A stretch of 64,000 bases of DNA from Salipiger sp. H15 (GTDB lineage: Bacteria; Pseudomonadota; Alphaproteobacteria; Rhodobacterales; Rhodobacteraceae). The notes under the pieces were generated by a model. The model made no database searches. It was not told the DNA's origin and saw nothing but the letters and a program-made list of their open reading frames with translations. This document shows, one piece after another, positions 1-64,000 of this stretch (positions are counted from its first letter, which is position 1; the number at the start of each line of letters is the position of its first letter). The position numbers and the translations under genes are program-made. The stretch spans positions 258,787 through 322,786 of the forward strand of contig NZ_CP123387.1 of assembly GCF_040409955.1 (NCBI RefSeq), in the 5' to 3' direction.

Positions 1-898
1 TGCCGATCCAGACGATCATGCCGCAGGTCGAGAGGGTCTGCATCGCGCTGTCGCGCAGGAAGCGCCAGCTGAACTCGCCGCGCAGCATCGCCGAGAGCGC
101 GACGCCCGCGACGCCGACCGCCGAGGCCTCGGTGACCGAGGCGATGCCGGCGTAGATCGAGCCCAGCACGAAGGTGACGACCAGCAGCGGCAGGATCAGC
201 CCCTTGAGAAGGCGCAGCTTCTCGGCCGCCGGGATCTTCTCCTTCGTCGGCGGCGGGGCGACGCCCTCCGAGAAGTAGGAGCGGACCAGCACGTAGCCGA
301 CGTAGAGCGAGGCCAGCAGCAGCCCGGGCAGGAAGGAGGCGGTGAAGAGATCGCCGATCGAGACGTTGGCGGTCAGCCCGTACATGATCAGCACGATCGA
401 GGGCGGGATCATCGCGCCGAGCGAGCCGCCGGCGCAGACCACGCCGATCGCGAGGTTGCGGTCGTAGCCCTGGCGCAGCATCTGCGGCAGGGCGATCAGG
501 CCCAGCAGCACGATCTCGCCGCCGATGATCCCGGACATGGCCGCGAGGATCACCGACACGAAGATGGTCTGCACCGCGACGCCGCCGCGGATCCGCCCGC
601 CGATCAGCTTCAGCGCGTCGAAGAGGTCGCGCGCCACGCCGGAGCGGTCGAGCATCGCCGCCATCAGCACGAACATCGGCACCGAGACGAAGACGAAACT
701 GTTGACGAAGGTGTAGATGCGGCTGGTGATCACGGTGATCGACATGGGGCCGAAGAACCCCAGCGCGAAGACCAGCGCGACGAGCAGCGTCACGAAGGCG
801 AGCGGCATGCCGGTCAGCAGCAGCACCACCATGAGGCCGAACATCAGGAGGGTGGCGGGCCCGATGCCGAGCGCCGCCAGGTCGAACATGGCGTGCAT
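1..898 (-). CDS. dctM: TRAP transporter large permease DctM (partial, C-terminus beyond window)
   Basis: This is the large membrane subunit of a tripartite ATP-independent periplasmic (TRAP) importer, which drives substrate uptake with the sodium or proton gradient. About 299 residues are visible, and the reading frame runs off the left edge of the window. The N-terminus has a hydrophobic helix followed by the family-typical FVFVSVPMFVLMAAML stretch. Further on come AMSGIIGGEIVLLGLIALPQM and a GAMIPPSIVLIMYG segment, all hallmarks of DctM. The start at 898 lies one base after the dctQ stop, so the two are translationally linked. An in-frame ATG at 889 is an alternative start. Family certain; substrate unknown, probably a sugar acid judging from the downstream dehydrogenases. 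Confidence 0.93.
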   Translation of the reverse strand, partial: MHAMFDLAALGIGPATLLMFGLMVVLLLTGMPLAFVTLLVALVFALGFFGPMSITVITSRIYTFVNSFVFVSVPMFVLMAAMLDRSGVARDLFDALKLIGGRIRGGVAVQTIFVSVILAAMSGIIGGEIVLLGLIALPQMLRQGYDRNLAIGVVCAGGSLGAMIPPSIVLIMYGLTANVSIGDLFTASFLPGLLLASLYVGYVLVRSYFSEGVAPPPTKEKIPAAEKLRLLKGLILPLLVVTFVLGSIYAGIASVTEASAVGVAGVALSAMLRGEFSWRFLRDSAMQTLSTCGMIVWIG

Positions 899-899
899 G

Positions 900-1490
900 T
901 CAGCTGTCCTTTCCGGGCTTTCTGAGCTGCCGCGCGAGGATCACGGCGAACTGGGCGCACATGACGAGCATCAGCACAAAAAGGAAGATCTTGAGATAGG
1001 CCGGGAGCGGCGGGTTCCAGGCGCTGCCCGAGCGTTCGAGCCGCAGGTCCCCCGCCGGCGACCAGACCGCCTTGGTCAGCATCAGCCAGGCCGCGTAGGC
1101 GAAGAAGCCGCTGGCGATCATCGAGGCCAGCGAGATGAAGAGGTCGAGCGCCTTGCGCCCGCGCGCGGGCAGGGCGTCGTAGATCATCACGACGCGGATG
1201 TGCCGGTCGCGCGAGACGCAGAACAGCCCGCCGTAGAGAAACGCGAGCCCGCAGAGGAAGGTGGCGGTCTCGTGCGCCCAGATGGTCGGTGCGTTCAGCA
1301 CGTAGCGCAGGAAGACCTCCATCAGCAGGAACAGCGCGGCGGCGACGATGCCGGCGGCGAAGAGGTAGCCGAGTCGGTCGATCCAGTGGCCAAGCAGGCC
1401 GGCCTCGGGGATCGGGGCCTCCCGCGTCTCGTGGGTGGGCAGCTCGGCGGCCAGCTCGTGCTGCGCTTCGGGCGTCTGGGGTCTGCTCAT
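900..1490 (-). CDS. dctQ: TRAP transporter small permease DctQ
   Basis: Small membrane subunit of the same TRAP importer; it couples the substrate-binding protein to DctM. The 196-residue protein has a roughly 35-residue cytoplasmic tail rich in Glu/Pro, then four hydrophobic segments. The typical small-subunit pattern FLRYVLNAPTIWAHETATFL sits near residues 60-80, where DctQ proteins conserve R-Y-V-x-N/W-E. Length is normal for the family. It lies between dctP and dctM in the usual P-Q-M order, 67 bases downstream of dctP. Confidence 0.92.
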   Translation of the reverse strand: MSRPQTPEAQHELAAELPTHETREAPIPEAGLLGHWIDRLGYLFAAGIVAAALFLLMEVFLRYVLNAPTIWAHETATFLCGLAFLYGGLFCVSRDRHIRVVMIYDALPARGRKALDLFISLASMIASGFFAYAAWLMLTKAVWSPAGDLRLERSGSAWNPPLPAYLKIFLFVLMLVMCAQFAVILARQLRKPGKDS

Positions 1491-1557
1491 CGCGCTGTGG
1501 TTCCTTCGATCCGTCGCAGGTCCGGCCGGCGGCAGGGGCGCCGCCGGCCAGCCGGGG

Positions 1558-2574
1558 TTACTGCAGCAGCCCCTTGTCCTTGAGATAGGCGGTCAGCGTG
1601 TCGTAGACCTTCTGCGCCATGGGCGAGCCCGCGGCGACGCCGGCCCACTGCTCCTGCGCGATGGCGCGGAACTTGGCGCGCTCCTCGTCGGACCAGTTGT
1701 GGATGGTGATGCCCGCGGCCTCGGCCTTGCCGACCGCCTCGAGGTCGCGCTCCTTGAGCGTGCTCACCTGGGTCTGCTGGAACGCCTTGACCGAAGCCTT
1801 GAGCTGGTCCTGGATCTCGGCCGGCAGCGCGTCCCACTTGGCCTTGTTCATCGACACCTCGACCAGCGGCAGCGAGTGGAAGCCCGGGTAGACCGGATGC
1901 GTCGCGATCTCGTTCATGCCGGTCTCCTGGTTGACCGAGAAGACCGAGTAGTCGGCGGCGTCGATCACGCCCTTGTCGAGCGAGGTGTAGACCTCGGAGG
2001 CGGGCAGGTTCACCGGGTTGGCGCCGGCGGCGGCGAAGACGTTGGCGATCAGCCCCTCGGGCGAGCGCACCTTGACGCCCTTCAGGTCGGCGACGCTGTC
2101 GAGCGGCACCTTCGACACGAAAGCCTCAAGCCCGGGGGTGGAGACGCCGATGAACTCGAGCCCGTAGGGGTTGATGAGCTCGTTCATCAGCTCCTTGCCG
2201 CCGCCGTTCTCGACGAAGTCGATCATCTGCGCGGGGTCCGCCCAGGCACCGACCGGGTTGGCGATCAGACCGAAGGCCGGGTCACGGCCGGCGAAATAGG
2301 AGGTGTCGGTGATGTGCCCGTCGATGATCCCGGCGGCGATGGCGTCGGGGGTCTCCTTGTAGTCGACGATCGAGCCCACCGGCAGCAGTTCGATGCTGAC
2401 CTTGCCACCGGTCATTTCCTTGACGGTCTCGGTCCAGCCTTGCTGGAAGATGAAGTTCGGGTTGCCCGCCGGGTCGGAGGACTGGAAGCGGAAGCTGTAC
2501 TCCTGTGCCGAGGCGGCACCGGCAAGGCAGAGGCCGGCAAGCAGCGCGGCGGTGGTGGTCTTCAGGATCATCAT
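1558..2574 (-). CDS. dctP: TRAP transporter substrate-binding protein DctP
   Basis: Periplasmic binding protein that captures the substrate for the DctQM permease. The 338-residue protein begins with a Sec signal peptide (MMILK, hydrophobic core, cleavage likely after ASA at about residue 23). The mature part has the DctP fold signatures LKGVKVRSPEG near residue 165, with the conserved Arg that binds the substrate carboxylate, and NLPASEVYTSLDKGVIDAAD after it. A GGAGG ribosome-binding site stands five bases before the chosen start; a second ATG follows immediately. It is the first transporter gene after the dehydratase/dehydrogenase genes and is probably co-transcribed with them. Confidence 0.93.
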   Translation of the reverse strand: MMILKTTTAALLAGLCLAGAASAQEYSFRFQSSDPAGNPNFIFQQGWTETVKEMTGGKVSIELLPVGSIVDYKETPDAIAAGIIDGHITDTSYFAGRDPAFGLIANPVGAWADPAQMIDFVENGGGKELMNELINPYGLEFIGVSTPGLEAFVSKVPLDSVADLKGVKVRSPEGLIANVFAAAGANPVNLPASEVYTSLDKGVIDAADYSVFSVNQETGMNEIATHPVYPGFHSLPLVEVSMNKAKWDALPAEIQDQLKASVKAFQQTQVSTLKERDLEAVGKAEAAGITIHNWSDEERAKFRAIAQEQWAGVAAGSPMAQKVYDTLTAYLKDKGLLQ

Positions 2575-2625
2575 GGGCTCCTCCCTTTTGGGGTCCTGGT
2601 CGCAATTGGCTTGGGTCCGCGCCGC

Positions 2626-3669
2626 TCAGGGCGCCGCGAACTCGATCTGCACCTTCATCGCGCGGCTCTTGTCCGAGGCGAGCTCGAAGGCGGGCACCGC
2701 GTCCCGCGCCGGCAGCACGCCGGTGAGCACCGGGCGCAGGTCGATCCGGCCCGCGTCGATCATCCGGGCGGCGGTGGCGAACTCGGGCGCGAAGCGGAAG
2801 CTGCCGAGGATCTGCAGCTCGCGGGTCACGATGGCGGTCATCGGCAGGCTGGTCTCGGGGCCGAGCCCGACGGTGACCAGCAAGCCGCGCGGGCGCAGGA
2901 CCCCGCAGGCGGCCAGCACCGCGGCGGGGGCGCCGGAGCATTCGAAGGCGACATCGACCTGGCCTTTCCCGGCGCCGAGCGGGCCAAGCGCCTCCGGGCC
3001 CTGCGACAGGTCGATGGTGCGGTCGGCGCCCATTTTCGCCGCCGTCGCCAGCGCCGTGGCCGAGATGTCCGTGGCGATGATCTCCTCCGCCCCGGCAAGG
3101 CGGGCGGCGGCGATGGTCAGGCAGCCGATCGGCCCGCAGCCCGAGACGATGACGCGCCTGCCGATCAGGCTGCCGGCAAGGCGCACCGCGTGCAGGCAGA
3201 CCGCCAGCGGCTCGGACATGGCGGCCAGCGCGAGGTCGGCGTCGGGGGACAGCTTGACCAGCTGTCCGGCGGGCAGGGTGATCTGCGCGCGGAAGAGGCC
3301 CTGCTCGTGCGGGAAGCGCATCGCCGAGCCGTTGAACCGCATGTCGAGGCAATGGTTGGCCATGCCCTGCTGGCAATACTCGCAGGCGCCGCAGGGGCGC
3401 GAGGGGTTCACCGCCACGCGGTCGCCCTCGGCCAGACCGGTCACGCCGGCGCCGACCTCGGTGACGATGCCCGAGACCTCGTGCCCCAGAGCCATCGGCT
3501 CGCGCAGCCGCACGGTGCCGAAGCCGCCGTGGTGGTAGTAGTGCAGGTCGGAGCCGCAGATGCCGCCGTGGCTGATCGCGACGCGCACCTCGCCCGCCGC
3601 CGGGGCGGGGGCGGCGGCGATCTCCTCGACGCGCAGGTCCTTCGGGCCATGGATGACGACGGCGCGCAT
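2626..3669 (-). CDS. idnD: Zinc-dependent L-idonate 5-dehydrogenase-like alcohol dehydrogenase
   Basis: Medium-chain zinc alcohol dehydrogenase of 347 residues, likely oxidising a C5 hydroxyl of a sugar acid such as L-idonate with NAD(P). Catalytic zinc ligands C38, H63 and E64 are present (ICGSDLHYYHHGG, ALGHEVSG). The structural-zinc cysteines are C93, C96, C99 and C107. The nucleotide fold is seen in IVSGCGPIGCLTI. The open frame continues upstream, but the ATG at 3669 overlaps the stop of the preceding SDR gene (TGATG) and starts exactly at the family N-terminus, so I chose it. The idnD-idnO neighbour pair is the classic idonate arrangement. Exact substrate (idonate, gulonate or galactonate) is inference. 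Confidence 0.85.
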   Translation of the reverse strand: MRAVVIHGPKDLRVEEIAAAPAPAAGEVRVAISHGGICGSDLHYYHHGGFGTVRLREPMALGHEVSGIVTEVGAGVTGLAEGDRVAVNPSRPCGACEYCQQGMANHCLDMRFNGSAMRFPHEQGLFRAQITLPAGQLVKLSPDADLALAAMSEPLAVCLHAVRLAGSLIGRRVIVSGCGPIGCLTIAAARLAGAEEIIATDISATALATAAKMGADRTIDLSQGPEALGPLGAGKGQVDVAFECSGAPAAVLAACGVLRPRGLLVTVGLGPETSLPMTAIVTRELQILGSFRFAPEFATAARMIDAGRIDLRPVLTGVLPARDAVPAFELASDKSRAMKVQIEFAAP

Positions 3670-4436
3670 CAGAGCACCGAGCTCATGCCGCCGTCGGCGA
3701 AGATCAGCTGCCCCGAGACGTAGTTCGAGGCATCCGAGGCGAGGAAGATGGCGAGCCCGGCCAGCTCTTCGGGCTTGCCCCAGCGGCGCATCGGCGTGCG
3801 CCCCTTCACCCACTTGTCGAAGTCGGGGTTCGAGACCAGCGCCTCGTTCATGTCGGTCAGCATGTAGCCGGGCGCGATGGCGTTCGACTGGATGCCGAGC
3901 TCGCCCCATTCCGCCGCCATCGCCTTGGTCAGCATCTTGATGCCGCCCTTGGCCACGGTATAGGGCGCGACGGTCGCGCGGGCGAGGTCCGAGGTCAGCG
4001 AGCCGATGTTGATCACCTTGCCCCTGCCGCGCGGCGCCATGCGCCTTGCCGCCTCGCGGCCGATGACGAAGGCCGAGGTCAGGTTGGTGTCGATCACCCG
4101 CCGCCAATCGGCGGTGTCGAGCTCGAGCATCGGCTTGCGGAACTGGATCCCGGCGTTGTTGACGAGGATGTCGATCGCTTGCCCCTCGGCGTCGAAACGC
4201 TCGAAGGCGGCAAGGATCGCGGCCTCGTCGGTCACGTCGAAGCAGGCACCCTCGGCGGCGAAGCCGGCGGCGCGCATCTCGTCCACCGCCTGCGCGAGGC
4301 GGGCCTCGTTCGAGCCGTTGAGCACCACCTTGGCGCCGCAGGCGGCGAGCCCCTCGGCCATGGCGCGGCCAAGCCCGCGCGACGCGCCGGTGACCAGCGC
4401 GGTGCGCCCGGTGAGATCGAAAAGCTTCAGGCTCAT
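3669..4436 (-). CDS. idnO: SDR oxidoreductase, gluconate 5-dehydrogenase-like
   Basis: Short-chain dehydrogenase of 255 residues, most similar in pattern to gluconate 5-dehydrogenase, which interconverts 5-ketogluconate and gluconate. It has the cofactor motif TGASRGLG at residues 17-24, NNAG at about 93-96, and a full catalytic triad: Ser146, Tyr159 and Lys163 (YTVAK). It overlaps the dehydratase gene upstream by four bases and idnD downstream by one, so the three are one operon. Together with idnD it would isomerise a sugar acid through a 5-keto intermediate. An alternative is a general 3-oxoacyl-type or sugar SDR. Confidence 0.82.
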   Translation of the reverse strand: MSLKLFDLTGRTALVTGASRGLGRAMAEGLAACGAKVVLNGSNEARLAQAVDEMRAAGFAAEGACFDVTDEAAILAAFERFDAEGQAIDILVNNAGIQFRKPMLELDTADWRRVIDTNLTSAFVIGREAARRMAPRGRGKVINIGSLTSDLARATVAPYTVAKGGIKMLTKAMAAEWGELGIQSNAIAPGYMLTDMNEALVSNPDFDKWVKGRTPMRRWGKPEELAGLAIFLASDASNYVSGQLIFADGGMSSVL

Positions 4437-5638
4437 GCGTCCACCTCCGACACGCGGGTGCTGAGGTCGCCGCGCTCGAAGAAGGCGGGCAGCAGCTCGG
4501 TGCCGAGGCCGGGGCCTTCCATCGGGTAGACGTAGCCGCCCTCGATGCGCGGCACCTCGGTGACCAGCTCGCGATACCAGCCGTTGTAGAAGGCGCGCAC
4601 CGACTCCTGGATCAGCGTGTTGGGCTGGCTGAAGGACATGTGGATGGCGGCGATGAAGCCCACCGGCCCGATGCAGTCATGCGGCGCGAAGGGGCGGTGG
4701 TAGGTGTCGGCCATGGCGGCGATCTTGCGCCCCTCGGTCAGCCCGCCGGTCCAGCAGAGGTCCGCCATCACCACATGCGCGGCGTCGCGGTCCATGTACT
4801 CCTTGTAGGCGAAGCGCGAGCCCAGCGTCTCCGACGCGCAGGTCCAGACCGGGGTCGAGCGGGCGAACTCGGCCAGCGCCTGTGCGTTGTTCATGCGGAT
4901 CGGATCCTCGTACCAGCGCGGCGCATAGGGCTCGACGGCGCGGGCGATCTCCATCGCCGTGGGCAGGTTCCACAGCGAGTGCATCTCGAGCATGATCTCC
5001 ATCCTGTCGCCGACGGCCTTGCGGATCAGCTCGAAGGGCTTGATCGCCGCCTTCATCTGCTCGGCGGTGATGTACATGCCCTTGTTCTCGATCCCGGCGG
5101 GATCGAAGGGCCAGATCTTCATCGCCGTGATGCCGCTCTCGAGCAGGCTCTCGGCCAACTCGTCCGCCCGGTTCATGAAGGCGTCGAGATCCTCGTAGGG
5201 CGAGGGCTCGGCGTCGAGGTTCCAGGTGTCGACCGGCTTGATCTTGTTGGTGCGCACGTAGCGGGTGCCGGCGCAGGTGTTGTAGACCCGGACCTTCTCC
5301 CAGCTCTGGCCGCCGAGCACCTTGTGCACCGGCAGGCCGGCGACCTTGCCGAAGATGTCCCAGAGCGCGATGTCCACCGCCGAGGCGGCGCGGTACTCGA
5401 CCCCGGTCGAGGCCTGCGCATTGGGCAGGCTCACCATTTCCTTGTGCAGGAGCTCGATGTTGAGCGGGTCCTGCCCGAGCAGCCGCACCGCCAGCGTGTT
5501 GTGGATATGCGCCTCGCAGGCCTCGGCGCCGTAGAAGGTCTCGCCGAGCCCGGTGATGCCTGCGTCGGTCTCCACGTGGACCCAGAGAACATTGGCAAAT
5601 TCCTCCGCACGGAAGGTGCGGATCGCGGTGATTTTCAT
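4433..5638 (-). CDS. Enolase-superfamily (mandelate racemase/muconate lactonizing type) sugar-acid dehydratase
   Basis: The 401-residue protein has the two-domain enolase-superfamily architecture: an N-terminal capping domain (1-120) and a C-terminal barrel. Barrel metal ligands are visible as E218 (LEMHSLW), E244 (WYEDP) and E270 (CASET). H220 and H320 (FAPHD) are candidate acid/base residues. The His next to the first ligand and the APHD motif are typical of the galactonate/mannonate-type acid-sugar dehydratases, which make 2-keto-3-deoxy sugar acids. It is the first gene of the minus-strand operon that also encodes idnO, idnD and the TRAP importer, and it diverges from the GntR gene. Exact substrate is not predictable from sequence alone. 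Confidence 0.83.
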   Translation of the reverse strand: MKITAIRTFRAEEFANVLWVHVETDAGITGLGETFYGAEACEAHIHNTLAVRLLGQDPLNIELLHKEMVSLPNAQASTGVEYRAASAVDIALWDIFGKVAGLPVHKVLGGQSWEKVRVYNTCAGTRYVRTNKIKPVDTWNLDAEPSPYEDLDAFMNRADELAESLLESGITAMKIWPFDPAGIENKGMYITAEQMKAAIKPFELIRKAVGDRMEIMLEMHSLWNLPTAMEIARAVEPYAPRWYEDPIRMNNAQALAEFARSTPVWTCASETLGSRFAYKEYMDRDAAHVVMADLCWTGGLTEGRKIAAMADTYHRPFAPHDCIGPVGFIAAIHMSFSQPNTLIQESVRAFYNGWYRELVTEVPRIEGGYVYPMEGPGLGTELLPAFFERGDLSTRVSEVDA

Positions 5639-5771
5639 TGATTTCCTCCAGGCCGGGCACGCCGGGCTGTGTCTCCGTAACCCGGGCCGAAGGATCGAGT
5701 CGGTCCTGCCGCGGGGTTTCCCGGGACATGGTGTAGAGAGGCTGATAGGGTATGATCAAGCTAAAAGTGAC

Positions 5772-5788
5772 TTTTGGTGCTACCAAAA
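5772..5788. promoter_or_regulatory. Inverted repeat, probable GntR operator
   Basis: TTTTGGTGCTACCAAAA is a perfect inverted repeat with 7-bp arms around a 3-bp centre. It lies 29 bases before the GntR start codon and about 134 bases before the divergent dehydratase gene. TTGGT-N-ACCAA symmetry is typical of operators for FCD-type GntR regulators. It would allow autoregulation and control of the sugar-acid operon. Assignment to this regulator is inferred from position. Confidence 0.7.
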
Positions 5789-5817
5789 TCGCAAACCTGT
5801 ATGAAAGGTCAGAAGAC

Positions 5818-6519
5818 ATGAGCACACAGGAAAGGGGTCTCGTCGATCGGGCGGTGGCCGACCTGCGCGCCTATATCCGCAAGGAAAACATGAAGGTGGG
5901 GGATGCGCTGCCGAGCGAGCAGGCGCTTTCGGCGCAGCTCGGCGTGTCGCGCACCGTGGCCCGCGAGGCGATGCGCGCGCTGGCGGCGCTGGGGGTTCTG
6001 CAGATCGGCAACGGCAGGCGCGCGCGGGTCGCGGCGATGAACGCCGACGCCATGTCGATTCTTCTCGACCACACGGTCTACAGCGGCCAGCTGTCGATCC
6101 AGCAGGTGCTCGACGTGCGCCGCACGCTCGAATTGCGCACCGCGGGGCTTGCCGCACTGCGCCGGTCAGACGAGCAGGCGCGCGAGCTGCTCGAGATCGT
6201 CGACCAGATGTTCGCGGCGCTGCGCGGCGACCAGGGCCGGATCATGGACCTCGACATCCGCTTCCACGCGCTGATCGCCCGCGCCTCGGGCAACGCGCTC
6301 TACGAGCTGCTGGTCGGAAGTTACGGGGTGATCACGCGGCAGACCTGGGCAATCGGCTGGCGGGCGCGCGGCTCGGAGGAGAACCGCGAGGAGAACATCC
6401 GCTGCCACGAGCGCATCGCCACGGCGATCATGATGCAGGACAGCACCAGGGCAGAGGCCGCGATGACCGAGCATTTCGAAACCGCGATCTCGGTGCTGAT
6501 CCGGGCGGGGGTGACGTGA
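5818..6519 (+). CDS. GntR-family transcriptional regulator (FadR/FCD subfamily)
   Basis: A 233-residue regulator with an N-terminal winged helix-turn-helix at residues 10-75 (LPSEQALSAQLGVSRTVAREAMRALAALGVL) and a C-terminal FCD ligand domain (LDVRRTLELRTAGLAAL, then the DIRFHALIA motif carrying metal/ligand contacts). The frame is open further upstream to 5752. That extension reads through the 5772-5788 palindrome and lacks family similarity, so the ATG at 5818 is preferred. It diverges from the sugar-acid operon and probably represses it until the sugar acid or an intermediate binds the FCD domain. Confidence 0.88.
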   Translation: MSTQERGLVDRAVADLRAYIRKENMKVGDALPSEQALSAQLGVSRTVAREAMRALAALGVLQIGNGRRARVAAMNADAMSILLDHTVYSGQLSIQQVLDVRRTLELRTAGLAALRRSDEQARELLEIVDQMFAALRGDQGRIMDLDIRFHALIARASGNALYELLVGSYGVITRQTWAIGWRARGSEENREENIRCHERIATAIMMQDSTRAEAAMTEHFETAISVLIRAGVT

Positions 6520-6545
6520 TCCCGGCAGCGCCCTCGGGACGGTGG

Positions 6546-6576
6546 CTCGACGACCGGACGGGCGCCGGTCGTCGAG
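6546..6576. terminator. Bidirectional stem-loop terminator
   Basis: CTCGACGACCGG at 6546-6557 pairs perfectly with CCGGTCGTCGAG at 6565-6576 (12-bp stem, 7-base loop). It sits between the convergent GntR gene and the ABC permease gene, where a shared terminator is expected. There is no strong U-tract on either side, so efficiency is uncertain. Confidence 0.65.
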
Positions 6577-6590
6577 GGCGGGCGCCGCGC

Positions 6591-7352
6591 CTAGCGCCAG
6601 AACACCAGCCTGCGTTCGAGCAGCGAGACCACCGCGAAGAAGCCGAGGCTGGCCACCGAGGCGACGAAGATCGCGGCCCAGACCTGCACGAAGTCGATGA
6701 CGATCACCGCCTGGTAGATCACCCAGCCGAGCCCGCCGTAGGCGCCGAGCATCTCGGTCACGATGGCGACGATCAGGCTGCGCACGGTCGACAGGCGCAT
6801 CCCCGACAGGATCAGCGGCAGGGCGGTCGGCAGGCGCAGCTTCCACAGGATCGCGGCCCGGCTCGCGCCGAAGCTGCGCATCAGGTTCACCGAGCGCTCG
6901 TCCACCCGGTCGAAGCCGGCGAGCGCCGAGACGAACATGGTGAAGCTCACGGCCACGGCGACCATCACGATCTTCGAGCTGACGCCCATGCCGAACCACA
7001 GCAGGATCAGCGGCGAGAAGGCCACCACGGGCACCGAATTGACCGCCGTGGCCGCGGGCACGATCACCTTGCGCAGCGGCGGCACCAGCGTGACGGCCAG
7101 CGCGAGGCCGACGCCGATGGCGCCGCCGAGCAGGTAGCCGGCCAGCGCCTCGCCCAGCGTGTAGGCCGCGGCCTCGCCGAGCACGGCGCGGGCGGTCCAG
7201 AACCGCGCGAGGATCTCCGAGACCGCGGGCAGGATGTAGCTCGGCAGGTCGAAGAGCCGGGCCGCCAGCTCCCAGACCGCGAAGAGGGCGAGCCCGCCGA
7301 AGATGCCGCGGGCAAGCGCGTGCGGCGAGGGGGTCATGGGATCTTGGGTCAT
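6591..7352 (-). CDS. ABC transporter permease (SsuC/ThiX-like)
   Basis: Inner-membrane permease of 253 residues from the nitrate/sulfonate/taurine/thiamine-precursor family of ABC importers. It has about six hydrophobic segments, and the cytoplasmic coupling loop ends with GASRAAILWKLRLPTALPLILSG. This matches the EAA-loop pattern of this family. It overlaps the upstream permease gene by four bases, and the two permeases form a heterodimer. Last gene of the ten-gene minus-strand operon. Confidence 0.9.
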   Translation of the reverse strand: MTQDPMTPSPHALARGIFGGLALFAVWELAARLFDLPSYILPAVSEILARFWTARAVLGEAAAYTLGEALAGYLLGGAIGVGLALAVTLVPPLRKVIVPAATAVNSVPVVAFSPLILLWFGMGVSSKIVMVAVAVSFTMFVSALAGFDRVDERSVNLMRSFGASRAAILWKLRLPTALPLILSGMRLSTVRSLIVAIVTEMLGAYGGLGWVIYQAVIVIDFVQVWAAIFVASVASLGFFAVVSLLERRLVFWR

Positions 7353-8152
7353 GCGCTTTCACCTCCCCAGAAGACGATGCGCTTCTCGGCAAGGCCGATG
7401 GCGGCGAAGAAGGCGACGCCGAGCACCGCCGAGCACAGGATGCTGGCCCAGATGGCGACCATGTTCTCGGCATACATGCCCTGCAGCAGCAGCACGCCGA
7501 GCCCGGTGGTGTCGCCGAACCATTCGCCCACCACGGCCCCGGCGAGGCCGAGCGCCGAGGCGATGCGCAGCGCGACGAAGATGTGGGGCAGGGCGGTCGG
7601 GAAGCGCAGCTTGCGCATGATCTCGCGCTCGGAGGCGCCGAAGCTGCGCAGGAGCTGCACCTGCCTTTCGTCCACCGCCCGCATCCCGAGCAGCGCGTTC
7701 ACGGTGACCGGGAAGAAGGTCAGGTAGAAGACGATCACCGCCTTGGCGAGGATGGTGTTGCCGAACCACATGACGACCAGCGCGCCGAAGGCGATGACCG
7801 GGATCGTCTGCGAGACGATGAAGATCGGGAAGATGGTCTCGCGCAGGACGCGCAGCCGCGAGAAGGCAATGCCGATCCAGATGCCGAAAAGCGCCCCGGC
7901 CCCGAAGCCGAGCAGCGTCTCGAGCCCGGTGCGGATCATCGCGTCGCGATAGGCGGCGGGGGTGCGCAGGATCGCCTCGATCACCGCGCTCGGCCGGGGC
8001 AGCACGTAGGGCCGGATGCCGAAGGTGACGACCAGCAGCTCGACCGCGAGCAGGACCGCCGCCAGCGCGGCGGCGCCCTTCAGCAGCGGAACCACGGCGC
8101 CGAAGCGCCGTGTCCCGGGCAGCGAGCCCGCAGTATTGGCCTGCACCGTCAT
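7349..8152 (-). CDS. ABC transporter permease (SsuC/ThiX-like)
   Basis: Second inner-membrane permease of the NMT1/THI5-type importer, 267 residues. The coupling loop GASEREIMRKLRFPTALPHIFVALRI resembles that of its partner, and both loops suit one ATPase. Six or so membrane segments start at about residue 27. It overlaps the binding-protein gene by four bases (ATGA) and its partner permease by four bases, indicating translational coupling. Having two non-identical permeases rather than a homodimer is less common in this family. Confidence 0.9.
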   Translation of the reverse strand: MTVQANTAGSLPGTRRFGAVVPLLKGAAALAAVLLAVELLVVTFGIRPYVLPRPSAVIEAILRTPAAYRDAMIRTGLETLLGFGAGALFGIWIGIAFSRLRVLRETIFPIFIVSQTIPVIAFGALVVMWFGNTILAKAVIVFYLTFFPVTVNALLGMRAVDERQVQLLRSFGASEREIMRKLRFPTALPHIFVALRIASALGLAGAVVGEWFGDTTGLGVLLLQGMYAENMVAIWASILCSAVLGVAFFAAIGLAEKRIVFWGGESA

Positions 8153-9165
8153 TCCGGCAGGCGCTCGGCCGCGGGGATCGCGTCGACGAACTGGCTGTCG
8201 AAGGCGCTCTCGAGGTCGATCGGGCCGCCAAGCACCTCGTAATCCACGAGGATCTTGTGCGCGCTCGCCACCGCGTCCATGTCGATGGTGAAGAGGCCCT
8301 TCTCGGCGGCGGCCCCGGCCAGCATGATCTTCTCGACCTCGTCGAGCATGAACTCCTGGTGCGGGCGCTCGAGCGTCGGCGCCTCCTTCAGGATCAGGTC
8401 GATCGCGGCCTGCTTGTCGGCGAAGGCGTCGAGCCAGCCCTTGACCGAGGCGCGCACGAAGCCCTGCACGAGGTCGGGATGCGCCGCCGCGAAGTCGTTG
8501 CCGACGATCAGCGTGTCACGCGGGAAGGAGACGCCGAAATCCTCGGGCACGAAGCGCTTGAGGTTCTCCTCGCCGACGCGCTGCATCAGCGTGTAATACT
8601 CGTTGTAGCGGGTGGCGGTGACCACGTCGACCTGGCCGTCGACGAAGGGTGTGACCGAGACCTGCTGCGGCTGGATGTTCATGTCCGTGCGGTCGATGCC
8701 ATTGGCGGCCAGCATGCCGAAGAGCACGTAGTTGGCGCCGGTGAACCAGGTGGTGATCGCCGCGTCCTTGAAGTCCGCGATCTCCTGCACCGGGCCGTCG
8801 GCCTTGGAGACGAAGACGAAGGGGGTCTCCTGGTGCGAGATGCCGATGCAGGTGATCGGCAGGCCCTTCTCGATGGCGGCGAACACCGAGTCCGTGCCGC
8901 CCGACAGGCCGAAGGTGTCGGCGCCGGTCGCCACGAGGTTCTCGGTCAGCAGGTTCGGCCCGCCCGGGTTGATCGTGAGGTCAAGGCCCTCGTCCGCGTA
9001 GTAGCCCTTTGCCTTGGCAATGTAGAAGCCGACGAACTGGGCCTGCGGCAGCCACTTGAGGCGCAGCGAGACGGGCTCGAGATCGGCCGCGTGCACGGCG
9101 GGCGCGGCAAGCATCGCGGCCGAGGCGGCCAGACCGAGCGTGGAGAGGAAGGAACGTCTTTTCAT
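8149..9165 (-). CDS. ABC substrate-binding protein, NMT1/THI5 (ThiY-like) family, Tat signal
   Basis: Periplasmic solute-binding protein of 338 residues. It opens with a twin-arginine-type signal (KRRSFL) and an Ala-rich core, with likely cleavage near VHAAD at about residue 27. The mature start LKWLPQAQFVGFYIAKAKGYY is the classic ThiY/NMT1 signature, a family that binds pyrimidine precursors of thiamine and related N-heterocycles. It lies in an operon with nucleoside hydrolase and carbamoylase-type genes, so a pyrimidine- or purine-like ligand is a reasonable inference. No thiamine biosynthesis gene is nearby, arguing for catabolism rather than salvage. Confidence 0.88.
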   Translation of the reverse strand: MKRRSFLSTLGLAASAAMLAAPAVHAADLEPVSLRLKWLPQAQFVGFYIAKAKGYYADEGLDLTINPGGPNLLTENLVATGADTFGLSGGTDSVFAAIEKGLPITCIGISHQETPFVFVSKADGPVQEIADFKDAAITTWFTGANYVLFGMLAANGIDRTDMNIQPQQVSVTPFVDGQVDVVTATRYNEYYTLMQRVGEENLKRFVPEDFGVSFPRDTLIVGNDFAAAHPDLVQGFVRASVKGWLDAFADKQAAIDLILKEAPTLERPHQEFMLDEVEKIMLAGAAAEKGLFTIDMDAVASAHKILVDYEVLGGPIDLESAFDSQFVDAIPAAERLPE

Positions 9166-9228
9166 CGCAGTACTCCATGTTGGGGGTGGACCCGGTTGGC
9201 CCGGGCTTGGTGGCTTTGACCCCGGGGT

Positions 9229-10068
9229 TCAGTGGGAGGCGGGGCCGAAGGTCTTCATGCTCTCTTCCTCGATCGCGTCGAGCAGCTCGCGCTTGAGGGA
9301 GATGAACTCGGGGGAGGTGACGAGGTCGGCGCCGCGCGGGCGCGGCAGGTCGACCTTGCGCGACAGCTTGATCGCGCCGGGCCGGGCGGTCATCACCAGC
9401 ACCTTGTCGCCAAGGAAGATCGCCTCGTCGACGTCATGGGTGATGAAGAGCACGGTGCGCCGGTGCTTCTGCCAGACGTCGAGCAGCCAGCGCTGCATCA
9501 TGGTGCGGGTCAGCGCGTCGAGCGCGCCGAAAGGCTCGTCTAGCAGCATCAGGTCGCGCTTGAACATGAAGGTGCGCATCAGCGCGACGCGCTGGCGCAT
9601 GCCGCCCGACAGCTCGTGCGGGTACTTGTCGGCAAAGCCGGCAAGGCCGAACTCGGGCAACATCCGCTGCGCCTCGGCGCGCGCCTCGGCCCGGTTCGCG
9701 CCCTCGATCTCCAGCGGCAGGATGGCGTTGTCGATCACGTTGCGCCAGGCCAGCAGCAGGTCGCGCTGCGGCATGAAGGACACCTGCCCGAGCAGCTGGC
9801 GCGCATGCACCGACTGGCCCTCGAAACGCAGCACCGAGCCCGCGTCGGGCTCCTCGAGCCCGGCGACGATGTTGAACAGCGTGGACTTGCCGCAGCCCGA
9901 GGGACCGACCACCGTGACGAACTCTCCGGGCTGGACCGCGAGATCCACGCCGTTGAGCGCCTGCACCTCGCCGAAGGTCTTCGAAAGCCTGCGCAGGTCG
10001 AGGATCGGCTCTTCGGCAGGGGTCATGGCGGGCTCCGTCGTGCTGGGGTGGGTCATTGGCATGTTCAT
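9229..10068 (-). CDS. ABC transporter ATP-binding protein (SsuB/ThiZ-like)
   Basis: ATPase subunit of the NMT1/THI5-type importer, 279 residues. It has Walker [10 protein letters not shown] at residues 55-63, signature LSGGM at 153-157, Walker B LMLLDEPF at about 173-180, and an H-loop ITHD. The start at 10068 overlaps the nucleoside hydrolase stop by four bases (ATGA). An in-frame ATG at 10026 is an alternative that would remove a 14-residue low-complexity lead. A 63-base gap separates it from the binding-protein gene, the largest in this operon. Confidence 0.9.
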   Translation of the reverse strand: MNMPMTHPSTTEPAMTPAEEPILDLRRLSKTFGEVQALNGVDLAVQPGEFVTVVGPSGCGKSTLFNIVAGLEEPDAGSVLRFEGQSVHARQLLGQVSFMPQRDLLLAWRNVIDNAILPLEIEGANRAEARAEAQRMLPEFGLAGFADKYPHELSGGMRQRVALMRTFMFKRDLMLLDEPFGALDALTRTMMQRWLLDVWQKHRRTVLFITHDVDEAIFLGDKVLVMTARPGAIKLSRKVDLPRPRGADLVTSPEFISLKRELLDAIEEESMKTFGPASH

Positions 10069-11006
10069 GTGGTCAGGGCCCTTTCGAGCATGCGGAAGAA
10101 GGCGTCGTTGTCGGCGCTCTCGATGATGCGCGCGTTCTCGATGTACTCCGGCCAGCGCGAACCGAGCCTCGCCGGGTGGATGGCGGAATGGCCGCGGGTG
10201 ATCGTTCCGCCGGTCTCGATCCGCACCACCGCCCGGCGCGCGGCGGTGATGATCGACGGGTCGATCGCGCAGGCGCAGGTCAGCGTGTCGGGGTGGGTGC
10301 AGATCACCTTGCCGTAGCGCTGCTCGGCGACCTTGCGCGGCGTGGCCGAGACCTTGCGGTAGAACTCGGTCAGCGGGGTCGCGTGCGCGTCGAGCCGGGC
10401 CAGCTGCGCCGCGTCGAAGACCGACGAGCCCAGGGTCAGCGTCCAGGTCGAGAGCGTGATCTCGAACCCGGCGCGGAAGACGATCGCCGCCGCCTCGGGG
10501 TCGATGTAGAAGTTGAACTCGGCGCAGGGGGTGACGTTGCCGACCGAGTTGTCGGTGCCGCCCATGATCCACAGGTGCTTGAGCGCCTTGGCGATGCGCG
10601 GCTCGCGGGTGACCGCGAGCGCGAGGTTGGTCAGCGGCGCCTGCGCGATCATCTCGATCTCGCCCGGCGCCGCCATGATCCGCTCGATCAGCGCATCCAC
10701 CGCGTGCATCTCCTCGGGGCGCTGGCGGGCGCGCGGCAGGTCCGCGCCGCTCATCCCGTCCGCCCCGTGCATCTGCGCCGGCTCCCAGTCGGCCAGCAGC
10801 GGCCGCCGCGCGCCGAGATAGACCGGCACCTCGCCGGACTTGCCCGCGGCCTCGATGGTCGCGAGCGCGTTCTCGGCCTGCTGGTCGAAATCGACATTCC
10901 CGTTGCAGATCGTCACGGCCTCGAGTGTCACGCCCGGCGTCTTCATCGCCAGCAGCAGCGAGAAGGTGTCGTCCCCCGCGGTATCGGTGTCGATGATGAG
11001 GCGCAT
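10065..11006 (-). CDS. Nucleoside hydrolase (inosine-uridine preferring family)
   Basis: Cleaves the N-glycosidic bond of a ribonucleoside to free base plus sugar. The 313-residue protein begins with the calcium-binding Asp motif IIDTDTAGDD at residues 4-13, has the LTNLALA stretch in the middle, and the LWIMGGT and ECNFY-like AEFNFYIDPEAA region near residue 155-170 characteristic of the family. Length is normal. The start at 11006 overlaps the cupin stop (TGATG) and gives the canonical N-terminus; the frame is open further upstream but without similarity. Placed between a heterocycle-type ABC importer and an amidase, it suggests that the imported compound is a nucleoside or an analogue. Confidence 0.88.
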   Translation of the reverse strand: MRLIIDTDTAGDDTFSLLLAMKTPGVTLEAVTICNGNVDFDQQAENALATIEAAGKSGEVPVYLGARRPLLADWEPAQMHGADGMSGADLPRARQRPEEMHAVDALIERIMAAPGEIEMIAQAPLTNLALAVTREPRIAKALKHLWIMGGTDNSVGNVTPCAEFNFYIDPEAAAIVFRAGFEITLSTWTLTLGSSVFDAAQLARLDAHATPLTEFYRKVSATPRKVAEQRYGKVICTHPDTLTCACAIDPSIITAARRAVVRIETGGTITRGHSAIHPARLGSRWPEYIENARIIESADNDAFFRMLERALTT

Positions 11007-11932
11007 CAGTAGAACTCGAACCCCATGGTGCGGGCGTGGTAGTAGAAGCCGCCGTCCTGCACGATCAGGAACTCGGCGCGGCTGTCGCCGTCGTTGTGGT
11101 GGCTGTGCTTGGCGGCCGGCGGGGTCAGCAGCGTCGCCCAGGGGCTCCAGTCGCATTTCCGGTCATCGACCATCGAGTAGGCCGGATCCCCGGCGACGGC
11201 GAGCGTCAGGGCCGCCGAGTTGTGCTTGTGCGGCGGCTGGAAGCTGTGCGGCTTCAGCGTGTTGAGCGACAGGGTTAGCGTCGGGGCGATGTTGCGGCTC
11301 GCCTCGGTCTGCGCGGCGGAGAAGATCAGCGCGTGGCCCGAGGTCGTGGCATTGGCGCCCCGCTGGTAGACGGTGTCGAGCTGGTGCTCGATCTCGGCGG
11401 CGGGGAAATGCACGAGCCCGGTCGCGGCCTCGGCGCCGGTGATCGGCGCGGCCTTCTCGAAGGCCAGCTGCGGATCGTTCCCGACGGCCCAGAACACGGC
11501 GGTCTCGGTCGCCTCGATCCGGCTCTCCACCCCGCCCGGCAGCAGGAAGACGTCACCCTTGCCGAGCGTCGCGGTCTCGGCGCCGACGGTCAGCGTGGCG
11601 CTCCCCTCGATCACGTACCAGATCGAGGCGGTGCAGGTGAGCGTGGTGTCGAGGCTCGCGCCCGCCAGCACGGTCGCGTAGCGCGCCAGCATGAGCGGGG
11701 TGGTGGCGGGGAAGGGGCAGCCGAGCTCGGCGGAAAGGTCGCAGAGCACCCAGCCGGTCGCGTCCTTGGCCATCGCCTTCGCCGGCTCGTCGCGCAGGAT
11801 CCGCGGCGGCACCGGCGGCAGCTTGATGTTGAAGGCGTTGCCCGAGTTGAAGTAGCGCCCGCGGGCCTCGGCCTCGTTCTTCGGCGCGCGCGGCAGTTGC
11901 ACCGGCATTTCGGCCATATCGTTGATCGTCAT
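11006..11932 (-). CDS. Bicupin protein (gentisate-dioxygenase-like fold), function unknown
   Basis: A 308-residue protein with two cupin repeats. The first (about 85-150) contains IWYVIEGSATLTVG and GDVFLLPGGVE; the second (about 215-295) contains PHSFQPPHKHNSAALTLAV and PPAAKHSHHNDGD. The second repeat keeps the His cluster (HKH, HSHH) expected for a metal site. The first lacks an obvious His pair, so only one site is probably catalytic. It could be a ring-cleaving dioxygenase or a non-oxidative cupin. The start at 11932 overlaps the amidase stop by four bases. Confidence 0.75.
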   Translation of the reverse strand: MTINDMAEMPVQLPRAPKNEAEARGRYFNSGNAFNIKLPPVPPRILRDEPAKAMAKDATGWVLCDLSAELGCPFPATTPLMLARYATVLAGASLDTTLTCTASIWYVIEGSATLTVGAETATLGKGDVFLLPGGVESRIEATETAVFWAVGNDPQLAFEKAAPITGAEAATGLVHFPAAEIEHQLDTVYQRGANATTSGHALIFSAAQTEASRNIAPTLTLSLNTLKPHSFQPPHKHNSAALTLAVAGDPAYSMVDDRKCDWSPWATLLTPPAAKHSHHNDGDSRAEFLIVQDGGFYYHARTMGFEFY

Positions 11933-13209
11933 GAGAGATCTCCTTTGTCTCGGGTGGCGGAGGCGGCGTGCAGGCAGGTGTCGAGCAGCACCTGGGCCCC
12001 GGCGGCCACGTGCGCCGGTTCGGCCCATTCCTCGGGGTGATGGCTGAGCCCGCCGCGGCAGGGGATGAAGATCATCGCCGAGGGCGCGAGCGGGGCCATG
12101 TGCCGGGCGTCGTGCCCGGCGGCGGAAAGCAGGTCTGTGGCCGGCAGGCCGCGCGCGGCGGCGCTGCCGAGGATCGCGCGGCGCAGCGCGGGCGAGAAGG
12201 TGTTGGCCGGGGCGTCGACCATGGACCGCACCTCGACGGCGCAGGGCGCCGCCACGGCGCGCGCGGCCGCCTCGAGCGCGAGGCCGGTCCGGTCCAGCAC
12301 GTCGTTCCGGGGGTGGCGCAGGTCGATGCGGAAGCGCACCGTCGCGGGCACGACCGAGGGCGCGTTCGGCAGCACCTCGACCCGGCCGATGGTGAAGCGG
12401 ATGTCGGGCCCGGCTTGAAGCGCGGCCTCCTGCATGGCCAGCGCGACGCGGGCAAAGGCCTGCACCGCGTCGGCCCGGCGCTCCATGGGCTCGGTCCCGG
12501 CATGGGCCTCGCGGCCCGAGAGGGTGACCTCGTAGGTCTTCTTGCCCTGGATGCCGGTGACCGCGCCGATGACCAGCGCCTCGCGCTCGAGGTGGTCGGC
12601 CTGTTCGATGTGCGGCTCGATGTAGGCGTGCAGCGGGAAGCCCGGCGCGATGCGCGGCACCCCGGGGAAGGCCTCGGCGAGGCGCTCGAGTTCGGAGGCG
12701 ACGCTCACCCCGGCGGCGTCGGTGACCGCGCCGACCTGCGCGAGGCTGCGATGGCCCGAGAACACCTCGGATCCCATCATGCCGGGCGCGAAACGGCCGC
12801 CCTCCTCGTTCATCCAGGCGACGAGGGTGATCGGGCGGGGCGGGACGATGCCCCTGTCATGCAGCGTCTCGAGCACCTCGAAGGCGGCGAGCACGCCGAA
12901 GACACCGTCGAAGCGCCCGCCGGTCGGCTGGCTGTCGAGATGCGAGCCGATCAGCACCGGCGCGCCCCCGGACGTGCCGGGCAGGGTCAGGAAGAGGTTT
13001 CCCGCCGTGTCGAAACTCGGCGAAAGCCCGATGGCCTCGCCCCAGCCGATCAGCCGCGCCATGGCGGCACGGTCCTCGGCGGAGAGGGCCTGCCGGTCGA
13101 CGCCGCCGTCGGCGCGGGCGCCGATCTCGGCCATCGACATGAGCCGCGACCAGAGCCGCGCCCCGTCGATCCGGGGAAGGGAAGGCTGGGAGAGGTCCAT
13201 CGGGCGCAT
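11929..13209 (-). CDS. M20-family Zn hydrolase, N-carbamoyl-amino-acid/ureidopropionase/allantoate amidohydrolase type
   Basis: Binuclear-metal amidase of 426 residues. The family block IGSHLDSQPTGGRFDG (residues 88-102) supplies metal ligands H90 and D101. NEEGGRF near 135 supplies the bridging Glu, and HIEQ (about 205) and a C-terminal LSHHPEE supply further ligands. AGHDARHMA is the typical substrate loop. Members hydrolyse N-carbamoyl bonds left after ring opening of pyrimidines, hydantoins or purine-derived ureides. Context with the nucleoside hydrolase supports breakdown of a nitrogen heterocycle. A second ATG four codons in is equally possible as the start. Confidence 0.87.
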   Translation of the reverse strand: MRPMDLSQPSLPRIDGARLWSRLMSMAEIGARADGGVDRQALSAEDRAAMARLIGWGEAIGLSPSFDTAGNLFLTLPGTSGGAPVLIGSHLDSQPTGGRFDGVFGVLAAFEVLETLHDRGIVPPRPITLVAWMNEEGGRFAPGMMGSEVFSGHRSLAQVGAVTDAAGVSVASELERLAEAFPGVPRIAPGFPLHAYIEPHIEQADHLEREALVIGAVTGIQGKKTYEVTLSGREAHAGTEPMERRADAVQAFARVALAMQEAALQAGPDIRFTIGRVEVLPNAPSVVPATVRFRIDLRHPRNDVLDRTGLALEAAARAVAAPCAVEVRSMVDAPANTFSPALRRAILGSAAARGLPATDLLSAAGHDARHMAPLAPSAMIFIPCRGGLSHHPEEWAEPAHVAAGAQVLLDTCLHAASATRDKGDLS

Positions 13210-13212
13210 CGC

Positions 13213-14091
13213 TCAGTCCGTCCGCATCACCTGGCCGGGGTCGGCCCGCGCGTCGCGGCGGCCCCAGGCCCCGGCCTCGACCATGGCGAGGAACTCGGCG
13301 AGGTGGCTGTTGAACAGCCCCGGCTCCTCGAGGTTCAGCGTGTGGCCGGTCTTGGGCAGGACCAGCAGTCCCGAGGCGGGCATGGTCTTCTTGAGGAAGA
13401 TGCCCGGCTGCAGGCAGTGATCGTCCTCGTCCCCGACCATGATCAGCGTCGGCAGGACGCAGGCTTTGAGCCCGTCCTCGAGATCCCAGAACGAGGGACG
13501 CCGCGCCTGCACGCCGCGCATGGTGTTGGCGGCCCCCACGCTGTCATGCCGGGCAAGCCGGGTGACGAACTTCAGGTGCTCGCGCGGGTCCTTGTTCTCG
13601 AACTGCACGCGGCTGGCGCCGCGGCCGTAGATCTCGGCAAATCCGGCCGGATCGGCCTCGAACTTCTCGGCCACGGTGAGCGAGACGCCGCGGAAATACT
13701 CCTCTGTCTCCTTCTCGCAGCCATAGCCCGCCCCCGCCACGGTCAGCGACAGCGCCCGCCCGGGATAGCTGAGGCCGAAGTGCACGGTGGCGAAGCCGCC
13801 CATCGACAGGCCGACGATATGCGCCTTCTCGATGCCGAGGTGGTCGAGCACCGCCACCGCGTCATCGACCGCGATGGCCTGGGAATATTTCCCGACATCG
13901 GCCGGGATGTCCGACGGCGCATAGCCGCGCGCCGCGTAGGTGATGCAGCGGTGGCGCCGCGCGAAGGCGCTCATCTGCGGCTCCCACGCGTCGTAGTTGC
14001 CGCCGAACTCGTGGATGAAGAGGATCGGCGTTCCGGCCTCTCCCGCGGTCTCGTAGTAGAGTTTCGTGCCGTCCTTGGCGGTGGCGTACAT
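13213..14091 (-). CDS. Alpha/beta hydrolase
   Basis: A 292-residue alpha/beta-hydrolase-fold enzyme. The oxyanion region is ILFIHEFGG (about residue 24), the nucleophile elbow is GLSMGG (about residue 97), the acid is probably in MVGDEDD near 230, and the His in KTGHTLNLEEP near 257. The ATG at 14091 yields a normal N-terminus (MYATAKDGTKLYYE); the open frame further upstream is not supported. Could hydrolyse an ester, lactone, amide or C-C bond. It is the second of two unrelated alpha/beta hydrolases in the divergent operon pair (the other is at 22662). Confidence 0.87.
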   Translation of the reverse strand: MYATAKDGTKLYYETAGEAGTPILFIHEFGGNYDAWEPQMSAFARRHRCITYAARGYAPSDIPADVGKYSQAIAVDDAVAVLDHLGIEKAHIVGLSMGGFATVHFGLSYPGRALSLTVAGAGYGCEKETEEYFRGVSLTVAEKFEADPAGFAEIYGRGASRVQFENKDPREHLKFVTRLARHDSVGAANTMRGVQARRPSFWDLEDGLKACVLPTLIMVGDEDDHCLQPGIFLKKTMPASGLLVLPKTGHTLNLEEPGLFNSHLAEFLAMVEAGAWGRRDARADPGQVMRTD

Positions 14092-14101
14092 GGGAGCCCC
14101 C

Positions 14102-15232
14102 TCAGAACAGGGCGGGCACGTCCGACAGGCCCTTGGCCGTCTCGACGTAGTCCGCGAGTTTCGATGCAAGCTTCTCCGCCCAGGCCTCGGGCACGGTGGT
14201 CGAGACCTTGATGAAGCGGCTGCCGAAGGTTTCGGTGTGGTAGGCGCCCTGGCGGATCATCACCCCGTCGAGCCGCGCGGCCTCGACGATCGCCTCGGGC
14301 GTGGTGCCGCAGCCGTCGATCTCGATCACCAGGAAGTTGCCGTGCGAGGGCCAGACCGGAACCGACATGCCGAGCGCCTCCGCGGCCTCCTTGATCCGGA
14401 CCTTGTTGGCCTGGTCGACGCGGCGCACCTCGGCCATCCACTCGGCCTTGACCCGGAGCCCGGCCAGCGCGCCGCGCTGCGCCACCACCGAGCCGCCAAG
14501 CACCGACGTCGAGGCCCCGGCGAATTCCGCGATGAGCTCGGGGCGGGCGAGGATGCCGCCGATCCGCATCCCGGCAAGGCCGAGCCACTTCGAGAAGCTG
14601 AAGGTGCAGATGCAGTTCTCTGTATCCACCGAGACCGCCGGCGTATGCGCGTCGGCGAAGTCGCGATAGGTGCAGTCATGCACCAGCAGCGCGCCGTTTT
14701 CCTTCGCGATCGCCGCGAACTCGGCGATTTCCGCGGCGGTGTAGGTGACGCCGAGCGGGTTGTTCGGGTCGACCACGTAGACGATGGCGCAGCGCTCGTC
14801 GATATGGGCGCGCAGCATGTCCGGCGTCAGCTTGTAGTTGGTCTCGGGCCCGTAGATCGGCGTCTGCACGATCTCGGCGCCCTGCTGGGCGGCGAAGAGG
14901 CAGGGCCATTTCCAGGTCGGATCGGTGGTGACCAGCGTGGTCCCGGGCTTGGCGCGGGCGCGGCAGACCAGCGACAGCGCGTTGACGCCGCCCTCGGTCA
15001 CCAGCGCCTCGAGCCCCGGCACCCCGAAGTCCTCGACGATGGCGGCGCGCAGGTCCTCGAAGCCGAGCGGCGGCGCGTAGGCGTTGAACTCGCCCCGGGT
15101 GATCGAGTCGACCATCGCCGCGGTCACCGCGGGATGCGCCGGGATGTGGTTGGTGTTCTGCCCCATCCACGCCAGGTCCGGCGTGTTGAACAGGTCGTCG
15201 AAGTAGCGGTTGCGGACGGCGAGGCTGCTCAT
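14102..15232 (-). CDS. PLP-dependent aminotransferase, class I/II
   Basis: A fold-type I aminotransferase of 376 residues. Recognisable blocks are VTEGGVNALSLVCRA (substrate/PLP region), VVDPNNPLGVTY (with the Asn that contacts PLP), HDCTYRDFA (Asp partner of the PLP nitrogen) and FSFSKWLGLAGMRIGG with the Schiff-base lysine in SKWLGLAGMR. The C-terminal region ends with a GSRFIKVSTTVPEA segment carrying the carboxylate-binding Arg. The start at 15232 overlaps the SDR stop (TGATG); upstream open frame is spurious. Probably transaminates an amino acid or beta-amino acid released by the amidase. Confidence 0.87.
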   Translation of the reverse strand: MSSLAVRNRYFDDLFNTPDLAWMGQNTNHIPAHPAVTAAMVDSITRGEFNAYAPPLGFEDLRAAIVEDFGVPGLEALVTEGGVNALSLVCRARAKPGTTLVTTDPTWKWPCLFAAQQGAEIVQTPIYGPETNYKLTPDMLRAHIDERCAIVYVVDPNNPLGVTYTAAEIAEFAAIAKENGALLVHDCTYRDFADAHTPAVSVDTENCICTFSFSKWLGLAGMRIGGILARPELIAEFAGASTSVLGGSVVAQRGALAGLRVKAEWMAEVRRVDQANKVRIKEAAEALGMSVPVWPSHGNFLVIEIDGCGTTPEAIVEAARLDGVMIRQGAYHTETFGSRFIKVSTTVPEAWAEKLASKLADYVETAKGLSDVPALF

Positions 15233-16014
15233 CAGATCACCGAGCCGCGCGCGGCGATCCCGCCGTCGATGGTGACCACCGTGCCCGAGATGTAGCCGGC
15301 CTTGGGCGAGGCGAGGAAGGCGCAGAGATCGGCCACTTCCTGCGCGGTGGCCGGGCGCTTGCCGGGGTACTTGTCGTAGAGCTCTTCCCAGCGGCTCTCG
15401 TCGCCGAGCATGTCGATCGCCTTGCGCTTCATGATCTTGAGCATGCGGTCGGTGTCGACCGGGCCGGGGTTCACGCCGACGACGCGGATGCCCTCGTCGA
15501 GCGAGCGGCCGCCGAGCGCCTTGGTGAAGGACATCAGCGAGGCGTTGCCGGTGGAGCCGGCGAAATAGGCCGCATCCCAGTTCTCGCCCGAGTTGCCGAT
15601 GACGTTGATGATCACGCTGTCGGCCTTGCCCTTGCGCTTCTGCCAGAACAGCCGCGACAGGGTGATGTAGCCGAAGACCTTCAGCTCGAAACCGCGGCGC
15701 AGCGCCTCGTCGGTGACGTCGGTGATCGAGCCGGCCGGGATGTCGCCGGCGTTGTTGATCAGGATGTCGTAGTCGCCCGCGGCCTCGTCGAGCGCGGTCA
15801 TCGCCTCGGCCGAGCCGAGGTCGGCGGGATGGATGGTCACCGACACGTCGTACTTGGCCTCGATCTCGGCCTTGAGCGCGGCAAGGGCCTCGCCGTTGCG
15901 TGCGGCGAGATGGAGGTTGCAGCCCTCCTCGGCCAGAGTCAGGGCGCAGCTGTAGCCGATCCCCTTCGAGGCACCCGTGATCAGGGCAGTCTTGCCGGAC
16001 AGGTCGAGTTTCAT
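15232..16014 (-). CDS. SDR-family protein with altered catalytic YxxxK motif
   Basis: A 260-residue short-chain dehydrogenase-fold protein. Cofactor motifs are intact: TGASKGIG at residues 13-20 and NNAG at 87-90. In the active site, the canonical Tyr-x-x-x-Lys before the FTKAL helix is replaced by Gly-Ser-Thr-Gly-Asn (about residues 153-157), although a Tyr occurs at 150 with no Lys four residues later. The PGPVDTDRM loop is normal. It may still bind NAD(P) but the mechanism would differ. First gene of the ten-gene minus-strand operon, directly behind the 16027-16057 inverted repeat. Confidence 0.85.
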   Translation of the reverse strand: MKLDLSGKTALITGASKGIGYSCALTLAEEGCNLHLAARNGEALAALKAEIEAKYDVSVTIHPADLGSAEAMTALDEAAGDYDILINNAGDIPAGSITDVTDEALRRGFELKVFGYITLSRLFWQKRKGKADSVIINVIGNSGENWDAAYFAGSTGNASLMSFTKALGGRSLDEGIRVVGVNPGPVDTDRMLKIMKRKAIDMLGDESRWEELYDKYPGKRPATAQEVADLCAFLASPKAGYISGTVVTIDGGIAARGSVI

Positions 16015-16026
16015 CGTGGTCTCCTA

Positions 16027-16057
16027 GTGTATGCAAAGTTTCGCTATCTGCATACAC
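16027..16057. promoter_or_regulatory. Inverted repeat in divergent promoter region, probable operator
   Basis: GTGTATGCA at 16027-16035 is repeated in inverted orientation as TGCATACAC at 16049-16057 (perfect 9-bp arms, 13-bp spacer). It starts 12 bases upstream of the SDR start codon. A further half-site TGCATACC is at 16235-16242, nearer the plus-strand ABC operon. GTAT-type arms suit a GntR or similar dimer. The regulator at 23559 is the nearest candidate; its own leader carries GTATA and GTATAC at 23472 and 23494. The 16015-16323 gap holds no gene that I can support. Confidence 0.6.
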
Positions 16058-16323
16058 AACACTTTCATCCTGTCCATAGGTCAATTTCACCCGCTCCGAA
16101 AAATCCAGAGCAAACTTCATATTTTTATGGATCGCCGGGAAAAGCGTCGTGAAGTGCCTCACGGGAATGCAGCCTCTCCCGCAATCCGCTTAAAAATCCG
16201 GCATTAGGCGAATTCCGTCCAGAATTTATCTCTCTGCATACCGTTTTGCGCTTTACGGATACTTTGACCTGGGGTTTGAGTCGCCCTGCCAGCCCGGGCG
16301 GTACCCGGACGGAAAGGATACAG

Positions 16324-17394
16324 ATGGCTCAGGTCAGACTCGCCGGACTCGGCAAGACGTATGAAGGCGCTCATGCCAACACCATCGACGGGCTCGATCT
16401 CGAGGTGGCGGACGGAGAGTTCCTGGTCCTCGTCGGACCCTCGGGCTGCGGCAAGTCCACCACGCTGCGGATGATCGCCGGGCTCGAGGAGCCGACCGCG
16501 GGCGAGATCTGGATCGGTGCGCGCCGGGTCGACGGGCTGGAGCCGCGAGAGCGCGACATCGCCATGGTCTTCCAGAACTACGCGCTCTACCCGCACATGA
16601 CCGTGGCGCAGAACATGAGCTTCGGGCTGCGGCTGGCGAAGGTGCCCAAGGCCGAGATCCGGCGGCGGGTCGAGTCCGCCGCCGAGACGCTGGGGCTTTC
16701 GGGCTACCTCGACCGCCACCCCAAGGCGCTTTCGGGCGGGCAGCGCCAGCGCGTCGCCATGGGCCGCGCCATCGTGCGCGAACCGGGCGTCTTCCTCTTC
16801 GACGAGCCGCTGTCGAACCTCGACGCGCAGCTGCGCGGCCAGATGCGCACCGAGATTCGCCGCCTGCACGACCGGCTCTCGGCCACCACCGTCTATGTCA
16901 CCCACGACCAGGTCGAGGCGATGACCCTCGCCGATCGCGTCGTGGTTCTGAAGGACGGCCGGATCGAGCAGCAGGGCAGCCCGCAGGAACTTTACGACCG
17001 CCCCGCCACCCGTTTCGTCGCCGGCTTCCTCGGCTCGCCGCAGATGAACATCCTCGCGGGCAAGGTGGCGCAGGGGATGCTCGATCTTGGCGCGGGCAGC
17101 CTGCTTGCCCTCGGCGCCGAGCGCGCCGCGCCGCTCGAGGGGCGGCGGGTCGACGTCGGCATCCGCCCCGAGGCCTTCCGTCTCGCCGCGCCCGAGACCG
17201 CGCTCATCCACGCGCGGGCGGAGATGGTCGAGCTGCTGGGTGCGACCTCGCTCGTGCATTTCACCCATGCCGGCCTGCCCTGCACCGCGCTGCTCGAGCC
17301 CGCCGAGGCGCCGCGCCCGGGCCAGCAGGTGCACCTCGGGCTCAGCCCCGACCGGATTTCCCTATTCGACGCGGATTCGGGCCGCGCCGTCTGA
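16324..17394 (+). CDS. ABC transporter ATP-binding protein, UgpC/MsmK type
   Basis: ATPase of a CUT1-type carbohydrate importer, 356 residues. Walker [10 protein letters not shown] at residues 38-46, Q-loop Gln85, signature LSGGQRQR at about 137-144, Walker B VFLFDEP at about 157-163 and H-loop VTHD are all present. A C-terminal TOBE-like domain follows (about 240-356). The frame is open from 16246, but AAAGGA lies about seven bases before the ATG at 16324 and the family N-terminus begins there. Unusually, the ATPase gene comes first in the operon, before the binding protein. Confidence 0.92.
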
Positions 17395-17442
17395 CCAACA
17401 AGAGCTGCAAGGCCATCCCCATCCCCGACAGGAGAGCTTGAC

Positions 17443-18738
17443 ATGAAACGCCTATTCCTTGCCGTCCTGGCCGGCGGCACCGCGCTGAGCGCCGTCCCGG
17501 CGCTTGCGCAGGACGCGGCCTGCACCGCCGAGCCGGTCACCCTGCGCATCCTGCGCACGCCCGGCAACTACCCCTATCCCGCCGCCATGGAAGCCTGGCA
17601 GAAGGAGCACCCCTGCGTCTCCTTCGAGGTGAACGAGGTGCCCTTTGCCCAGCTCGGCGACACGATCGCCGTGCAGGCCGCATCGGATGATCCGCCCGAC
17701 ATCCTGGTCTACGACGGGCCCAACACCCAGTCCTATGCCAAGGCGGGGATCCTGCTGCCGGTCACCGACTACCTGCCTGAAGGCTGGGCCGACGACATCC
17801 TGCCCGCGACCCGGGCCGAGCACAGCTACGAGGGCGAGGTCTACTCGCCGGGCATCGAGCAGACCACCGTCGCGATGTACTACAACAAGAGCCTGACCGA
17901 CGCCGCCGGCATCACCCCGCCGCAGACGCTCGACGAGGCCTGGACCTGGCCCGAGGCGCTCGCGGCGTTCAAGGCCTGCCAGCAGGGCGATCCGGGGGCA
18001 CCGACCGTCTGGGGTCTCGGGCCGACCCGCTTCGGCAACGGCCAGCCCGGCCTCGTCTACCAGGACCTGATCTACCAGCGCTCGAACGGCGATCCCGAGG
18101 CGGATCCCGAGAGCTCGGCCTACAAGACCTTCTGGGCGATGGCGCCGGACGGCTCGACGGTCGAGGGCTATCTCGACACGCCCGAGGCGATCGAGGCGCT
18201 GACCTTCTACCGCGCGCTCTTCAACGAGGAGGCCGTGGCCCCCAAGGTCGGCATCCCCAACGCCTTCTTCGACGGCAAGGCCTGCTTCTACATCGACACC
18301 CCGGCGGCCGGCTCGGCGCTGCTGAAGGATCCGGTGATCGACTGGGGCATCACCCCGATCCCCTACTTCAAGACCCCGGTGGTGCACACAGGATCGACCA
18401 CCATCGGCGTGACCGCGCGCTCGAAGAACCCCGAGATCGCGGCGCAGTTCGCGGTCGACATGAGCTGGGGCGAGCTGGCCTACATGAACGTCAGCCAGCG
18501 CGGCAACCTGCCGACCCTGAAGTCGCTCTTCGACCGCTTCCCGGTGTACCAGGACTACCCGATGAAGGTCTTCGTCGACCAGCTCGAGCACTGGGGCCAG
18601 CCGCGTCCGCCGAGCCCCTACTTCGCCCAGTACGACCGCGTCGTGACCGACGCGATCCGCTCGGTGGCCTTCGGGGGTGACCCCGAGGAGGCGATGCAGA
18701 ACGCCGAGCGCGAGGTCGCCCGGGCGATGCGCCGCTGA
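17443..18738 (+). CDS. ABC sugar-type substrate-binding protein
   Basis: Periplasmic binding protein of 431 residues (extracellular solute-binding protein family 1). A signal peptide (MKRLFLAVLAGGTALSAVPALA) is cleaved at about residue 22. The mature protein has the usual VTLRILRTPG start, the DPPDILVYDGPNTQSYAKAG block and SPGIEQTTVAMYYNKSL, typical of CUT1 binding proteins. There are four cysteines in the mature chain, so a disulfide is possible. A strong hairpin follows the gene and could favour expression of the binding protein over the permeases. Confidence 0.9.
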   Translation: MKRLFLAVLAGGTALSAVPALAQDAACTAEPVTLRILRTPGNYPYPAAMEAWQKEHPCVSFEVNEVPFAQLGDTIAVQAASDDPPDILVYDGPNTQSYAKAGILLPVTDYLPEGWADDILPATRAEHSYEGEVYSPGIEQTTVAMYYNKSLTDAAGITPPQTLDEAWTWPEALAAFKACQQGDPGAPTVWGLGPTRFGNGQPGLVYQDLIYQRSNGDPEADPESSAYKTFWAMAPDGSTVEGYLDTPEAIEALTFYRALFNEEAVAPKVGIPNAFFDGKACFYIDTPAAGSALLKDPVIDWGITPIPYFKTPVVHTGSTTIGVTARSKNPEIAAQFAVDMSWGELAYMNVSQRGNLPTLKSLFDRFPVYQDYPMKVFVDQLEHWGQPRPPSPYFAQYDRVVTDAIRSVAFGGDPEEAMQNAEREVARAMRR

Positions 18739-18755
18739 CCAGATCCTCCCTGACT

Positions 18756-18785
18756 GCCGGGCACCGTGACGGTGCCCGGCCCTTT
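18756..18785 (+). terminator. Intra-operon stem-loop (attenuator-type terminator)
   Basis: GCCGGGCACCG at 18756-18766 pairs perfectly with CGGTGCCCGGC at 18770-18780 across a 3-base loop, followed by CCCTTT. It stands between the binding-protein and permease genes. Such hairpins often produce excess binding-protein mRNA by partial termination or by protecting the 3' end. Confidence 0.7.
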
Positions 18786-18805
18786 CCCCGAATTCCGGAG
18801 CCGGC

Positions 18806-19741
18806 ATGACCGCGATAGACCGACAGATGACGGCCCCCAGCCTGGACCGTCGCCCCGACCGCACCGCGCGCCAGCGCCGCGACACGCGCACGGCCTTCGC
18901 CTTTCTCGCGCCCTTCCTGCTGCTCCTGCTGATCTTCCAGTACCTGCCGCTGGCGATGATGGCGAAGAACGCCTTCATGGACTACTCGCTGCTCAACCCC
19001 GGCGCGGCCAAGTTCGTCGGGCTGCTGAACTTCGAGGACATGATCCACTTCGACGACGCGCGCGAGAGCCTTGCGGCGACCTTCCTCTTTGCCCTCGTCG
19101 TGGTGCTGATCGTCATCCCGCTGGGCTTCGTCCTCGCGCTCTTCCTCAATTCGAGCCTGCCCGCGCGCGGCGTCGTGCGCACCATCATCATGCTGCCCGT
19201 GGTGACCTCGGCGGTCGTCGTGGCGACCATGTGGAACTTCCTGCTCGACCCGTCGAACGGGCTGATCAACGGGGTCATGTCGCTGCTCGGCCTGCCGCGC
19301 CAGCCTTTCCTGACCTCGCCGAACCAGGCGCTGATCATGATCTCGGTGATGACCGCCTGGCAGCAGGTCGGCTTTGCCGCGATCCTCTTCCTCGGCGGCC
19401 TGCAGGGCGTGCCGAAGGAGCTGGCCGAGGCGGCGCGGATCGACGGCGCGACGCGCTGGCAGGTGCTGTGGAACATCACCGTGCCGCTGCTGTCGCGCAC
19501 CACGCTCTTTGTCGTGGTGATCATGACTGTCTTCTCTCTGCAGGCCTTCGCCCCGGCCTTCCTGATGACCGACGGCGGCCCGCAGGACAGCACCAACCTC
19601 ATCGTCTACCACATCTACAAGATGGCCTTCGTGATGCAGAACGCGGGCTATGCCTCGGCGCTGTCGGTGGTGCTGCTGCTGATCGTTCTCGGCATCTCGC
19701 TGCTGCAGATGTGGCTTCTCCGAGCGAAGTGGAACTACTGA
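18806..19741 (+). CDS. ABC sugar-type permease (MalF/UgpA type)
   Basis: Inner-membrane permease of 311 residues with about six membrane helices. The first follows an Arg-rich cytoplasmic lead at residue 30. The coupling loop EAARIDGATRWQVLWNITVPLL (about residues 208-229) is the EAA motif that docks on the ATPase. Ends with a one-base overlap with the next permease (TGATG), so expression is coupled. Part of the CUT1-type importer encoded from 16324. Confidence 0.92.
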   Translation: MTAIDRQMTAPSLDRRPDRTARQRRDTRTAFAFLAPFLLLLLIFQYLPLAMMAKNAFMDYSLLNPGAAKFVGLLNFEDMIHFDDARESLAATFLFALVVVLIVIPLGFVLALFLNSSLPARGVVRTIIMLPVVTSAVVVATMWNFLLDPSNGLINGVMSLLGLPRQPFLTSPNQALIMISVMTAWQQVGFAAILFLGGLQGVPKELAEAARIDGATRWQVLWNITVPLLSRTTLFVVVIMTVFSLQAFAPAFLMTDGGPQDSTNLIVYHIYKMAFVMQNAGYASALSVVLLLIVLGISLLQMWLLRAKWNY

Positions 19742-20580
19742 TGACCGCCCTGCGCAAACCGCTTGCCCTCAGCCTCGTCCTGCTGCTGATCCTCGCCTGC
19801 TTCTTCGCGCCCTTCCTGTGGATCGTGTCGAACTCGTTCAAGCCGCAGCTCGGCATCTTCGCCGATGTCACCCCGATCAGCTGGCGCACCTTCCTGCCGC
19901 TCGAGCCGGTGCTCGAGAACTACCGCACGCTCTTCGAGCGCACCAACATCCTGCGCGCGCTGCTGAACACGGCGATCGTCTCGGCGGGGCAGGTGGCGCT
20001 GACCCTCGTGCTGTGCGCGATGGCCGCCTACGCGCTGACCCGCATCCGCTTCCGCGGCGCCAAGGCGGTCTTCGTGGTGATCCTGCTGACCTTCCTGCTG
20101 CCGGTCGAGGCGATGCTCGTGCCGCTCTTCCAGGTGGTCTCGGGGCTGGGGCTGAACAACACGCTGCTCGGAGTGATGATCCCCTGGATCGCCTCGCCCT
20201 TCGGGCTCTTCCTGCTCAAGCAGGCCTTCGAGGAACTGCCGCGCGATCTCGAGGACGCGGCGCGGATCGACGGGGCCGGGCACGTCCGCATCTTCGTCTC
20301 GGTGATCCTGCCCAACGTGAAGGTGCCGCTGCTGACGCTGGGCCTCGTGACCTTCCTGTTTTCCTGGAACAGCTTCCTGTGGCCGCTGGTCATCGCGCAG
20401 AGCCCCGACATCCAGCTCATCCAGGTGGCCATCGCGCAGCAGGGCTCGCCCACGCAGCTGCCGAACTGGGGCGAGACCTTCGCCGGCGCCACCGTCGCAA
20501 CGCTGCCGCTCATCCTGCTTTTCCTGCTGCTGCAGAAGTACTTCACGCAGGGCATGGCGATGAGCGGCATCAAGGGCTGA
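19741..20580 (+). CDS. ABC sugar-type permease (MalG/UgpE type)
   Basis: Second permease of the importer, 279 residues. It has an N-terminal helix (about 8-28), a periplasmic loop with the SWRTFLPLEPVLENYRTLFE pattern common to MalG-type proteins, and the EAA coupling loop ELPRDLEDAARIDGAGHVRI at about 165-185. C-terminus FTQGMAMSGIKG is the classic MalG-type ending. The ATG shares its first base with the upstream stop. Confidence 0.93.
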   Translation: MTALRKPLALSLVLLLILACFFAPFLWIVSNSFKPQLGIFADVTPISWRTFLPLEPVLENYRTLFERTNILRALLNTAIVSAGQVALTLVLCAMAAYALTRIRFRGAKAVFVVILLTFLLPVEAMLVPLFQVVSGLGLNNTLLGVMIPWIASPFGLFLLKQAFEELPRDLEDAARIDGAGHVRIFVSVILPNVKVPLLTLGLVTFLFSWNSFLWPLVIAQSPDIQLIQVAIAQQGSPTQLPNWGETFAGATVATLPLILLFLLLQKYFTQGMAMSGIKG

Positions 20581-20614
20581 CGCCCGACTCCACACACCCA
20601 GAGGACCTCCGACC

Positions 20615-21388
20615 ATGACCGATTACCCGAAACCCGAGTGCTATTCCGACGGCGAGTGGGAGGCCCGCGTCTCGCTGGCCGCCGCCTACCGCATGGTGGC
20701 GCGGCTGGGGCTCGATGACCTCATCTACAACCACATCTCGATGCGCGTGCCGGGCACCTCGGACCAGTTCCTGATCAACCCCTACGGCCTGCTCTTCAGC
20801 GAGATCACCGCCTCGTCGCTGGTCAAGATCAACACGCGTGGCGAGGTGATCGAGGAGACCGAGCACACCGTCAACAAGGCCGCCTTCGTGATCCATGCCG
20901 CGGTGCACAAGTCGAGCGAGACCGCGCATTGCGTGCTGCACACCCACTCCGACGCCTCGACGGCGGTTTCCGGCCAGCCGGACGGGCTGCTGCCGCTGAG
21001 CCAGTTCGCCATGCGCTTCTACAACCGGCAGGGCTTCCACGACTACGAGGGCGTGGCGATCGACGAGGCCGAGCAGCAGCGCATCGTCGCGCACCTGGGC
21101 GACAACCCGGTCATGCTGATGCGCAACCACGGCATCCTCACCGTCGGGCGCACCGCGGGCGAGGCCTTCATGCTGCTCTACTATTTCGAGCGCGCGGCGA
21201 AGATCCAGCTGCAGATGCAGGCCGCCTGCGCCTCGGGCATCCCGCTGGTGATCCCGGACCACGACGTCTGCGAGAAGGCGGCGCGGCAGTTCTGGGAGCT
21301 CAAGGGCGACATCCTCATCCCCGGCGAGCGTGAATGGCCGGCGCTGATGCGCGATCTCGACCGCGTCGATCCGGGCTACCGCGCATGA
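20615..21388 (+). CDS. Class II aldolase/adducin-family protein
   Basis: A zinc-dependent class II aldolase-fold protein, 257 residues. Zinc ligands are suggested by HTHSDAS (about residues 109-115) and the NHG motif (RNHGILTVG, about 170-178). The NHIS near residue 46 and the NPYGLLF block are standard. Members are sugar-phosphate aldolases or epimerases, or catalyse decarboxylation/dehydration without a phosphate; the adducin-like extension (YYFERAAKIQLQMQAA) suggests the latter group. It could cleave the sugar part released by the nucleoside hydrolase in the divergent operon. The stop overlaps the next start by four bases. Confidence 0.85.
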   Translation: MTDYPKPECYSDGEWEARVSLAAAYRMVARLGLDDLIYNHISMRVPGTSDQFLINPYGLLFSEITASSLVKINTRGEVIEETEHTVNKAAFVIHAAVHKSSETAHCVLHTHSDASTAVSGQPDGLLPLSQFAMRFYNRQGFHDYEGVAIDEAEQQRIVAHLGDNPVMLMRNHGILTVGRTAGEAFMLLYYFERAAKIQLQMQAACASGIPLVIPDHDVCEKAARQFWELKGDILIPGEREWPALMRDLDRVDPGYRA

Positions 21389-22665
21389 GCCGCCAGATCC
21401 GTTTCGGCCTGTTCCTGCTCGGCACCGGCAGCCACATCTCGGGCTGGCGGATGCCGGGGGCGATCGACGGGTTCGAGGACATCGCCGAGATCACCGCGAT
21501 CTGCCAGGAGGCCGAGCGCGGGCTCTTCGACCTGATCTTCATGGGCGACAACCTCAATGCCGATCCCTCGGCGCACCCGTCCTACTGCTCGCGGCTCGAG
21601 CCGCTGACCATGCTCTCGGCGGTGGCGATGGCGACAAGGCACGTGGGGCTCGGGGCGACCTCCTCGACCACCTACGGCGATCCCTGGACGCTGGCGCGCG
21701 GCTTCGCCTCGCTCGATCACATCTCGGGCGGGCGCGCGGCGTGGAACTCGGTCACCACCTCGAACCCGCAGGCGGCGGCCAATTTCGGCACCACCCACCC
21801 CGACCACGCCCGCCGCTACGAGATGTCGGCCGAGTTCATCGAGGTGGTGAAGAAGCTCTGGGGCGCCTGGGACGAGGGCGCGCTGGTGAAGGATCCCGAG
21901 AGCGGCACCTATTTCGACGCGGGCAGGATCCACGCCATCGACCACGAGGGACCCTTCTTCAAGGTCAAGGGGCCGGTGAACATCTCGCGCCCGCCGCAGG
22001 GACGGCCGCTGATCCTGCAGGCCGGGGGCTCCGAGCCCGGGCAGGAGCTGGCGGCGAAACATGCGGACGTCGTCTTCACCGTGACGCAGGACCGCGCCGA
22101 GGCGGCGGAGTTCTACGCCGGGCTGAAGGCGCGCCTGCCGAAGAACGGCCGCAGCGAGAGCGATCTCGTCATCCTGCCCGGCGTGATGCCGGTGGTCGGC
22201 CGCACCGAGGCCGAGGCCCGCGCCAAGCTTGCCCGCCTGATGAGCTTCGTCGATGACGAGACCGCGCTCGGCATGCTCTCGGAGCGGTTCAACACCGACC
22301 TCCGCGGCCATGACCTCGACGGGCCGATCCCCGACCTCGGCGAGAACGACGCCTACCACGCCTTTGCCAAGGCCATGCTCTCGAAGGCCAAGCGCGAAAA
22401 CATGACGCTGCGCGACCTCTACTCGCTGGTGGCGGCCGCGCGCGGGCACTGGGTGCTCTGCGGCTCCGCCGAGCAGGTGGCCGACACGTTGCAGGAGTGG
22501 TTCGAGAGCGGCGCGGCGGACGGGTTCAACGTCATGCCCGGCTGGTTCATGGACGGGTTCACCGACTTCATCGACCTTGTGCTGCCCATCCTGCAGGAGC
22601 GCGGCCTCTACAAGACCGCCTATGCCGAGGGCACGCTGCGCGACAAGCTCGGTCTGCCCGCTTGA
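21385..22665 (+). CDS. LLM-class flavin-dependent monooxygenase, NtaA/SnaA/DszA type
   Basis: A luciferase-like FMNH2-dependent monooxygenase of 426 residues. Diagnostic blocks are LEPLTMLSAVAMATRHVGLGATSSTTYGDPWTLAR, then FASLDHISGGRAAWNSVTTSN near residues 110-130, and LILQAGGSEPGQELAAKHAD near 210, which together define the nitrilotriacetate/EDTA/DBT-sulfone monooxygenase group. These enzymes need a separate flavin reductase, and none is encoded nearby. The ATG at 21385 overlaps the aldolase stop (ATGA); the frame is open upstream but unsupported. With the following alpha/beta hydrolase it recalls the RutA-RutD pairing of pyrimidine breakdown, although RutA itself is a different subgroup. 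Confidence 0.88.
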   Translation: MSRQIRFGLFLLGTGSHISGWRMPGAIDGFEDIAEITAICQEAERGLFDLIFMGDNLNADPSAHPSYCSRLEPLTMLSAVAMATRHVGLGATSSTTYGDPWTLARGFASLDHISGGRAAWNSVTTSNPQAAANFGTTHPDHARRYEMSAEFIEVVKKLWGAWDEGALVKDPESGTYFDAGRIHAIDHEGPFFKVKGPVNISRPPQGRPLILQAGGSEPGQELAAKHADVVFTVTQDRAEAAEFYAGLKARLPKNGRSESDLVILPGVMPVVGRTEAEARAKLARLMSFVDDETALGMLSERFNTDLRGHDLDGPIPDLGENDAYHAFAKAMLSKAKRENMTLRDLYSLVAAARGHWVLCGSAEQVADTLQEWFESGAADGFNVMPGWFMDGFTDFIDLVLPILQERGLYKTAYAEGTLRDKLGLPA

Positions 22666-23447
22666 TCCGCCACGAGGCCGATACGCCTGCCGGCCCGGTC
22701 CGGATGACCGCGGCAGGCGGGCAGGGGCGTCCGCTCCTGCTGGTGCACGGCTGGGGCGGGCAGGGGGCGCAATGGGACGCGCTGCTGCCCGGGCTCGCCG
22801 CGCGCTTCGCAGTCCACGTCGCCGACCTGCCGGGCGGCCCCGGCGCGCCGCTCTCCGGCCCGGTCGACATGGCGAGCCTCGGGCAGGGGCTGGCGCGGCT
22901 TCTGGAGGCGGCGGACCTTCGCGGCGCGCTGCTCGTCGGGCACTCGATGGGCGGGCCGGTGATCGTCGAGGCGGCGCTTGCCGCCCCCGCGCGGGTCGCC
23001 GGGCTGCTGGGGCTCGACACGCTTGCCGACCGCGCCTTCTACGGCGGCAGCAGCCCCGCGGTGATGGCCGCCCGCCGCGCCGGCTTCGCCGCCGATCTGC
23101 CCGGGCAGACGCGCGCCATGATCCGGGCGATCGCCGCCCCCGCCACGCCCGAGGCCACGGTCCAGGCGATCTCTGCCGACGTGCTCCGCGCGCGGGCCGA
23201 AGACCTTCTGGCGCTGCGCGACGCGCTCTTTGGCTGGCGGGCCGGGGACCGGGTGCCGCGGCTCGGGCCGCCGCTGCGGCTGCTGACCTCGGCCGAGGTC
23301 GCCGCGGCCCATGCCCGCGACCCTCTGCCCTGCCTCGCCGATGTGCCCGAAACCGTCTACGGAACGGGCCATTTTCCCCAGATCGAAGCCCCGGACCGGC
23401 TCCTTCCGGCCCTGCTGGCTGAACTTGACCAATTTGGAATTGACTGA
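22662..23447 (+). CDS. Alpha/beta hydrolase (TTG start)
   Basis: An alpha/beta-hydrolase-fold enzyme of 261 residues. Motifs are LLLVHGWGG at about residues 25-33, nucleophile elbow VGHSMGG at about 90-96 and a His in GTGHFPQIEAP near the end. The TTG at 22662 overlaps the monooxygenase stop (TTGA) and gives the expected lead with AGPVRMTAAGG before the first strand. The ATG at 22704 would shorten the lead by 14 residues. Translational coupling supports TTG. Its partner is probably the monooxygenase, whose product it may hydrolyse. Confidence 0.83.
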   Translation: MIRHEADTPAGPVRMTAAGGQGRPLLLVHGWGGQGAQWDALLPGLAARFAVHVADLPGGPGAPLSGPVDMASLGQGLARLLEAADLRGALLVGHSMGGPVIVEAALAAPARVAGLLGLDTLADRAFYGGSSPAVMAARRAGFAADLPGQTRAMIRAIAAPATPEATVQAISADVLRARAEDLLALRDALFGWRAGDRVPRLGPPLRLLTSAEVAAAHARDPLPCLADVPETVYGTGHFPQIEAPDRLLPALLAELDQFGID

Positions 23448-23558
23448 GATGAATGCCGTGGGGGAGGATCTGTATATTCCAATTCGCTTTTGGGTATACT
23501 GACACCGCCTTTCCCCTCGGCTCATTCCGGACGTCTCCCTGATGCAGGATCCCATCTA

Positions 23559-24260
23559 ATGAACCAGATCATCGACACGCGACCGGACAAGGCGCGGCTG
23601 CGCCAGCCGACCCGCTCCGAAGAGCTGCAGGACGACCTCAAGCGGCTGATCGTCGAGGGGGAAATGAAGCCCGGCGACCGGCTCGACGAGACCGAGATCG
23701 CCAAGCGCTTCGCCGTCTCCCGCACGCCCGTCCGCGAGGCGATCAAGGGGCTCGTGGCCAGCGGCCTCGTCGAGGTGCGCGGGCGGCAGGGCACCTTCGT
23801 TGCGACCCTCTCCATCCCGATGCTGATCGAGATGTTCGACCTGATGGCGGCGCTCGAAGGTCTCTGCGCCCGGCTCGCCGCGCGGCGCGCCACCCGCGAG
23901 GAGAAGGAGCGGATGCTCGAGATCCAGGCCCGGCTCGAACAGGCCTTCACCGACAACGACCCCGAGGCCTTCTACGCGATAAACGAGGAATTCCACGACC
24001 TGCTCTACATGGCCGGGCACACGCATTTCCTTGCCGACCAGACCGTCGCGCTGCGGCTGCGGCTGTCGCCCTACCGCCGGCAGGTGACCTTCCAGCCCGG
24101 CAAGATGCGCGCGACGCTGACCGAGCACCGGCGGATCATCGAGGCCATCGACGCGGGCGATCCCGACGAGGCGATGTCGGCCGCCAGCGAGCACGTCCGC
24201 CTGCTGGGCGATCACCTCTCGGATTTCATCGCGACGATCCCGCCGCATCTGCTGGGATGA
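23559..24260 (+). CDS. GntR-family transcriptional regulator (FCD subfamily)
   Basis: A 233-residue regulator. The winged helix-turn-helix covers residues 20-85 (DETEIAKRFAVSRTPVREAIKGL, VEVRGRQGTFV). The FCD domain follows with FDLMAALEGLCARLAARR, and the metal/ligand His in NEEFHDLLYMAG and EHRRIIEAID. A 111-base gap from the hydrolase, with a TATACT box at 23495-23500, suggests its own promoter. The open frame reaches 23490, but the ATG at 23559 fits the family. Probable controller of one or both divergent operons (6591-16014 and 16324-23447). Confidence 0.87.
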   Translation: MNQIIDTRPDKARLRQPTRSEELQDDLKRLIVEGEMKPGDRLDETEIAKRFAVSRTPVREAIKGLVASGLVEVRGRQGTFVATLSIPMLIEMFDLMAALEGLCARLAARRATREEKERMLEIQARLEQAFTDNDPEAFYAINEEFHDLLYMAGHTHFLADQTVALRLRLSPYRRQVTFQPGKMRATLTEHRRIIEAIDAGDPDEAMSAASEHVRLLGDHLSDFIATIPPHLLG

Positions 24261-24315
24261 CCTTGGCCGGCGCCGTGCGGGGCTGATCCCGGACGGCCCC
24301 GCGTCACGAGACATG

Positions 24316-24342
24316 GGGCGGCCCGCGTTCGGGCCGCCCTTT
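24316..24342. terminator. Bidirectional rho-independent terminator
   Basis: GGGCGGCCCG at 24316-24325 and CGGGCCGCCC at 24330-24339 form a perfect 10-bp stem with a 4-base loop, followed by TTT on the plus strand. It lies between the convergent GntR and TRAP permease genes. Confidence 0.78.
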
Positions 24343-24359
24343 CGCTGTTCGCTTGCCGC

Positions 24360-26576
24360 TCAGTCCCTGCCGTGCGCGACCTGCTCGGCCGAGACGAGCC
24401 GCCGCTGCCAGAGGTAAAGCGCAAGCCCGATGCCGAGGCCGATCAGGTCCGACAGCCAGCCCGCGTCGAGCATGGCGAGCGCGCCGCCGATGAGCAGCAG
24501 CCGGGGGATCCAGCCGATCCGCCCGAAGTACCAGCCGATGATCCCTCCCGAGAGCAGGTAGATCCCCAGCAGCGCCGAGATGGTGACATGGATCGTGTCG
24601 AACCAGTCGCCCTGCATCAGCAGCGAGTCCGAGAAGAAGAACATGTAGGGCACCACGAAGGCGGCAAGCCCGATGCGGAAGCTCTCGACGCTGGTCTTCA
24701 TCGGGTCGGACTGCGCCAGCGCAGCGCCTGCGTAGGCGGCCAGCGCCACCGGCGGGGTGATCGCCGACATGACCGCGAAGTAGAAGATGAAGAAATGCGC
24801 GGTGAGCGGCTCGATCCCGAGGTTCACGAGGCCCGGCGCGATCACCGAGGCGGCGACGGCATAGGCGGCGGTGGTCGGCATCCCCATGCCGAGGATCACC
24901 GCGACGAACATCGAGAAGACCATCGCCAGCAGCTGCGACTGGTCGGCGATGCCGAGCAGCAGCGCCGAGAAGCGCGTGCCGATGCCGGTGAGCGCGATGA
25001 CCCCGACGATGATCCCCGCCGCGGCGCAGACCGCCACCAGCTGCAACGCCATGCGCGCGCCGAGGTCGAGCGCGTGGAACAGCTGCCGCGGCCCCATGCG
25101 GTTCGGCGTCAGCCACGAGACCACGGCGGCGGTGATCATCGCCAGCGTGCCGCAGCGGATCACCGAGTAGCCGACGAAGAGCGCCCAGCTCAGCACCACG
25201 ATCGGCGCGAAGAGATAGGCCTGCCGCATCAGCGCGCCGAGCTTCGGCAGCGCCGAGCGCGGCAGCCCGACCATGGCGAAGCGCTGCGCCATGAGGTCGA
25301 CCATGAAGAACACCGAGGCGAAGTAGAGCACCGCGGGGATCAGCGCCGCCCAGATGATGTCGGTGTAGGGAATGCCGGTGATCTCGGACATGATGAAGGC
25401 GCCCGCGCCCATGATCGGCGGCATGATCTGCCCGCCCGACGAGGCCGCGGCCTCGACCGCCGCCGAGGTCTGCGCGCGGTAGCCAACCTTCTTCATCAGC
25501 GGGATGGTCAGCGAGCCGGTGGCCACCACGTTGCCCGCCGAGGTGCCGTTGATCATGCCCATCAGCCCCGAGGCGAAGACCGCCACCTTGGCCGGCCCGC
25601 CGCGCTTGTGCCCGGCGGCGGCGAAGGCGACGTTGACGAAATAGGCCCCGACGTGGGTCGCCTGCAGGAAGGCGGCGAAGACCACGAAGAGGATGATGTA
25701 GGTCGACGAGATCGCGATCGGCGCCGAGAGGATGCCGTTGTCGGTGTAGATGTAGGAGAAGAACCGCTTCGCCGTGTAGCCGTCGTGGTGCAGGATCCCC
25801 GGCAGCCAGGGCCCGGCGAAGGCATAGGCCACGAAGACCGAGGCGATGATCACCAGCGCCAGCCCGGCCATGCGCCGCACCGCCTCGAGGATCAGGATCA
25901 CGCCGGTGATCGCCGCCCACATGTCCGAGGGCTGGGCCATGGGCATGCCCGCCCGCAGCTGCAGGGCGCGGGCGAAGTAGATGACGTAGCCGGTCGAGGC
26001 GATCGCGGCGAGCGTCAGCAGCACGTCGGTCGGCGTCCAGCGGTTCAGCTTGCGGGCCGAGAAGAGCCAGCCGTGCACCACGGTCAGCGCGGTGCCGAGG
26101 GTCAGCGGCAGGCCGAAGCTGGTGATCGTCCAGGCCGGCGGCTTGGCCGAGCCGGTCAGCCACCAGCTGCCCCAGAGCGTGGCGATCGCGGCAAAGCCGT
26201 AAAGCACGCAGGCGGCCGCCGGGACCAGCAGCGCGAGGCTCGGCAGGCTGCGGCCGCGCGAGGGTTTTTCGGGATCGACCGTGTGCGCGCCGAAGAGCAG
26301 GAAGCCGAGCGCCAGCCCGCCGCCGAGATGCAGCAGCCGGTAGGTCCAGGTCTCCAGCGGGTAGAGGTTCATCACGACGAGGTGGAACAGCGTGTAGGCG
26401 GCGCAGGCGGTGGCGAAGGCGTGGTTGCGGATGCCATCGAAGATCCGCTGGTTGCTGGCGGGGGGCTCCTCGTCGACGGCGGAGGTCGCCGAGACAGGGG
26501 CGTCGAGCCCGTCGAGCGGGCCCGGCGCGGAAAGGTCACCGCGGGCGGTCGTGGTCATGGCATCACCGGAAAGCAA
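24360..26576 (-). CDS. TRAP transporter fused permease (4TM/12TM fusion, TAXI type)
   Basis: A single 738-residue membrane protein in which the small (DctQ-like, about residues 40-230) and large (DctM-like, 240-700) TRAP permease domains are fused. This layout goes with TAXI-type binding proteins. Typical large-domain motifs are SGMINGTSAGNVVATGSLTIPLMKK-like (SGLMGMINGTSAGNVVATGS) near 320, and AAVEAAASSGGQIMPPIMGAGAFIM after it. About sixteen hydrophobic segments are visible. The first ATG is six codons ahead of an equally plausible one at MTTTARG. Transcribed after the TAXI binding protein. Confidence 0.92.
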   Translation of the reverse strand: MLSGDAMTTTARGDLSAPGPLDGLDAPVSATSAVDEEPPASNQRIFDGIRNHAFATACAAYTLFHLVVMNLYPLETWTYRLLHLGGGLALGFLLFGAHTVDPEKPSRGRSLPSLALLVPAAACVLYGFAAIATLWGSWWLTGSAKPPAWTITSFGLPLTLGTALTVVHGWLFSARKLNRWTPTDVLLTLAAIASTGYVIYFARALQLRAGMPMAQPSDMWAAITGVILILEAVRRMAGLALVIIASVFVAYAFAGPWLPGILHHDGYTAKRFFSYIYTDNGILSAPIAISSTYIILFVVFAAFLQATHVGAYFVNVAFAAAGHKRGGPAKVAVFASGLMGMINGTSAGNVVATGSLTIPLMKKVGYRAQTSAAVEAAASSGGQIMPPIMGAGAFIMSEITGIPYTDIIWAALIPAVLYFASVFFMVDLMAQRFAMVGLPRSALPKLGALMRQAYLFAPIVVLSWALFVGYSVIRCGTLAMITAAVVSWLTPNRMGPRQLFHALDLGARMALQLVAVCAAAGIIVGVIALTGIGTRFSALLLGIADQSQLLAMVFSMFVAVILGMGMPTTAAYAVAASVIAPGLVNLGIEPLTAHFFIFYFAVMSAITPPVALAAYAGAALAQSDPMKTSVESFRIGLAAFVVPYMFFFSDSLLMQGDWFDTIHVTISALLGIYLLSGGIIGWYFGRIGWIPRLLLIGGALAMLDAGWLSDLIGLGIGLALYLWQRRLVSAEQVAHGRD

Positions 26577-26637
26577 AGCGTGTCAGGGAAACCGCGGGCC
26601 GGGTCCTCCGGCCCGCAGGGCAGCGCGCGAGACCGGC

Positions 26638-27606
26638 TCAGCGCAGCTCTTCGGGGATGGTGATCCCGATTTCCTCGTAGTAGCGCACGGCGCCCGGGTG
26701 GAACTTCATGAAATCGTTGGTGTTCCAGTTCTCGGCCATGGTCTCGACGGCGGATTTGTGGACCTGCTGCATCCGCGCGTTGTCGCCGAGCACCAGCTTG
26801 GTGATCTCGTAGGCAAGGCTCTCGGGCAGGCTCTCGTTGGCGATGGCGTAGTTCCACATGGCGACGGTGGCGACATCCGCGTCCTGGCCCTTGTAGGTGC
26901 CCGCCGGGATGGTGAAGGGCTGCATCGAGGGCACGGAGTCGGTGAACGCCGCGACATTGTCCTCCGAGAGTCCGATGAAGGTCACGTCCTGCTGGATCGC
27001 CAGTTCGGAATAGGCGCCGGTCGGGATGCCCGAGGCGTAGACGAAGGCGTCGATCAGCCCGTCGCCAAGCTGGCCCGCGGCATCCGAGGCGCCGGCGAAG
27101 CTGGCGTTCACCTCGATGCCCGCATCCGAGAAGTAGCGCTGCCAGTAGGTCGCCGAGGTGCCCGAGGCCGGGCCGAAGTTCACCCGCTTGCCGGCAAGGT
27201 CCTCGACCGTGGCGATGCCCGAGCTCTTCAGCGCCGCGGCCTGCAGCGGCGTGCGGTACATCGGAAAGAGCGCGCGCAGGTTGGCCGCCTCCATGCCGGG
27301 CATGAGCTCGCTCTCGCCGGCGATGGCCTCCTGCGCCGGGCCCATGGTGGTGAAGCCGACGAGGGTTTCGCCCGCCTCGACCAGCGCGACGTTCTGGATC
27401 GGCCCGCCGGTGACCTCGACGCTGGTGCTGACGCCGAGCGCCTCGCCGATCATCGAGGCCAGCCCCGAGCCCCAGACGAAATAGGCGCCGCCCTGCGAGC
27501 CGGTGGAAATCGACAGGCTCGACGGCCAGTCGGACTTGTCCTGCGCGGCGGCGGGCAGCGCGGCGAGCGCGCCGGCGACGAACGCCGACATGGTGATGAG
27601 TTTCAT
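26638..27606 (-). CDS. TAXI-family TRAP substrate-binding protein
   Basis: Periplasmic binding protein of 322 residues. The signal peptide (MKLITMSAFVAGALAALPAAAQ) is cleaved at about residue 22. The mature start LSISTGSQGGAYFVWGSGLA is the TAXI signature, and GPIQNVALVEAGETLVGFTTMG follows. The C-terminal EEIGITIPEELR is typical. It feeds the fused permease 61 bases downstream. The neighbouring divergent tartrate-type operon suggests that a dicarboxylate such as tartrate or a related hydroxy acid is imported, though TAXI ligands are hard to predict. A small palindrome ATTCAGATGAAT lies at 27691-27702 in its leader. Confidence 0.92.
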   Translation of the reverse strand: MKLITMSAFVAGALAALPAAAQDKSDWPSSLSISTGSQGGAYFVWGSGLASMIGEALGVSTSVEVTGGPIQNVALVEAGETLVGFTTMGPAQEAIAGESELMPGMEAANLRALFPMYRTPLQAAALKSSGIATVEDLAGKRVNFGPASGTSATYWQRYFSDAGIEVNASFAGASDAAGQLGDGLIDAFVYASGIPTGAYSELAIQQDVTFIGLSEDNVAAFTDSVPSMQPFTIPAGTYKGQDADVATVAMWNYAIANESLPESLAYEITKLVLGDNARMQQVHKSAVETMAENWNTNDFMKFHPGAVRYYEEIGITIPEELR

Positions 27607-27745
27607 GCTGGTCTTCCTCCCAAGGTCTCCTCCGGTGCGGCGCCTCGCGGCAAGGACGCACCCACGACGAACACCATGGCGGGGAGGGGCATTCAGATGA
27701 ATGCTCAGGAGATTATATTCAAAATCGTTATTATCCGTGCGGGGT

Positions 27746-28660
27746 TCAGGCGCTGGCCTCGATCTCCTCGAGGTGCCGCTCGAGCGTGGCCAGCAGCGCG
27801 TCGCGCTGCGGATCGCGCGTGCCGCGGGTCCAGGCGGCGGCGAGGATCAGCTTCGAGCGCGTCGTGCCCTCGGGCATGGTCAGCCGCACGAAGGTTACCC
27901 CGGGCACCGCGATGCGCGAGCTCCAGCGCGGCACGATCGCCAGACCCGCGCCCGAGGCGACGAGGTTGACGATCGTGTGCTTCTCCTCGGCGACCTGCGA
28001 GATCCGCGCGGTGAGCCCGGCGTCGAGAAAGAGCTTGATGGTCAGGTCATGCGAATGCGGCCGCGAGCGGCGATCGGGCACGATCAGCGGCGCATCGACC
28101 AGATCGCCGATCGACACCTCGGCGCGGCTGGCAAGCGGGTGGTCCGAGGGCAGGGCGACCACGGCGCTCTCGAAGAACAGCGTGCGGAAGTTGATCCGCG
28201 GGTCGCGCACGTCGGGCGGGCGGCAGAAGGCAAGGTCGAGGCTGCCGCTCAGCAGCTTGGGCAGCAGGTGGATGGTCTTCTGCTCGATGATCTGCACCTC
28301 GAGCGCGGGGTGCTCGGCGCGGACCAGCTGCAGCAGCTGCGGCACCAGCCCGGCCGCCGCGCTGTCGATCGCGCCGACCCGCAGCACCGCGCTTTCGGCC
28401 TTGCGGATCTCCCGCACGCGGGCCTCGATCCGCTCGGCCTGATCGACCAGCGCCCGCACCTCCTCGAGCACCGCCTTGCCCGCCTCGGTCAGCGCGACCG
28501 ACCGGGTCGTGCGCAAGAAGAGCCGGGTCTCGAGCCGCTCCTCGAGCAGGCGGATCTGCCGCCCCAGCGAGGCGGGAAGCATGTCGAGCGACTGCGCCGC
28601 GCGCCCGAAATGCAGCGCGTCGGCCGCCGCGAGGAAGCATTTGAGCTGCGCGATGTCCAT
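27746..28660 (-). CDS. LysR-family transcriptional regulator
   Basis: A 304-residue LysR regulator with an N-terminal winged helix-turn-helix (FLAAADALHFGRAAQSL, residues 9-25, then the ASLGRQIRLLEERLETRLF linker helix) and a ligand-binding domain from about residue 90. The ATG at 28660 gives the standard N-terminus MDIAQLKCFLAAAD. The same frame stays open for another 2.5 kb antisense to the next genes, but this is a codon-bias artefact. It diverges from the tartrate-type operon and probably activates it, and may also control the TAXI importer genes that lie downstream in its own direction. Confidence 0.9.
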   Translation of the reverse strand: MDIAQLKCFLAAADALHFGRAAQSLDMLPASLGRQIRLLEERLETRLFLRTTRSVALTEAGKAVLEEVRALVDQAERIEARVREIRKAESAVLRVGAIDSAAAGLVPQLLQLVRAEHPALEVQIIEQKTIHLLPKLLSGSLDLAFCRPPDVRDPRINFRTLFFESAVVALPSDHPLASRAEVSIGDLVDAPLIVPDRRSRPHSHDLTIKLFLDAGLTARISQVAEEKHTIVNLVASGAGLAIVPRWSSRIAVPGVTFVRLTMPEGTTRSKLILAAAWTRGTRDPQRDALLATLERHLEEIEASA

Positions 28661-28861
28661 CCTGCCCCCTCCGCGGACTATTTCAGTTCTGTATATAATC
28701 CTGCGAAAGTTGAGAAGTCCACGCCTTGCCCCGTACCTTTTCCCGGTGATTGCCGCACCGGCGTCGCGGGGGAGGAGACAGCGAAGCGCCGGGACCGGCC
28801 GGCCGTCCTCTTCCTGCGCGCCGGTCGCAGGCCGACCCATGGAAGAGGACGGTAAGAGCCC
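28661..28861 (+). promoter_or_regulatory. Leader of tartrate-type operon with 12-bp stem-loop before the start codon
   Basis: A TATAAT-like box at 28694-28699 (weak or absent -35, fitting an activator-dependent promoter) is followed at 28803-28852 by a hairpin. CCGTCCTCTTCC (28803-28814) pairs perfectly with GGAAGAGGACGG (28841-28852), and TGCG/CGCA nests inside. The 3' arm contains the GAGGA that could act as ribosome-binding site, ending nine bases before the ATG at 28862. The stem could thus hide it. No known riboswitch class is recognisable. Confidence 0.55.
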
Positions 28862-29935
28862 ATGAAGACCTACAAGATCGCAGCCATCCCGGCGGACGGC
28901 ATCGGCCCGGAAGTCATCGCCGCCGGGCTGCAGGCGCTCGAGGCGCTGGCCCGGCGCGACGGCGGCTTCGGCTTCGACGTGACCGAGTTCGACTGGAGCT
29001 CGGCGCGCTACAAGAGGACCGGCGCGCTGATGCCCGAGGACGGGCCCGAGCAGCTCAAGGCCTTCGACGCGATCTTCTTCGGCGCGGTCGGCGCGCCCGA
29101 CGTGCCCGACCACATCACGCTCTGGGGGCTGCGCCTGCCGATCTGTCAGGGGTTCGACCAATATGCCAACGTGCGCCCCACCAAGATCCTGCCGGGCATC
29201 TCCTCGCCGCTGGCGGGGGTCGGGCCGGGCGATCTCGACTGGGTGATCGTGCGCGAGAATTCCGAGGGCGAGTATTCCGGCCACGGCGGGCGGGCGCACA
29301 AGGGGCTGCCCGAGGAGGTCGGCACCGAGGTCTCGATCTTCACCCGCGTCGGCGTCACCCGGATCATGCGCTACGCCTTCGCGCTCGCCCAGTCCCGCCC
29401 GCGCAAGTTCCTGACGGTGGTGACCAAGTCCAACGCGCAGCGCTTCGGCATGGTGATGTGGGACGAGATCGCCGCCGAGGTGTCGAAGGAATTCCCCGAC
29501 GTGACCTGGGACAAGATGCTGGTCGACGCGATGACCGTGCGCATGGTGAAGAACCCGCGCAGCCTCGACACCATCGTCGCCACCAACCTGCACGCCGACA
29601 TCCTGTCGGATCTCGCGGGGGCGCTGGCCGGATCGCTTGGCGTCGCGCCGACCGGCAACATCGACCCCGAGCGGCGGTATCCCTCGATGTTCGAGCCGAT
29701 CCACGGCTCGGCCTTCGACATCACCGGCAAGGGCATCGCCAACCCCGTCGCCACCTTCTGGACCGCGGCGCAGATGCTCGAGCACCTCGGCGAGAAACCC
29801 GCCGCGGACCGGCTGATGCGCGCGGTCGAGAAGGTCTGCGCCGACGGCATCCTGACGCCGGACGTCGGCGGCAGCGCCACCACGCGCGAGGTGACCGAAG
29901 CGGTCTGCGACGCCATCCGCGGCGAGAACATCTGA
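28862..29935 (+). CDS. Tartrate dehydrogenase/decarboxylase-like beta-decarboxylating dehydrogenase (first paralogue)
   Basis: A 357-residue member of the isopropylmalate/isocitrate/tartrate dehydrogenase family; oxidises a malate-type 2-hydroxyacid with NAD+, often with decarboxylation. Landmarks are AIPADGIGPEV at residues 6-16, substrate-binding VRENSEGEYSGHGG near 130, the Lys in VTKSNA near 193, the metal-binding Asp pair in LHADILSDLAG near 243-253, and EPIHGSAFDITGKGIANP near 280. Versus the second copy, the substrate loop has ENSEGEYSGHGG instead of ENTEGEYSSIGG, so substrate preference may differ (tartrate, malate or another C4-C6 acid). It is 15 bases before the second paralogue. 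Confidence 0.87.
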   Translation: MKTYKIAAIPADGIGPEVIAAGLQALEALARRDGGFGFDVTEFDWSSARYKRTGALMPEDGPEQLKAFDAIFFGAVGAPDVPDHITLWGLRLPICQGFDQYANVRPTKILPGISSPLAGVGPGDLDWVIVRENSEGEYSGHGGRAHKGLPEEVGTEVSIFTRVGVTRIMRYAFALAQSRPRKFLTVVTKSNAQRFGMVMWDEIAAEVSKEFPDVTWDKMLVDAMTVRMVKNPRSLDTIVATNLHADILSDLAGALAGSLGVAPTGNIDPERRYPSMFEPIHGSAFDITGKGIANPVATFWTAAQMLEHLGEKPAADRLMRAVEKVCADGILTPDVGGSATTREVTEAVCDAIRGENI

Positions 29936-29950
29936 GCAAGGCCGGATCCC

Positions 29951-31024
29951 ATGAGCAGCAACAGGTTGAAAATCGCCGTCATTCCCGGTGACGGCATCGG
30001 CAAGGAAGTCGTGCCCGAAGGGCTGCGCGTGCTCGAGGCGGTGGCCAAGCGCCACAACCTTGGCCTGCAACTCGACGGGTTCGACTTCGCCTCCTGCGAT
30101 CACTACGCGCAGCACGGCCAGATGATGCCCGATGACTGGAAGGCGCAGGTCGAAAGCCACGATGCCATCTTCTTCGGCGCGGTCGGCTGGCCCGAGACGG
30201 TGCCTGACCATGTCTCGCTCTGGGGCTCGCTGCTGCAGTTCCGCCGCCAGTTCGACCAGTACATCTCGCTGCGCCCGGCGCGGCTGATGCCGGGCGTGCC
30301 GTCGCCGCTGGCCGGGCGCGGCCCGGGCGACATCGACATGTGGATCGTGCGCGAGAACACCGAGGGCGAGTATTCCTCGATCGGCGGGCGCATGTTCCCC
30401 GGCACCGAGCGCGAAATCGTGCTGCAGGAGACGGTGATGACCCGCACCGGCGTCGACCGGGTGCTGGAATATGCCTTCGAGCTGGCCGCGCGCCGTCCGC
30501 GCCGGCGGCTCACCTCGGCCACCAAGTCGAACGGCATCTCGATCACCATGCCCTACTGGGACGAGCGGGTCGAGGAGATGGCCCGCGCCTATCCCGAGGT
30601 GAGCTGGGACAAGTATCACATCGACATCCTGACCGCGCATTTCGTGCTGAACCCCGACCGCTTCGACGTGGTGGTCGCCAGCAATCTCTTCGGCGACATC
30701 CTGTCGGATCTCGGCCCGGCCTGCACCGGCACCATCGGCATCGCGCCCTCGGGCAACATCAACCCCGAGCGCCGCTTCCCCTCGCTCTTCGAGCCGGTGC
30801 ACGGCTCGGCGCCCGACATCGCGGGGCAGGGGATCGCCAACCCGATCGGGCAGATCTGGGCCGGGGCGATGATGCTCGAGCACCTCGGCCATCCCGAGGC
30901 GGCGGCCGAGATCGTCGCGGCCATCGAACGGGTGCTGGCCGAACCCGCCCTGCGCACCCGCGACCTCGGCGGCAGCGCCGACACGCAGACCTGCGGCAGG
31001 GCGGTGGCCGATGCGCTTGGCTGA
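29951..31024 (+). CDS. ttuC: Tartrate dehydrogenase TtuC/DmlA-like (second paralogue)
   Basis: A 357-residue tartrate/D-malate dehydrogenase-type enzyme of the beta-decarboxylating family. Motifs are VIPGDGIGKEVVPEG, VRENTEGEYSSIGGR, TKSNGIS, SNLFGDILSDLGPAC and EPVHGSAPDIAGQGIANP, all close to the TtuC/DmlA pattern. It converts tartrate to oxaloglycolate or glycerate, or D-malate to pyruvate. Same length as its upstream paralogue but only moderately similar. Its end overlaps the start of the glycerate kinase gene by 14 bases, so their products probably act in sequence. Confidence 0.87.
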   Translation: MSSNRLKIAVIPGDGIGKEVVPEGLRVLEAVAKRHNLGLQLDGFDFASCDHYAQHGQMMPDDWKAQVESHDAIFFGAVGWPETVPDHVSLWGSLLQFRRQFDQYISLRPARLMPGVPSPLAGRGPGDIDMWIVRENTEGEYSSIGGRMFPGTEREIVLQETVMTRTGVDRVLEYAFELAARRPRRRLTSATKSNGISITMPYWDERVEEMARAYPEVSWDKYHIDILTAHFVLNPDRFDVVVASNLFGDILSDLGPACTGTIGIAPSGNINPERRFPSLFEPVHGSAPDIAGQGIANPIGQIWAGAMMLEHLGHPEAAAEIVAAIERVLAEPALRTRDLGGSADTQTCGRAVADALG

Positions 31025-32309
31025 GGCCTCGCCCGCCGAGACCCCGGGCGCGTCCCGCACCTTCCTGCGCGCGCTCTTCGACGCGGCGGTCGCGGCCGCC
31101 GACCCGATGCGCTGCATCCCCGAGTGGCTGCCGGAGCGCCCCTCCGGCCGCGTCGTGGTGATCGGCGCGGGCAAGGCCTCGGCCCGCATGGGCGAGGCGG
31201 TGGAGCGCGCATGGGGCCCCTGCGAGGGGCTGATCCTCACCCGCGATGGCTATGCGAGGCCGCTGCAGGGGATCGAGGTGGCCCTCGCCGCGCACCCGGT
31301 GCCGGATGGGCGCGGACTGCAGGCGACGCGGCGAATGATCGAGCTTCTGGAGGGCTGCGGCGAGGCGGATTTCGTCCTCGCCCTGATTTCCGGCGGCGGC
31401 TCGTCCCTGCTGACCTGCCCGGCGGGGGATATCACCCTCGAAGAAGAGCAGGAGATGACCCGCGCACTGCTCTCCTCGGGCGCGCCGATCGCCGAGATGA
31501 ACACGCTGCGCAAGCACCTGTCGCGCGCCAAGGGCGGCAACCTCGCCGCCGCCGCGTGGCCGGCACGGATGCTCTCGCTGGTGGTGTCGGACGTGCCGGG
31601 GGACGACCCGGAGCTCATCGCCTCGGGACCCACCGTTGCCGACAGCACGACACCCGCGCAGGCGCTGGAGATTGCCCGGCGCTGGTCGATCCCGCTCACC
31701 CCCGCGATGCGGGCGGTGCTGGCCGGCCCGCCGATGACGCAGCCGCCCGGCGCCCCCAAGCTTGCGCACAGCGAGACCCGCATCGTCGCGGCGCCCGCGC
31801 AATCGCTCCGCGCCGCCGCCGCGCGGGCGGAAGAAGCGGGCTGCCGGGTGGAGATGCTCGGCGACGCGCTGGAGGGCGAGGCGCGGGACCTCGCCCATGC
31901 CCACGCCGCGCTGGCGCTCGAGACCCGCGCCCGCCTCGGCCCGGACGCGCCGCCGGTGCTGCTGCTCTCGGGCGGCGAATGCACGGTGACGCGCCGGGGA
32001 AACGGCCTCGGCGGGCCGAATGCCGAATACGCGCTGGCGCTCGCCCTCGCGCTGCGGGGCGCGCCGGGGATCAGCGCCATCGCCTGCGACACCGACGGCG
32101 TGGACGGCGCCGCCGAGGTCGCGGGCGCGATCATCGACGAAGCGACGCTGAGCCGCGCCGCCGCGCTGGGGATCGACCCGCAGGCTGCGCTTGCCGCCAA
32201 CGACAGCCACGGCTTCTTCGCCGCGCTCGGCACGCAGGTGGTGCCGGGCCCGACGCTGACCAACGTCAACGACTTCCGCGCCATCCTGATCTCGGGGACC
32301 GCCCGCTGA
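31011..32309 (+). CDS. ttuD: Glycerate 2-kinase/hydroxypyruvate reductase TtuD-like (MOFRL family)
   Basis: A 432-residue protein of the DUF4147-MOFRL family. The N-terminal domain has VVVIGAGKASARMGEA (about residue 45) and the phosphate-binding ALISGGGSSLL (about 123-133), followed by LSRAKGGNLA and VVSDVPGDDPELIASGPTV. The C-terminal MOFRL domain carries LLLSGGECTVT and GLGGPNAEYALALAL. It phosphorylates glycerate at position 2, or was historically described as hydroxypyruvate reductase (TtuD) in tartrate use. It completes a tartrate-to-2-phosphoglycerate route with the preceding dehydrogenases. Typical length. Confidence 0.88.
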   Translation: MRLAEASPAETPGASRTFLRALFDAAVAAADPMRCIPEWLPERPSGRVVVIGAGKASARMGEAVERAWGPCEGLILTRDGYARPLQGIEVALAAHPVPDGRGLQATRRMIELLEGCGEADFVLALISGGGSSLLTCPAGDITLEEEQEMTRALLSSGAPIAEMNTLRKHLSRAKGGNLAAAAWPARMLSLVVSDVPGDDPELIASGPTVADSTTPAQALEIARRWSIPLTPAMRAVLAGPPMTQPPGAPKLAHSETRIVAAPAQSLRAAAARAEEAGCRVEMLGDALEGEARDLAHAHAALALETRARLGPDAPPVLLLSGGECTVTRRGNGLGGPNAEYALALALALRGAPGISAIACDTDGVDGAAEVAGAIIDEATLSRAAALGIDPQAALAANDSHGFFAALGTQVVPGPTLTNVNDFRAILISGTAR

Positions 32310-32733
32310 CCTTCGAAAGGGACAGCCGGCCGCCAGCCACGCGCCGTCTGCGAGACCGACACCCCGAAGGCCGGGCGAGGCGGCAGAGCGCCGAGATGCT
32401 CGGTTCAGCGACGAAGGGCGATGCGCTGACGGGCGACTTGAAGCCGTGTGAAGCAGGCGGCGGCGTTTTCGACGCATTGGTTCACTGCAAAAGGCTCGAC
32501 GGGGCACTGGCCTCCCCCTTGCGTGGTGCCGGGACCGGCGAGGAGCCCGACCGCCTTTTCGAATGCCGCGCGCGCAACTGCGGCCCGCCTGCGGGCGAAC
32601 CTGAGGCGGCGATCGAGGACGCGGAGACCGCGATCACCATCGCCACCCTGCTCGGAGCGGTCCCGCGCAGGAGCTGCGCCCGAACAGCCGGTGCGGAAAC
32701 GTGCAGGTCGCCTGCGTTGCCGTCTTCGAGGAC
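32310..32733. other. Intergenic region between convergent genes, no supported gene
   Basis: 424 bases between ttuD (plus) and the next LysR gene (minus). I see no clear terminator. A minus-strand frame ending at 32405 finishes with a short stretch vaguely like the C-terminal tail of an IS5-type transposase (A-A-x-F-x-x-L then R-I-x-L-R), but it is too short and diverged to call. The region may be a scar. Confidence 0.4.
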
Positions 32734-33669
32734 CTAGACCAGCAGGCCGGGCAGTTTCCCGGCGTCCGCGGCCTCGTGGCAATGATCGATGAAGGCCTGG
32801 ATCGTGCGCGACACATGGGCCGCGCGCGACATCGCGATCCCGAGTTGAAGCGGACGAACGTCGCTGTTCAGGGGAATGAACTTCAACAACTTTCCGTCCA
32901 TGGCCGAATCCGAGACCGTCCGCATGTTCGAGATGCCGAAGCCGAAGCCGTTGGCGACGAGGCTGCGCTGAACCGAGACCTCGCTGGTGCGCTCGGCGAT
33001 CCGCGGGCGACGCCCGAGGGCGCGGAAGAAGGACAGGAAATAGTCCGAGCTGTGCGGCAGATCGAGAAGGATCATGTCATGATCCACAAGGTCATCGATG
33101 GCCAGCTCGCGGCGCGGGGCCAACGGGTGCGCGACGTCGACCATCACGTAGGGCGGCAGGGACTGCAGGGGCTGGAAGTCGATATCGCTCGGCAACGACA
33201 GGTCGTAGGTCAGCGCGACATCGATGCGCGACGAGCGCAGAGCATCGAAGATCTGCGCCTGGTCCAGCTCGACCTGGGCGAAATCGACGCTTTCGTACTT
33301 GTCGACGAAGCTGCGGCGGAGCTGGGGCACCATCAGCTGGACGAAGGTGCGCATGCACCCGACCCGGAGCGAGCCACGTACGCTGCCGGTGTAGATATGC
33401 GCCATGTCGTTGAGCTTGTCGGCGGCTTCGATGACGGCGCGGGCCTGCTCGATGAAGCTCTCGCCGGCGGGGGTCAGCACCGAACCCTGCGAGTGGCGGC
33501 GGGTGAAGAGCTGCACCCCGAATCCGGCTTCGAGCTGGGCGATGGCCGAGGACATCGAGGGCGCGGTGACGTTCACCTTGTCCGCCGCTAGGGCGATGCT
33601 GCCCGCTTCACCTACCGCGATGAAGTACTCGAGTTGTCGCAGGGTAAATCGGAGGGGCATGTCCTTCAC
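32734..33669 (-). CDS. LysR-family transcriptional regulator
   Basis: A 311-residue LysR regulator. The helix-turn-helix is FIAVGEAGSIALAADKVNVTAPSMSSAIAQLE (about residues 16-47), followed by the linker and a ligand-binding domain from about 95. A second possible start (MPLRFTLRQ) lies three codons in. It is the last gene of the minus-strand array from the polyamine-type ABC importer through DUF1028, 47 bases behind DUF1028, and probably regulates that array. The helix-turn-helix deviates little from the consensus. Confidence 0.88.
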   Translation of the reverse strand: MKDMPLRFTLRQLEYFIAVGEAGSIALAADKVNVTAPSMSSAIAQLEAGFGVQLFTRRHSQGSVLTPAGESFIEQARAVIEAADKLNDMAHIYTGSVRGSLRVGCMRTFVQLMVPQLRRSFVDKYESVDFAQVELDQAQIFDALRSSRIDVALTYDLSLPSDIDFQPLQSLPPYVMVDVAHPLAPRRELAIDDLVDHDMILLDLPHSSDYFLSFFRALGRRPRIAERTSEVSVQRSLVANGFGFGISNMRTVSDSAMDGKLLKFIPLNSDVRPLQLGIAMSRAAHVSRTIQAFIDHCHEAADAGKLPGLLV

Positions 33670-33716
33670 CTTCTACTGACCGGACGGTCCTGAAACCGCC
33701 CGCGATGGCACTGTGC

Positions 33717-34391
33717 CTATTCATCACCCGGAACGCCATAGGAGGGCGCGTGCCCGGGATCGAGGGCCCGTGCCACGTAGTCATCCATCTGGGGCGCGTA
33801 AACTTCATAGGCGCCCTCGAGAGCGGCAACTGGGCAGTCCGGGGTCCAGTCGATGCGCAGGTCGGCAAGTGGCCAGCTCTGCGTATCGACCAGAAGCAGC
33901 CCGGCGGAGCGGACCGGTCCTGCCTCGCCACCCGCCTCGAGCCCGGCGCGGAGCGCGCCGACGAGCCTTGCGCCAAGATGGCCGGTGCTGTTCGAGAAGG
34001 CCTGCACCATGACCTCGGGCACCCCCGCGTCAGCAAGGAGGTTGCCAGCTGCCGCCGCGTCGCGGGTCTCGGCCTCGGACCACATGCCAAGGACCTTCTT
34101 GCCGGAATAGACGGCTGCCTGACCGGAGCGATCCACGGCCAGCACCTGCCGGAAGGCCATGTGCGCGCCGCGCCGCTCGAGGATCGCGAGCGCCTCGCGC
34201 GGGCTGGCGCCTTTTTCCATGAGCGCCAGCGCGTGGGGGCCGAGCCGCGGATCGGTGATGTTCTGCGTCGCGACGGCACCCACGCCCGCGCGTGCGAAGG
34301 CGCAGCGGGCCGCGACCGCCGGCGAGGACGACGAGATCGCGACGCCGAACATCCCGGTCTCGACGCAATGCCCGATGATGGAAAATGTCAT
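33717..34391 (-). CDS. DUF1028 family protein (Ntn-hydrolase-like fold)
   Basis: A 224-residue DUF1028 protein. The family start MTFSIIGHCVETGMFGVAISSSSPAVAARC and the GVGAVATQNITDP block are clear, as is GHLGARLVGALRAGLEAGGE. This family has an Ntn-hydrolase-like fold, is often encoded next to RidA, and has no established reaction. The ATG at 34391 gives the canonical start; the open frame extends upstream without similarity. Here it follows RidA by 86 bases. Confidence 0.87.
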   Translation of the reverse strand: MTFSIIGHCVETGMFGVAISSSSPAVAARCAFARAGVGAVATQNITDPRLGPHALALMEKGASPREALAILERRGAHMAFRQVLAVDRSGQAAVYSGKKVLGMWSEAETRDAAAAGNLLADAGVPEVMVQAFSNSTGHLGARLVGALRAGLEAGGEAGPVRSAGLLLVDTQSWPLADLRIDWTPDCPVAALEGAYEVYAPQMDDYVARALDPGHAPSYGVPGDE

Positions 34392-34477
34392 GTGACCTCC
34401 GAGGGGCGAGCTGCCCCCAGTAACTGTGTTGTCATCCTCGTGGCGGCGGCAGGTGGGAGCCCGCGCCGACCATGACG

Positions 34478-34894
34478 TCAATCGGGGATGACGGCGGTCG
34501 CATCGATTTCGACCAGCCATTCGGGACGGGCCAGCGCGACGACCACGAGCCCGGTGCAGACCGGGTGGACGCCCCTGATGTACTCGCCCATGGTCCGGTA
34601 GACCGCCTCGCGGTGCCGGACATCGGTGAGGTAGACCACCAGCTTCGTCACGTGGGCCATCTCGCCACCGCATTCCTCGACAAGCTGGCGGATGTTGCTC
34701 ATGACCTTGTGGGTCTGCTCGACCGGATCATTGCTCCTGATGTTCTCCGCGGTGTCGAGGTCCTGCGGGCATTGGCCGCGAAGGTAGATCGTCGTGCCGC
34801 CCCTGGTGACCACGGCCTGCGCCAGATCATTGTCGAGCTTCTGCTCGGGGTAGGTGTCGCGGGTGTTGAACTTGCGGTGCCGGAGATGCGCCAT
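34478..34894 (-). CDS. RidA/YjgF-family enamine/imine deaminase
   Basis: A 138-residue RidA-family protein. The C-terminal block VVVALARPEWLVEIDATAVI contains the conserved active-site Arg (about residue 124) and Glu, and VTKLVVYLTDVRHREAVYRTM is the standard central motif. RidA hydrolyses reactive 2-aminoacrylate-type enamines or imines formed by PLP enzymes or amino acid oxidases. Length is normal. Between GST (48 bases upstream) and DUF1028, it suggests that the imported substrate is an amine or amino acid. Confidence 0.9.
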   Translation of the reverse strand: MAHLRHRKFNTRDTYPEQKLDNDLAQAVVTRGGTTIYLRGQCPQDLDTAENIRSNDPVEQTHKVMSNIRQLVEECGGEMAHVTKLVVYLTDVRHREAVYRTMGEYIRGVHPVCTGLVVVALARPEWLVEIDATAVIPD

Positions 34895-34942
34895 GGTTGG
34901 GTGACTTTCTGAAAAGGGGCACGAAGCCCGCTGGAGATGGGG

Positions 34943-35554
34943 TCAGGCAGAGGGCCGGGTGGCGCGCATTGCCGGCCGGGACTCGAAGGCGTCATGCCAG
35001 TCGGCGAGTGCCGGATGCGCGCTGCGCCAGTCGAGATCGGGAAAACGGAAGCCGAGCCATCCGAGGGCGCAGCCACAGCTGATCGCGCCGATGTCATGGC
35101 AGTCGGGTGCAGGCAGGTCGGCATCCATCGCGGCGAGCGCATCGAAGACCTTTTCCCGCTGCTTCTCGATCCAGAGCGCCCAGCGATGATCCTCGGGGCG
35201 GACCAGCGTCTCGTAGCGGATCAGCAATGCCGCATCGAGCAGCCCGTCCGCCAGCGCCTGCCGGCGCAACGCCGTCCAACGCGCGGGTCCGGGAGCCGGG
35301 AACAGGCCACCGCCGCAGGTGCTGTCGAGATATTCGCAAATCACCCGGCTGTCATAGAGCGGCGTGCCGTCCGCGGTCTGCGCCGCCGGCACCTTGGCCA
35401 GCGGGTTGGCCTGCTGGATCGAGAGATCCCGCTCCACCGGATGGGCAGCGGTGTTGCGGAGTTCGATCTCGTCCGCGATCCCCAGCTCATGCGCCACCGC
35501 CATGACCTTGCGCACGAAGGGAGAGGCCGAGCCCCAGAACAGCGTCAGGGTCAT
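34943..35554 (-). CDS. Glutathione S-transferase
   Basis: A 203-residue soluble GST. The thioredoxin-fold domain (1-80) has the active-site Ser region WGSASPFVRKVMAVAHELG, a cis-Pro in AKVPAAQ, and the gamma-Glu-binding YDSRVICEYLD. The helical domain follows. It overlaps the quinone oxidoreductase gene by four bases, so the two are coupled; they could detoxify an electrophile or quinone from the pathway. Zeta- or beta-type assignment is not possible from motifs alone. Confidence 0.88.
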   Translation of the reverse strand: MTLTLFWGSASPFVRKVMAVAHELGIADEIELRNTAAHPVERDLSIQQANPLAKVPAAQTADGTPLYDSRVICEYLDSTCGGGLFPAPGPARWTALRRQALADGLLDAALLIRYETLVRPEDHRWALWIEKQREKVFDALAAMDADLPAPDCHDIGAISCGCALGWLGFRFPDLDWRSAHPALADWHDAFESRPAMRATRPSA

Positions 35555-36561
35555 GCCGCGGCCCCGTCGATCACGAGGGCGATCTTGCCGAAGTTCTGCC
35601 CGCTCTCGAGCAGAAGGTGCGCGGCTTGTGCCTCGGCCAGCGGCAGCGCCTTGGACAGCACCGGGCGGACCTTACCGGAACCGATCAGCGGCAGCAGCTG
35701 CGCGCGCACCCTGGTGGCGATCATGGCCTTTTCCGCATCGCTCTTGGGGCGCAGGGTCGAGGAACTGAGCCATAACCCCTTGCGCATCACCAGGCCAAGA
35801 TCGACCGGTGCCATCATGCCCGTCATGAAGGAGAGCCCGATATGGCGCCCGCCCGGCGCCATGCAGGCGAGGTGCCTGTTGACGGCGTCACCGCCGAGAA
35901 TGTCGAGCACCACGTCGACCCCGGCGTCCGCGGTCAGGCGCATCACCTCGGCGGCGAGGTCGGCGCTGCGGTAGTCGATGGCGTGGACGCCCATCGCCGC
36001 GAGGCGGGCGCATTTCTCGGGGCCGCCCGCTGTCACGATGACCTCGGCGCCGATTGCCTTCGCGAGTTGCAGCGCGAGCGTGCCGATGCCGCTGGCGCCG
36101 CCCTCGATCAGGACCCGGTCACCGGCCTTGAGCGCGCCGCGGTCAAAGAGGTTGTGCCAGATGGTGAAGAGCCCCTCGGGCAGCACCGCCGCCTCGGCAA
36201 GGCTTACCCCGTCGGGCACCGGCAGGCACTGGTCGGCCTTCGCGGTGACCTTCGTGGCGTAGCCGCCGGCCTTGACCAGCGCCATGACCCGGGTGCCGAT
36301 CAGCGCCGGGTCGACGGCTTCTCCCACGGCCTCGACGGTGCCGGAGACCTCCAGCCCGAGGATGTCGGAGACATCCGCAGGGGCGGGCAGGGCTCCGGAG
36401 CGCTGCATGAGATCGGGACGGTTCACGCCCGCCGCCGCGGTGCGGATCAACAGCTCTCCGGCGCCCGGCGCGGCGATGCTGCGCTGCACCAGCTCGAGCA
36501 CTTCGGGGCCGCCGGTGCCGTTCGCGATCACGGCGGAGATGGTCTGTCCCAGGTCGGTCAT
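35551..36561 (-). CDS. NAD(P)H:quinone oxidoreductase, PIG3-type medium-chain reductase
   Basis: A 336-residue zinc-independent medium-chain reductase. The family features are GVNRPDLMQRSGALP (about residue 45), VLIEGGASGIGTLALQLAKAIGAEVIVTAG (NADPH fold, about 144-173) and LDILGGDAVNRHLACMAPGGR. Zinc ligands are absent, as usual for the quinone/crotonyl-CoA-type group. The start at 36561 overlaps the ABC ATPase stop by four bases; upstream open frame is spurious. Reduces quinones or alpha,beta-unsaturated carbonyls; true substrate unknown. Confidence 0.88.
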   Translation of the reverse strand: MTDLGQTISAVIANGTGGPEVLELVQRSIAAPGAGELLIRTAAAGVNRPDLMQRSGALPAPADVSDILGLEVSGTVEAVGEAVDPALIGTRVMALVKAGGYATKVTAKADQCLPVPDGVSLAEAAVLPEGLFTIWHNLFDRGALKAGDRVLIEGGASGIGTLALQLAKAIGAEVIVTAGGPEKCARLAAMGVHAIDYRSADLAAEVMRLTADAGVDVVLDILGGDAVNRHLACMAPGGRHIGLSFMTGMMAPVDLGLVMRKGLWLSSSTLRPKSDAEKAMIATRVRAQLLPLIGSGKVRPVLSKALPLAEAQAAHLLLESGQNFGKIALVIDGAAA

Positions 36562-37694
36562 GCGGCGGCCCCCTTGTCTTGCCTGGCATAGATCGCCGGC
36601 CCGGATTGCGGCAGCGCAATGCCGACGGCGGTGCCTGCCGGCAGCGCCTGGCGCGAGGGCACACGCAGCATCACGCGGCGATCTTCTCCAGCCGCGGACC
36701 GGCAATCGAGATGCAGCTCGGCATAGCTTCCCTGGTAGACCGAAAGAGCCACGCTGGCCGGGATGGTGCCAGGCGTGCCCGCCTCGGCAAGTGCGCAATG
36801 TTCAGGACGCACGAACAGCGTCACGGGGCCGGGTGCGGGCAGCTCATCCTGATAGGCGTGGACCGAGAGCGGCGTGCCACCGACCGACAGCGCGACACAG
36901 GCACCGTCGCGGCTGAGCAGTTCGGCGTCGAACAGGTTGGCATCACCGACGAAGGTCGAGACGAACTGGTTCCGTGGTTGGTCGTAGATCTCGCTCGGGG
37001 TGCCGATCTGGCGGATGCGGCCGCGCGACATCACGGCGATCCGGTCGGACATGCTGAGCGCCTCGCCCTGATCGTGGGTGACGAAGACCGTGGTCAGGCC
37101 GAGCCGGGTCTGGATCTCCTTCAGCTCGACCTGCATGGCGGTGCGCAGATTGCGGTCGAGCGCCGAGAACGGCTCGTCGAGCAGCAGCACCCGGGGACGG
37201 ATCACCAGCGCCCGGGCCAGGGCCACGCGTTGCTGCTGGCCGCCCGAGAGCTGCCGGGGTCGGCGGTCGGCGAAGTCCTCGAGCTTGACGAGCGCCAGCG
37301 CCTCGCGGACGCGCTGCGCAATCTCGGCCTTGGGCACCCGGCGCGTCCGCAGCCCGTAGGCGACGTTCTGCGCCACGCTCATGTGCGGGAACAGCGCGTA
37401 GTTCTGGAAGACGATGCCGATCTCGCGCTGATGCGGCGGCACCTGCGTGACGAGGTCGCGTTCGATGAACAGCTCGCCCTTGTCGGCCTCGAGAAAGCCC
37501 GCGATCAGGTTGAGCAGCGTGGTCTTGCCGCAGCCCGACGGGCCGAGCAGCGTCAGGAACTCGCCGCGCCGGATCTTCAGCCAGACCGGCTCGAGCGCGA
37601 CGATGCCGGAGAAGGACTTCGAGACCCCGTCGATCTGGACAGCGGGATGCTCCCGGGTGGGTTGCGGCGCGGCGGCAGAGATCTCACTCGACAT
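36558..37694 (-). CDS. ABC transporter ATP-binding protein, PotA-like
   Basis: ATPase of a spermidine/putrescine-type (PotABCD-like) importer, 378 residues. Walker A GPSGCGKTT at residues 51-59, Q-loop Gln97, signature LSGGQQQR at 149-156, Walker B VLLLDEP at about 169-175, and a C-terminal TOBE domain (about 280-365) are present. The start overlaps the permease stop by 11 bases. The family carries polyamines, but also amino acids, thiamine, opines and other cations; the ligand is not fixed by sequence. Confidence 0.92.
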   Translation of the reverse strand: MSSEISAAAPQPTREHPAVQIDGVSKSFSGIVALEPVWLKIRRGEFLTLLGPSGCGKTTLLNLIAGFLEADKGELFIERDLVTQVPPHQREIGIVFQNYALFPHMSVAQNVAYGLRTRRVPKAEIAQRVREALALVKLEDFADRRPRQLSGGQQQRVALARALVIRPRVLLLDEPFSALDRNLRTAMQVELKEIQTRLGLTTVFVTHDQGEALSMSDRIAVMSRGRIRQIGTPSEIYDQPRNQFVSTFVGDANLFDAELLSRDGACVALSVGGTPLSVHAYQDELPAPGPVTLFVRPEHCALAEAGTPGTIPASVALSVYQGSYAELHLDCRSAAGEDRRVMLRVPSRQALPAGTAVGIALPQSGPAIYARQDKGAAA

Positions 37695-38493
37695 TGAGGA
37701 CCTTTTCGAGACGGAAGAACTTGTGGACGATCAGCAGGATGAGGGCGACCACGATGACGTAGATCACCGAAACGGCGGCGAGCGTGGGATCGGCATATTC
37801 GCGGACGTAGTTGTACATCGCGACCGGCAGCGTCTGGGTGCGCTGGTTGACCACAAAGAGCGACGCGGTGAACTCGTTGAACGACAGGATCGCCGCGAAG
37901 AGCCCGCCCGAGATCAAGCCGGGCATCAGCAGGGGCAGGGTGATGGTCAGCAGGACGTGGCGCGGCCCGGCCCCGAGGCTCTCGGCGGCCTGCTCGTAGC
38001 GGCGTTCGAAGTTCTGCAGCGACACGTAGACCGAGCGGACGACAAAGGGCATGACGATGATCACGTGCACGGCCACCACGAGCCACATCGACCGCGGCAG
38101 CGAGGCCGCCGCCGACAGGATCAGCAGGCCGAGGCCGATGGTGAAATTCGGGATCACCAGCGACGACATCAGGATGCCATTGAGCAGGCCCTTGAGCGGG
38201 AACTCGTAGCGGTTCAGGACGTAGGCAAAGCCGGCCCCGGCGATCAACGCGATCACCGCACCGAAGGCAGCGATCCTGAGCGAGTTCAGAAGCCCCTCGC
38301 CGAAATCGCGGTATTCGAAGGCATTGGCATACCAGCGCAGCGACCAGCTCTTCGGCGGGAAGCTCAAGATGGCCCCGTCATTGAACGACGCGATGGCGAC
38401 CACGACGAAGGGCAGCAGCACGAAGCCGAGGATCAGCGTCAACAGGATGCGTCCGGACCAGTCGAGCAGGTGGTCGAGGGGTGTCTTCTTCAT
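37684..38493 (-). CDS. ABC permease, PotC-like
   Basis: Inner-membrane permease of 269 residues with six membrane segments from residue 16. The coupling loop YEQAAESLGAGPRHVLLTITLPLLMPGL (about 168-195) is the EAA motif. N-terminus (VVVAIASFNDGAILSFPPKSWSLRWYANAF) matches PotC-type permeases. Chosen start at 38493 is 2 bases after the preceding permease stop; the open frame upstream is not homologous. Confidence 0.9.
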   Translation of the reverse strand: MKKTPLDHLLDWSGRILLTLILGFVLLPFVVVAIASFNDGAILSFPPKSWSLRWYANAFEYRDFGEGLLNSLRIAAFGAVIALIAGAGFAYVLNRYEFPLKGLLNGILMSSLVIPNFTIGLGLLILSAAASLPRSMWLVVAVHVIIVMPFVVRSVYVSLQNFERRYEQAAESLGAGPRHVLLTITLPLLMPGLISGGLFAAILSFNEFTASLFVVNQRTQTLPVAMYNYVREYADPTLAAVSVIYVIVVALILLIVHKFFRLEKVLNVE

Positions 38494-38495
38494 TG

Positions 38496-39347
38496 TCAGT
38501 GCGCTCCCATCCGTTCGAGCTTGCGGATGCCGGTGTTGAAAAGGGCCAGCACGGCGACGGTGAAGAGCAACCCGACCAGCGACAGCGATGCGGCCAGCGG
38601 GAAGTTGAACGACGCGAAGCCGACCTGGTAGACCAGCGTCGAGATCGTCTGCACCTGCCCGCCGCCGATCATCTGCGGTGTCGCGAAGGCCGAGAAGGTC
38701 CAGGCGAAGGCGGTGGAGGTTGCGGCGACGATGCCGGGGATCGAAAGCGGCAGGGTGACAGTCAGGAAGACCTGCACCCGTCCGGCGCCCAGCGAGGTGG
38801 CGGCGCGCTCGAGATTGCGGTCGATGTGCGAGAGTGCGGCGGCCAGCATCACCACCACGATCGGCAGGGTGAAATGAACCAGCGCGATGACCACGCCGGG
38901 CACCGTGAACATGAACGAGACCGGCCGGTCGATGATGCCCAGCTGCATCAGCGTGGCATTCACGAAGCCCCGGTTGCCAAGCACGATCATCCACGAATAG
39001 GTGCGGACGATCTCTCCTAGGAAGAGCGGCGTGAGCGAGATCAGCAGGATCGCGCTGCGCAGTCCGGCGCTCCTGGCGCGGACCATGGCGTAGGCCAGCG
39101 GGTAGCCGATCAGGAGCGTGAACAGCGCGGTCCAGACGCACAGCATGACCGTGTTCAGGAAGGCCTGACCGTAGACCAGTTTCCACAGCGTGGTGAAGTT
39201 TTCCAGCGTGAAGCCGCCGGGTTCGAGAGAGCCGGGCACGTGCGCGCGCAGGCTGTATTGCACGATGGCAAGAAACGAGGCCGCGATTCCGAATGCGATG
39301 AGGATCGACGGCGAGGCAAACCAGCCAAGAAAGGGGCGTTTCGACAT
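38496..39347 (-). CDS. ABC permease, PotB-like
   Basis: Inner-membrane permease of 283 residues. Six membrane segments start at residue 15; the periplasmic lead SLRAHVPGSLEPGGFTLENF is typical of PotB-type subunits. The coupling loop LERAATSLGAGRVQVFLTVTLPLSIPG sits at about 175-201. It pairs with the PotC-like permease immediately downstream and follows the binding protein by 100 bases. Confidence 0.9.
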   Translation of the reverse strand: MSKRPFLGWFASPSILIAFGIAASFLAIVQYSLRAHVPGSLEPGGFTLENFTTLWKLVYGQAFLNTVMLCVWTALFTLLIGYPLAYAMVRARSAGLRSAILLISLTPLFLGEIVRTYSWMIVLGNRGFVNATLMQLGIIDRPVSFMFTVPGVVIALVHFTLPIVVVMLAAALSHIDRNLERAATSLGAGRVQVFLTVTLPLSIPGIVAATSTAFAWTFSAFATPQMIGGGQVQTISTLVYQVGFASFNFPLAASLSLVGLLFTVAVLALFNTGIRKLERMGAH

Positions 39348-39447
39348 GCGGGGCGTCTGCTCCTGTGGAAGGATGTCCCGGCAGCGCTGCGGCTGCCGGG
39401 ACGGATCGGGCTCGGGGCGCGCGCAATCGCGGCCGCGCCGGTGGCGA

Positions 39448-40473
39448 TCAGTTGCCCGCGATCATGTTCTCCGAGAACCACTTGCGCCATTCGGCGGTCT
39501 TCTCGGCGCGCAGCTCGTGCGGGATGATGAGGGTCTGGGTTTCCCACTGCTCGGGCGTAGTGAAGATGCCGGGCAGCTCGGCGAGCTCCTCGGGAAGCAC
39601 GACGTTCGAGACCACCGGGCTGCCCTTCTTGATCTCGGCGATCTGCGCCTGGACTTCGGGGTCGAGGGCGGCGTTGATGAACTTGTAGGCGAGGTCTTCC
39701 TTCTCGGTGCCGGCGGTGATGCCCATCGTGTCGACACCCAGAACCGCGCCCTCCTTGGGGATCGCCAGCTGCACGTCGAGTCCTTCCGACTGCATGTGGT
39801 AGGCGTTCATCGACAGCATGATCTGGACCGGGGTCTCGCCCGTCGACAGCAGCTGCTGCGAGTTTGCGTCGTTGGTGTAGAACGCCTTGAAGTTCGGCTT
39901 GAGCGCCAGCAGCTTGTCGGTCGCATCCTGCCAGTTCTCGATGTCGACGCCCTCGAGCTTGGCAGCGACCGAGATGATGTGCGACGGGTCGAAATCGGGT
40001 GCCGCGATCATGCCTTCGAGCTCGGGCGACCACAGGTCTTCCCAGCTGTCGAAACTGATGCCGTCGGGCAGAAGCTCGGGCAGGTAGCCGATGGTGTAGA
40101 CATAGGCCCAGGCACCGATATGCGACGGGCTGATCTTGGCCTGCTCCACGAGGTTCACGGCATTCGGGATGCGCGACATGTCAAGTTCCTCGAAGAGGCC
40201 GTCATTGCGATAGAGCCAGCCGATGTGCGAGGTGGTGAAGGTGACGTCGCTTTCCGGGGCGTCCCGGTTCAGCATCGCCTGGTTCAGACGGTCGATAGTG
40301 CCGCCGGTGATGAATTCGACCTCGACGCCGGTTTCCTCGGTGAACTTCTTGGCGATGGTCTGGTCGATCAGGTCACGGAAGCTGCCGCCCCAGCTGCTGA
40401 CAACCAGGGTCTCGGCAAAGGCGGCGGGCGCGAGCAAGCTCAGCGCGGCGGCGGACAGAAGGAGTCGTTTCAT
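39448..40473 (-). CDS. ABC substrate-binding protein, PotD-like
   Basis: Periplasmic binding protein of 341 residues. The signal peptide (MKRLLLSAAALSLLAPAAFA) is cleaved at about residue 20. The mature start ETLVVSSWGGSFRDLIDQTIAKKF is the typical polyamine/opine-type pattern, with a DVTFTTSHIGWLYRNDGL block and WEDLWSPELEGMIAAPDF. An ATG 17 codons upstream (40524) is rejected because the signal peptide begins at 40473. First gene of the transporter array. An ancestral polyamine role is likely, but many paralogues bind other cations or carboxylates. Confidence 0.9.
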   Translation of the reverse strand: MKRLLLSAAALSLLAPAAFAETLVVSSWGGSFRDLIDQTIAKKFTEETGVEVEFITGGTIDRLNQAMLNRDAPESDVTFTTSHIGWLYRNDGLFEELDMSRIPNAVNLVEQAKISPSHIGAWAYVYTIGYLPELLPDGISFDSWEDLWSPELEGMIAAPDFDPSHIISVAAKLEGVDIENWQDATDKLLALKPNFKAFYTNDANSQQLLSTGETPVQIMLSMNAYHMQSEGLDVQLAIPKEGAVLGVDTMGITAGTEKEDLAYKFINAALDPEVQAQIAEIKKGSPVVSNVVLPEELAELPGIFTTPEQWETQTLIIPHELRAEKTAEWRKWFSENMIAGN

Positions 40474-40882
40474 GATGGCTTTCCTGTTGGGTTGGGAAAT
40501 CGAATGGCGGTGCTCTGATGGCATGCCGGGTTATTGGCCGGATCGAGATGATCCGGCGGCTTTTCCGGCCCGCGCCTTTGACGCGGGCAAGAAAGAGTGG
40601 TGATCCGTCTCGCGGGACTGGCCCGCTTCTCTTCGCGGCGCGGCCGCAAGGTTACGTGCTTGGGCTGACCGGGCCCTTTGTCTGTGCTGGAGCCGGTCTC
40701 CTGCCGGTCGGCTCGTTTCTCATCCCCAAGGCTGCCCGAAGACCGCACGAGGCAATAATTGCTAATTTCAACTTCCTGATAAGGCTCCACCAAATGAACA
40801 TCGCAAATATCTGTTTTTACACGGATATTATCGGATTCCCCGGCGCCTTGCCGAAGCGTGAAATCGGCATTTTCCGCACTGC
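40474..40882. promoter_or_regulatory. Intergenic leader of the Pot-like operon with two tandem stem-loops
   Basis: 409 bases with no supported gene. GCCGGATC/GATCCGGC (40537-40544, 40550-40557) and GCCCGCG/CGCGGGC (40568-40574, 40582-40588) are two consecutive stem-loops within 120 bases of the binding-protein start. They could be a leftover terminator for the upstream ghrA operon or a leader structure. An AT-rich patch (40751-40830) is the likely promoter and contains the near-perfect palindrome GCAATAATTGC at 40752-40762. Confidence 0.45.
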
Positions 40883-41818
40883 CTAATATCCGCGCACCCT
40901 CGAGACGGTGTTGACCAATTCCTCGCCATTCTGCACAGCCCGGATGTTCGCGACGATCTGCGGCGCGGCGCTTTTCGGAAGCGCGACCGAGGCCAGATGC
41001 GGGGTGATCAGAACTCCGGGGAGTGTCCAGAGCGGGTGTTCAGGCACCAGCGGTTCGGCGGCGAAGACGTCCAGCGTCGCGCCGGAGAGATGGCCCGAGC
41101 GCAGCGCACCGACCAGGGCATCCTCGTCCACCACCTCGCCGCGCGAGAGGTTCACGAAGGCCGCACCCGGCCTCATCGCGGCAAAGGCAGAGGCTCCGAT
41201 CCGAGCGCGGGTCGCCGGTGTCAGCGGCAACATGCAGACCACGATGTCGGATTGCGCGAGCAAGTGGGGCAGGGCCTCGTCGCCGCAATGCACGGTGACC
41301 CCGGGCAGATCCTTCGGCCGGGTTGCCCAGCCATGGGTGTCAAAGCCCTGCCGCGCGATCTCGGTGGCCGCGAGCGCGCCCAGCTCGCCCAGTCCGAGTA
41401 CGGCGACCGAAATGTCCCCGGCCGCCTTCGGGTGCCTGTAGGCCCATTCGCGACGCGCCTGCGCGGCTTCGAAATGGGGAATCTCTCGGGCATGGCGCAG
41501 CACCGCGAAGAGCGCGAAACTGGCCATCATCTTTCCCATCTCCGGGTCCGACAGGCGGGTGATCGGCAGGTCGGGAAGGTCGTTTCGGGCGACCAGCCTG
41601 TCGACCCCGGCGCCGAGGTTGATCACCAGTTCGAGATTGGGAAAGCGGTCGAAGAACCCCTCCGGCGGCATCCACACGAGCGCGAAGCGCACCGTCTCGG
41701 GATCGGTGACGGCATCCGAGTTCTCGATCCGCACGTCGTCACCCAGAAGCGGGGCAAGCGCGGCGCGCCAGGGCTCGAAAGGATCGGGGCCGCTGTAGAA
41801 GACGAGCGTATCGGTCAT
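40883..41818 (-). CDS. D-2-hydroxyacid dehydrogenase, GhrA-like (glyoxylate/hydroxypyruvate reductase)
   Basis: A 311-residue D-isomer-specific 2-hydroxyacid dehydrogenase of the glyoxylate/hydroxypyruvate reductase A type. The Rossmann motif VAVLGLGELGALAA sits at about residue 138-151. NLSRGEVVDEDALVGAL carries the substrate Arg and LITPHLAS the catalytic His near residue 282. NLGAGVDRLVARNDLPD at about 85 is the GhrA signature. The start at 41818 overlaps the AroQ-like stop by four bases; a longer upstream frame is not homologous. Confidence 0.88.
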   Translation of the reverse strand: MTDTLVFYSGPDPFEPWRAALAPLLGDDVRIENSDAVTDPETVRFALVWMPPEGFFDRFPNLELVINLGAGVDRLVARNDLPDLPITRLSDPEMGKMMASFALFAVLRHAREIPHFEAAQARREWAYRHPKAAGDISVAVLGLGELGALAATEIARQGFDTHGWATRPKDLPGVTVHCGDEALPHLLAQSDIVVCMLPLTPATRARIGASAFAAMRPGAAFVNLSRGEVVDEDALVGALRSGHLSGATLDVFAAEPLVPEHPLWTLPGVLITPHLASVALPKSAAPQIVANIRAVQNGEELVNTVSRVRGY

Positions 41819-42261
41819 GCGGGGGACTCGGAGATCAGCTCGCTCATCGCGCTCAGCCCGAGCAGGTAACCGCGCAGTCCCAGCCCCGCGACGACGCCCG
41901 TGGCGGCCTTGGAGATGAAGGAGTGATGGCGGAAGGGCTCGCGCTTCCAGATGTTGCTCATGTGGCATTCGATGATCGGACCGTTGAAGGCCAGCAGCGC
42001 GTCGAGGATCGCGATCGAGGTGTAGGTCAGACCGGCGGCGTTGATCAGCACCCCGTCGCAGCTTTGCCGCGCCTCCTGGATCCAGTCGATCAGCACGCCC
42101 TCGTGGTTCGACTGGCGGAAGTCGAGCGAGAAGCCAAGCTCCTCCGCCCGCGCAAGGCAGGCAGCCTCGATCTGGGGAAAGCTGTCGGCACCATAGGTGC
42201 CCGACGCATCGAGCCCATAGAGATTGGCATTTGGTCCGTTCAGGAACATCACGGTTTTCAA
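41815..42261 (-). CDS. AroQ-like protein (type II 3-dehydroquinate dehydratase fold) with altered active site, TTG start
   Basis: A 148-residue protein with the type II dehydroquinase fold: NGPNANLYG near residue 8-16, RQSNHEGVLIDWIQEA, INAAGLTYTS, IECHMSNIWKREPFRHHS. But the essential lid Arg (xRREPxxYG in canonical enzymes) is absent: the loop reads LDASGTYG. The conserved THTS is TYTS. The canonical Asn, the HLSN-type His and the FRHHS Arg remain. Thus dehydroquinase activity is doubtful. TTG at 42261 gives the family start (fMet-Lys-Thr-Val) with an AAGGA site eight bases ahead. It sits in a catabolic operon, not with aromatic biosynthesis genes. Confidence 0.8.
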   Translation of the reverse strand: MKTVMFLNGPNANLYGLDASGTYGADSFPQIEAACLARAEELGFSLDFRQSNHEGVLIDWIQEARQSCDGVLINAAGLTYTSIAILDALLAFNGPIIECHMSNIWKREPFRHHSFISKAATGVVAGLGLRGYLLGLSAMSELISESPA

Positions 42262-42371
42262 GTTCTTGTCCTTCCATCTGCGGGGGGTGCGTCCGCTCGA
42301 CCTGCCCGGCGCGACGCGGCGCAAGGCCCCGCGCCGGCCGGAGCGCCGCTCCTCGTCGGGCGGCAGGGCGG

Positions 42372-43622
42372 TCAGGTGTTTTCGTAGGCGTCGTAGTTTC
42401 TCTGGACCCCGATGTGGGTCGCGAGATACTTCGCGTCGTACCAGCATCCGTAGATGAACGAGGACGCGCGGTTGGTCAGCTCGGGAAGCCCGAGGAAGTA
42501 GATCCCGTTCTGTGCCGAGATGCCGCGCTTGTGGAAGGGTGTGCCGTCGTCGTTGAAGGCGTCGACTTGCAGCCAGCTGAAATCGAACTTGAAGCCGGTG
42601 GCCCAGATGATCGTTCCGATATTCTCCTTCGCCAGGTCGACCGCAAGCACGGGATCGGTGACACAGGCGGGATCAGGTTCGATGTTCCACGCCTCGGGTT
42701 CCGGCGGCAGGTTGATGCCGTTGCGCGCGACGTAGTCGTCCGCCTCGCGCAGGACGTCGAGATAGGCGCGATCGCCCTCCAGCAGGTTGGCGCGAAGGTC
42801 ATCGGCGATCGTGATGACGCCGTTGTCACAGGCCGTCGTCATCCCCAGCACGGTGACGCCCATGTTGCCGAGCCGCCGGAAGTCGACCGTGTGACCACCG
42901 TCGTAGCCGGAGACGGCGAAGGCCACGTGCTTCTTCTTGGGGGTGGTCTTGATCTCGTCCCACTTGCCGAGCACACCGAGCCACCAGACATAGTCGCGGT
43001 TGCGATAGCGGCGCGGAGGGCGGTAGTGCTCGCCGATCGAGAGAAAGACCTCGCGACCGGACCGGCGCAGCTCTTCGGCGATCTGGCATCCGGAGGCGCC
43101 GCCGCCCACCACGAGCACCGCCCCCTCGGGCAGGCTTTCGGGGTTCCTGTAGGCGGAGGAGTGCAGTTGCGTCACACCGGCATCTTCGGGGACGATCCGG
43201 GGGAAGCTCGGCACCTGGAACGGGCCGGTTGCGGCGACCACGCGCTGCGCCTCGATCTCGCCCTTCGAGGTCGAGACGATGAAGCCCGGCTTGCCTTCGC
43301 ACTTGCGGACGCGGGTCACCTCGACGCCGGTGCGGACCGGAGCGTCGAACATCCTCGCGTATTCCTCGAAGTACCGCGCCATGCGTTCCTTCGGCGGAAA
43401 GGTCTCGGGGGTCACGTCGTCGAACTCGAGGTTCGGGAAACGGTCATGCCAAGCCGGCCCGTTGGCGACAAGCGAGTCCCACCGCTGCGAGCGCCAGCGT
43501 TCCGCAATCCTGTCTTTCTCGAGAACGATATGGGGGATGCCCATCTGCACGAGATGCTCGCTCATCGCAATTCCGGCTTGGCCAGCACCGACAATGACCG
43601 TGTCGGTCGTTTCGACTGTCAT
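42372..43622 (-). CDS. Flavin-containing monooxygenase (CzcO/FMO-like)
   Basis: A two-dinucleotide-binding flavoprotein monooxygenase of 416 residues. The FAD motif VIVGAGQAGIAMSEHL lies at about residues 9-24, the NADP motif VLVVGGGASGCQIAEEL at about 174-190, and ATGFKFD near 345. The FERGGRFGG-type BVMO fingerprint is only partly visible (ARYFEEYA, TGPFQVPSFPRI). The ATG at 43622 has a GGAAAG site five bases ahead; the open frame extends further upstream without homology. It oxygenates a nitrogen, sulfur or carbonyl group of an unknown substrate, and is the first gene of a three-gene set with AroQ-like and GhrA-like enzymes. Confidence 0.87.
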   Translation of the reverse strand: MTVETTDTVIVGAGQAGIAMSEHLVQMGIPHIVLEKDRIAERWRSQRWDSLVANGPAWHDRFPNLEFDDVTPETFPPKERMARYFEEYARMFDAPVRTGVEVTRVRKCEGKPGFIVSTSKGEIEAQRVVAATGPFQVPSFPRIVPEDAGVTQLHSSAYRNPESLPEGAVLVVGGGASGCQIAEELRRSGREVFLSIGEHYRPPRRYRNRDYVWWLGVLGKWDEIKTTPKKKHVAFAVSGYDGGHTVDFRRLGNMGVTVLGMTTACDNGVITIADDLRANLLEGDRAYLDVLREADDYVARNGINLPPEPEAWNIEPDPACVTDPVLAVDLAKENIGTIIWATGFKFDFSWLQVDAFNDDGTPFHKRGISAQNGIYFLGLPELTNRASSFIYGCWYDAKYLATHIGVQRNYDAYENT

Positions 43623-44095
43623 GATATCTTTCCAGTTCCTGTTCTCTTTTACGCCGGCCGGATAGGGTTGACGCCCAACGAGATTTGAATTCGCGGGCCG
43701 GAGACTTCTGCCCTGAAGGTGGCGGCGGGTGCGGCGGGAAGGAAAGAAGATAATTTCTTGGTTGAGGTTAGGCAGCGTTGTCGATGCCGGCGCCGGAGTG
43801 CTGCGCGAAAGGTCAGCGGCCCTGATGGCATGAGGTAAGCATATATTTTCTAATGAAAAAGATACGAAATCCGGGTGGCTTGACTGGTGCCTCGCGGATG
43901 TTTGGCCTCCTCCACCTCTCCAGCGATCAGGTGGGGCGACCGGAGACGTGATTGAATTTTGGGCTTCTTGAAGATGTGCGAAGCGCCAAGAGCAATTCCG
44001 AAAATTACGAGGACATTTGTTGCGAAATACAATGGCGAAGTTGGCCGCGAAAACCATTCGATTTGCGGCCAATATATATCACCCCCGCCTTGAGT
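43623..44095. promoter_or_regulatory. Intergenic region upstream of the flavin monooxygenase, no supported gene
   Basis: 473 bases, AT-rich compared with the flanks (notably 43840-43870 and 43960-44090). It presumably holds the promoter for the monooxygenase operon. A 60-codon minus-strand frame (43850-44032) has a plausible hydrophobic start but only a TTG start codon and no ribosome-binding site, so I do not call it. Confidence 0.4.
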
Positions 44096-45226
44096 TTATC
44101 CCGCGCGCATTTCCGAAATACTGCGGCGGCCGGTCTGCGCCATCGCGGATTCCAGTTCCTGTGCGAGCATGCCAAAAAGCGCTCCGGGCCCCCTTGGTCC
44201 GAGTGCGGCGATCGCATAGAGGAAAGGTCGCCCAAGAAACACGAAATCGGCACCCGCCTCGAGCGCCTTGAGGATGTCCTCGCCGGTCCGCACGCCGCCA
44301 TCCAGCGCCAGAGGATAGTCCTTCGGCATGATATCGCGGATTTTCCGCAGCGCATCGAGGGGCGCCGGCGCGCCGTCCAGTTGCCGCCCACCATGGCTCG
44401 AAATCTGCACCGCGTCGGCACCCGCATCGCGGGCCCGCATGGCGTCTTCCGGATCGAGGACGCCTTTCAGCACCAGCGCTCCGGACCAGCGCTGCCGGAT
44501 CCGCGAGAATTCCTGCCAGTCGAGACGTCCCGAGCTCTGCCGGGACATCAGCTGCGCGAGGGTCTCGGCCCCGGCCCCGGGGCGGGCGTAATCGGCAAGG
44601 TTCGCGAGCAGCGGCATCCCGCTGCGCGCGGTGGCAAGGCTCCAGACCGGGTGCCGCACGAGGTCGGCGAGCAGGCGCGGCGTGTAGGTCAGCGGCAGTC
44701 CGAAGCCGTTGCGCAGATCCCGCAGGCGCCTGCCGGGGCGGGCCACATCGGCGGTGACGACCAGGCTCTCGTAGCCCGCAGCTTCGGCCCGAGCGATCAG
44801 GTCCTCGGTGATCTCGGTCGAGGCGCCGACATAGAGCTGGAACATCGCGCTCGACGGGGCCGCCTTGCGCATGCTCTCGAGCTTCGCGGTGGCCGGGGTG
44901 GCGGTGACGAAGGGGGCGCCTGCCGCCTCGGCCGCCGCGGCAAAGGCACTGTCCGCGCCGGGCCAAACCAGCCCCGGAAGCCCCACCGGCGCGATGCCGA
45001 AGGGCAGAGCCCAGTCACGCTTCAGAAACCTGTGAGAGAGGCTTGCCGGGGTCGCGGAATTGATCAGAACCCGCGGTCTGAGGCAGGTCTCGCGGAAAGC
45101 CTGACGGCTGCGCGACAGTGCTGTCTCGTCACCGGCGCCGCCATCGAGGTAGTCGAAGACGAAGCGCGGCAGCCGCTTCCGCGCTTTCTCGCGCAGGTCG
45201 GAGACGGAGATCGGCTGCGAGGTCAT
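44096..45226 (-). CDS. FMN-dependent alpha-hydroxyacid oxidase/dehydrogenase (LldD family)
   Basis: A 376-residue barrel enzyme of the glycolate/lactate/mandelate oxidase family. It has the N-terminal FVFDYLDGGAGDETAL (about residues 17-32), the FMN-binding FGIAPVGLPGLVWPGAD, VLKGVLDPEDAM with the Lys, and ISSHGGRQLDG with the catalytic His (normally SNHGGRQLD; here the Asn is Ser). RTGEDILKALEAGADFVFLGRPFLYA closes the barrel. The ATG at 45226 gives the family start; an ATG 19 codons upstream is unsupported. It oxidises a 2-hydroxyacid to a 2-ketoacid. Neighbouring genes do not fix the substrate. Confidence 0.9.
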   Translation of the reverse strand: MTSQPISVSDLREKARKRLPRFVFDYLDGGAGDETALSRSRQAFRETCLRPRVLINSATPASLSHRFLKRDWALPFGIAPVGLPGLVWPGADSAFAAAAEAAGAPFVTATPATAKLESMRKAAPSSAMFQLYVGASTEITEDLIARAEAAGYESLVVTADVARPGRRLRDLRNGFGLPLTYTPRLLADLVRHPVWSLATARSGMPLLANLADYARPGAGAETLAQLMSRQSSGRLDWQEFSRIRQRWSGALVLKGVLDPEDAMRARDAGADAVQISSHGGRQLDGAPAPLDALRKIRDIMPKDYPLALDGGVRTGEDILKALEAGADFVFLGRPFLYAIAALGPRGPGALFGMLAQELESAMAQTGRRSISEMRAG

Positions 45227-45510
45227 CAGACCTGGTTCCTTTCGGGGCGCGGCATGGCGCAAACGACACTGAGCATCTGACAATCTCCGGGATGGACCGC
45301 ACTGGCCCGGGCGGCGCCGGGCGTCGGGGGATGTTCACTGAAGCCGGAGGCGCTCGCAATTTGGAAAATCCTTATCAGCGCGAAGACTTCGGATGTTTTC
45401 ACGGCAATCGCAAAGCTTGGGCGAGAAGGGCACGGGATGACCGATGCAACCTCCCTGAAGGCACCTCGCACTGCGTCAGGTCCGGGCGCGAGAAAGGGAG
45501 GTGTGACCGC

Positions 45511-45684
45511 CTGATCGGACGTACCAAGGCTGGCATGCACACCAAGCTGCATGCCAGCTGCGACAGCAAAGGCCGCCCGATCAGTCTTTTCGTCTCCGCC
45601 GGGCAGGTCGGCGAAACCATCGGGGCGCCCGCGTTGCTGAGCAGCCTGCCAGGCGCCAAGTGGCTGCCCGCTGACACGCGCTTT
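45511..45684 (+). pseudogene. Fragment of an IS5-family transposase
   Basis: About 58 codons of a plus-strand frame (IGRTKAGMHTKLHASCDSKG, then RPISLFVSAGQVGETIGAPALL, then the LPGAKWLPADTRF segment) match the central DDE-domain part of IS5-type transposases, where GRTKGG..TKLH..DxKGRP and SAGQ are typical. Both ends of the gene are missing and no terminal inverted repeats or target duplication are seen. The scrap sits between the hydroxyacid oxidase gene and the TctA stop at 45699, marking a past rearrangement point. Confidence 0.75.
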
Positions 45685-45698
45685 CGCGGGCGCTCCCT

Positions 45699-47207
45699 TC
45701 AGCGTGCGGAGGCTGCCTTCCGCGCCGGGCCTATCCGCAGCATCCAGACGAAGCCGAGCGTCAGCAGGAGCAGCGCGAGGCTGATCGGGCTGGTCACGAA
45801 GATGCTGGGATCGCCCTTGGAGACGATCAGCGACCGGCGCAGGAACTCCTCGAAATAGGGGCCTAGGATGACCCCCATCAGCGCCGGGACCACCGGGTAG
45901 CCGCAGACCCGCAGCAGCATGGCGAGCACGCCGATGGCCAGCGCCACCCACATCTGGAAGATCGAGAAGGTGGAGGCGTAGACGCCGACCATCGAGATCA
46001 TCCCGATGAAGGCATAGAGCACGCCCCGGTTGATCCGCGAGAGGCGCAGGTAGAGCGGGCCGAACAGCAGCACCGACACGAAGATCAGCAGCGAGGCGAC
46101 GAAGAGCGCCGCGAACATCGGCGAGACGACCATGAAATTGTCCGAAAGCAGCGTCGGTCCGGGCACGAGCCCGTGCAGCAGCAGAACGCCGAAGATGATC
46201 GCGGTCACCGCGTCGCCGGGGATGCCCATGGTCAGCAGCGGGATGATTGCGCCGCCGCAGACGCCGTTGTTCGCGGCCTCGGAGGCGGAAAGCCCCTCGT
46301 AGGACCCCTTGCCGAACTCGTCGGGCTTTTTCGCGCTGCGCTTGGCCTCGGCATAGGCGATGAACGAGGCCATCGAGGCGCCGCCGCCGGGCAGCATGCC
46401 GATCAGCACGCCGAGAACCGAGCTCCGGATCATGGCAAAGGCCCCGACCTCGCGGATCCGCGCGCGGCTCGGCAGGAAGTCGCGGCGGCGCGGCGCGGGC
46501 AGGTCGGCCACGGCCTGTGCCTGGCTCAGCCGGGCGGGCATCCCCGCCTGCGCGATCAGCTCGCAGACCGCGAAGAGCCCGATCACCGCGGGCAGCAGGT
46601 TGACGCCCTCGATCAGGTTGTAGCTGTCGAAATCGAACCGCCCCTCGGGCAGCATCGGATCGATGCCGACCGTTGCGATCATCAGCCCGATCGCCATGGC
46701 GGTGGTGGACTTCAGCAGCGAGCCCTGCGAGACGATCGTGACGGTGACGATGGCCAGCAGCACCAGCGAGAACTTGTCCGGCGTCTGGAAGAGCAGCGCG
46801 AGGCTGCTCACCGGCTTGGCGAGCGCGATGAGGATGACCACCCCGGTCAGCCCGCCGATGGTCGAGGCAAAGGCGCTCATCCCCAGCGCCTGCGCGCCTT
46901 CGCCGCGCTTCATCAGCGCGTGGCCGTCGACCGTGGTGATCGCACCCGACGGCGCGCCGGGGATGTTCAGCGTGATGCCGGTGATCGAGCCCGCGTAGAG
47001 CCCGGCCATGTAGATCCCGGCGACCATGACCAGCGCGTCGGCGACATCCATGCTGAAGGTGAAGGGCAGCAAGAGCGCGATCGCCAGCGTCGCCGTCAGG
47101 CCGGGAATGGCCCCGAACACCAGCCCGAGAAGGAAGCCGCCGATGAGGTAGAGGAAGGTCACCGGATGCAACAGCATGAGGAAACCGTCGACGATTTGTG
47201 CGGTCAT
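45699..47207 (-). CDS. tctA: Tripartite tricarboxylate transporter permease TctA
   Basis: The large membrane subunit of a Tct (tripartite tricarboxylate) importer, 502 residues with about twelve helices. Family signatures are GAIPGLTATLAIALLLPFTF near the N-terminus, GITLNIPGAPSGAITTVDGHALMKRGEGAQALG near 90, and GMLPGGGASMASFIAYAEAKRSAK near 270. The stop lies 15 bases from the IS5 scrap, and the C-terminus is full length, so the insertion spared the gene. First of the two Tct systems in the window. Confidence 0.93.
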   Translation of the reverse strand: MTAQIVDGFLMLLHPVTFLYLIGGFLLGLVFGAIPGLTATLAIALLLPFTFSMDVADALVMVAGIYMAGLYAGSITGITLNIPGAPSGAITTVDGHALMKRGEGAQALGMSAFASTIGGLTGVVILIALAKPVSSLALLFQTPDKFSLVLLAIVTVTIVSQGSLLKSTTAMAIGLMIATVGIDPMLPEGRFDFDSYNLIEGVNLLPAVIGLFAVCELIAQAGMPARLSQAQAVADLPAPRRRDFLPSRARIREVGAFAMIRSSVLGVLIGMLPGGGASMASFIAYAEAKRSAKKPDEFGKGSYEGLSASEAANNGVCGGAIIPLLTMGIPGDAVTAIIFGVLLLHGLVPGPTLLSDNFMVVSPMFAALFVASLLIFVSVLLFGPLYLRLSRINRGVLYAFIGMISMVGVYASTFSIFQMWVALAIGVLAMLLRVCGYPVVPALMGVILGPYFEEFLRRSLIVSKGDPSIFVTSPISLALLLLTLGFVWMLRIGPARKAASAR

Positions 47208-47208
47208 C

Positions 47209-47718
47209 TCAGAACTCCCAGAGCGGCAGGTAGAGGTCGAAGAGCTGGACGAAGAAGAGCCAGCCGAAGAGGGTGACGCAGAGCCCGGTCACGACGCCGA
47301 TCAGCGCCGCGCGGCGAAGCTGGCCGCTCTCTTCGTAGTTGAAGTAGCCGGCGATCAGCGCGGTGTAGACAAAGGCCGCCGGCAGGTAGCCGACGTAGAG
47401 AAAGCCGATGACGAAGCTTGCGGTCAGGGCGATGGCGAGGACCGGGCCCAAGAGGCCGACCTGCGGGACGTGCTCCGAGCCTTCGGCGGCGGCCAGCGCG
47501 GCGGCGGCGGGCTTGCGCAGTTCGGCGCCGAGAATGCAGAGCACCGCGACATAGACGAAGACGCACAGCAGCGCAGGCAGGAAGGACGGGCCCGGCTCGC
47601 CCGAGGCGAAGGGGCGGCTCATCTGCAGGATCTGGCTGGCGTAGACGGTGTTCCCGGCCAGCAGCAGCAGCGCAAAGAGGATCTGCCGGGTGGACCGCGG
47701 AGAGGCGGAAGTGGACAT
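47209..47718 (-). CDS. tctB: Tripartite tricarboxylate transporter small subunit TctB
   Basis: Small membrane subunit of the first Tct importer, 169 residues with about four helices (first at 10-28). It shows the weakly conserved TctB layout: helix, Pro/Gly-rich loop (FASGEPGPSFLPALLCVFVYVAVL), then further helices ending in FDLYLPLWEF. One base separates its stop from the TctA start, so the two are co-translated. Assignment rests on position between TctC and TctA, topology and the GPSFLP motif. Confidence 0.88.
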   Translation of the reverse strand: MSTSASPRSTRQILFALLLLAGNTVYASQILQMSRPFASGEPGPSFLPALLCVFVYVAVLCILGAELRKPAAAALAAAEGSEHVPQVGLLGPVLAIALTASFVIGFLYVGYLPAAFVYTALIAGYFNYEESGQLRRAALIGVVTGLCVTLFGWLFFVQLFDLYLPLWEF

Positions 47719-47838
47719 CGAGGGGTTCCTTTGTCCCGCGCCGCGGCGCAGGGCGCGCGCCGCGCGGAACCGGAGCCGCGCAGCGGTGCGTCGAAACGGA
47801 AAATTGGGGCCCGCGACTGCGGGCCCCCAGGGGGGGAG

Positions 47839-48825
47839 TTACTTGCTCAGCAGGCCGGCCTCGACCAGCTCGTCGGTCAGGGCAAAGGCCTTTTCCTGCG
47901 ATGTCTTGACATAGGCGGTGGCCTCTTCGGCGCCCATCCAGACGGCACCCATGCCGGTGTCCGCGGCGACCTTCTGGAACTCGGGGTTGTCGAAGACCTT
48001 CGCGAAGGCCGCCTCGAGCGTGGCGCGCTGCTCGGCGTCCACCTCGGCCTGGGTGGCGAGCAGGCGGAAGCCGCCCCAGACCACGTCATAGCCACTTTCC
48101 TTGAAGGTCGGCACATCCGCGAACTCTTCCGAGCGCTCATCCGCCATCACCGCCAGAACACGGGCCTGACCGGACTGGATCGCGGCATAGGCGGCCGAGA
48201 TGCTGGTCGAGGCGGCATCGGTCTCGCCGGACAGCAACCCTTCCACCTGCGGACCGGAGCCCTTGGGGTAGGGGATGTGCTGCACGTCGATCTCGGCCTG
48301 CTTGGCGAAATCGAGCGCCGGCAGGTGCCAGACACCGCCGAGGCCGACGTTGGAGATCTTCAGCGTTCCGGGGGCCGCCTTGGCCGCCGCGACGAACTCG
48401 TCGAGCGTGGTGAAGGGCGCGTCGGCGCGCACGATGATCGCCGTCGGGTGCACGGTCACGGCGCCGAGATAGGCGAGCTGCTCGGTGTCATAGCCCGGCA
48501 CAAGCTCGTTGTAGGGCACGGTGATGACGCTGTCCCAGGTGAGCGAGCCGATGGTGTAGCCGTCGGGACGCGACTTCATCAGGCGCAGCGTGCCGACGCC
48601 GCTCTGCGCGCCGGTGATGTTCTGGGTGTTGACGCCGACGCCGAGCGGCTCCTCGGCGAAGCTGAGGAAGCTGCGCATCACGGTGTCGGTGCCGCCGCCG
48701 GCGCTCCAGGGCATGATGTGCATGATGTCCTTGCTCGGGTACTCGGCCGCCTGGGCAGGGCCGTGCAGCGCGGCCGTCAGGGTCGCGGCCGCGGCGAAGA
48801 GCTTCGTCACATCCAGTAGTTTCAT
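47839..48825 (-). CDS. tctC: Tripartite tricarboxylate transporter binding protein TctC (Bug family)
   Basis: Periplasmic binding protein of 328 residues. A signal peptide at the N-terminus is cleaved at about residue 27 (AQAAEYPSKDI). The mature start IMHIMPWSAGGGTDTVMRSFL is the Bug/TctC pattern, and the NITGAQSGVGTLRLMKSRPDGY motif and GLGGVWHLPAL segment follow. Binds a carboxylate for the downstream TctBA membrane pair. Directly upstream (61 bases) lies the ThDP enzyme gene, suggesting that its substrate is what is imported. Confidence 0.9.
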   Translation of the reverse strand: MKLLDVTKLFAAAATLTAALHGPAQAAEYPSKDIMHIMPWSAGGGTDTVMRSFLSFAEEPLGVGVNTQNITGAQSGVGTLRLMKSRPDGYTIGSLTWDSVITVPYNELVPGYDTEQLAYLGAVTVHPTAIIVRADAPFTTLDEFVAAAKAAPGTLKISNVGLGGVWHLPALDFAKQAEIDVQHIPYPKGSGPQVEGLLSGETDAASTSISAAYAAIQSGQARVLAVMADERSEEFADVPTFKESGYDVVWGGFRLLATQAEVDAEQRATLEAAFAKVFDNPEFQKVAADTGMGAVWMGAEEATAYVKTSQEKAFALTDELVEAGLLSK

Positions 48826-48886
48826 GGGGAGTCTCCTGTTGGGGGGATGGCAGTCCGGTCTTGTGGCTTTGGGGCTGTGTGCCGGA

Positions 48887-50629
48887 TCAGTAGAAGTAGG
48901 GGAGCTTCTTTTCCTTCGCGGCCTCGATCCACGGCGGAACGAAGGGCACGATCTTGTCCTGCGAGGGCACGCGCATCTCGATGAAGCTGGCGCCGGGATG
49001 GGCGATGGCCTCGGCCAGCGTGGCCTCGATCTGGTCCTCGGAGGTGATGCGCGCGGTCCGGAAGCCGAAGCCCTCGGCGACCTTCACGTAGTCCACCGCG
49101 CCGAAGTCGGTGGTCCAGGGCGCGTCGACATCGTCGAGCAGGATCGCCTCGCCGCGGATCCAGCCGTAGTTGTCGTTGCGGGTCAGGATCACGGTGATGT
49201 TCTTGCCGCTGCGCTTGATGGTCTCGAAATCGCCGAGCACGAAGGCCAGCGAGCCGTCACCGGTGAACGAGATCACCGGCCCGTCATTGGCAAAGGCCGC
49301 GCCGATGCCTGCGGGCACCGAATAGCCGAGCGCGCCCATCGAGTAGTTGGTGATGTAGCGCCGCCCGGCCTCGCGCACCGACAGCAGCGCCGAGGGGTAG
49401 ATCGCCGCGACACCCGGCTCGGCGGTGACGATGGCGTTCGGCGGCAGCAGCCTGTCGAGCGCCTGCGTCAGCTTGACCGGCGAGACCGTGCCCTCGGGCA
49501 TCTCGATGTTGGAGTTGAACACGGCGTCGAGCGCGGTGCGCTTCATCTCGGTCAGGTCGAGCGTCGGGCGCGAGAGGTCCGGGTGCTCGGCCCGGATGAT
49601 CTCGGCCATGTACTCGAGCGTCGCGCGGGCGTCGCCGACCATGCCGACCTTCAGCGGGTAGTTGTTGCCGACATGCGCCTCGGCCATGTCGAGCTGCAGG
49701 AAGGTCGTCTCGGCCGGGTCGCCGTAGAGTTTCCAGTGGTTGGTGCCGCTCGAGTCGGTGTTGGAGCCGACGAAGAAGACGCAGTCGGCGTCCTTCACGT
49801 AGGCATTCGAGTAGTCCATGCCGCCGCGCGCGCCGATCACCCGCAGGGCCAGCGGATGGGTCTCGGGGATCGTGCCCTTGCCGGGAGTGGTGGTGCCGAC
49901 GGGGATCTGCAGCAGCTCGGCCAGCGCCAGAACCGCCTCGCCGGCGCGCGAGATCAGCGCGCCCTGTCCGCAGACGATCGCCGGCTTCTTCGCCGCCAGC
50001 AGCGCGTCGATCGCCTTGCGGATCTTGCCGTGGTCGGCGACCGGGCGGTGCGCCGGGTAGCGGCTGTAGTCGCTGTCGGCATAGAGATCGGCGATCTCGG
50101 CCTCGTCGTGGAAGACGTTGATCGGCACGCGGATGTGCACCGGCGCGGGACGGCCCGAGGTGGCGACGCGGAAGGCCCGGCGCAGCAGGAAGGGGATGTC
50201 CTTCACGTTGGTGAGGTAGAAGGATTCCTTGCAGATGCTCTCGTACATCGCGGTCTGGTCGACCCCGGTCAGCCCGTGCTTCTTGTCCTGGTTCACCGGG
50301 ATGTCCGAGCTGAAGAAGATCACCGGCACCGAGGAGAGGAAGGCCTCGGTGATGCCGGGGGTGCAATGGGTGACACCGGGGCTCGGAGCCTCCAGCACCG
50401 CGGGGCGGCCGGTGATCTTGGCATAGGCCTCGGCGGCGTAGGAGGCGGTGCGCTCGTCGCGGGTCAGCACGTATTCGATGTCGGAGCTGCTCTGCCATTC
50501 CTTGTACCAGCCGATCGTCGTCTCGCCCGGAAGCCCGAAGACATGGCTCACCCCATGCAGTTCCAGCATCCTCAGGATGACCTGCGCCCCGTTCATCACT
50601 TCGCCCACAACACTCTCCAAGTTTGGCAT
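48887..50629 (-). CDS. Thiamine-diphosphate-dependent enzyme (acetolactate-synthase/decarboxylase-like)
   Basis: A 580-residue enzyme of the acetohydroxyacid synthase/decarboxylase family with all three domains: the N-terminal domain (FGLPGETTIGWYKE; the activating Glu in RDERTASYAAEAYAKITGRP), a central domain, and the C-terminal ThDP domain with the metal/ThDP motif GDGSLAFVLGDFETI through NDNYGWI near 440-470. Substrate could be a 2-ketoacid or an oxo-sulfonate or -phosphonate; sequence motifs do not fix it. A shorter start at MNGAQVILRML (residue 12) is possible. It leads the TctCBA genes and diverges from the GntR gene. Confidence 0.85.
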   Translation of the reverse strand: MPNLESVVGEVMNGAQVILRMLELHGVSHVFGLPGETTIGWYKEWQSSSDIEYVLTRDERTASYAAEAYAKITGRPAVLEAPSPGVTHCTPGITEAFLSSVPVIFFSSDIPVNQDKKHGLTGVDQTAMYESICKESFYLTNVKDIPFLLRRAFRVATSGRPAPVHIRVPINVFHDEAEIADLYADSDYSRYPAHRPVADHGKIRKAIDALLAAKKPAIVCGQGALISRAGEAVLALAELLQIPVGTTTPGKGTIPETHPLALRVIGARGGMDYSNAYVKDADCVFFVGSNTDSSGTNHWKLYGDPAETTFLQLDMAEAHVGNNYPLKVGMVGDARATLEYMAEIIRAEHPDLSRPTLDLTEMKRTALDAVFNSNIEMPEGTVSPVKLTQALDRLLPPNAIVTAEPGVAAIYPSALLSVREAGRRYITNYSMGALGYSVPAGIGAAFANDGPVISFTGDGSLAFVLGDFETIKRSGKNITVILTRNDNYGWIRGEAILLDDVDAPWTTDFGAVDYVKVAEGFGFRTARITSEDQIEATLAEAIAHPGASFIEMRVPSQDKIVPFVPPWIEAAKEKKLPYFY

Positions 50630-50647
50630 TCAAGCCGGTGTTCTTGT

Positions 50648-50657
50648 CTGTATACAG
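50648..50657. promoter_or_regulatory. Palindrome, probable GntR operator
   Basis: CTGTATACAG is a perfect 10-bp palindrome, 19 bases upstream of the ThDP-enzyme start and about 91 bases upstream of the GntR start. Its TGTATACA core is a classic FCD-GntR operator type. It would control both divergent transcripts. Confidence 0.65.
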
Positions 50658-50747
50658 CATAGCACGCAGGTCGGAGTGCAAATCAATTGGTTTTTTTCGC
50701 GCCGGCTGCTAAGATCGTGTCGAAGCTCAAGGTTCAGGAATAACCAC

Positions 50748-51440
50748 TTGGAAAGCCATCAGAAAAACAGTGGGTCAGTTGAACGCGCCTATGCGCTTCT
50801 CAAGGAGATGGCGGCCAGCTACGAGTTCAAACCCGATTCGAGACTGAACGAGACGGAACTGGCGAAACGTCTCGAAACCAGCCGCACGCCGCTGCGCGAG
50901 GCGCTGAACAGGCTGGTCGCCGAGGGCTTCCTGACATTCCGCAGCGGGCAGGGCTTCTTCTGCCGCTCGCTGACCTCGGCAGAGATCATGGACCTCTACG
51001 AGGCGCGCGCGGCGATCGAATGCGAGGCGACGCGGCTGGCCGCGCTGCGCGCCGACCCCAGGGACGTCGAGGGCCTCGAGACCTACCTTTCCAGCGCAGA
51101 CGCCACGTACCAGCCCGGCAATTCGCCGGTGGAACTGGTGCAACTCGACGAGGACTTCCACATCCGCCTCGCCGCGCTCTCGGGAAACTCCGAGATGGTG
51201 CGGATGCTCGAGAACATCTACGGCCGGATCCGCTTTATCCGCCTGATCGACCTCAAGACGCTCTCGGAGAAGACGGGGCCGGAATATGTCACCACGGAGC
51301 CGCACAAGCGCATCCTGCAGGCGGTGAAGCGCCGCGATCCCGAGGCCGCGCAGGCCGAGATGCGGCGCCACATCGAGCGCCGGCTGGAAGCGGTCACCGA
51401 GAACGTCCGCAACGCCTTCGCGCAGCTCTACACCGTGTGA
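50748..51440 (+). CDS. GntR-family transcriptional regulator (FCD subfamily), TTG start
   Basis: A 230-residue regulator. The winged helix-turn-helix spans about 10-75 (RLNETELAKRLETSRTPLREALNRL, FLTFRSGQGFF). The FCD domain has DLYEARAAIECEATRLAALR, and the metal/ligand His motifs in DEDFHIRLAALSG and EPHKRILQAV. No ATG lies at the right place; the TTG at 50748 has an AGGAA site eight bases ahead and the expected ten-residue lead. The next ATG at 50809 would cut into the DNA-binding domain. Probably controls the ThDP-enzyme/Tct operon through the palindrome at 50648. Confidence 0.83.
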   Translation: MESHQKNSGSVERAYALLKEMAASYEFKPDSRLNETELAKRLETSRTPLREALNRLVAEGFLTFRSGQGFFCRSLTSAEIMDLYEARAAIECEATRLAALRADPRDVEGLETYLSSADATYQPGNSPVELVQLDEDFHIRLAALSGNSEMVRMLENIYGRIRFIRLIDLKTLSEKTGPEYVTTEPHKRILQAVKRRDPEAAQAEMRRHIERRLEAVTENVRNAFAQLYTV

Positions 51441-51461
51441 CCGCGCGGCCCGCGGCGGTCA
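51438..51461. terminator. Short inverted repeat at convergent gene ends
   Basis: TGACCGC at 51438-51444 and GCGGTCA at 51455-51461 form an inverted repeat that contains the stop codons of the convergent GntR and VOC genes. With a 10-base GC-rich centre it may act as a weak bidirectional terminator. Confidence 0.4.
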
Positions 51462-52331
51462 GAGCGGATCAAATACCCAGATGCCCGCCCCCAGCGCGGC
51501 ACCGAAGGGCAGCGCAAGCGACGCGCCGAGCCGGCGCGCGCCGGGCCGGTCCGACAGCAAGGCGGGATCCGGCATCGAAAGACGCAGGCCGACAAATGCC
51601 GAGCGTCCGGGATCGACCGCCGCCCCCACCAGCGCCTCGGCCTCCGCCTCGGGCAGGATCTCCAGCGCGCCGCGGTCGAGCGCGATGCGGAACCCCGCGC
51701 CGAAGGCCTGCGCGGGACGGCCAAGGCAGCGGGCAAAGCGGGCGGCCGTCTCTGCGGGATCGGGCGCCGACACGAGGATCGCCTTCAGCGCACGGGCGCC
51801 GTTTGCGTGCCCGGTCCAGCGCGGCTGCCACAGCGCCGCGGGAGTGTGGTGGACGAGGAACTGCACCCGGCCCTCGGGCATGGTGCCCGCAGCGAGCCGC
51901 GCGACAGAGAAGGCCGCGGTTTCCGTCCCGGTTTCGGTGGCCACCTCCCGCTCGAAATGCACGACCGGGCGCATCTCGATCCCCGCCGCTTGCAGGTCCG
52001 CGTGGCGGGCACCGGCATCGGCAACGGCAAAGGCCGCAAGGTGCAGCCCGGCGCGATGCTCGAGCGCGGCGAGGAACTCGAGGCCGATCGGCGTGTCGGC
52101 GGTATGCACGAGAAACTCCAGATAGCCCTCGGGCAGCATGACGCAGATGTTGCCAGTGCCCGTCAGCGACGGCGCGCCGGTCACGGGATCGGGCTGCACC
52201 TGCGCCGAATAGGGTGTGACCGTGAACCCTAGCGCCTCGAGCTCGGCGCGCGCCGCCTCCGCATCGACCACGAAGTGCCCCGAGTGATCAAGGTGGATCG
52301 GGTCGGTGGTTGCGGGCAGGTCCTGGGGCAT
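51459..52331 (-). CDS. VOC superfamily protein (glyoxalase-like)
   Basis: A 290-residue vicinal-oxygen-chelate protein of the glyoxalase-like domain type. The N-terminal half has LDHSGHFVVDAEAARAELEALGFTVTP (about residues 13-39), with the typical His at the start and the DAEAARAELEALGF helix, and LTGTGNICVMLPEGYLEFLV closes the first repeat near 75. The C-terminal half has a second, more diverged repeat. Metal ligands and reaction are not certain. The ATG at 52331 is chosen for the family start; a longer open frame upstream is unsupported. It could be an isomerase, lyase or dioxygenase acting after the ThDP enzyme. Confidence 0.75.
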   Translation of the reverse strand: MPQDLPATTDPIHLDHSGHFVVDAEAARAELEALGFTVTPYSAQVQPDPVTGAPSLTGTGNICVMLPEGYLEFLVHTADTPIGLEFLAALEHRAGLHLAAFAVADAGARHADLQAAGIEMRPVVHFEREVATETGTETAAFSVARLAAGTMPEGRVQFLVHHTPAALWQPRWTGHANGARALKAILVSAPDPAETAARFARCLGRPAQAFGAGFRIALDRGALEILPEAEAEALVGAAVDPGRSAFVGLRLSMPDPALLSDRPGARRLGASLALPFGAALGAGIWVFDPL

Positions 52332-52812
52332 GGGGTGTCTCCGGTGCTTGGGTTGGGGGGCGCGCGGCCCCTGTCTCATGCACGCTGCCGCCACGGAACG
52401 CAAATTCCCGATCCCCGAACGGCGATGGCATGCCGCGAAGCGCGACGTTCCGTGTCCCTGCCGCCGCGATGCGCCTCTCGCACCGCTTTCGAGGCCCCGG
52501 ATGAAGGAGATCAGCGAGAGAGTGAATGCGACACCCCGGAAGTGCCTAGGATGACGCACGCCAACGGAAGCGTTCCGAGAAGGAATGGTGAAACCGAGGT
52601 AGCGGATCCTGTCGCACCCCCCCCTTGAGGTCATGGCTTCTTGGAAGGGGGCTGGAGCCCGGACAACGCGAAGCGCCGCGGTTGCCCTAGCGTCCGCCGC
52701 AGCCCGTCTTCAAGGGTGCATGACGCTCAATCTTAGACCGGTATCGTGGCCGAAGGGAGCATGCCCCCTCCCTCTTCGTCCACGATACCGGGACAAGGCG
52801 CGGCGGAAGTCG
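52332..52812. other. Intergenic region with a long stem-loop at 52738-52791
   Basis: 481 bases between the VOC gene (start side) and the tannase-like gene (stop side). No gene is supported. CCGGTATCGTGG at 52738-52749 pairs perfectly with CCACGATACCGG at 52780-52791; the stem extends inward (CGAAGGGAG with CTCCCTCTTCG, one bulge), giving a hairpin of about 54 bases just after the tannase-like stop. It is a likely terminator or mRNA-stabilising element, though it lacks a U-tract. Confidence 0.55.
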
Positions 52813-54336
52813 TCAGGGCGCGGTACAGGCGAAGTTTTCCGCCTTGGCGGGGTCGCCCGTGCCGCTGTAGCGCGGATAGGCGGGGTATTCACAGACCGGG
52901 ATGCTGCGCGGCCCGCTGGGGTCTTCGAAGGCATATGTGAGGTCTTCGGGCGGGCGTCCTTTCTCGACCCAATCCGAAATCGCCGTGAACCAGTCCACCC
53001 CGCGCATGTCGCCCGCCCCGTTGTGGTTGGACCCGGCCACGGTGAAGAACATCGCGCCATCGCGTGGGGTTTCCATCCCCAGGGCGCGGACGAGCTCGAG
53101 CAGTTCAGCGTGCTTTGCCGCATGGGCATTGGGTGACAGCAGCCCGTCGCTGTTGCCGTGCCACGACAAGAGCTTGCCGCCCCCCGCCACGTATTGCGCC
53201 ACGCCGATCAGGTCATGGTCGGTGCCGCTGCGCAACATTGCCAGCGACAGCGGCGCGGAATTGCGGTCGGGATCGAAGTCGCGCGGGTAGTCCGGGGTGA
53301 GCCAGCCGGCATCCCCGGTCGCGATCAGCGCGAAGCCGGAGGCCAGCTGGTTGTATCGCGGTCCGTAACTGCTGAGGTCGGCCCAGTTGTACCCCTTGTA
53401 CACGACCCGCCCGTCAAGCTCGACGTCGGAGAGGAGGGCATCGAGAGTGGCCACTTGTTCGGGGTTGAGGCAGAGATTGCCGGGGCTCGTGCCGCAGGCC
53501 AGTTCGGCGGGCCGGAACTCGCAGGCCCGGGGATTGGCGATGATGCCATCGCGAAGCCCGTCCCCCTCGTCACAGGCCGCGACCGCGGCCTGATACGCAG
53601 CGCCGTATTGCTCGGGGCTGAGTTGGCCGGGCGTGCCATCGAATCGGCCGATGTTCAACCAGGCCAGGGTCTGACCCGCCATGTCGATCGTCTCACACCC
53701 GGCGACGATGCCATCATATTCCGCCGGCCAGCGCTGCGCAGCGATATAGGCATTGCGCCCGCCATTGGAGCAGCCGTTGAAATAGCTGTGCTCGGGGCGT
53801 TTTCCCTGCACTGCCGCGATGGCCTCCTTGGCGAAGAAGATCGTCGTTCCGGTGGCGCGGTAGGCGTAATCAATCGCGGAGTCCCGCGCCTGCGGGCTGT
53901 CCCCGGCCCAGACCTGGGGGGCTGCCTCGCCCTCGACCTTGGCGCGGTTGCCTCCGTTCGAGGCCACGTAGGCCACACCGCGATCCGCCACCAGCGGCAG
54001 CAGGCCGGTCACTTCCCCGCTGTCGCTACGCGACAGCGCAGAGCGGATGGTTCCGTCGAAGCCGCCGCCGCCGCGCTGCAACAGCTGCCCCGACCAGGCT
54101 TTCGGGATCACCAGTTCGATATCGAGGAAGGGGGCGCGGCTTCCGGCCACAACGCAGAAGGACTTGCCTTCAAGCGCGACCGTCTCCGCGCTGGTCACCG
54201 TCACGCCGGAAATGATCTGGTTGGCGGTCGCGCTGCAGGACGTCGCGAAATCATCCGGCTCCGAGGTCTGTGACCAGAGCGGATTGCCGATGACAAGGAA
54301 AGGAAGCGCCGCCACTAACCGCGTGCATTTCAACAT
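52813..54336 (-). CDS. Tannase/feruloyl-esterase family protein, secreted
   Basis: A 507-residue member of the tannase/feruloyl esterase family. The N-terminal signal peptide is about 22 residues (to SQ/T). The nucleophile elbow is NGCSNGGRNAY with Ser190 and the preceding Cys189. The acid is probably Asp in GNSDGLLSP, and the His in AGSNHNGAGD. In most family members the Cys before the Ser forms a disulfide with a Cys after the His (CS-D-HC motif). Here the residue after the His is Asn. It hydrolyses aryl esters such as gallate, ferulate or a phthalate-like compound. The gene diverges from the aldo/keto reductase. Confidence 0.88.
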   Translation of the reverse strand: MLKCTRLVAALPFLVIGNPLWSQTSEPDDFATSCSATANQIISGVTVTSAETVALEGKSFCVVAGSRAPFLDIELVIPKAWSGQLLQRGGGGFDGTIRSALSRSDSGEVTGLLPLVADRGVAYVASNGGNRAKVEGEAAPQVWAGDSPQARDSAIDYAYRATGTTIFFAKEAIAAVQGKRPEHSYFNGCSNGGRNAYIAAQRWPAEYDGIVAGCETIDMAGQTLAWLNIGRFDGTPGQLSPEQYGAAYQAAVAACDEGDGLRDGIIANPRACEFRPAELACGTSPGNLCLNPEQVATLDALLSDVELDGRVVYKGYNWADLSSYGPRYNQLASGFALIATGDAGWLTPDYPRDFDPDRNSAPLSLAMLRSGTDHDLIGVAQYVAGGGKLLSWHGNSDGLLSPNAHAAKHAELLELVRALGMETPRDGAMFFTVAGSNHNGAGDMRGVDWFTAISDWVEKGRPPEDLTYAFEDPSGPRSIPVCEYPAYPRYSGTGDPAKAENFACTAP

Positions 54337-54379
54337 GAATCATCTCCTCCAGAGATTCTGTTTACGTTGCGGCAAGAAA

Positions 54380-54397
54380 TAACCGACCGGTCGGTTA
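54380..54397. promoter_or_regulatory. Perfect 18-bp palindrome, TetR-type operator
   Basis: TAACCGACCGGTCGGTTA is a perfect palindrome centred 53 bases upstream of the tannase-like start. CCGACCGGTCGG-type sites are typical for TetR-family repressors. No TetR gene is in the window, so the regulator must be encoded elsewhere. Confidence 0.75.
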
Positions 54398-54773
54398 ATG
54401 CAACGTCAGACTTTGGCATCCGGGGTCTTGATGCGGTTTCCTCACAGGGTGTCGAGGTCGGCATGAGTTCAACGCTGCGACCGCCGCCACGGCGCGTTCC
54501 AGGTGCCTCATTCGGCGTAAGGATCGATTGTCGCCGCCGCAAGGTCTTGCACGAGCCTGGCGGTGCCAGGAGGCAGCACCTCCCGGAGAGGGGGCGCAGG
54601 CCGAACACCACCCCGTCTGAGCCTATGTGACCAAGGGACTCGAAGACTTCGCTCCGCCGCACTTTGACACGTCGCATGAAACCATTCGGGTTCGGCGACG
54701 GCGTAATGGCGCAGGTGGCGCGGTGCCTCGGGATCGACTACCGATAGGCAGCCACCAGCACGGAAACAGGGCA
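54398..54773. other. Intergenic region before the aldo/keto reductase, no supported gene
   Basis: 376 bases between the palindrome and the aldo/keto reductase start. Frames through it have no family similarity. It is long for a simple promoter region and may include a scar, but I see no definite remnant. Confidence 0.35.
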
Positions 54774-55706
54774 ATGACTCAACTCACTACCAGAAGCGAA
54801 ACTCCCATATCGCGAATGGGCTACGGGGCCATGCAATTCGGCCGGACTGTGGACGAGGACGGCGCCCGCGAAATGTTCCGGGCCTGTACCGATGTCGGGA
54901 TCAACATCTTCGATACCGCCTTCAGCTACGAGAAAGGCGAGTCCGAGCGTATCCTGGGCAAGCTGGTCTCTCCCTTCGAAGGCGAGGTGATCGTCGCGAC
55001 AAAGGCGCCGAACGATCGGCCAGCGTCGGCGGACAATCTGCGCGACGCCTTTGCGCAAAGCCGCCAACGGCTGGGTCTGGCCTGCATCGATATCTACTAT
55101 CTGCACCGGTTCGACCCCGTGACGCCCCTGGAGGAGACCTTTGGAACCCTCGCCGAGATGCAGTCGCGGGGGGAAATCCGGCACATCGGGGTCTCGAATT
55201 TCGCGGCCTGGCAGATCATGAAGGCGCAGGCGGTCTGCGCGAAATTCGGCACCCGGATCGAGGTCTGCCAACCGATGTACAATCTCGTCAAGCGTCAGGT
55301 CGAGGTGGAAATCCTGCCTGCATGCAACGACCAGGGCATCGCGGTCTGCGCGTACTCGCCATTGGGGGGCGGTTTGCTGACGGGAAAATACGCAGAGGGC
55401 GCGCGCGGGCGTCTTTCCGAAGATCCCACCTACGCGTCGCGCTACGGCCAGCCGTGGATGCACGAGGCGGCCCGCGGGCTGAGCGCCTTGGCGCAAAGCC
55501 GCAACGTGCCTGCAGCAACGCTTGCCGTGGCATGGGGCGCGCGCAATCCGGGGATCACGTCAATGCTGATATCCGCGCGCAATACCGCTCAATTGCAGCC
55601 TTCTCTCGACGCGCTGAACCTTGTCTTGCCGGATGATCTCTATGCCGAGATTTCCGCGCTCAGCCCCGAACCGCCGCCGGCAACTGATCGGTCGGAAAGG
55701 AACTGA
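54774..55706 (+). CDS. Aldo/keto reductase
   Basis: A 310-residue aldo/keto reductase. The catalytic tetrad is visible: Asp in NIFDTAFSYEKGESE (with Tyr following in the SYEKG stretch), Lys in VIVATKAP, and His in IYYLHRFDP. The NADPH-binding region near the C-terminus is SMLISARNTAQLQPSLDAL. The ATG at 54774 yields the family start (SRMGYGAMQFGR); the frame is open from 54627 without similarity. It reduces or oxidises an aldehyde/alcohol, perhaps derived from the ester hydrolysed by the divergent tannase-like enzyme. Confidence 0.9.
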   Translation: MTQLTTRSETPISRMGYGAMQFGRTVDEDGAREMFRACTDVGINIFDTAFSYEKGESERILGKLVSPFEGEVIVATKAPNDRPASADNLRDAFAQSRQRLGLACIDIYYLHRFDPVTPLEETFGTLAEMQSRGEIRHIGVSNFAAWQIMKAQAVCAKFGTRIEVCQPMYNLVKRQVEVEILPACNDQGIAVCAYSPLGGGLLTGKYAEGARGRLSEDPTYASRYGQPWMHEAARGLSALAQSRNVPAATLAVAWGARNPGITSMLISARNTAQLQPSLDALNLVLPDDLYAEISALSPEPPPATDRSERN

Positions 55707-55961
55707 TCGCGGCACTGGGCCACTGAGACCCGGTTTGTCCGGGCCGTCACGGGCGAAACCGGCATTCAGCACCGGTCGCCTATCGATCCTGCGCCGCTTG
55801 GCCGAGGGTGGTCGCGTGTCGATCCGCTGGAACCCGGCTCAGTCTCCCGGGACCGACCTGCCCGCTCCACCGCGGAAGTCAGGCGAACCCCGGAAGACTG
55901 AAACCTCTGGCCCAAAGCGGAAGCGCAAGCGTCGCGACGAGCGCCTCGAGCGGTCGCCGCT

Positions 55962-57464
55962 TCAGTCCGACAGCGGATCGGGCCGTCGGCGCATGGCGAT
56001 GCCGAAGGAGAAGAGCAGCATCAGCGCTGTGAAGCCGTAGATCACCAGCGCGATCGGGCTCCGCAGCAGGATGCCGAAGTCTCCGCCCGAGATCGACAGC
56101 GCGCGGCGCAGGTTGTTCTCCATGTCCGCGCCGAGCAGCAATCCCAGCACCACCGGCACCAGCGATATCTCGATCTTGCGCAGCGCGTAGCCGAGCAGGC
56201 CGAAGCCGATCATCACGAAGAGATCGAAGCTGGAATGGCTGATCGAGTAGATCCCGATGAAGCTGACCATGACCACGATCGGCATCAGCAGCCACTGCGG
56301 CAGCGACAGCAGCCGGGTGAAGATGCCCACCATCGGCACGTTGAGCAGCAAGAGCACGAGGTTGGCGAGATAGAGCGCCGCGATCAGCCCCCAGACCAGA
56401 TCCGGCTGACGCTCGAAGAGCAGCGGGCCGGGCTGGATGTTGAGCGAGACGAGCAGCGCCAGCATCACCGCCGTGGTGCCCGAGCCGGGCACGCCCAGCG
56501 TCAGCATCGGGATGAGCGCACCGCCCGAGGCGGCGTTGTTGCCCGCCTCCGGCGCCGCGATGCCACGCGGATCGCCGGTGCCGAAGGTGCCCTCCTTGTC
56601 GCTGATCTGCTTTTCGGTGCTGTAGGACACGAAGGCGCCGAGCGAGGCGCCCGCGCCCGGCAGCACGCCGCAGATGAAGCCGATGACCGAGCCGCGCAGC
56701 GCCGCCGGGAAGCCCTCGAAGACCTCGCGCAACCGGGGCAGGGCGCGGCCGAGCTTGGCGGCTCCCGCGCCAGAGGTGGCGTGGCTCTCGAAATACATGA
56801 TGATCTCGCTTACCGCGAAGAGCCCGACGATGGCCACGATCGGATCGAACCCGTCGTAGAGGTGGTAGGACCCGAAGGTGAACCGCGCCGTGCCGGTGGC
56901 GGGATCGAGCCCGACGCTGGCCAGCAGCAACCCGAGCACCGCCGCGAGCAGCGTCTTGAACGGGTTCACCCCGGTCACCCCGCCGATCGTGGCGAAGGCC
57001 ATGACGTAGAGCGCGAAGTAATCCGCCGGGCCGAAGTGGATCGCCGCCTTGGCGAGCAGCGGGGCAAAGAATGTCAGGCCGAGCGTGGCGAAGGTCGCCC
57101 CGGTGAAGGAGGCCACCGCCGATATGCCGAGCGCCTTGGCGGCGTGGCCCTTGCGGGCCATGGGATAGCCGTCGAGCGTCGTCATGATGGCCGGCTCGTC
57201 GCCGGGGATGTTGAGCATGATCGAGCTGATCCGCCCGCCGTACATGCAGCCGTAGTAGATGCAGGACAGCATGATGAGCGCCGAGCCCGGCTCGAGCTTC
57301 ATCGCGAAGGCGACGGGGATCAGGATCGCCACGCCGTTCACCGGGCCGAGCCCGGGCAGCGCGCCGATCAGCGTGCCGGCAAAGCAGCCGAAGACCGCCA
57401 GCGCGAGGTTGAGCGGCGTCACGGCGACGGCGAACCCGCCGATGAGTGAGGTCAGGATGTCCAT
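55962..57464 (-). CDS. tctA: Tripartite tricarboxylate transporter permease TctA (second system)
   Basis: Large Tct permease of 500 residues with about twelve helices. It shares the family motifs with the first system but is clearly a separate paralogue: GALPGLGPVNGVAILIPVAF near the N-terminus, SSIMLNIPGDEPAIMTTLDGYPMARKGHAAKALG near 80-112, and GVLPGAGASLGAFVSYSTEKQIS near 260. It imports a carboxylate with the TctB and TctC encoded just upstream. The 255-base gap to the aldo/keto reductase stop (55707-55961) holds no supported gene. Confidence 0.93.
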   Translation of the reverse strand: MDILTSLIGGFAVAVTPLNLALAVFGCFAGTLIGALPGLGPVNGVAILIPVAFAMKLEPGSALIMLSCIYYGCMYGGRISSIMLNIPGDEPAIMTTLDGYPMARKGHAAKALGISAVASFTGATFATLGLTFFAPLLAKAAIHFGPADYFALYVMAFATIGGVTGVNPFKTLLAAVLGLLLASVGLDPATGTARFTFGSYHLYDGFDPIVAIVGLFAVSEIIMYFESHATSGAGAAKLGRALPRLREVFEGFPAALRGSVIGFICGVLPGAGASLGAFVSYSTEKQISDKEGTFGTGDPRGIAAPEAGNNAASGGALIPMLTLGVPGSGTTAVMLALLVSLNIQPGPLLFERQPDLVWGLIAALYLANLVLLLLNVPMVGIFTRLLSLPQWLLMPIVVMVSFIGIYSISHSSFDLFVMIGFGLLGYALRKIEISLVPVVLGLLLGADMENNLRRALSISGGDFGILLRSPIALVIYGFTALMLLFSFGIAMRRRPDPLSD

Positions 57465-57473
57465 GGGGTCTCG

Positions 57474-57905
57474 CTAGCCGAGGATCGCGGGGGCGAAGGG
57501 CAGGGGCAGCCCGAGCACCCTGTCGAAGATCACGAAGAGGGACAGGCCCACGGCAAGCCCGGTGATGCCGGCCTTCAGCGGGCGCGCGCCGAAGAGCAGC
57601 GCGAGGCAGGCGGTCCCGAGCGTGGTCGAGAGCGGGAAGCCGAGCGGCTCGAGCAGCAGCACATAGCCCGCCAGCACCGCCACCGTGGCGATCTGCCGGG
57701 TCAGCGCCGGCCGGGACTGCGCGGCCGGGTTGGGATCGGGGCGCAGGATCAGCCCGAGGCTGAGGATGGCCGCCAGTGCGGCGACCATCTGCGGGAACAC
57801 GGCGGGTCCCAGGGGATCCCCGAAACCCGCCTCGTATCCGCGTGCGACCCAGAAGGCCGAGACCGAGATCATGAAGACCACGGTCCCGACGATGCGGTCG
57901 ATCAT
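57474..57905 (-). CDS. tctB: Tripartite tricarboxylate transporter small subunit TctB (second system)
   Basis: Small membrane subunit, 143 residues with four helices (about 5-22, 36-52, 72-92, 108-130). It contains the GFGDPLGPAVFPQMVAALAAILS block characteristic of TctB. The ATG at 57905 overlaps the TctC stop by four bases; a longer frame upstream is unsupported. Nine bases separate it from the TctA start. Confidence 0.9.
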   Translation of the reverse strand: MIDRIVGTVVFMISVSAFWVARGYEAGFGDPLGPAVFPQMVAALAAILSLGLILRPDPNPAAQSRPALTRQIATVAVLAGYVLLLEPLGFPLSTTLGTACLALLFGARPLKAGITGLAVGLSLFVIFDRVLGLPLPFAPAILG

Positions 57906-58870
57906 TTGATGACCCCGATGCTGCGCGAGATCTCTTCCATCTGCTTGGCCTGGTCCGCGACATAGGCCTCGAACTCGTCGCCACCGCGCCAGACGGTGAT
58001 CAGGCCGTTGCCCTCGGCGGCGTCCTTCCACTCCTGGGTGTCGAAGAGCGATTTCAGCTCGTCCACCCAGGCCTGGTAGTCCTCGTCCGAGACATCGCCG
58101 CCGGTGTAGAAGCCGCGCCAGTTGTAGCCGGTCACGTCATAGCCCTGATCCTTGGCGGTGGGGGCGTCGGGGAAGGCCGGGATCGGCTCGTCCGACAGCG
58201 CCGCGAGGATCTTGATGTCGCCCGACTCCACGAAGCCGGCGATCTCGCCGAGGTCGGTCGACACCGCGCCGACCTGGCCGCCGAGCATCTGGGTCACGGC
58301 GGGGCTGCCGCCGTCGAACTGCACCCAGCGGATCGCCTTGTAGTCGTCGCCGGGCATGCCCGCGGCGTCGGCCAGCATCAGCAGGCGGATGTGGTCCCAG
58401 CCACCGGCACCCGAGGAGCCCGCCACCGGAACCGAGGTCGGATCGGCCTTCAGCGCGTTGAGCAGGTCGCCGATGGTCTCGTACTCGGAATCCGCCGGGA
58501 CGGTGATCACGCCCACGTCGGTGCCGAGCATGCCGACCCAGCGCATCACGTCGACGCCGCCCGGGTACTTGCCCTGCGCGATCTGTGTCACGCCCACGGT
58601 CGAAGTGGCGACCAGCAGGTCGCCCTCGGAGGCGCGCTTGCCCGCCACGTTGGCGAAGGCCACCGCGCCGACGCCGCCGGGCATGTTGGTCACCTGGACG
58701 GCGCTGTCCTCGAGCCCGAGCTCGGTCAGCAGGCGGCCGACGGTGCGGCAGGTGAAGTCCCAGCCGCCGCCCGGGTCCGCGGGCGCGATGCATTCGGCCG
58801 CGCTTGCGGCGGTGGCGGTCAGCCCCGTGGCGAGGATCGCCGCGGTGACGAGGTTGCGCGTATAGGACAT
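57902..58870 (-). CDS. tctC: Tripartite tricarboxylate transporter binding protein TctC (second system)
   Basis: Periplasmic Bug-family binding protein of 322 residues. The signal peptide runs to about residue 24 (ASAAECIAPADPGGGWDFTCRTVGRLL). The latter part shows the family's GGGWD-type phosphate-loop-like start, and VQVTNMPGGVGAVAFANVAGKRASEGDLLVATS follows. Two mature cysteines (CIAPADPGGGWDFTC) are close together and could form a disulfide. The ATG at 58870 gives the proper signal peptide; the frame extends 12 codons upstream. Binds a carboxylate, possibly the CoA-transferase substrate. Confidence 0.9.
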   Translation of the reverse strand: MSYTRNLVTAAILATGLTATAASAAECIAPADPGGGWDFTCRTVGRLLTELGLEDSAVQVTNMPGGVGAVAFANVAGKRASEGDLLVATSTVGVTQIAQGKYPGGVDVMRWVGMLGTDVGVITVPADSEYETIGDLLNALKADPTSVPVAGSSGAGGWDHIRLLMLADAAGMPGDDYKAIRWVQFDGGSPAVTQMLGGQVGAVSTDLGEIAGFVESGDIKILAALSDEPIPAFPDAPTAKDQGYDVTGYNWRGFYTGGDVSDEDYQAWVDELKSLFDTQEWKDAAEGNGLITVWRGGDEFEAYVADQAKQMEEISRSIGVIK

Positions 58871-58936
58871 GGTTCCTCCCTTTCGTCCTTCGGCCCGTCG
58901 GGCCATTTTCGTCGGGGTCTCCCTCCCCGGATCGTC

Positions 58937-59677
58937 TCAGTGCGTGTCGTCGCGGTCCCGGTTGTGGTCCCGCTTGTGATCGACGACGCCGCGCGTGCCG
59001 AGAAACCGGCGCGCGCTCTCCACGGCCGCGAGGATCTGGTCGCGCACCTCGCGGGTGTGCAGCCGGACCTTGCGGGCCGCCTCGTCCGCGTCGCCGGCGG
59101 CGACGAGGTCGAGAATTTCGGTATGTTCCTGCCAGGCGGTCTCGCGCTGCGCCGCGTCGCTGGCCAGGAGCCAGCGCAGCCGCAGCGCGCGGCCCACCGC
59201 GGCGCGCACGGCGTCGCGCAGGAAGGGGTTGCCCGAGAGCGCCGCCAGCTCGACATGCACGTCGAGCCCCGAGGCGAGCCAGTCCTCGACGCGGAAATCG
59301 GTGCGGCCGCGGTCGATGGTGCGGCGCAGCGCCGCGAGGTCCTCGGGCCGCGCGCGCCGGCAGGCAAGCCGCACGGCGGTGTCTTCCAGCTCTTCGCGGA
59401 ATTCGAAGAGGTCGCGGATCTCCTGCAGGTCGATGGGCGCGATCACGTAGCCGCCACGCGGGTCGCGGTCGACCAGCCCCTCGGCGATCAGCGCCGCCAG
59501 CGCCGCGCGGATCGGCGTGCGCGACATGCCGTAGCGCTCCTGCAGGCTGCGTTCCGAGACGGGTTCACCGGGCGCAAAGGCCATCGACAGGATGTCCCTG
59601 CGGATATCCTGGAGCGCGCGTTCCGCCTGCGGCAATGCCGCGTTTTCCGCCGCCTCGTCGGTGCTCATGGTCTGCAT
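58937..59677 (-). CDS. GntR-family transcriptional regulator (FCD subfamily)
   Basis: A 246-residue regulator. Winged helix-turn-helix at about 20-85 (PVSERSLQERYGMSRTPIRAALAAL, VDRDPRGGYVIAP) followed by an FCD domain (LFEFREELEDTAVRLACRR, LDVHVELAALSG, EHTEILDLVAAGD). The C-terminal tail is unusual, His/Asp/Arg-rich (HKRDHNRDRDDTH). The ATG at 59677 has GGAGG four bases ahead; a second ATG at 59668 is possible. It diverges from the lyase/CoA-transferase genes with the palindrome at 59694 between. Confidence 0.87.
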   Translation of the reverse strand: MQTMSTDEAAENAALPQAERALQDIRRDILSMAFAPGEPVSERSLQERYGMSRTPIRAALAALIAEGLVDRDPRGGYVIAPIDLQEIRDLFEFREELEDTAVRLACRRARPEDLAALRRTIDRGRTDFRVEDWLASGLDVHVELAALSGNPFLRDAVRAAVGRALRLRWLLASDAAQRETAWQEHTEILDLVAAGDADEAARKVRLHTREVRDQILAAVESARRFLGTRGVVDHKRDHNRDRDDTH

Positions 59678-59693
59678 TGACCCTCCCTGCATC

Positions 59694-59707
59694 GGTGGTA
59701 TACCACC
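59694..59707. promoter_or_regulatory. Perfect 14-bp palindrome, GntR operator
   Basis: GGTGGTATACCACC is a perfect palindrome 16 bases upstream of the GntR start and 38 bases upstream of the lyase gene. TGGTATACCA is a known core type for FCD-GntR regulators. A related half-site (GGTAGACCACA) follows at about 59711. It should control both divergent transcripts. Confidence 0.78.
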
Positions 59708-59744
59708 TCGGTAGACCACATCAACAGCTTTTGGAGGAGGGCTC

Positions 59745-60710
59745 ATGACGCAGGTCACGCTGGAGGGATTCCCCGAGAGAGTGCGCATCGTGGATGTCGG
59801 CCCCCGCGACGGGCTGCAGGCCTGGCCGGCGCCGGTGCGCACGGATGTGAAGATCGAGATGATCAACGGGCTGATCGCGGCGGGCGTGCCGCAGCTCGAG
59901 GTGACCTCCTTCGTCGCGCCGCGCGCCGTGCCCAACATGGCCGATGCCGCCGAGGTCATGGCCGCCATCGACCGCAGCCGCGGCGCCGAGCTGACCGCGC
60001 TGGTGCCCAACGCCCGCGGCGCCGCCCGCGCCATCGAGGCCGGAGTGGACGCGATGGTGGTGTTCCTCTCGGCCTCCGAGAGCCACAACCAGGCCAACGT
60101 GAACTGCGCCCGCGACGTCTCGCTCGCCGCCGCCGCCGAGATCGCGCGGATGGGGCAGGAGGCGGGAGTCGCGGTCTACGGCGCCATCGCCACCGCCTTC
60201 GGCTGCCCCTTCGAGGGCGACGTGCCGGTGGCGGACATCCTGCACGTGGCCAGGGCCTACGCGGACAACGGCATCACCAGGATCACGCTCGGTGACACCA
60301 CCGGCATGGCGACGCCGCGGCTGGTGCAGGAGCGCTGCCGCGCGCTTGCGGCCGAGCTGCCCGAGGCCGATGTCGCGCTGCATTTCCACAACACCCGCGG
60401 GGTGGGGCTCGCCTGCGCCTATGCCGGGCTGCTCGAGGGCATCACCCGCTACGAGGCCAGCGTCGCCGGGATCGGCGGCTGCCCCTTCGCGCCCGGCGCG
60501 ACCGGCAACGCCTGCACCGAGGATCTGGTCTACATGCTGCATGAAAGCGGGGTCGAGACCGGCATCGATCTCGACGCGCTCATCGCCGTCGCGCAGCGCA
60601 CCGAGGCGGCGCTGGGGCAGAAGCTGCCGGGGCAGGTGATGAAGGCCGGGCCGCGCCTGCGCCAGTACGGGCGCGACGAGGTCCGTTCGTCGAGCGGGAG
60701 CCGCGCATGA
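59745..60710 (+). CDS. Hydroxymethylglutaryl-CoA lyase
   Basis: Cleaves 3-hydroxy-3-methylglutaryl-CoA (or a related 3-hydroxy-3-methyl acyl-CoA such as citramalyl-type) into acetyl-CoA and a ketone product. The 321-residue barrel enzyme has VDVGPRDGLQ with the metal/substrate Arg21-Asp22, metal-binding HFHN (His213, His215), and the signature ASVAGIGGCPFAPGATGN with catalytic Cys246. Length is normal. GGAGG stands eight bases before the ATG. It overlaps the CoA-transferase gene by four bases, so the CoA-ester is probably made and cleaved in sequence. Confidence 0.92.
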   Translation: MTQVTLEGFPERVRIVDVGPRDGLQAWPAPVRTDVKIEMINGLIAAGVPQLEVTSFVAPRAVPNMADAAEVMAAIDRSRGAELTALVPNARGAARAIEAGVDAMVVFLSASESHNQANVNCARDVSLAAAAEIARMGQEAGVAVYGAIATAFGCPFEGDVPVADILHVARAYADNGITRITLGDTTGMATPRLVQERCRALAAELPEADVALHFHNTRGVGLACAYAGLLEGITRYEASVAGIGGCPFAPGATGNACTEDLVYMLHESGVETGIDLDALIAVAQRTEAALGQKLPGQVMKAGPRLRQYGRDEVRSSSGSRA

Positions 60711-61873
60711 GCCCTGCCGAGCTGAAGCCGCCGCTCGACGGCATCCGCGTCATCGACCTCACGCGCGTGCTCTCGGGGCCGTTCTGCTCGATGCTGCTCG
60801 GCGACATGGGCGCCGAGGTGATCAAGATCGAGAGCCCCGGCGGCGATCCGGTGCGCGGGCAGGGCCACCACAAGAACGGCTTTTCCTGGTATTTCGCGGG
60901 GTTCAACCGCAACAAGAAATCCGTGGTGCTCGATCTCTACTCGGACGAGGGGCGCGACGCGCTGGCGCAGCTGCTCGAGACCGCCGACGTGCTGGTCGAG
61001 AACTTCCGCCCCGGCGTGCTGGCGCGCATGGGTTTCCCGCCGGAGCGGCTCGACGAGATCAACCCGCGCCTCGTGGTGGCCAGCGTCAACGGCTTCGGCT
61101 CGACCGGGCCCTACACCGACCGCCCCGCCTTCGACTTCATCGCGCAGGCGATGAGCGGGTTCATGAGCGTCAACGGCCCCGAGGGCACGCCGCCGCTGCG
61201 CGCCGCGCAGCCGGTGACCGACCTCGTCGCCGGGCTCTACACCGCCTTCGGCATCGTCTCGGCGCTGCACGGGCGCAACCGCGACGGGGAGGGGCAGGCG
61301 GTCGAGACCTCGATGGTCAACGGCGTGCTGAGCATGATGGCCTATCTCGCCTCCGAGCATTTCGTCACCGGCGAGAACCCGCAGCGCACCGGCAACGACC
61401 ACCCGCTGGTGGCGCCCTACGGGCTTTACGACACCGCCGACGGGCAGATCGCCATCGCCGCCTCGAACGACCAGGTGCTGGGCCGGCTGCTGGCCGAGAT
61501 CGGCCTGCCGGATCTGCTGTCCGACCCGCGGTTCGACAGCAATGACAAGCGCTTCGCCCGCCGCGAGGAGTTGCACGGCATCCTCGACGCGGCGCTGGCG
61601 CATGACACGCGCGAGAACTGGATCGCGCGCCTCAACCGGGCGGGTGTGCCGACCGGCAAGATCCAGACGCTGAAGGAGGTCTTCGCCGACCCGCAGATCC
61701 AGGCGCAGGAGATGGCGATCGACGTGCCGCATGGCGACGACCGCGGCATGGTGCGGATGCTGGGCTTCCCGGTGAAGCTGAGCCGCACCCCCTGCGAGGC
61801 CCGGCTGCCCGCGCCCCGGCTCGGCGAGCACACCGAGGAGGTGCTGGCGGCGCTGCGCGCGCACCAGGGCTAG
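60707..61873 (+). CDS. Class III CoA-transferase (CaiB/BaiF family)
   Basis: A 388-residue family III CoA-transferase that moves CoA from an acyl-CoA donor (often succinyl-CoA) to a carboxylic acid. Motifs are VIDLTRVLSGPFCSMLLGDMGAEVIKIESPGGDPVR at the N-terminus, KKSVVLDLYSDEGRDAL, VLVENFRPGVLARMGF, and the catalytic Asp143 in DRPAFDFIAQAMSGFM. Its stop (TAG) is within a CTAG shared with the remnant SDR on the other strand. Coupled to HMG-CoA lyase, it would activate 3-hydroxy-3-methylglutarate or a similar acid. Confidence 0.9.
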   Translation: MSPAELKPPLDGIRVIDLTRVLSGPFCSMLLGDMGAEVIKIESPGGDPVRGQGHHKNGFSWYFAGFNRNKKSVVLDLYSDEGRDALAQLLETADVLVENFRPGVLARMGFPPERLDEINPRLVVASVNGFGSTGPYTDRPAFDFIAQAMSGFMSVNGPEGTPPLRAAQPVTDLVAGLYTAFGIVSALHGRNRDGEGQAVETSMVNGVLSMMAYLASEHFVTGENPQRTGNDHPLVAPYGLYDTADGQIAIAASNDQVLGRLLAEIGLPDLLSDPRFDSNDKRFARREELHGILDAALAHDTRENWIARLNRAGVPTGKIQTLKEVFADPQIQAQEMAIDVPHGDDRGMVRMLGFPVKLSRTPCEARLPAPRLGEHTEEVLAALRAHQG

Positions 61874-62110
61874 CTCAGGACCTCGGAAACGGCTCCCGGC
61901 GCGCCGCGACCGGCACTGTTCATCAGGATGTCGATCCCGCCGAACGTGCTGACCGGCGCTTCGATTATCGCTTCCACCGAGACGCTGTCCCGGACATCGA
62001 CCTCGATGGCACTGGCGGAGTTTCCGATTTGGTCCGCGATGCCCCTGGCCTTCGTTGCGTCACGGTCGGCGACAACCACCTGGCCAAGCCGAAGCGCGGC
62101 ACCTCGGCCG
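61870..62110 (-). pseudogene. Truncated SDR-family remnant
   Basis: About 80 codons match the N-terminal half of a short-chain dehydrogenase (QVVVADRDATKARGIADQ, ending near FGGIDILMNSAGRG). The glycine-rich TGxxxGxG motif is disrupted and the catalytic domain is missing: the frame stops at the CoA-transferase boundary. It is clearly a broken gene. Confidence 0.75.
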
Positions 62111-62191
62111 GGATCACCCCGAAAGCGCTCCGCATCGACCGGATGGCGGCGGATGCGGAGGCTCAACGCCACGCGGCGTGCGGGAAGTTGC

Positions 62192-62869
62192 GTTTTCGCG
62201 ATTGGTAATGCCCATCACAACGGACCGTTGTGGCTCGATGTGGAGACCTTTGCGGACGCTGGACTGATCACCCTGTCTGTCGTGAACAGCGCAACCTATG
62301 TTGTTCCTTTTAGCGCGCGGAAGCCTGTCTACGGGACGAAGCCCATGGCATTCGCGGTACCGCGTGCCGACGGCTCGGTACTGATGTTCGATCAGGCGAC
62401 CGCGGCAATGGCAAATGGCGAAGTGCGCATAGCCGCGAAGGAGGGTCGGCAATTGCCCGAAGGCGTCGGACTTGACGCGCAGGGCCAGCCAACTCGCGAT
62501 CCTCTGAAAGTCCTGGATGGAGGTGCACTCCTGCCGTTCGGTGGTCACAAGGGGTCTCAGATTGCAATGATGATCGACTTGCTGGCGGGGGCGCTGACCG
62601 GCAGCAACTTTTCGCATCAAGTCGACTGGTCAGGATATCCCGGTGCCGAGTCCGCCTACACGGGGCAAACTTTCATCGTGATCGATCCCGCGAAGGCCAA
62701 TTCAGCCACGCCATTCAGTTCTCGGGTGGAGGAGTTGGTTCGGAAGCTCTCCGAAGCAGGGCAGACACGTCTCCCAGGAGACACCCGAAAGCAGGCACGC
62801 GCGCGATCCGAGGCTGAAGGCATCAAGATCGATGCGGAAACATACTCGGAGCTTCTTGCATTGGCCTGA
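62192..62869 (+). pseudogene. 5'-truncated malate/L-lactate dehydrogenase-type (Ldh2) gene
   Basis: About 225 codons match the C-terminal two-thirds of the Ldh_2 family (delta1-pyrroline/piperideine-2-carboxylate reductase, ureidoglycolate or malate dehydrogenases). The NAHHNGPLWLDVETFADAGL start, KPVYGTKPMAFAVPRADG, FDQATAAMANGEVRIAAKEG and GALLPFGGHKGSQIAMMIDL blocks are all present. The N-terminal 100 or so residues and start codon are missing and are replaced by sequence antisense to the SDR remnant. The catalytic His in AIGNAHHNG is kept, but without the N-terminus the protein would not be made. Confidence 0.8.
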
Positions 62870-63005
62870 CGCAGAAAGAAGCTGGAGCCAGAAATCTGCC
62901 TCGTCCCGCATCACCTTGTTGCGTCAGACGCTCTGTAGCTGAGTGGGCCCCCTTATTTCAGATCGAGGCACTGGAAAAGTAATCGCGCGCGCCTTGCGTA
63001 ATCCG

Positions 63006-63434
63006 CTACAGCCACCCCACCAGTATCGGTACGAGGAAGCTTGTCAGTACGGCGTTCAGCGCCATTCCGATCCCGGCATAGGCGCCGGCGACAGGGTTCA
63101 CCTGAAACGCGCGAGCCGTCCCGATGCCATGCGCGGCAACACCAACTGCAAAGCCGCGCGCGCGCCAGTCCTTGATGCCGAGTGCGTCCATCAGCGGCGT
63201 GATGGTGATCGCCCCAATGATCCCCGTCAGGATCACAAGCGTGGCTGTCAAAGTTGGCAATCCCCCAAGCGCTTCCGAAATCCCCAGTGCCACCGGGGCC
63301 GTTGTGGACTTGGGTGCGAGTGACAGGACAACCACATCCGGCAACCCCAGGAGCTTGGCGATCAGGATCGCCGAGGTGGCAGCGACAACAGATCCGACGA
63401 ACAATGCGGCAAAGAGCGACGCTTTGAGAAATCT
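63006..63434 (-). pseudogene. 5'-truncated LrgB-family gene
   Basis: 143 codons match the C-terminal 60% of an LrgB/CidB-type membrane protein (SLAPKSTTAPVALGISEALG, TGIIGAITITPLMDALGIKD, RARGFAVGVAAHGIGTARAF with the conserved AAHGIGTARA, then ALNAVLTSFLVPILVG). Family length is about 230-240 residues. The frame meets a stop at 63435-63437 just where the homology ends, so the N-terminal half is gone. No LrgA is next to it. Confidence 0.8.
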
Positions 63435-63437
63435 TCA

Positions 63438-63886
63438 GGCCAGGCGCCGAGCGTCGGCGCGTTGCAAGTCGTCCCCCCGAAAAGGATGTATCCATCGCAC
63501 GCGTCGCGCTCCAGCAGCTGCAGGCTGAGCTGATCCGGGGCCTTTCCTGCGGCGCCGACCAACCGGAGCTGAATCCCGAGATGTAAACAGGCGTCTGATG
63601 CACCGCAGAGGAACTCACCCATTCGGGGTCGGCGATCCTGCGCTCCGGTGGACCGATCAAGATCAGTCCAACGATCGGCACACCGTTCGATGCATGCCGT
63701 GATCCGTTGCTGGCGCTCCTCGAGGGCTTTTTGAATTGGCTCTCCAAGCTGAAGACCAATCCATGGAAAAGGGGCTGGCCGAATTTGAGGGAGCCGGCCA
63801 GGCCAGGGGTCAGCGGGCCGGGAAGAAGAAGAAGCCCGCTGGGGTGATGGCACCCTGCAAGACGAGTTTCAGGGCGGGGCGGGCGT
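63438..63886. other. Unassigned sequence between gene remnants
   Basis: 449 bases. Minus-strand frames stay open in part but switch between frames without a clear family hit. One stretch (LGIQLRLVGAAGK, and RDACDGYILFGG) is faintly reminiscent of LacI-type ligand domains, but not enough to call it. Probably further degraded DNA. Confidence 0.35.
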
Positions 63887-64000
63887 ACCGCCAACCGCCC
63901 GATCACCTCTCTGCAGGACTTCCAGAACCTGAAATTGCGGGTCATCCAGGCACCGGCATTTGTGGAGTCGTATCAGGCGCTTGGCGCCCAGCCCACGCCC
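63887..64000 (+). pseudogene. Fragment of a TRAP DctP-type substrate-binding protein (runs off the window)
   Basis: 38 codons to the right edge read as TANRPITSLQDFQNLKLRV and then the IQAPAFVESYQALGAQPTP segment. This matches the conserved DctP block RPIxSxxDLxGLKxRVxxxPxxxxxxxALGAxPxP, including the carboxylate-binding Arg. The same frame has a stop at 63845-63847, and no signal peptide or N-terminal 100 residues lie upstream, so the gene is 5'-truncated. Its C-terminal part may continue beyond the window. Confidence 0.7.

Follow-up and report, generated by a model that had tools for sequence, protein, structure and literature searches.

Several described pathways resemble parts of the locus analyzed here. 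Reductive pyrimidine degradation uses dihydropyrimidine dehydrogenase (DPD), dihydropyrimidinase and beta-ureidopropionase, and vitamin B6 degradation in Mesorhizobium involves an aminotransferase, an SDR, a flavin monooxygenase, a class II aldolase-type decarboxylase and an alpha/beta hydrolase. Thiamin-precursor salvage by ThiXYZ-YlmB couples an NMT1-type importer to an M20-fold amidohydrolase, and methionine salvage employs a nucleosidase, a class II aldolase, a cupin and an aminotransferase. The Rut pathway (RutA-G) has a two-component FMN monooxygenase, an amidohydrolase, an alpha/beta hydrolase and an oxidoreductase within one operon. Finally, in riboflavin/lumichrome catabolism (Rca/Lum), the NtaA-family enzyme RcaE acts at the sugar-base bond, with a cupin and an aldolase downstream, according to the sections of PMC12746152 used here.

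By analyzing a window of Salipiger sp. H15 (the whole stretch of DNA, 64 kb), we found a conserved set of 18 genes in two divergent arms, whose route appears to match none of these pathways. We lean towards reading this cluster as a single catabolic unit under common regulation, which one N-heterocyclic base, most likely of the pyrimidine type, would enter by two routes.

Gene content and operator of the two arms

The minus arm (6591-16014) holds ten genes, with six of the nine junctions overlapping by 1-13 bp and the others spaced by +3, +10 and +63 bp, and the plus arm (16324-24260) holds eight, the first starting with the ATG at 16324. The features are as follows.

6591..7352, minus: permB, ABC permease of the NMT1-type importer (PF00528, 80.3 bits); adjoins permA/NMT1, conserved
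7349..8152, minus: permA, ABC permease of the NMT1-type importer (PF00528, 98.5 bits)
8149..9165, minus: NMT1/THI5-type solute-binding protein (PF09084, 157.6 bits, cut-off 20.5)
9229..10077, minus: ABC ATPase of the NMT1-type importer (PF00005; SsuB/TauB-like, the matches shown all below cut-offs)
10065..11006, minus: nucleoside hydrolase, NH (PF01156, 267.9 bits)
11006..11932, minus: bicupin, distantly gentisate dioxygenase-like, HKH motif in the second domain (Cupin_2 twice)
11929..13209, minus: M20 hydantoinase/carbamoylase-family amidohydrolase, core (Peptidase_M20; TIGR01879, 368.7 bits, cut-off 204)
13213..14091, minus: abhA, alpha/beta hydrolase, core (Abhydrolase_1)
14102..15232, minus: PLP aminotransferase, core (NF004870, 488 bits, cut-off 351; Aminotran_1_2)
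15232..16014, minus: SDR oxidoreductase, core, first gene of the minus arm (NF004779, 379.5 bits, cut-off 261; adh_short)
16028..16056, no strand: predicted operator TGTATGCA-N13-TGCATACA, a perfect dyad in the divergent promoter
16324..17394, plus: CUT1-type ABC ATPase, UgpC/MalK-like (NF008653, 488.8 bits, cut-off 432)
17443..18738, plus: CUT1-type solute-binding protein (PF01547, 88.9 bits), lost together with NH
18806..19741, plus: CUT1 permease 1 (PF00528, 62.1 bits; UgpA/GlcT-like, below cut-off)
19741..20580, plus: CUT1 permease 2 (UgpE/GlcU-like, 122 and 121 bits, NCBIfam, below cut-off)
20615..21388, plus: class II aldolase/adducin-family enzyme, base branch (NF005451, 341 bits, cut-off 207; Aldolase_II, 166.9)
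21385..22665, plus: ntaA, NtaA/DmoA-family FMN monooxygenase (TIGR03860, 516.3 bits, cut-off 279.7)
22662..23447, plus: abhB, second alpha/beta hydrolase, start codon uncertain (best match 72.3 bits, below every cut-off)
23559..24260, plus: GntR-FCD regulator (PF00392 and PF07729)

Family profile matches and a check of the reading frames bore out both arms as the sequence-only reading had drawn them, gene families and coordinates included. The neighbourhood is also conserved: by scanning with the cupin as query, we found the core quartet (SDR, aminotransferase, abhA and M20) and the divergent partner genes in 28 of 29 loci, a recurrence that argues against a chance assembly. Another GntR gene (5752-6519) faces the minus arm and borders a sugar-acid locus; it was left out of the cluster. 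No Rfam or tRNA match was found within the 64-kb window. Nor did we recognize the gene set as described in the literature searched, where most subscription journals lay outside coverage.

The operator dyad is the sole match at up to 3 mismatches in the window and also genome-wide, where a control pattern likewise gave one match. At up to 4 mismatches, it lies upstream of the SDR gene in 42 of the 44 aldolase-positive clusters, compared to 7 of 880 for shuffles used as simple controls. We propose that the GntR-FCD regulator may bind this conserved site.

With the Rut pathway, the cluster shares the enzyme kinds listed above, but an NtaA-family enzyme stands in place of RutA and the M20 enzyme in place of RutB, and the aminotransferase, aldolase, cupin, NH and ABC importers come in addition. 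The likeness to RutA/RutD raised earlier does not hold at the family level: the RutA model (TIGR03612) gave 62.3 bits against a cut-off of 498.3, the RutD model (TIGR03611) 64.1 and 35.5 bits against 238.5, and no match to RutB, an isochorismatase-family amidohydrolase, was found among the cluster genes scanned. TIGR03860, above its curated cut-off, places ntaA among the NtaA/DmoA FMN-dependent monooxygenases. With reductive degradation, the likeness lies in M20, related to N-carbamoyl-beta-alanine amidohydrolase (8c46, 7.2e-81); the family matches of the cluster genes include neither dihydropyrimidine dehydrogenase nor dihydropyrimidinase. The five enzyme kinds named above for vitamin B6 degradation occur together in the cluster, which differs from that pathway by its M20, cupin, NH and both importers. 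The aldolase has a weak PDB match (2z7b, 7.7e-9) to Mlr6791, which we take to be the decarboxylase of the B6 pathway, and the flavin monooxygenase of that pathway presumably belongs to another family than the one encoded here. The likeness to methionine salvage was set aside, with no kinase or isomerase match in the cluster and an aldolase that does not track NH. As for Rca/Lum, ntaA matches 5w48 at 3.9e-56 and a cupin and an aldolase are present too, but the P450, Rieske and thiamin-dependent enzymes given in the cited sections of PMC12746152 are not among the cluster matches, and the proposed N-glycosidic enzyme of the cluster is NH, not a monooxygenase. Homarine catabolism (PMC13390433) was also considered as a marine candidate.

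The core quartet and the NMT1/THI5-type importer

The SDR-aminotransferase-alpha/beta hydrolase-M20 block is a wider catabolic core. Its M20 enzyme falls among the hydantoinase/carbamoylase-family amidases by TIGR01879 and by the conserved H, D, E, E, H residues, which we take to be the metal site (H90, D101, E135, E136, H200 and H390 are unchanged in 12/12 sequences); the best allantoate amidohydrolase model reached 412.7 bits, below its cut-off of 452. K215 of the aminotransferase, within SFSKW, is also unchanged in 12/12. Its K342, at a position presumably most often Arg in aspartate-aminotransferase-type enzymes, is invariant, but this position was matched by motif alone, the PDB alignment ending earlier, and supports no claim. 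The bicupin, absent from 3 of the 44 aldolase-positive clusters, falls outside the gentisate 1,2-dioxygenases (TIGR02272, 51.6 bits against a cut-off of 442.1), and its PDB matches to gentisate dioxygenases have its two domains in swapped order.

Our counts omit L141, L142, L143 and L145 (same contigs as L031, L020, L028 and L019), L017 (broken at M20, its genome carrying NH with NMT1 and ntaA with CUT1 on two separate contigs) and L173-L175 (no quartet seen, or record unannotated). Nor do they include L078, L079, L082, L099 (which shares its contig with L025) or the distant sets. L082 carries a 59% relative at a contig edge. Among distant relatives, the quartet was absent from 17 of the 18 loci found with the cupin (36-52% identity; L060-L077, all but L060) and from all eight fetched loci of abhA relatives at 49-53% (L102-L109; 8 of 12 such hits), and the Microvirga locus L174, with a 62% abhA relative, had no M20 or aminotransferase among the neighbouring reading frames printed.

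Elsewhere, the quartet accompanies a BMP importer, a uridine-phosphorylase-like enzyme and DeoC, and on two sister Rhizobium plasmids the uridine-phosphorylase-like enzyme, DeoC and a thymidine phosphorylase surround it. Three putative nucleoside entrances are joined to the quartet: CUT1 with NH, ECF with NH, and BMP with the phosphorylase and DeoC. However, in 30 of the 62 fetched core loci (15 having the aldolase, 15 lacking it) NH is absent and we noticed no other nucleoside enzyme, NH alone having been searched uniformly; some of these loci lie beside nitrile hydratase, Mo-hydroxylase or chlorohydrolase-family genes. Over the quartet loci as a whole, the front ends are diverse, with several NMT1-type importers, ECF and BMP importers, and nitrile hydratase, Mo-hydroxylase, chlorohydrolase/deaminase-family and ATP-hydantoinase genes. 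Given these varied neighbours, the quartet might act on some common fragment and not on a nucleobase. It would then be a general downstream module for amide-containing fragments derived from many N-compounds, with the nucleoside link as just one front end among several that are unrelated, and the base handled in the window could be a non-pyrimidine (e.g. from a purine, deazapurine or pyridine nucleoside). We regard this as possible but unlikely, since the quartet is found joined to three types of importer and to two sorts of enzyme that cleave N-glycosides, and for both enzymes the closest named relatives point more towards pyrimidine nucleosides.

Hydantoin racemase- and cyclic-amidase-like frames, named by eye in L022, were absent among the frames printed for L023, L024 and L029 and were thus rejected as chance neighbours. 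The aldehyde dehydrogenase genes of L149 and L167 were also named by eye, and a supposed tripartite-importer protein in L147 had no NCBIfam match.

The NMT1/THI5-type importer would be the second entrance of the cluster. PF09084 puts its binding protein in the NMT1/THI5-like family, and the aliphatic sulfonate binding protein model TIGR01728 stayed at 53.2 bits against a cut-off of 163.5. Structure prediction, one of the checks proposed with the sequence-only reading, gave a fold nearest to pyrimidine/thiamin binders, that is FAMP-binding and thiamin-bound proteins, and the ligand may well be a free pyrimidine-like base. This importer is independent of NH (17 of 44 clusters discordant, the L018 row ending at a contig edge). 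The L018 cluster meets the contig end before the NMT1 gene, so that NMT1 presence cannot be scored there; searches of that genome detected neither importer's own binding protein, and just a 46% NMT1 relative next to the cluster. Both the predicted fold and an M20-fold amidohydrolase recall ThiXYZ-YlmB, but the M20 of the cluster lies in the carbamoylase branch and in degradative gene company.

Alternatively, the cluster could degrade a thiamin- or vitamin-type pyrimidine (HMP, aminomethyl- or formylaminomethyl-pyrimidine), in which case the aminotransferase, SDR and aldolase-family decarboxylase would process the C5 side chain much as their counterparts process that of vitamin B6, and NH would take an unusual glycoside of the compound. 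The NMT1 model and the weak aldolase match to Mlr6791 fit this idea, and B6, NAD+ and riboflavin breakdown are the sole well-characterised cases named in the cited sections of PMC12746152. Nevertheless, we judge it rather improbable, as NH and the phosphorylase/DeoC variants require an N-(deoxy)riboside, and all four NCBIfam models matched by NH are nucleoside hydrolases. No N-(deoxy)ribosides of thiamin pyrimidines are known.

The probable nucleoside entrance and the partner of the aldolase

NH belongs to the nucleoside hydrolase family by PF01156 and by its DTDTAGDD motif, which is unchanged in 7/7 orthologues and fits DTDxxGDD, presumably the N-terminal motif of these enzymes. Its closest NCBIfam models are UriH, RihC and RihA, each below cut-off, the pyrimidine-specific equivalogs UriH and RihA reaching 167 bits (cut-off 450) and 148.5 bits (433).

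NH and the CUT1 importer are concordant in 61 of 63 core-bearing clusters, and the two discordant ones (L146 and L168) have an ECF importer in place of CUT1. Within the 44 aldolase-carrying clusters none is discordant (29 both, 15 neither), and on one tree, with weak nodes (lowest support 0.02), the five changes of each are all joint. Moreover, scars persist in three genomes: both NH ends with malK and cutG pieces in L018, the NH tail with a malK piece in L028, and a 27-residue cutG piece in L014. By searching ten genomes genome-wide for NH as well as the CUT1 binding protein, we found both in G000, G092, G786, G787 and G788, and in G783, G784, G785, G599 and G567 neither a CUT1 binding protein (E 1e-30) nor an NH above 34% identity. 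Taking joint presence, joint absence and scars together, comparison of these sequences indicates that CUT1 and NH form one nucleoside-entry module; the ligand of the CUT1 binding protein would be a nucleoside. The ECF importer and NH beside the quartet in L146 and L168 make a further NH entrance, not fully independent of that of the window, since their NH is of the same family. It is very unlikely that NH cleaves a non-nucleoside while CUT1 imports an ordinary sugar, regulation being the sole link: most PDB relatives with a name that the CUT1 protein has (best 60 of 213) bind maltose or other oligosaccharides, but the joint loss with gene scars and the intact NH motif speak against it.

The aldolase is discordant with ntaA in 1 of 63 clusters and with NH in 17 of 63; these 63 rows are the fair test, because the 44 clusters were chosen for carrying the aldolase and its retention there is no finding. 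It also stays intact in the three scarred genomes, and lies between NMT1-importer genes in 20 of 21 Rhizobiales loci. Since it tracks ntaA and not NH, it very probably does not serve the released sugar. Thus, the earlier suggestion of a base-sugar conjugate whose sugar half goes to the class II aldolase is largely refuted, the cluster family matches lacking any sugar kinase or isomerase, despite a real NH-CUT1 linkage and an aldolase that adjoins the CUT1 permeases in the window; the sequence-only interpretation as a whole is borne out in part.

A flavin reductase gene adjoins ntaA in 14 of 21 Rhizobiales loci, and abhB is weakly conserved there (37-44% identity). The 95%-complete genome G092, with the NH/CUT1 version, gave no ntaA match at E 1e-20; the monooxygenase is thus dispensable in some cases, or replaced or unassembled in G092. 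Apart from ntaA, no dedicated ring-opening enzyme was recognizable in the cluster.

A candidate route for a pyrimidine-type base

Returning to the two-entrance unit, we suggest the following order of steps, with putative substrates throughout. Through the first entrance, CUT1 would import an N-riboside and NH would free the base, the ribose going to enzymes encoded elsewhere, and through the second, the NMT1/THI5-type importer would take up the base in its free form or a closely related pyrimidine. Oxidation of the base would fall to the NtaA-type FMN monooxygenase and a flavin reductase; the class II aldolase-family enzyme would then decarboxylate or cleave it, and the bicupin would act on it as well. 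Once the ring is open, M20 would cut one of its ureido/carbamoyl or amide bonds and abhA would cleave a lactone, ester or enamide, while amine and aldehyde/alcohol groups would be converted by the aminotransferase and SDR. Both arms would be controlled by the GntR-FCD regulator via the single operator. A pyrimidine is suggested by the predicted NMT1 fold, by the nearest NH models (UriH, RihC and RihA, below cut-offs) and by the phosphorylase/DeoC company on the Rhizobium plasmids.

More tentatively, this could be a new pyrimidine-type nucleobase route in Alphaproteobacteria, apart from the Rut, reductive and barbiturate ones, in which the quartet is served by at least three nucleoside entrances and an NMT1/THI5 scavenger. 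If true, this reading would open the substrate question to direct tests, since the cluster offers a single operator, two binding proteins and one hydrolase, and some relatives have naturally lost one of the entrances. It would also suggest a role for the orphan families PRK06225 (aminotransferase), PRK06125 (SDR) and PRK07044 (aldolase) and for the orphan bicupin, and plant-associated and marine Alphaproteobacteria would possess an extra route of nucleoside/nucleobase degradation.

Two divergent arms and a conserved core quartet

Both arms described in the sequence-only reading are real, with ten genes on the minus strand (6591-16014), where six of the nine gene junctions overlap, and eight genes on the plus strand (16324-24260). 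The families assigned there were borne out by Pfam and NCBIfam, except that the second permease of the plus-arm CUT1 importer and the second alpha/beta hydrolase were matched only by NCBIfam models below their cut-offs. On both sides, the cluster is bordered by different loci. To the left, 1558-6519 encodes a DctP binding protein, a zinc alcohol dehydrogenase, an SDR, an enolase-superfamily protein and a GntR-FCD regulator, and is a separate sugar-acid locus. To the right, at 24360-32309, genes for a TRAP permease and its NMT1_3 binding protein precede a tandem pair of isocitrate/isopropylmalate-type dehydrogenase genes and a DUF4147/MOFRL gene, a set suggestive of a tartrate- or hydroxy-acid-type locus.

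By scanning GTDB contigs with the cupin, we found 29 loci in Salipiger, Alloyangia, Pseudooceanicola, Mangrovicoccus, Citreicella, Rhizobium, Neorhizobium, Shinella, Mesorhizobium and others. A quartet of minus-arm genes, encoding an SDR, an aminotransferase, an alpha/beta hydrolase (abhA) and an M20 enzyme, was found in 28 of them, the exception being L017, whose cluster is interrupted at M20. A larger sampling with abhA (E 1e-110) gave hits in 11 genomes of one family (394 searched), 19 of another (248) and 3 of the window's own (394), each count including one genome already sampled. All 30 regions fetched from it have M20 and the aminotransferase beside abhA, and 29 also the SDR; four are repeats of earlier loci, and the final table holds 62 fetched loci plus the window. 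Within the aminotransferase (14102-15232, minus strand), a lysine (K342) is invariant across the family at a motif position where related enzymes usually have a carboxylate-binding arginine, which could signal an unusual amino donor or acceptor.

The class II aldolase gene, located on the plus arm in the window, has the NMT1 importer's ATPase gene on one side and its binding-protein gene on the other in 20 of the 21 Rhizobiales loci (L019-L039), and this position ties the enzyme to the NMT1 arm. The flavin monooxygenase gene ntaA is followed by a flavin-reductase gene in 14 of these 21 loci; no such reductase gene is found in the window's cluster.

Joint presence and loss of the nucleoside hydrolase and the CUT1 importer

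In the favoured reading, CUT1 and the nucleoside hydrolase (NH) would form a nucleoside entrance, and the NMT1 importer a free-base entrance, to one catabolic unit. In the 44 aldolase-positive clusters, NH and CUT1 were always concordant (29 with both, 15 with neither); against the NMT1 importer, NH was discordant in 17 clusters, against ntaA in 16 and against the cupin in 12. Among all 63 core-bearing clusters, NH and CUT1 part in two, L146 and L168, where an ECF importer stands in for CUT1. On the tree built from the concatenated core proteins, some nodes of which are weak, the five changes of NH coincide with the five of CUT1. Remnants of the lost genes survive in three genomes: both NH ends plus pieces of malK and cutG in L018, an NH tail and a malK piece in L028, and 27 residues near the cutG end in L014. 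Also, in the ten genomes searched throughout for both, the CUT1 binding protein (E 1e-30) was present in the five with an NH orthologue and absent from the five without.

Three clusters (L016, L021 and L060) keep CUT1 and NH and lack the NMT1 importer; the genome of L016 has an NMT1 relative (47%) on the same contig. L018, whose cluster ends at a contig end, is the sole one of the 44 with neither importer's own binding protein, and a 46% NMT1 relative lies beside it.

Second NMT1-type binding protein genes (46-47% identical) near the cluster, by genome and contig
G784, C57:11335-12291
G785, C36:158679-159638
G786, C45:45947-46921

Beside the G786 gene lies an operator-like site (C45:47111-47139).

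The divergent promoter and known pathways

In the divergent promoter, 13 bp upstream of the SDR start codon, a dyad, TGTATGCA-N13-TGCATACA, occupies 16028-16056. At up to four mismatches, the 150 bp preceding SDR contain it in 42 of the 44 aldolase-positive clusters (7/880 shuffled controls) and in one of 18 aldolase-negative loci; at up to three, 27 of the 44 have it (0/880). Several Rhizobiales loci have extra copies ahead of the ATPase/NMT1 arm. At up to three mismatches this site is the sole one in the window's own genome, and a reversed-pattern control likewise gave one. Its likely reader is the GntR-FCD product of the gene closing the plus arm.

Among known systems, the cluster would come closest in its working to a mixture: oxidative attack on the ring as in the Rut pathway, and treatment of side chains and ring fragments as when vitamin B6 is degraded. 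An allantoate operon was ruled out (412.7 bits, cut-off 452), as was a reductive pyrimidine operon, from which the cluster differs in having no dehydrogenase or dihydropyrimidinase match. It also differs from the Rut operon itself, excluded by RutA and RutD scores under their cut-offs (62 against 498 and 64 against 238.5 bits), and a gentisate pathway was dismissed at 51.6 bits (cut-off 442). No description of this gene set was recognised in the literature searched, a search outside which most subscription journals lie.

One core with several front ends

Elsewhere the core adjoins other enzymes. Nitrile hydratase genes directly adjoin M20 in L162 (7556-8296) and L161 (11871-13198), the latter also with an ATP-hydantoinase; a Mo-hydroxylase stands beside the core in L164 and L169, chlorohydrolase/deaminase-family enzymes in L164, and an aldehyde dehydrogenase, named by eye, in L149 and L167. 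In L171, a flavin reductase accompanies an LLM monooxygenase that shares 36% identity with ntaA. These companions fit N-heterocycles and amides.

In L146 (12402-16451) and L168 (11567-15671, without SDR), the core is coupled to an ECF transporter and an NH of the same family as the window's (54-58% identical), together with SoxA-like and DAO-type flavoproteins. The ECF S component is CD3073-like (137 bits against a cut-off of 180). Rhizobium sp. CB3171 and CB3060, whose loci the tree places as close sisters, carry plasmids on which a BMP-type importer and DeoC lie in line with the quartet.

Quartet with BMP importer, uridine-phosphorylase-like enzyme and DeoC on two Rhizobium plasmids
L172, 2435-14544
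L176, 4871-15544

M20 is followed after 10 bp by the uridine-phosphorylase-like gene (218.7 bits, cut-off 280.3), with a phosphopentomutase and a thymidine phosphorylase (675 bits, cut-off 570.7) nearby; CB3060 has in addition an NMT1-type binding protein that shares 38% identity with that of the window. As importers of three types and N-glycoside-cleaving enzymes of two kinds are all joined to one core, a nucleobase theme is the best reading. Because in 30 of the 62 fetched loci (15 with aldolase, 15 without) NH is absent and we noticed no nucleoside enzyme, the core may have a broader role. The nucleoside/base reading is weakened by G092, a genome with the NH/CUT1 version where no ntaA relative was found at E 1e-20, by the cupin missing from 3 of the 44 clusters, and by how common cores without a noticed nucleoside gene are. 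The substrate would most likely be a pyrimidine-like base and its nucleoside. The coupling of NH to the ECF transporter offers a possible lead to the ligand of the uncharacterised CD3073 family.
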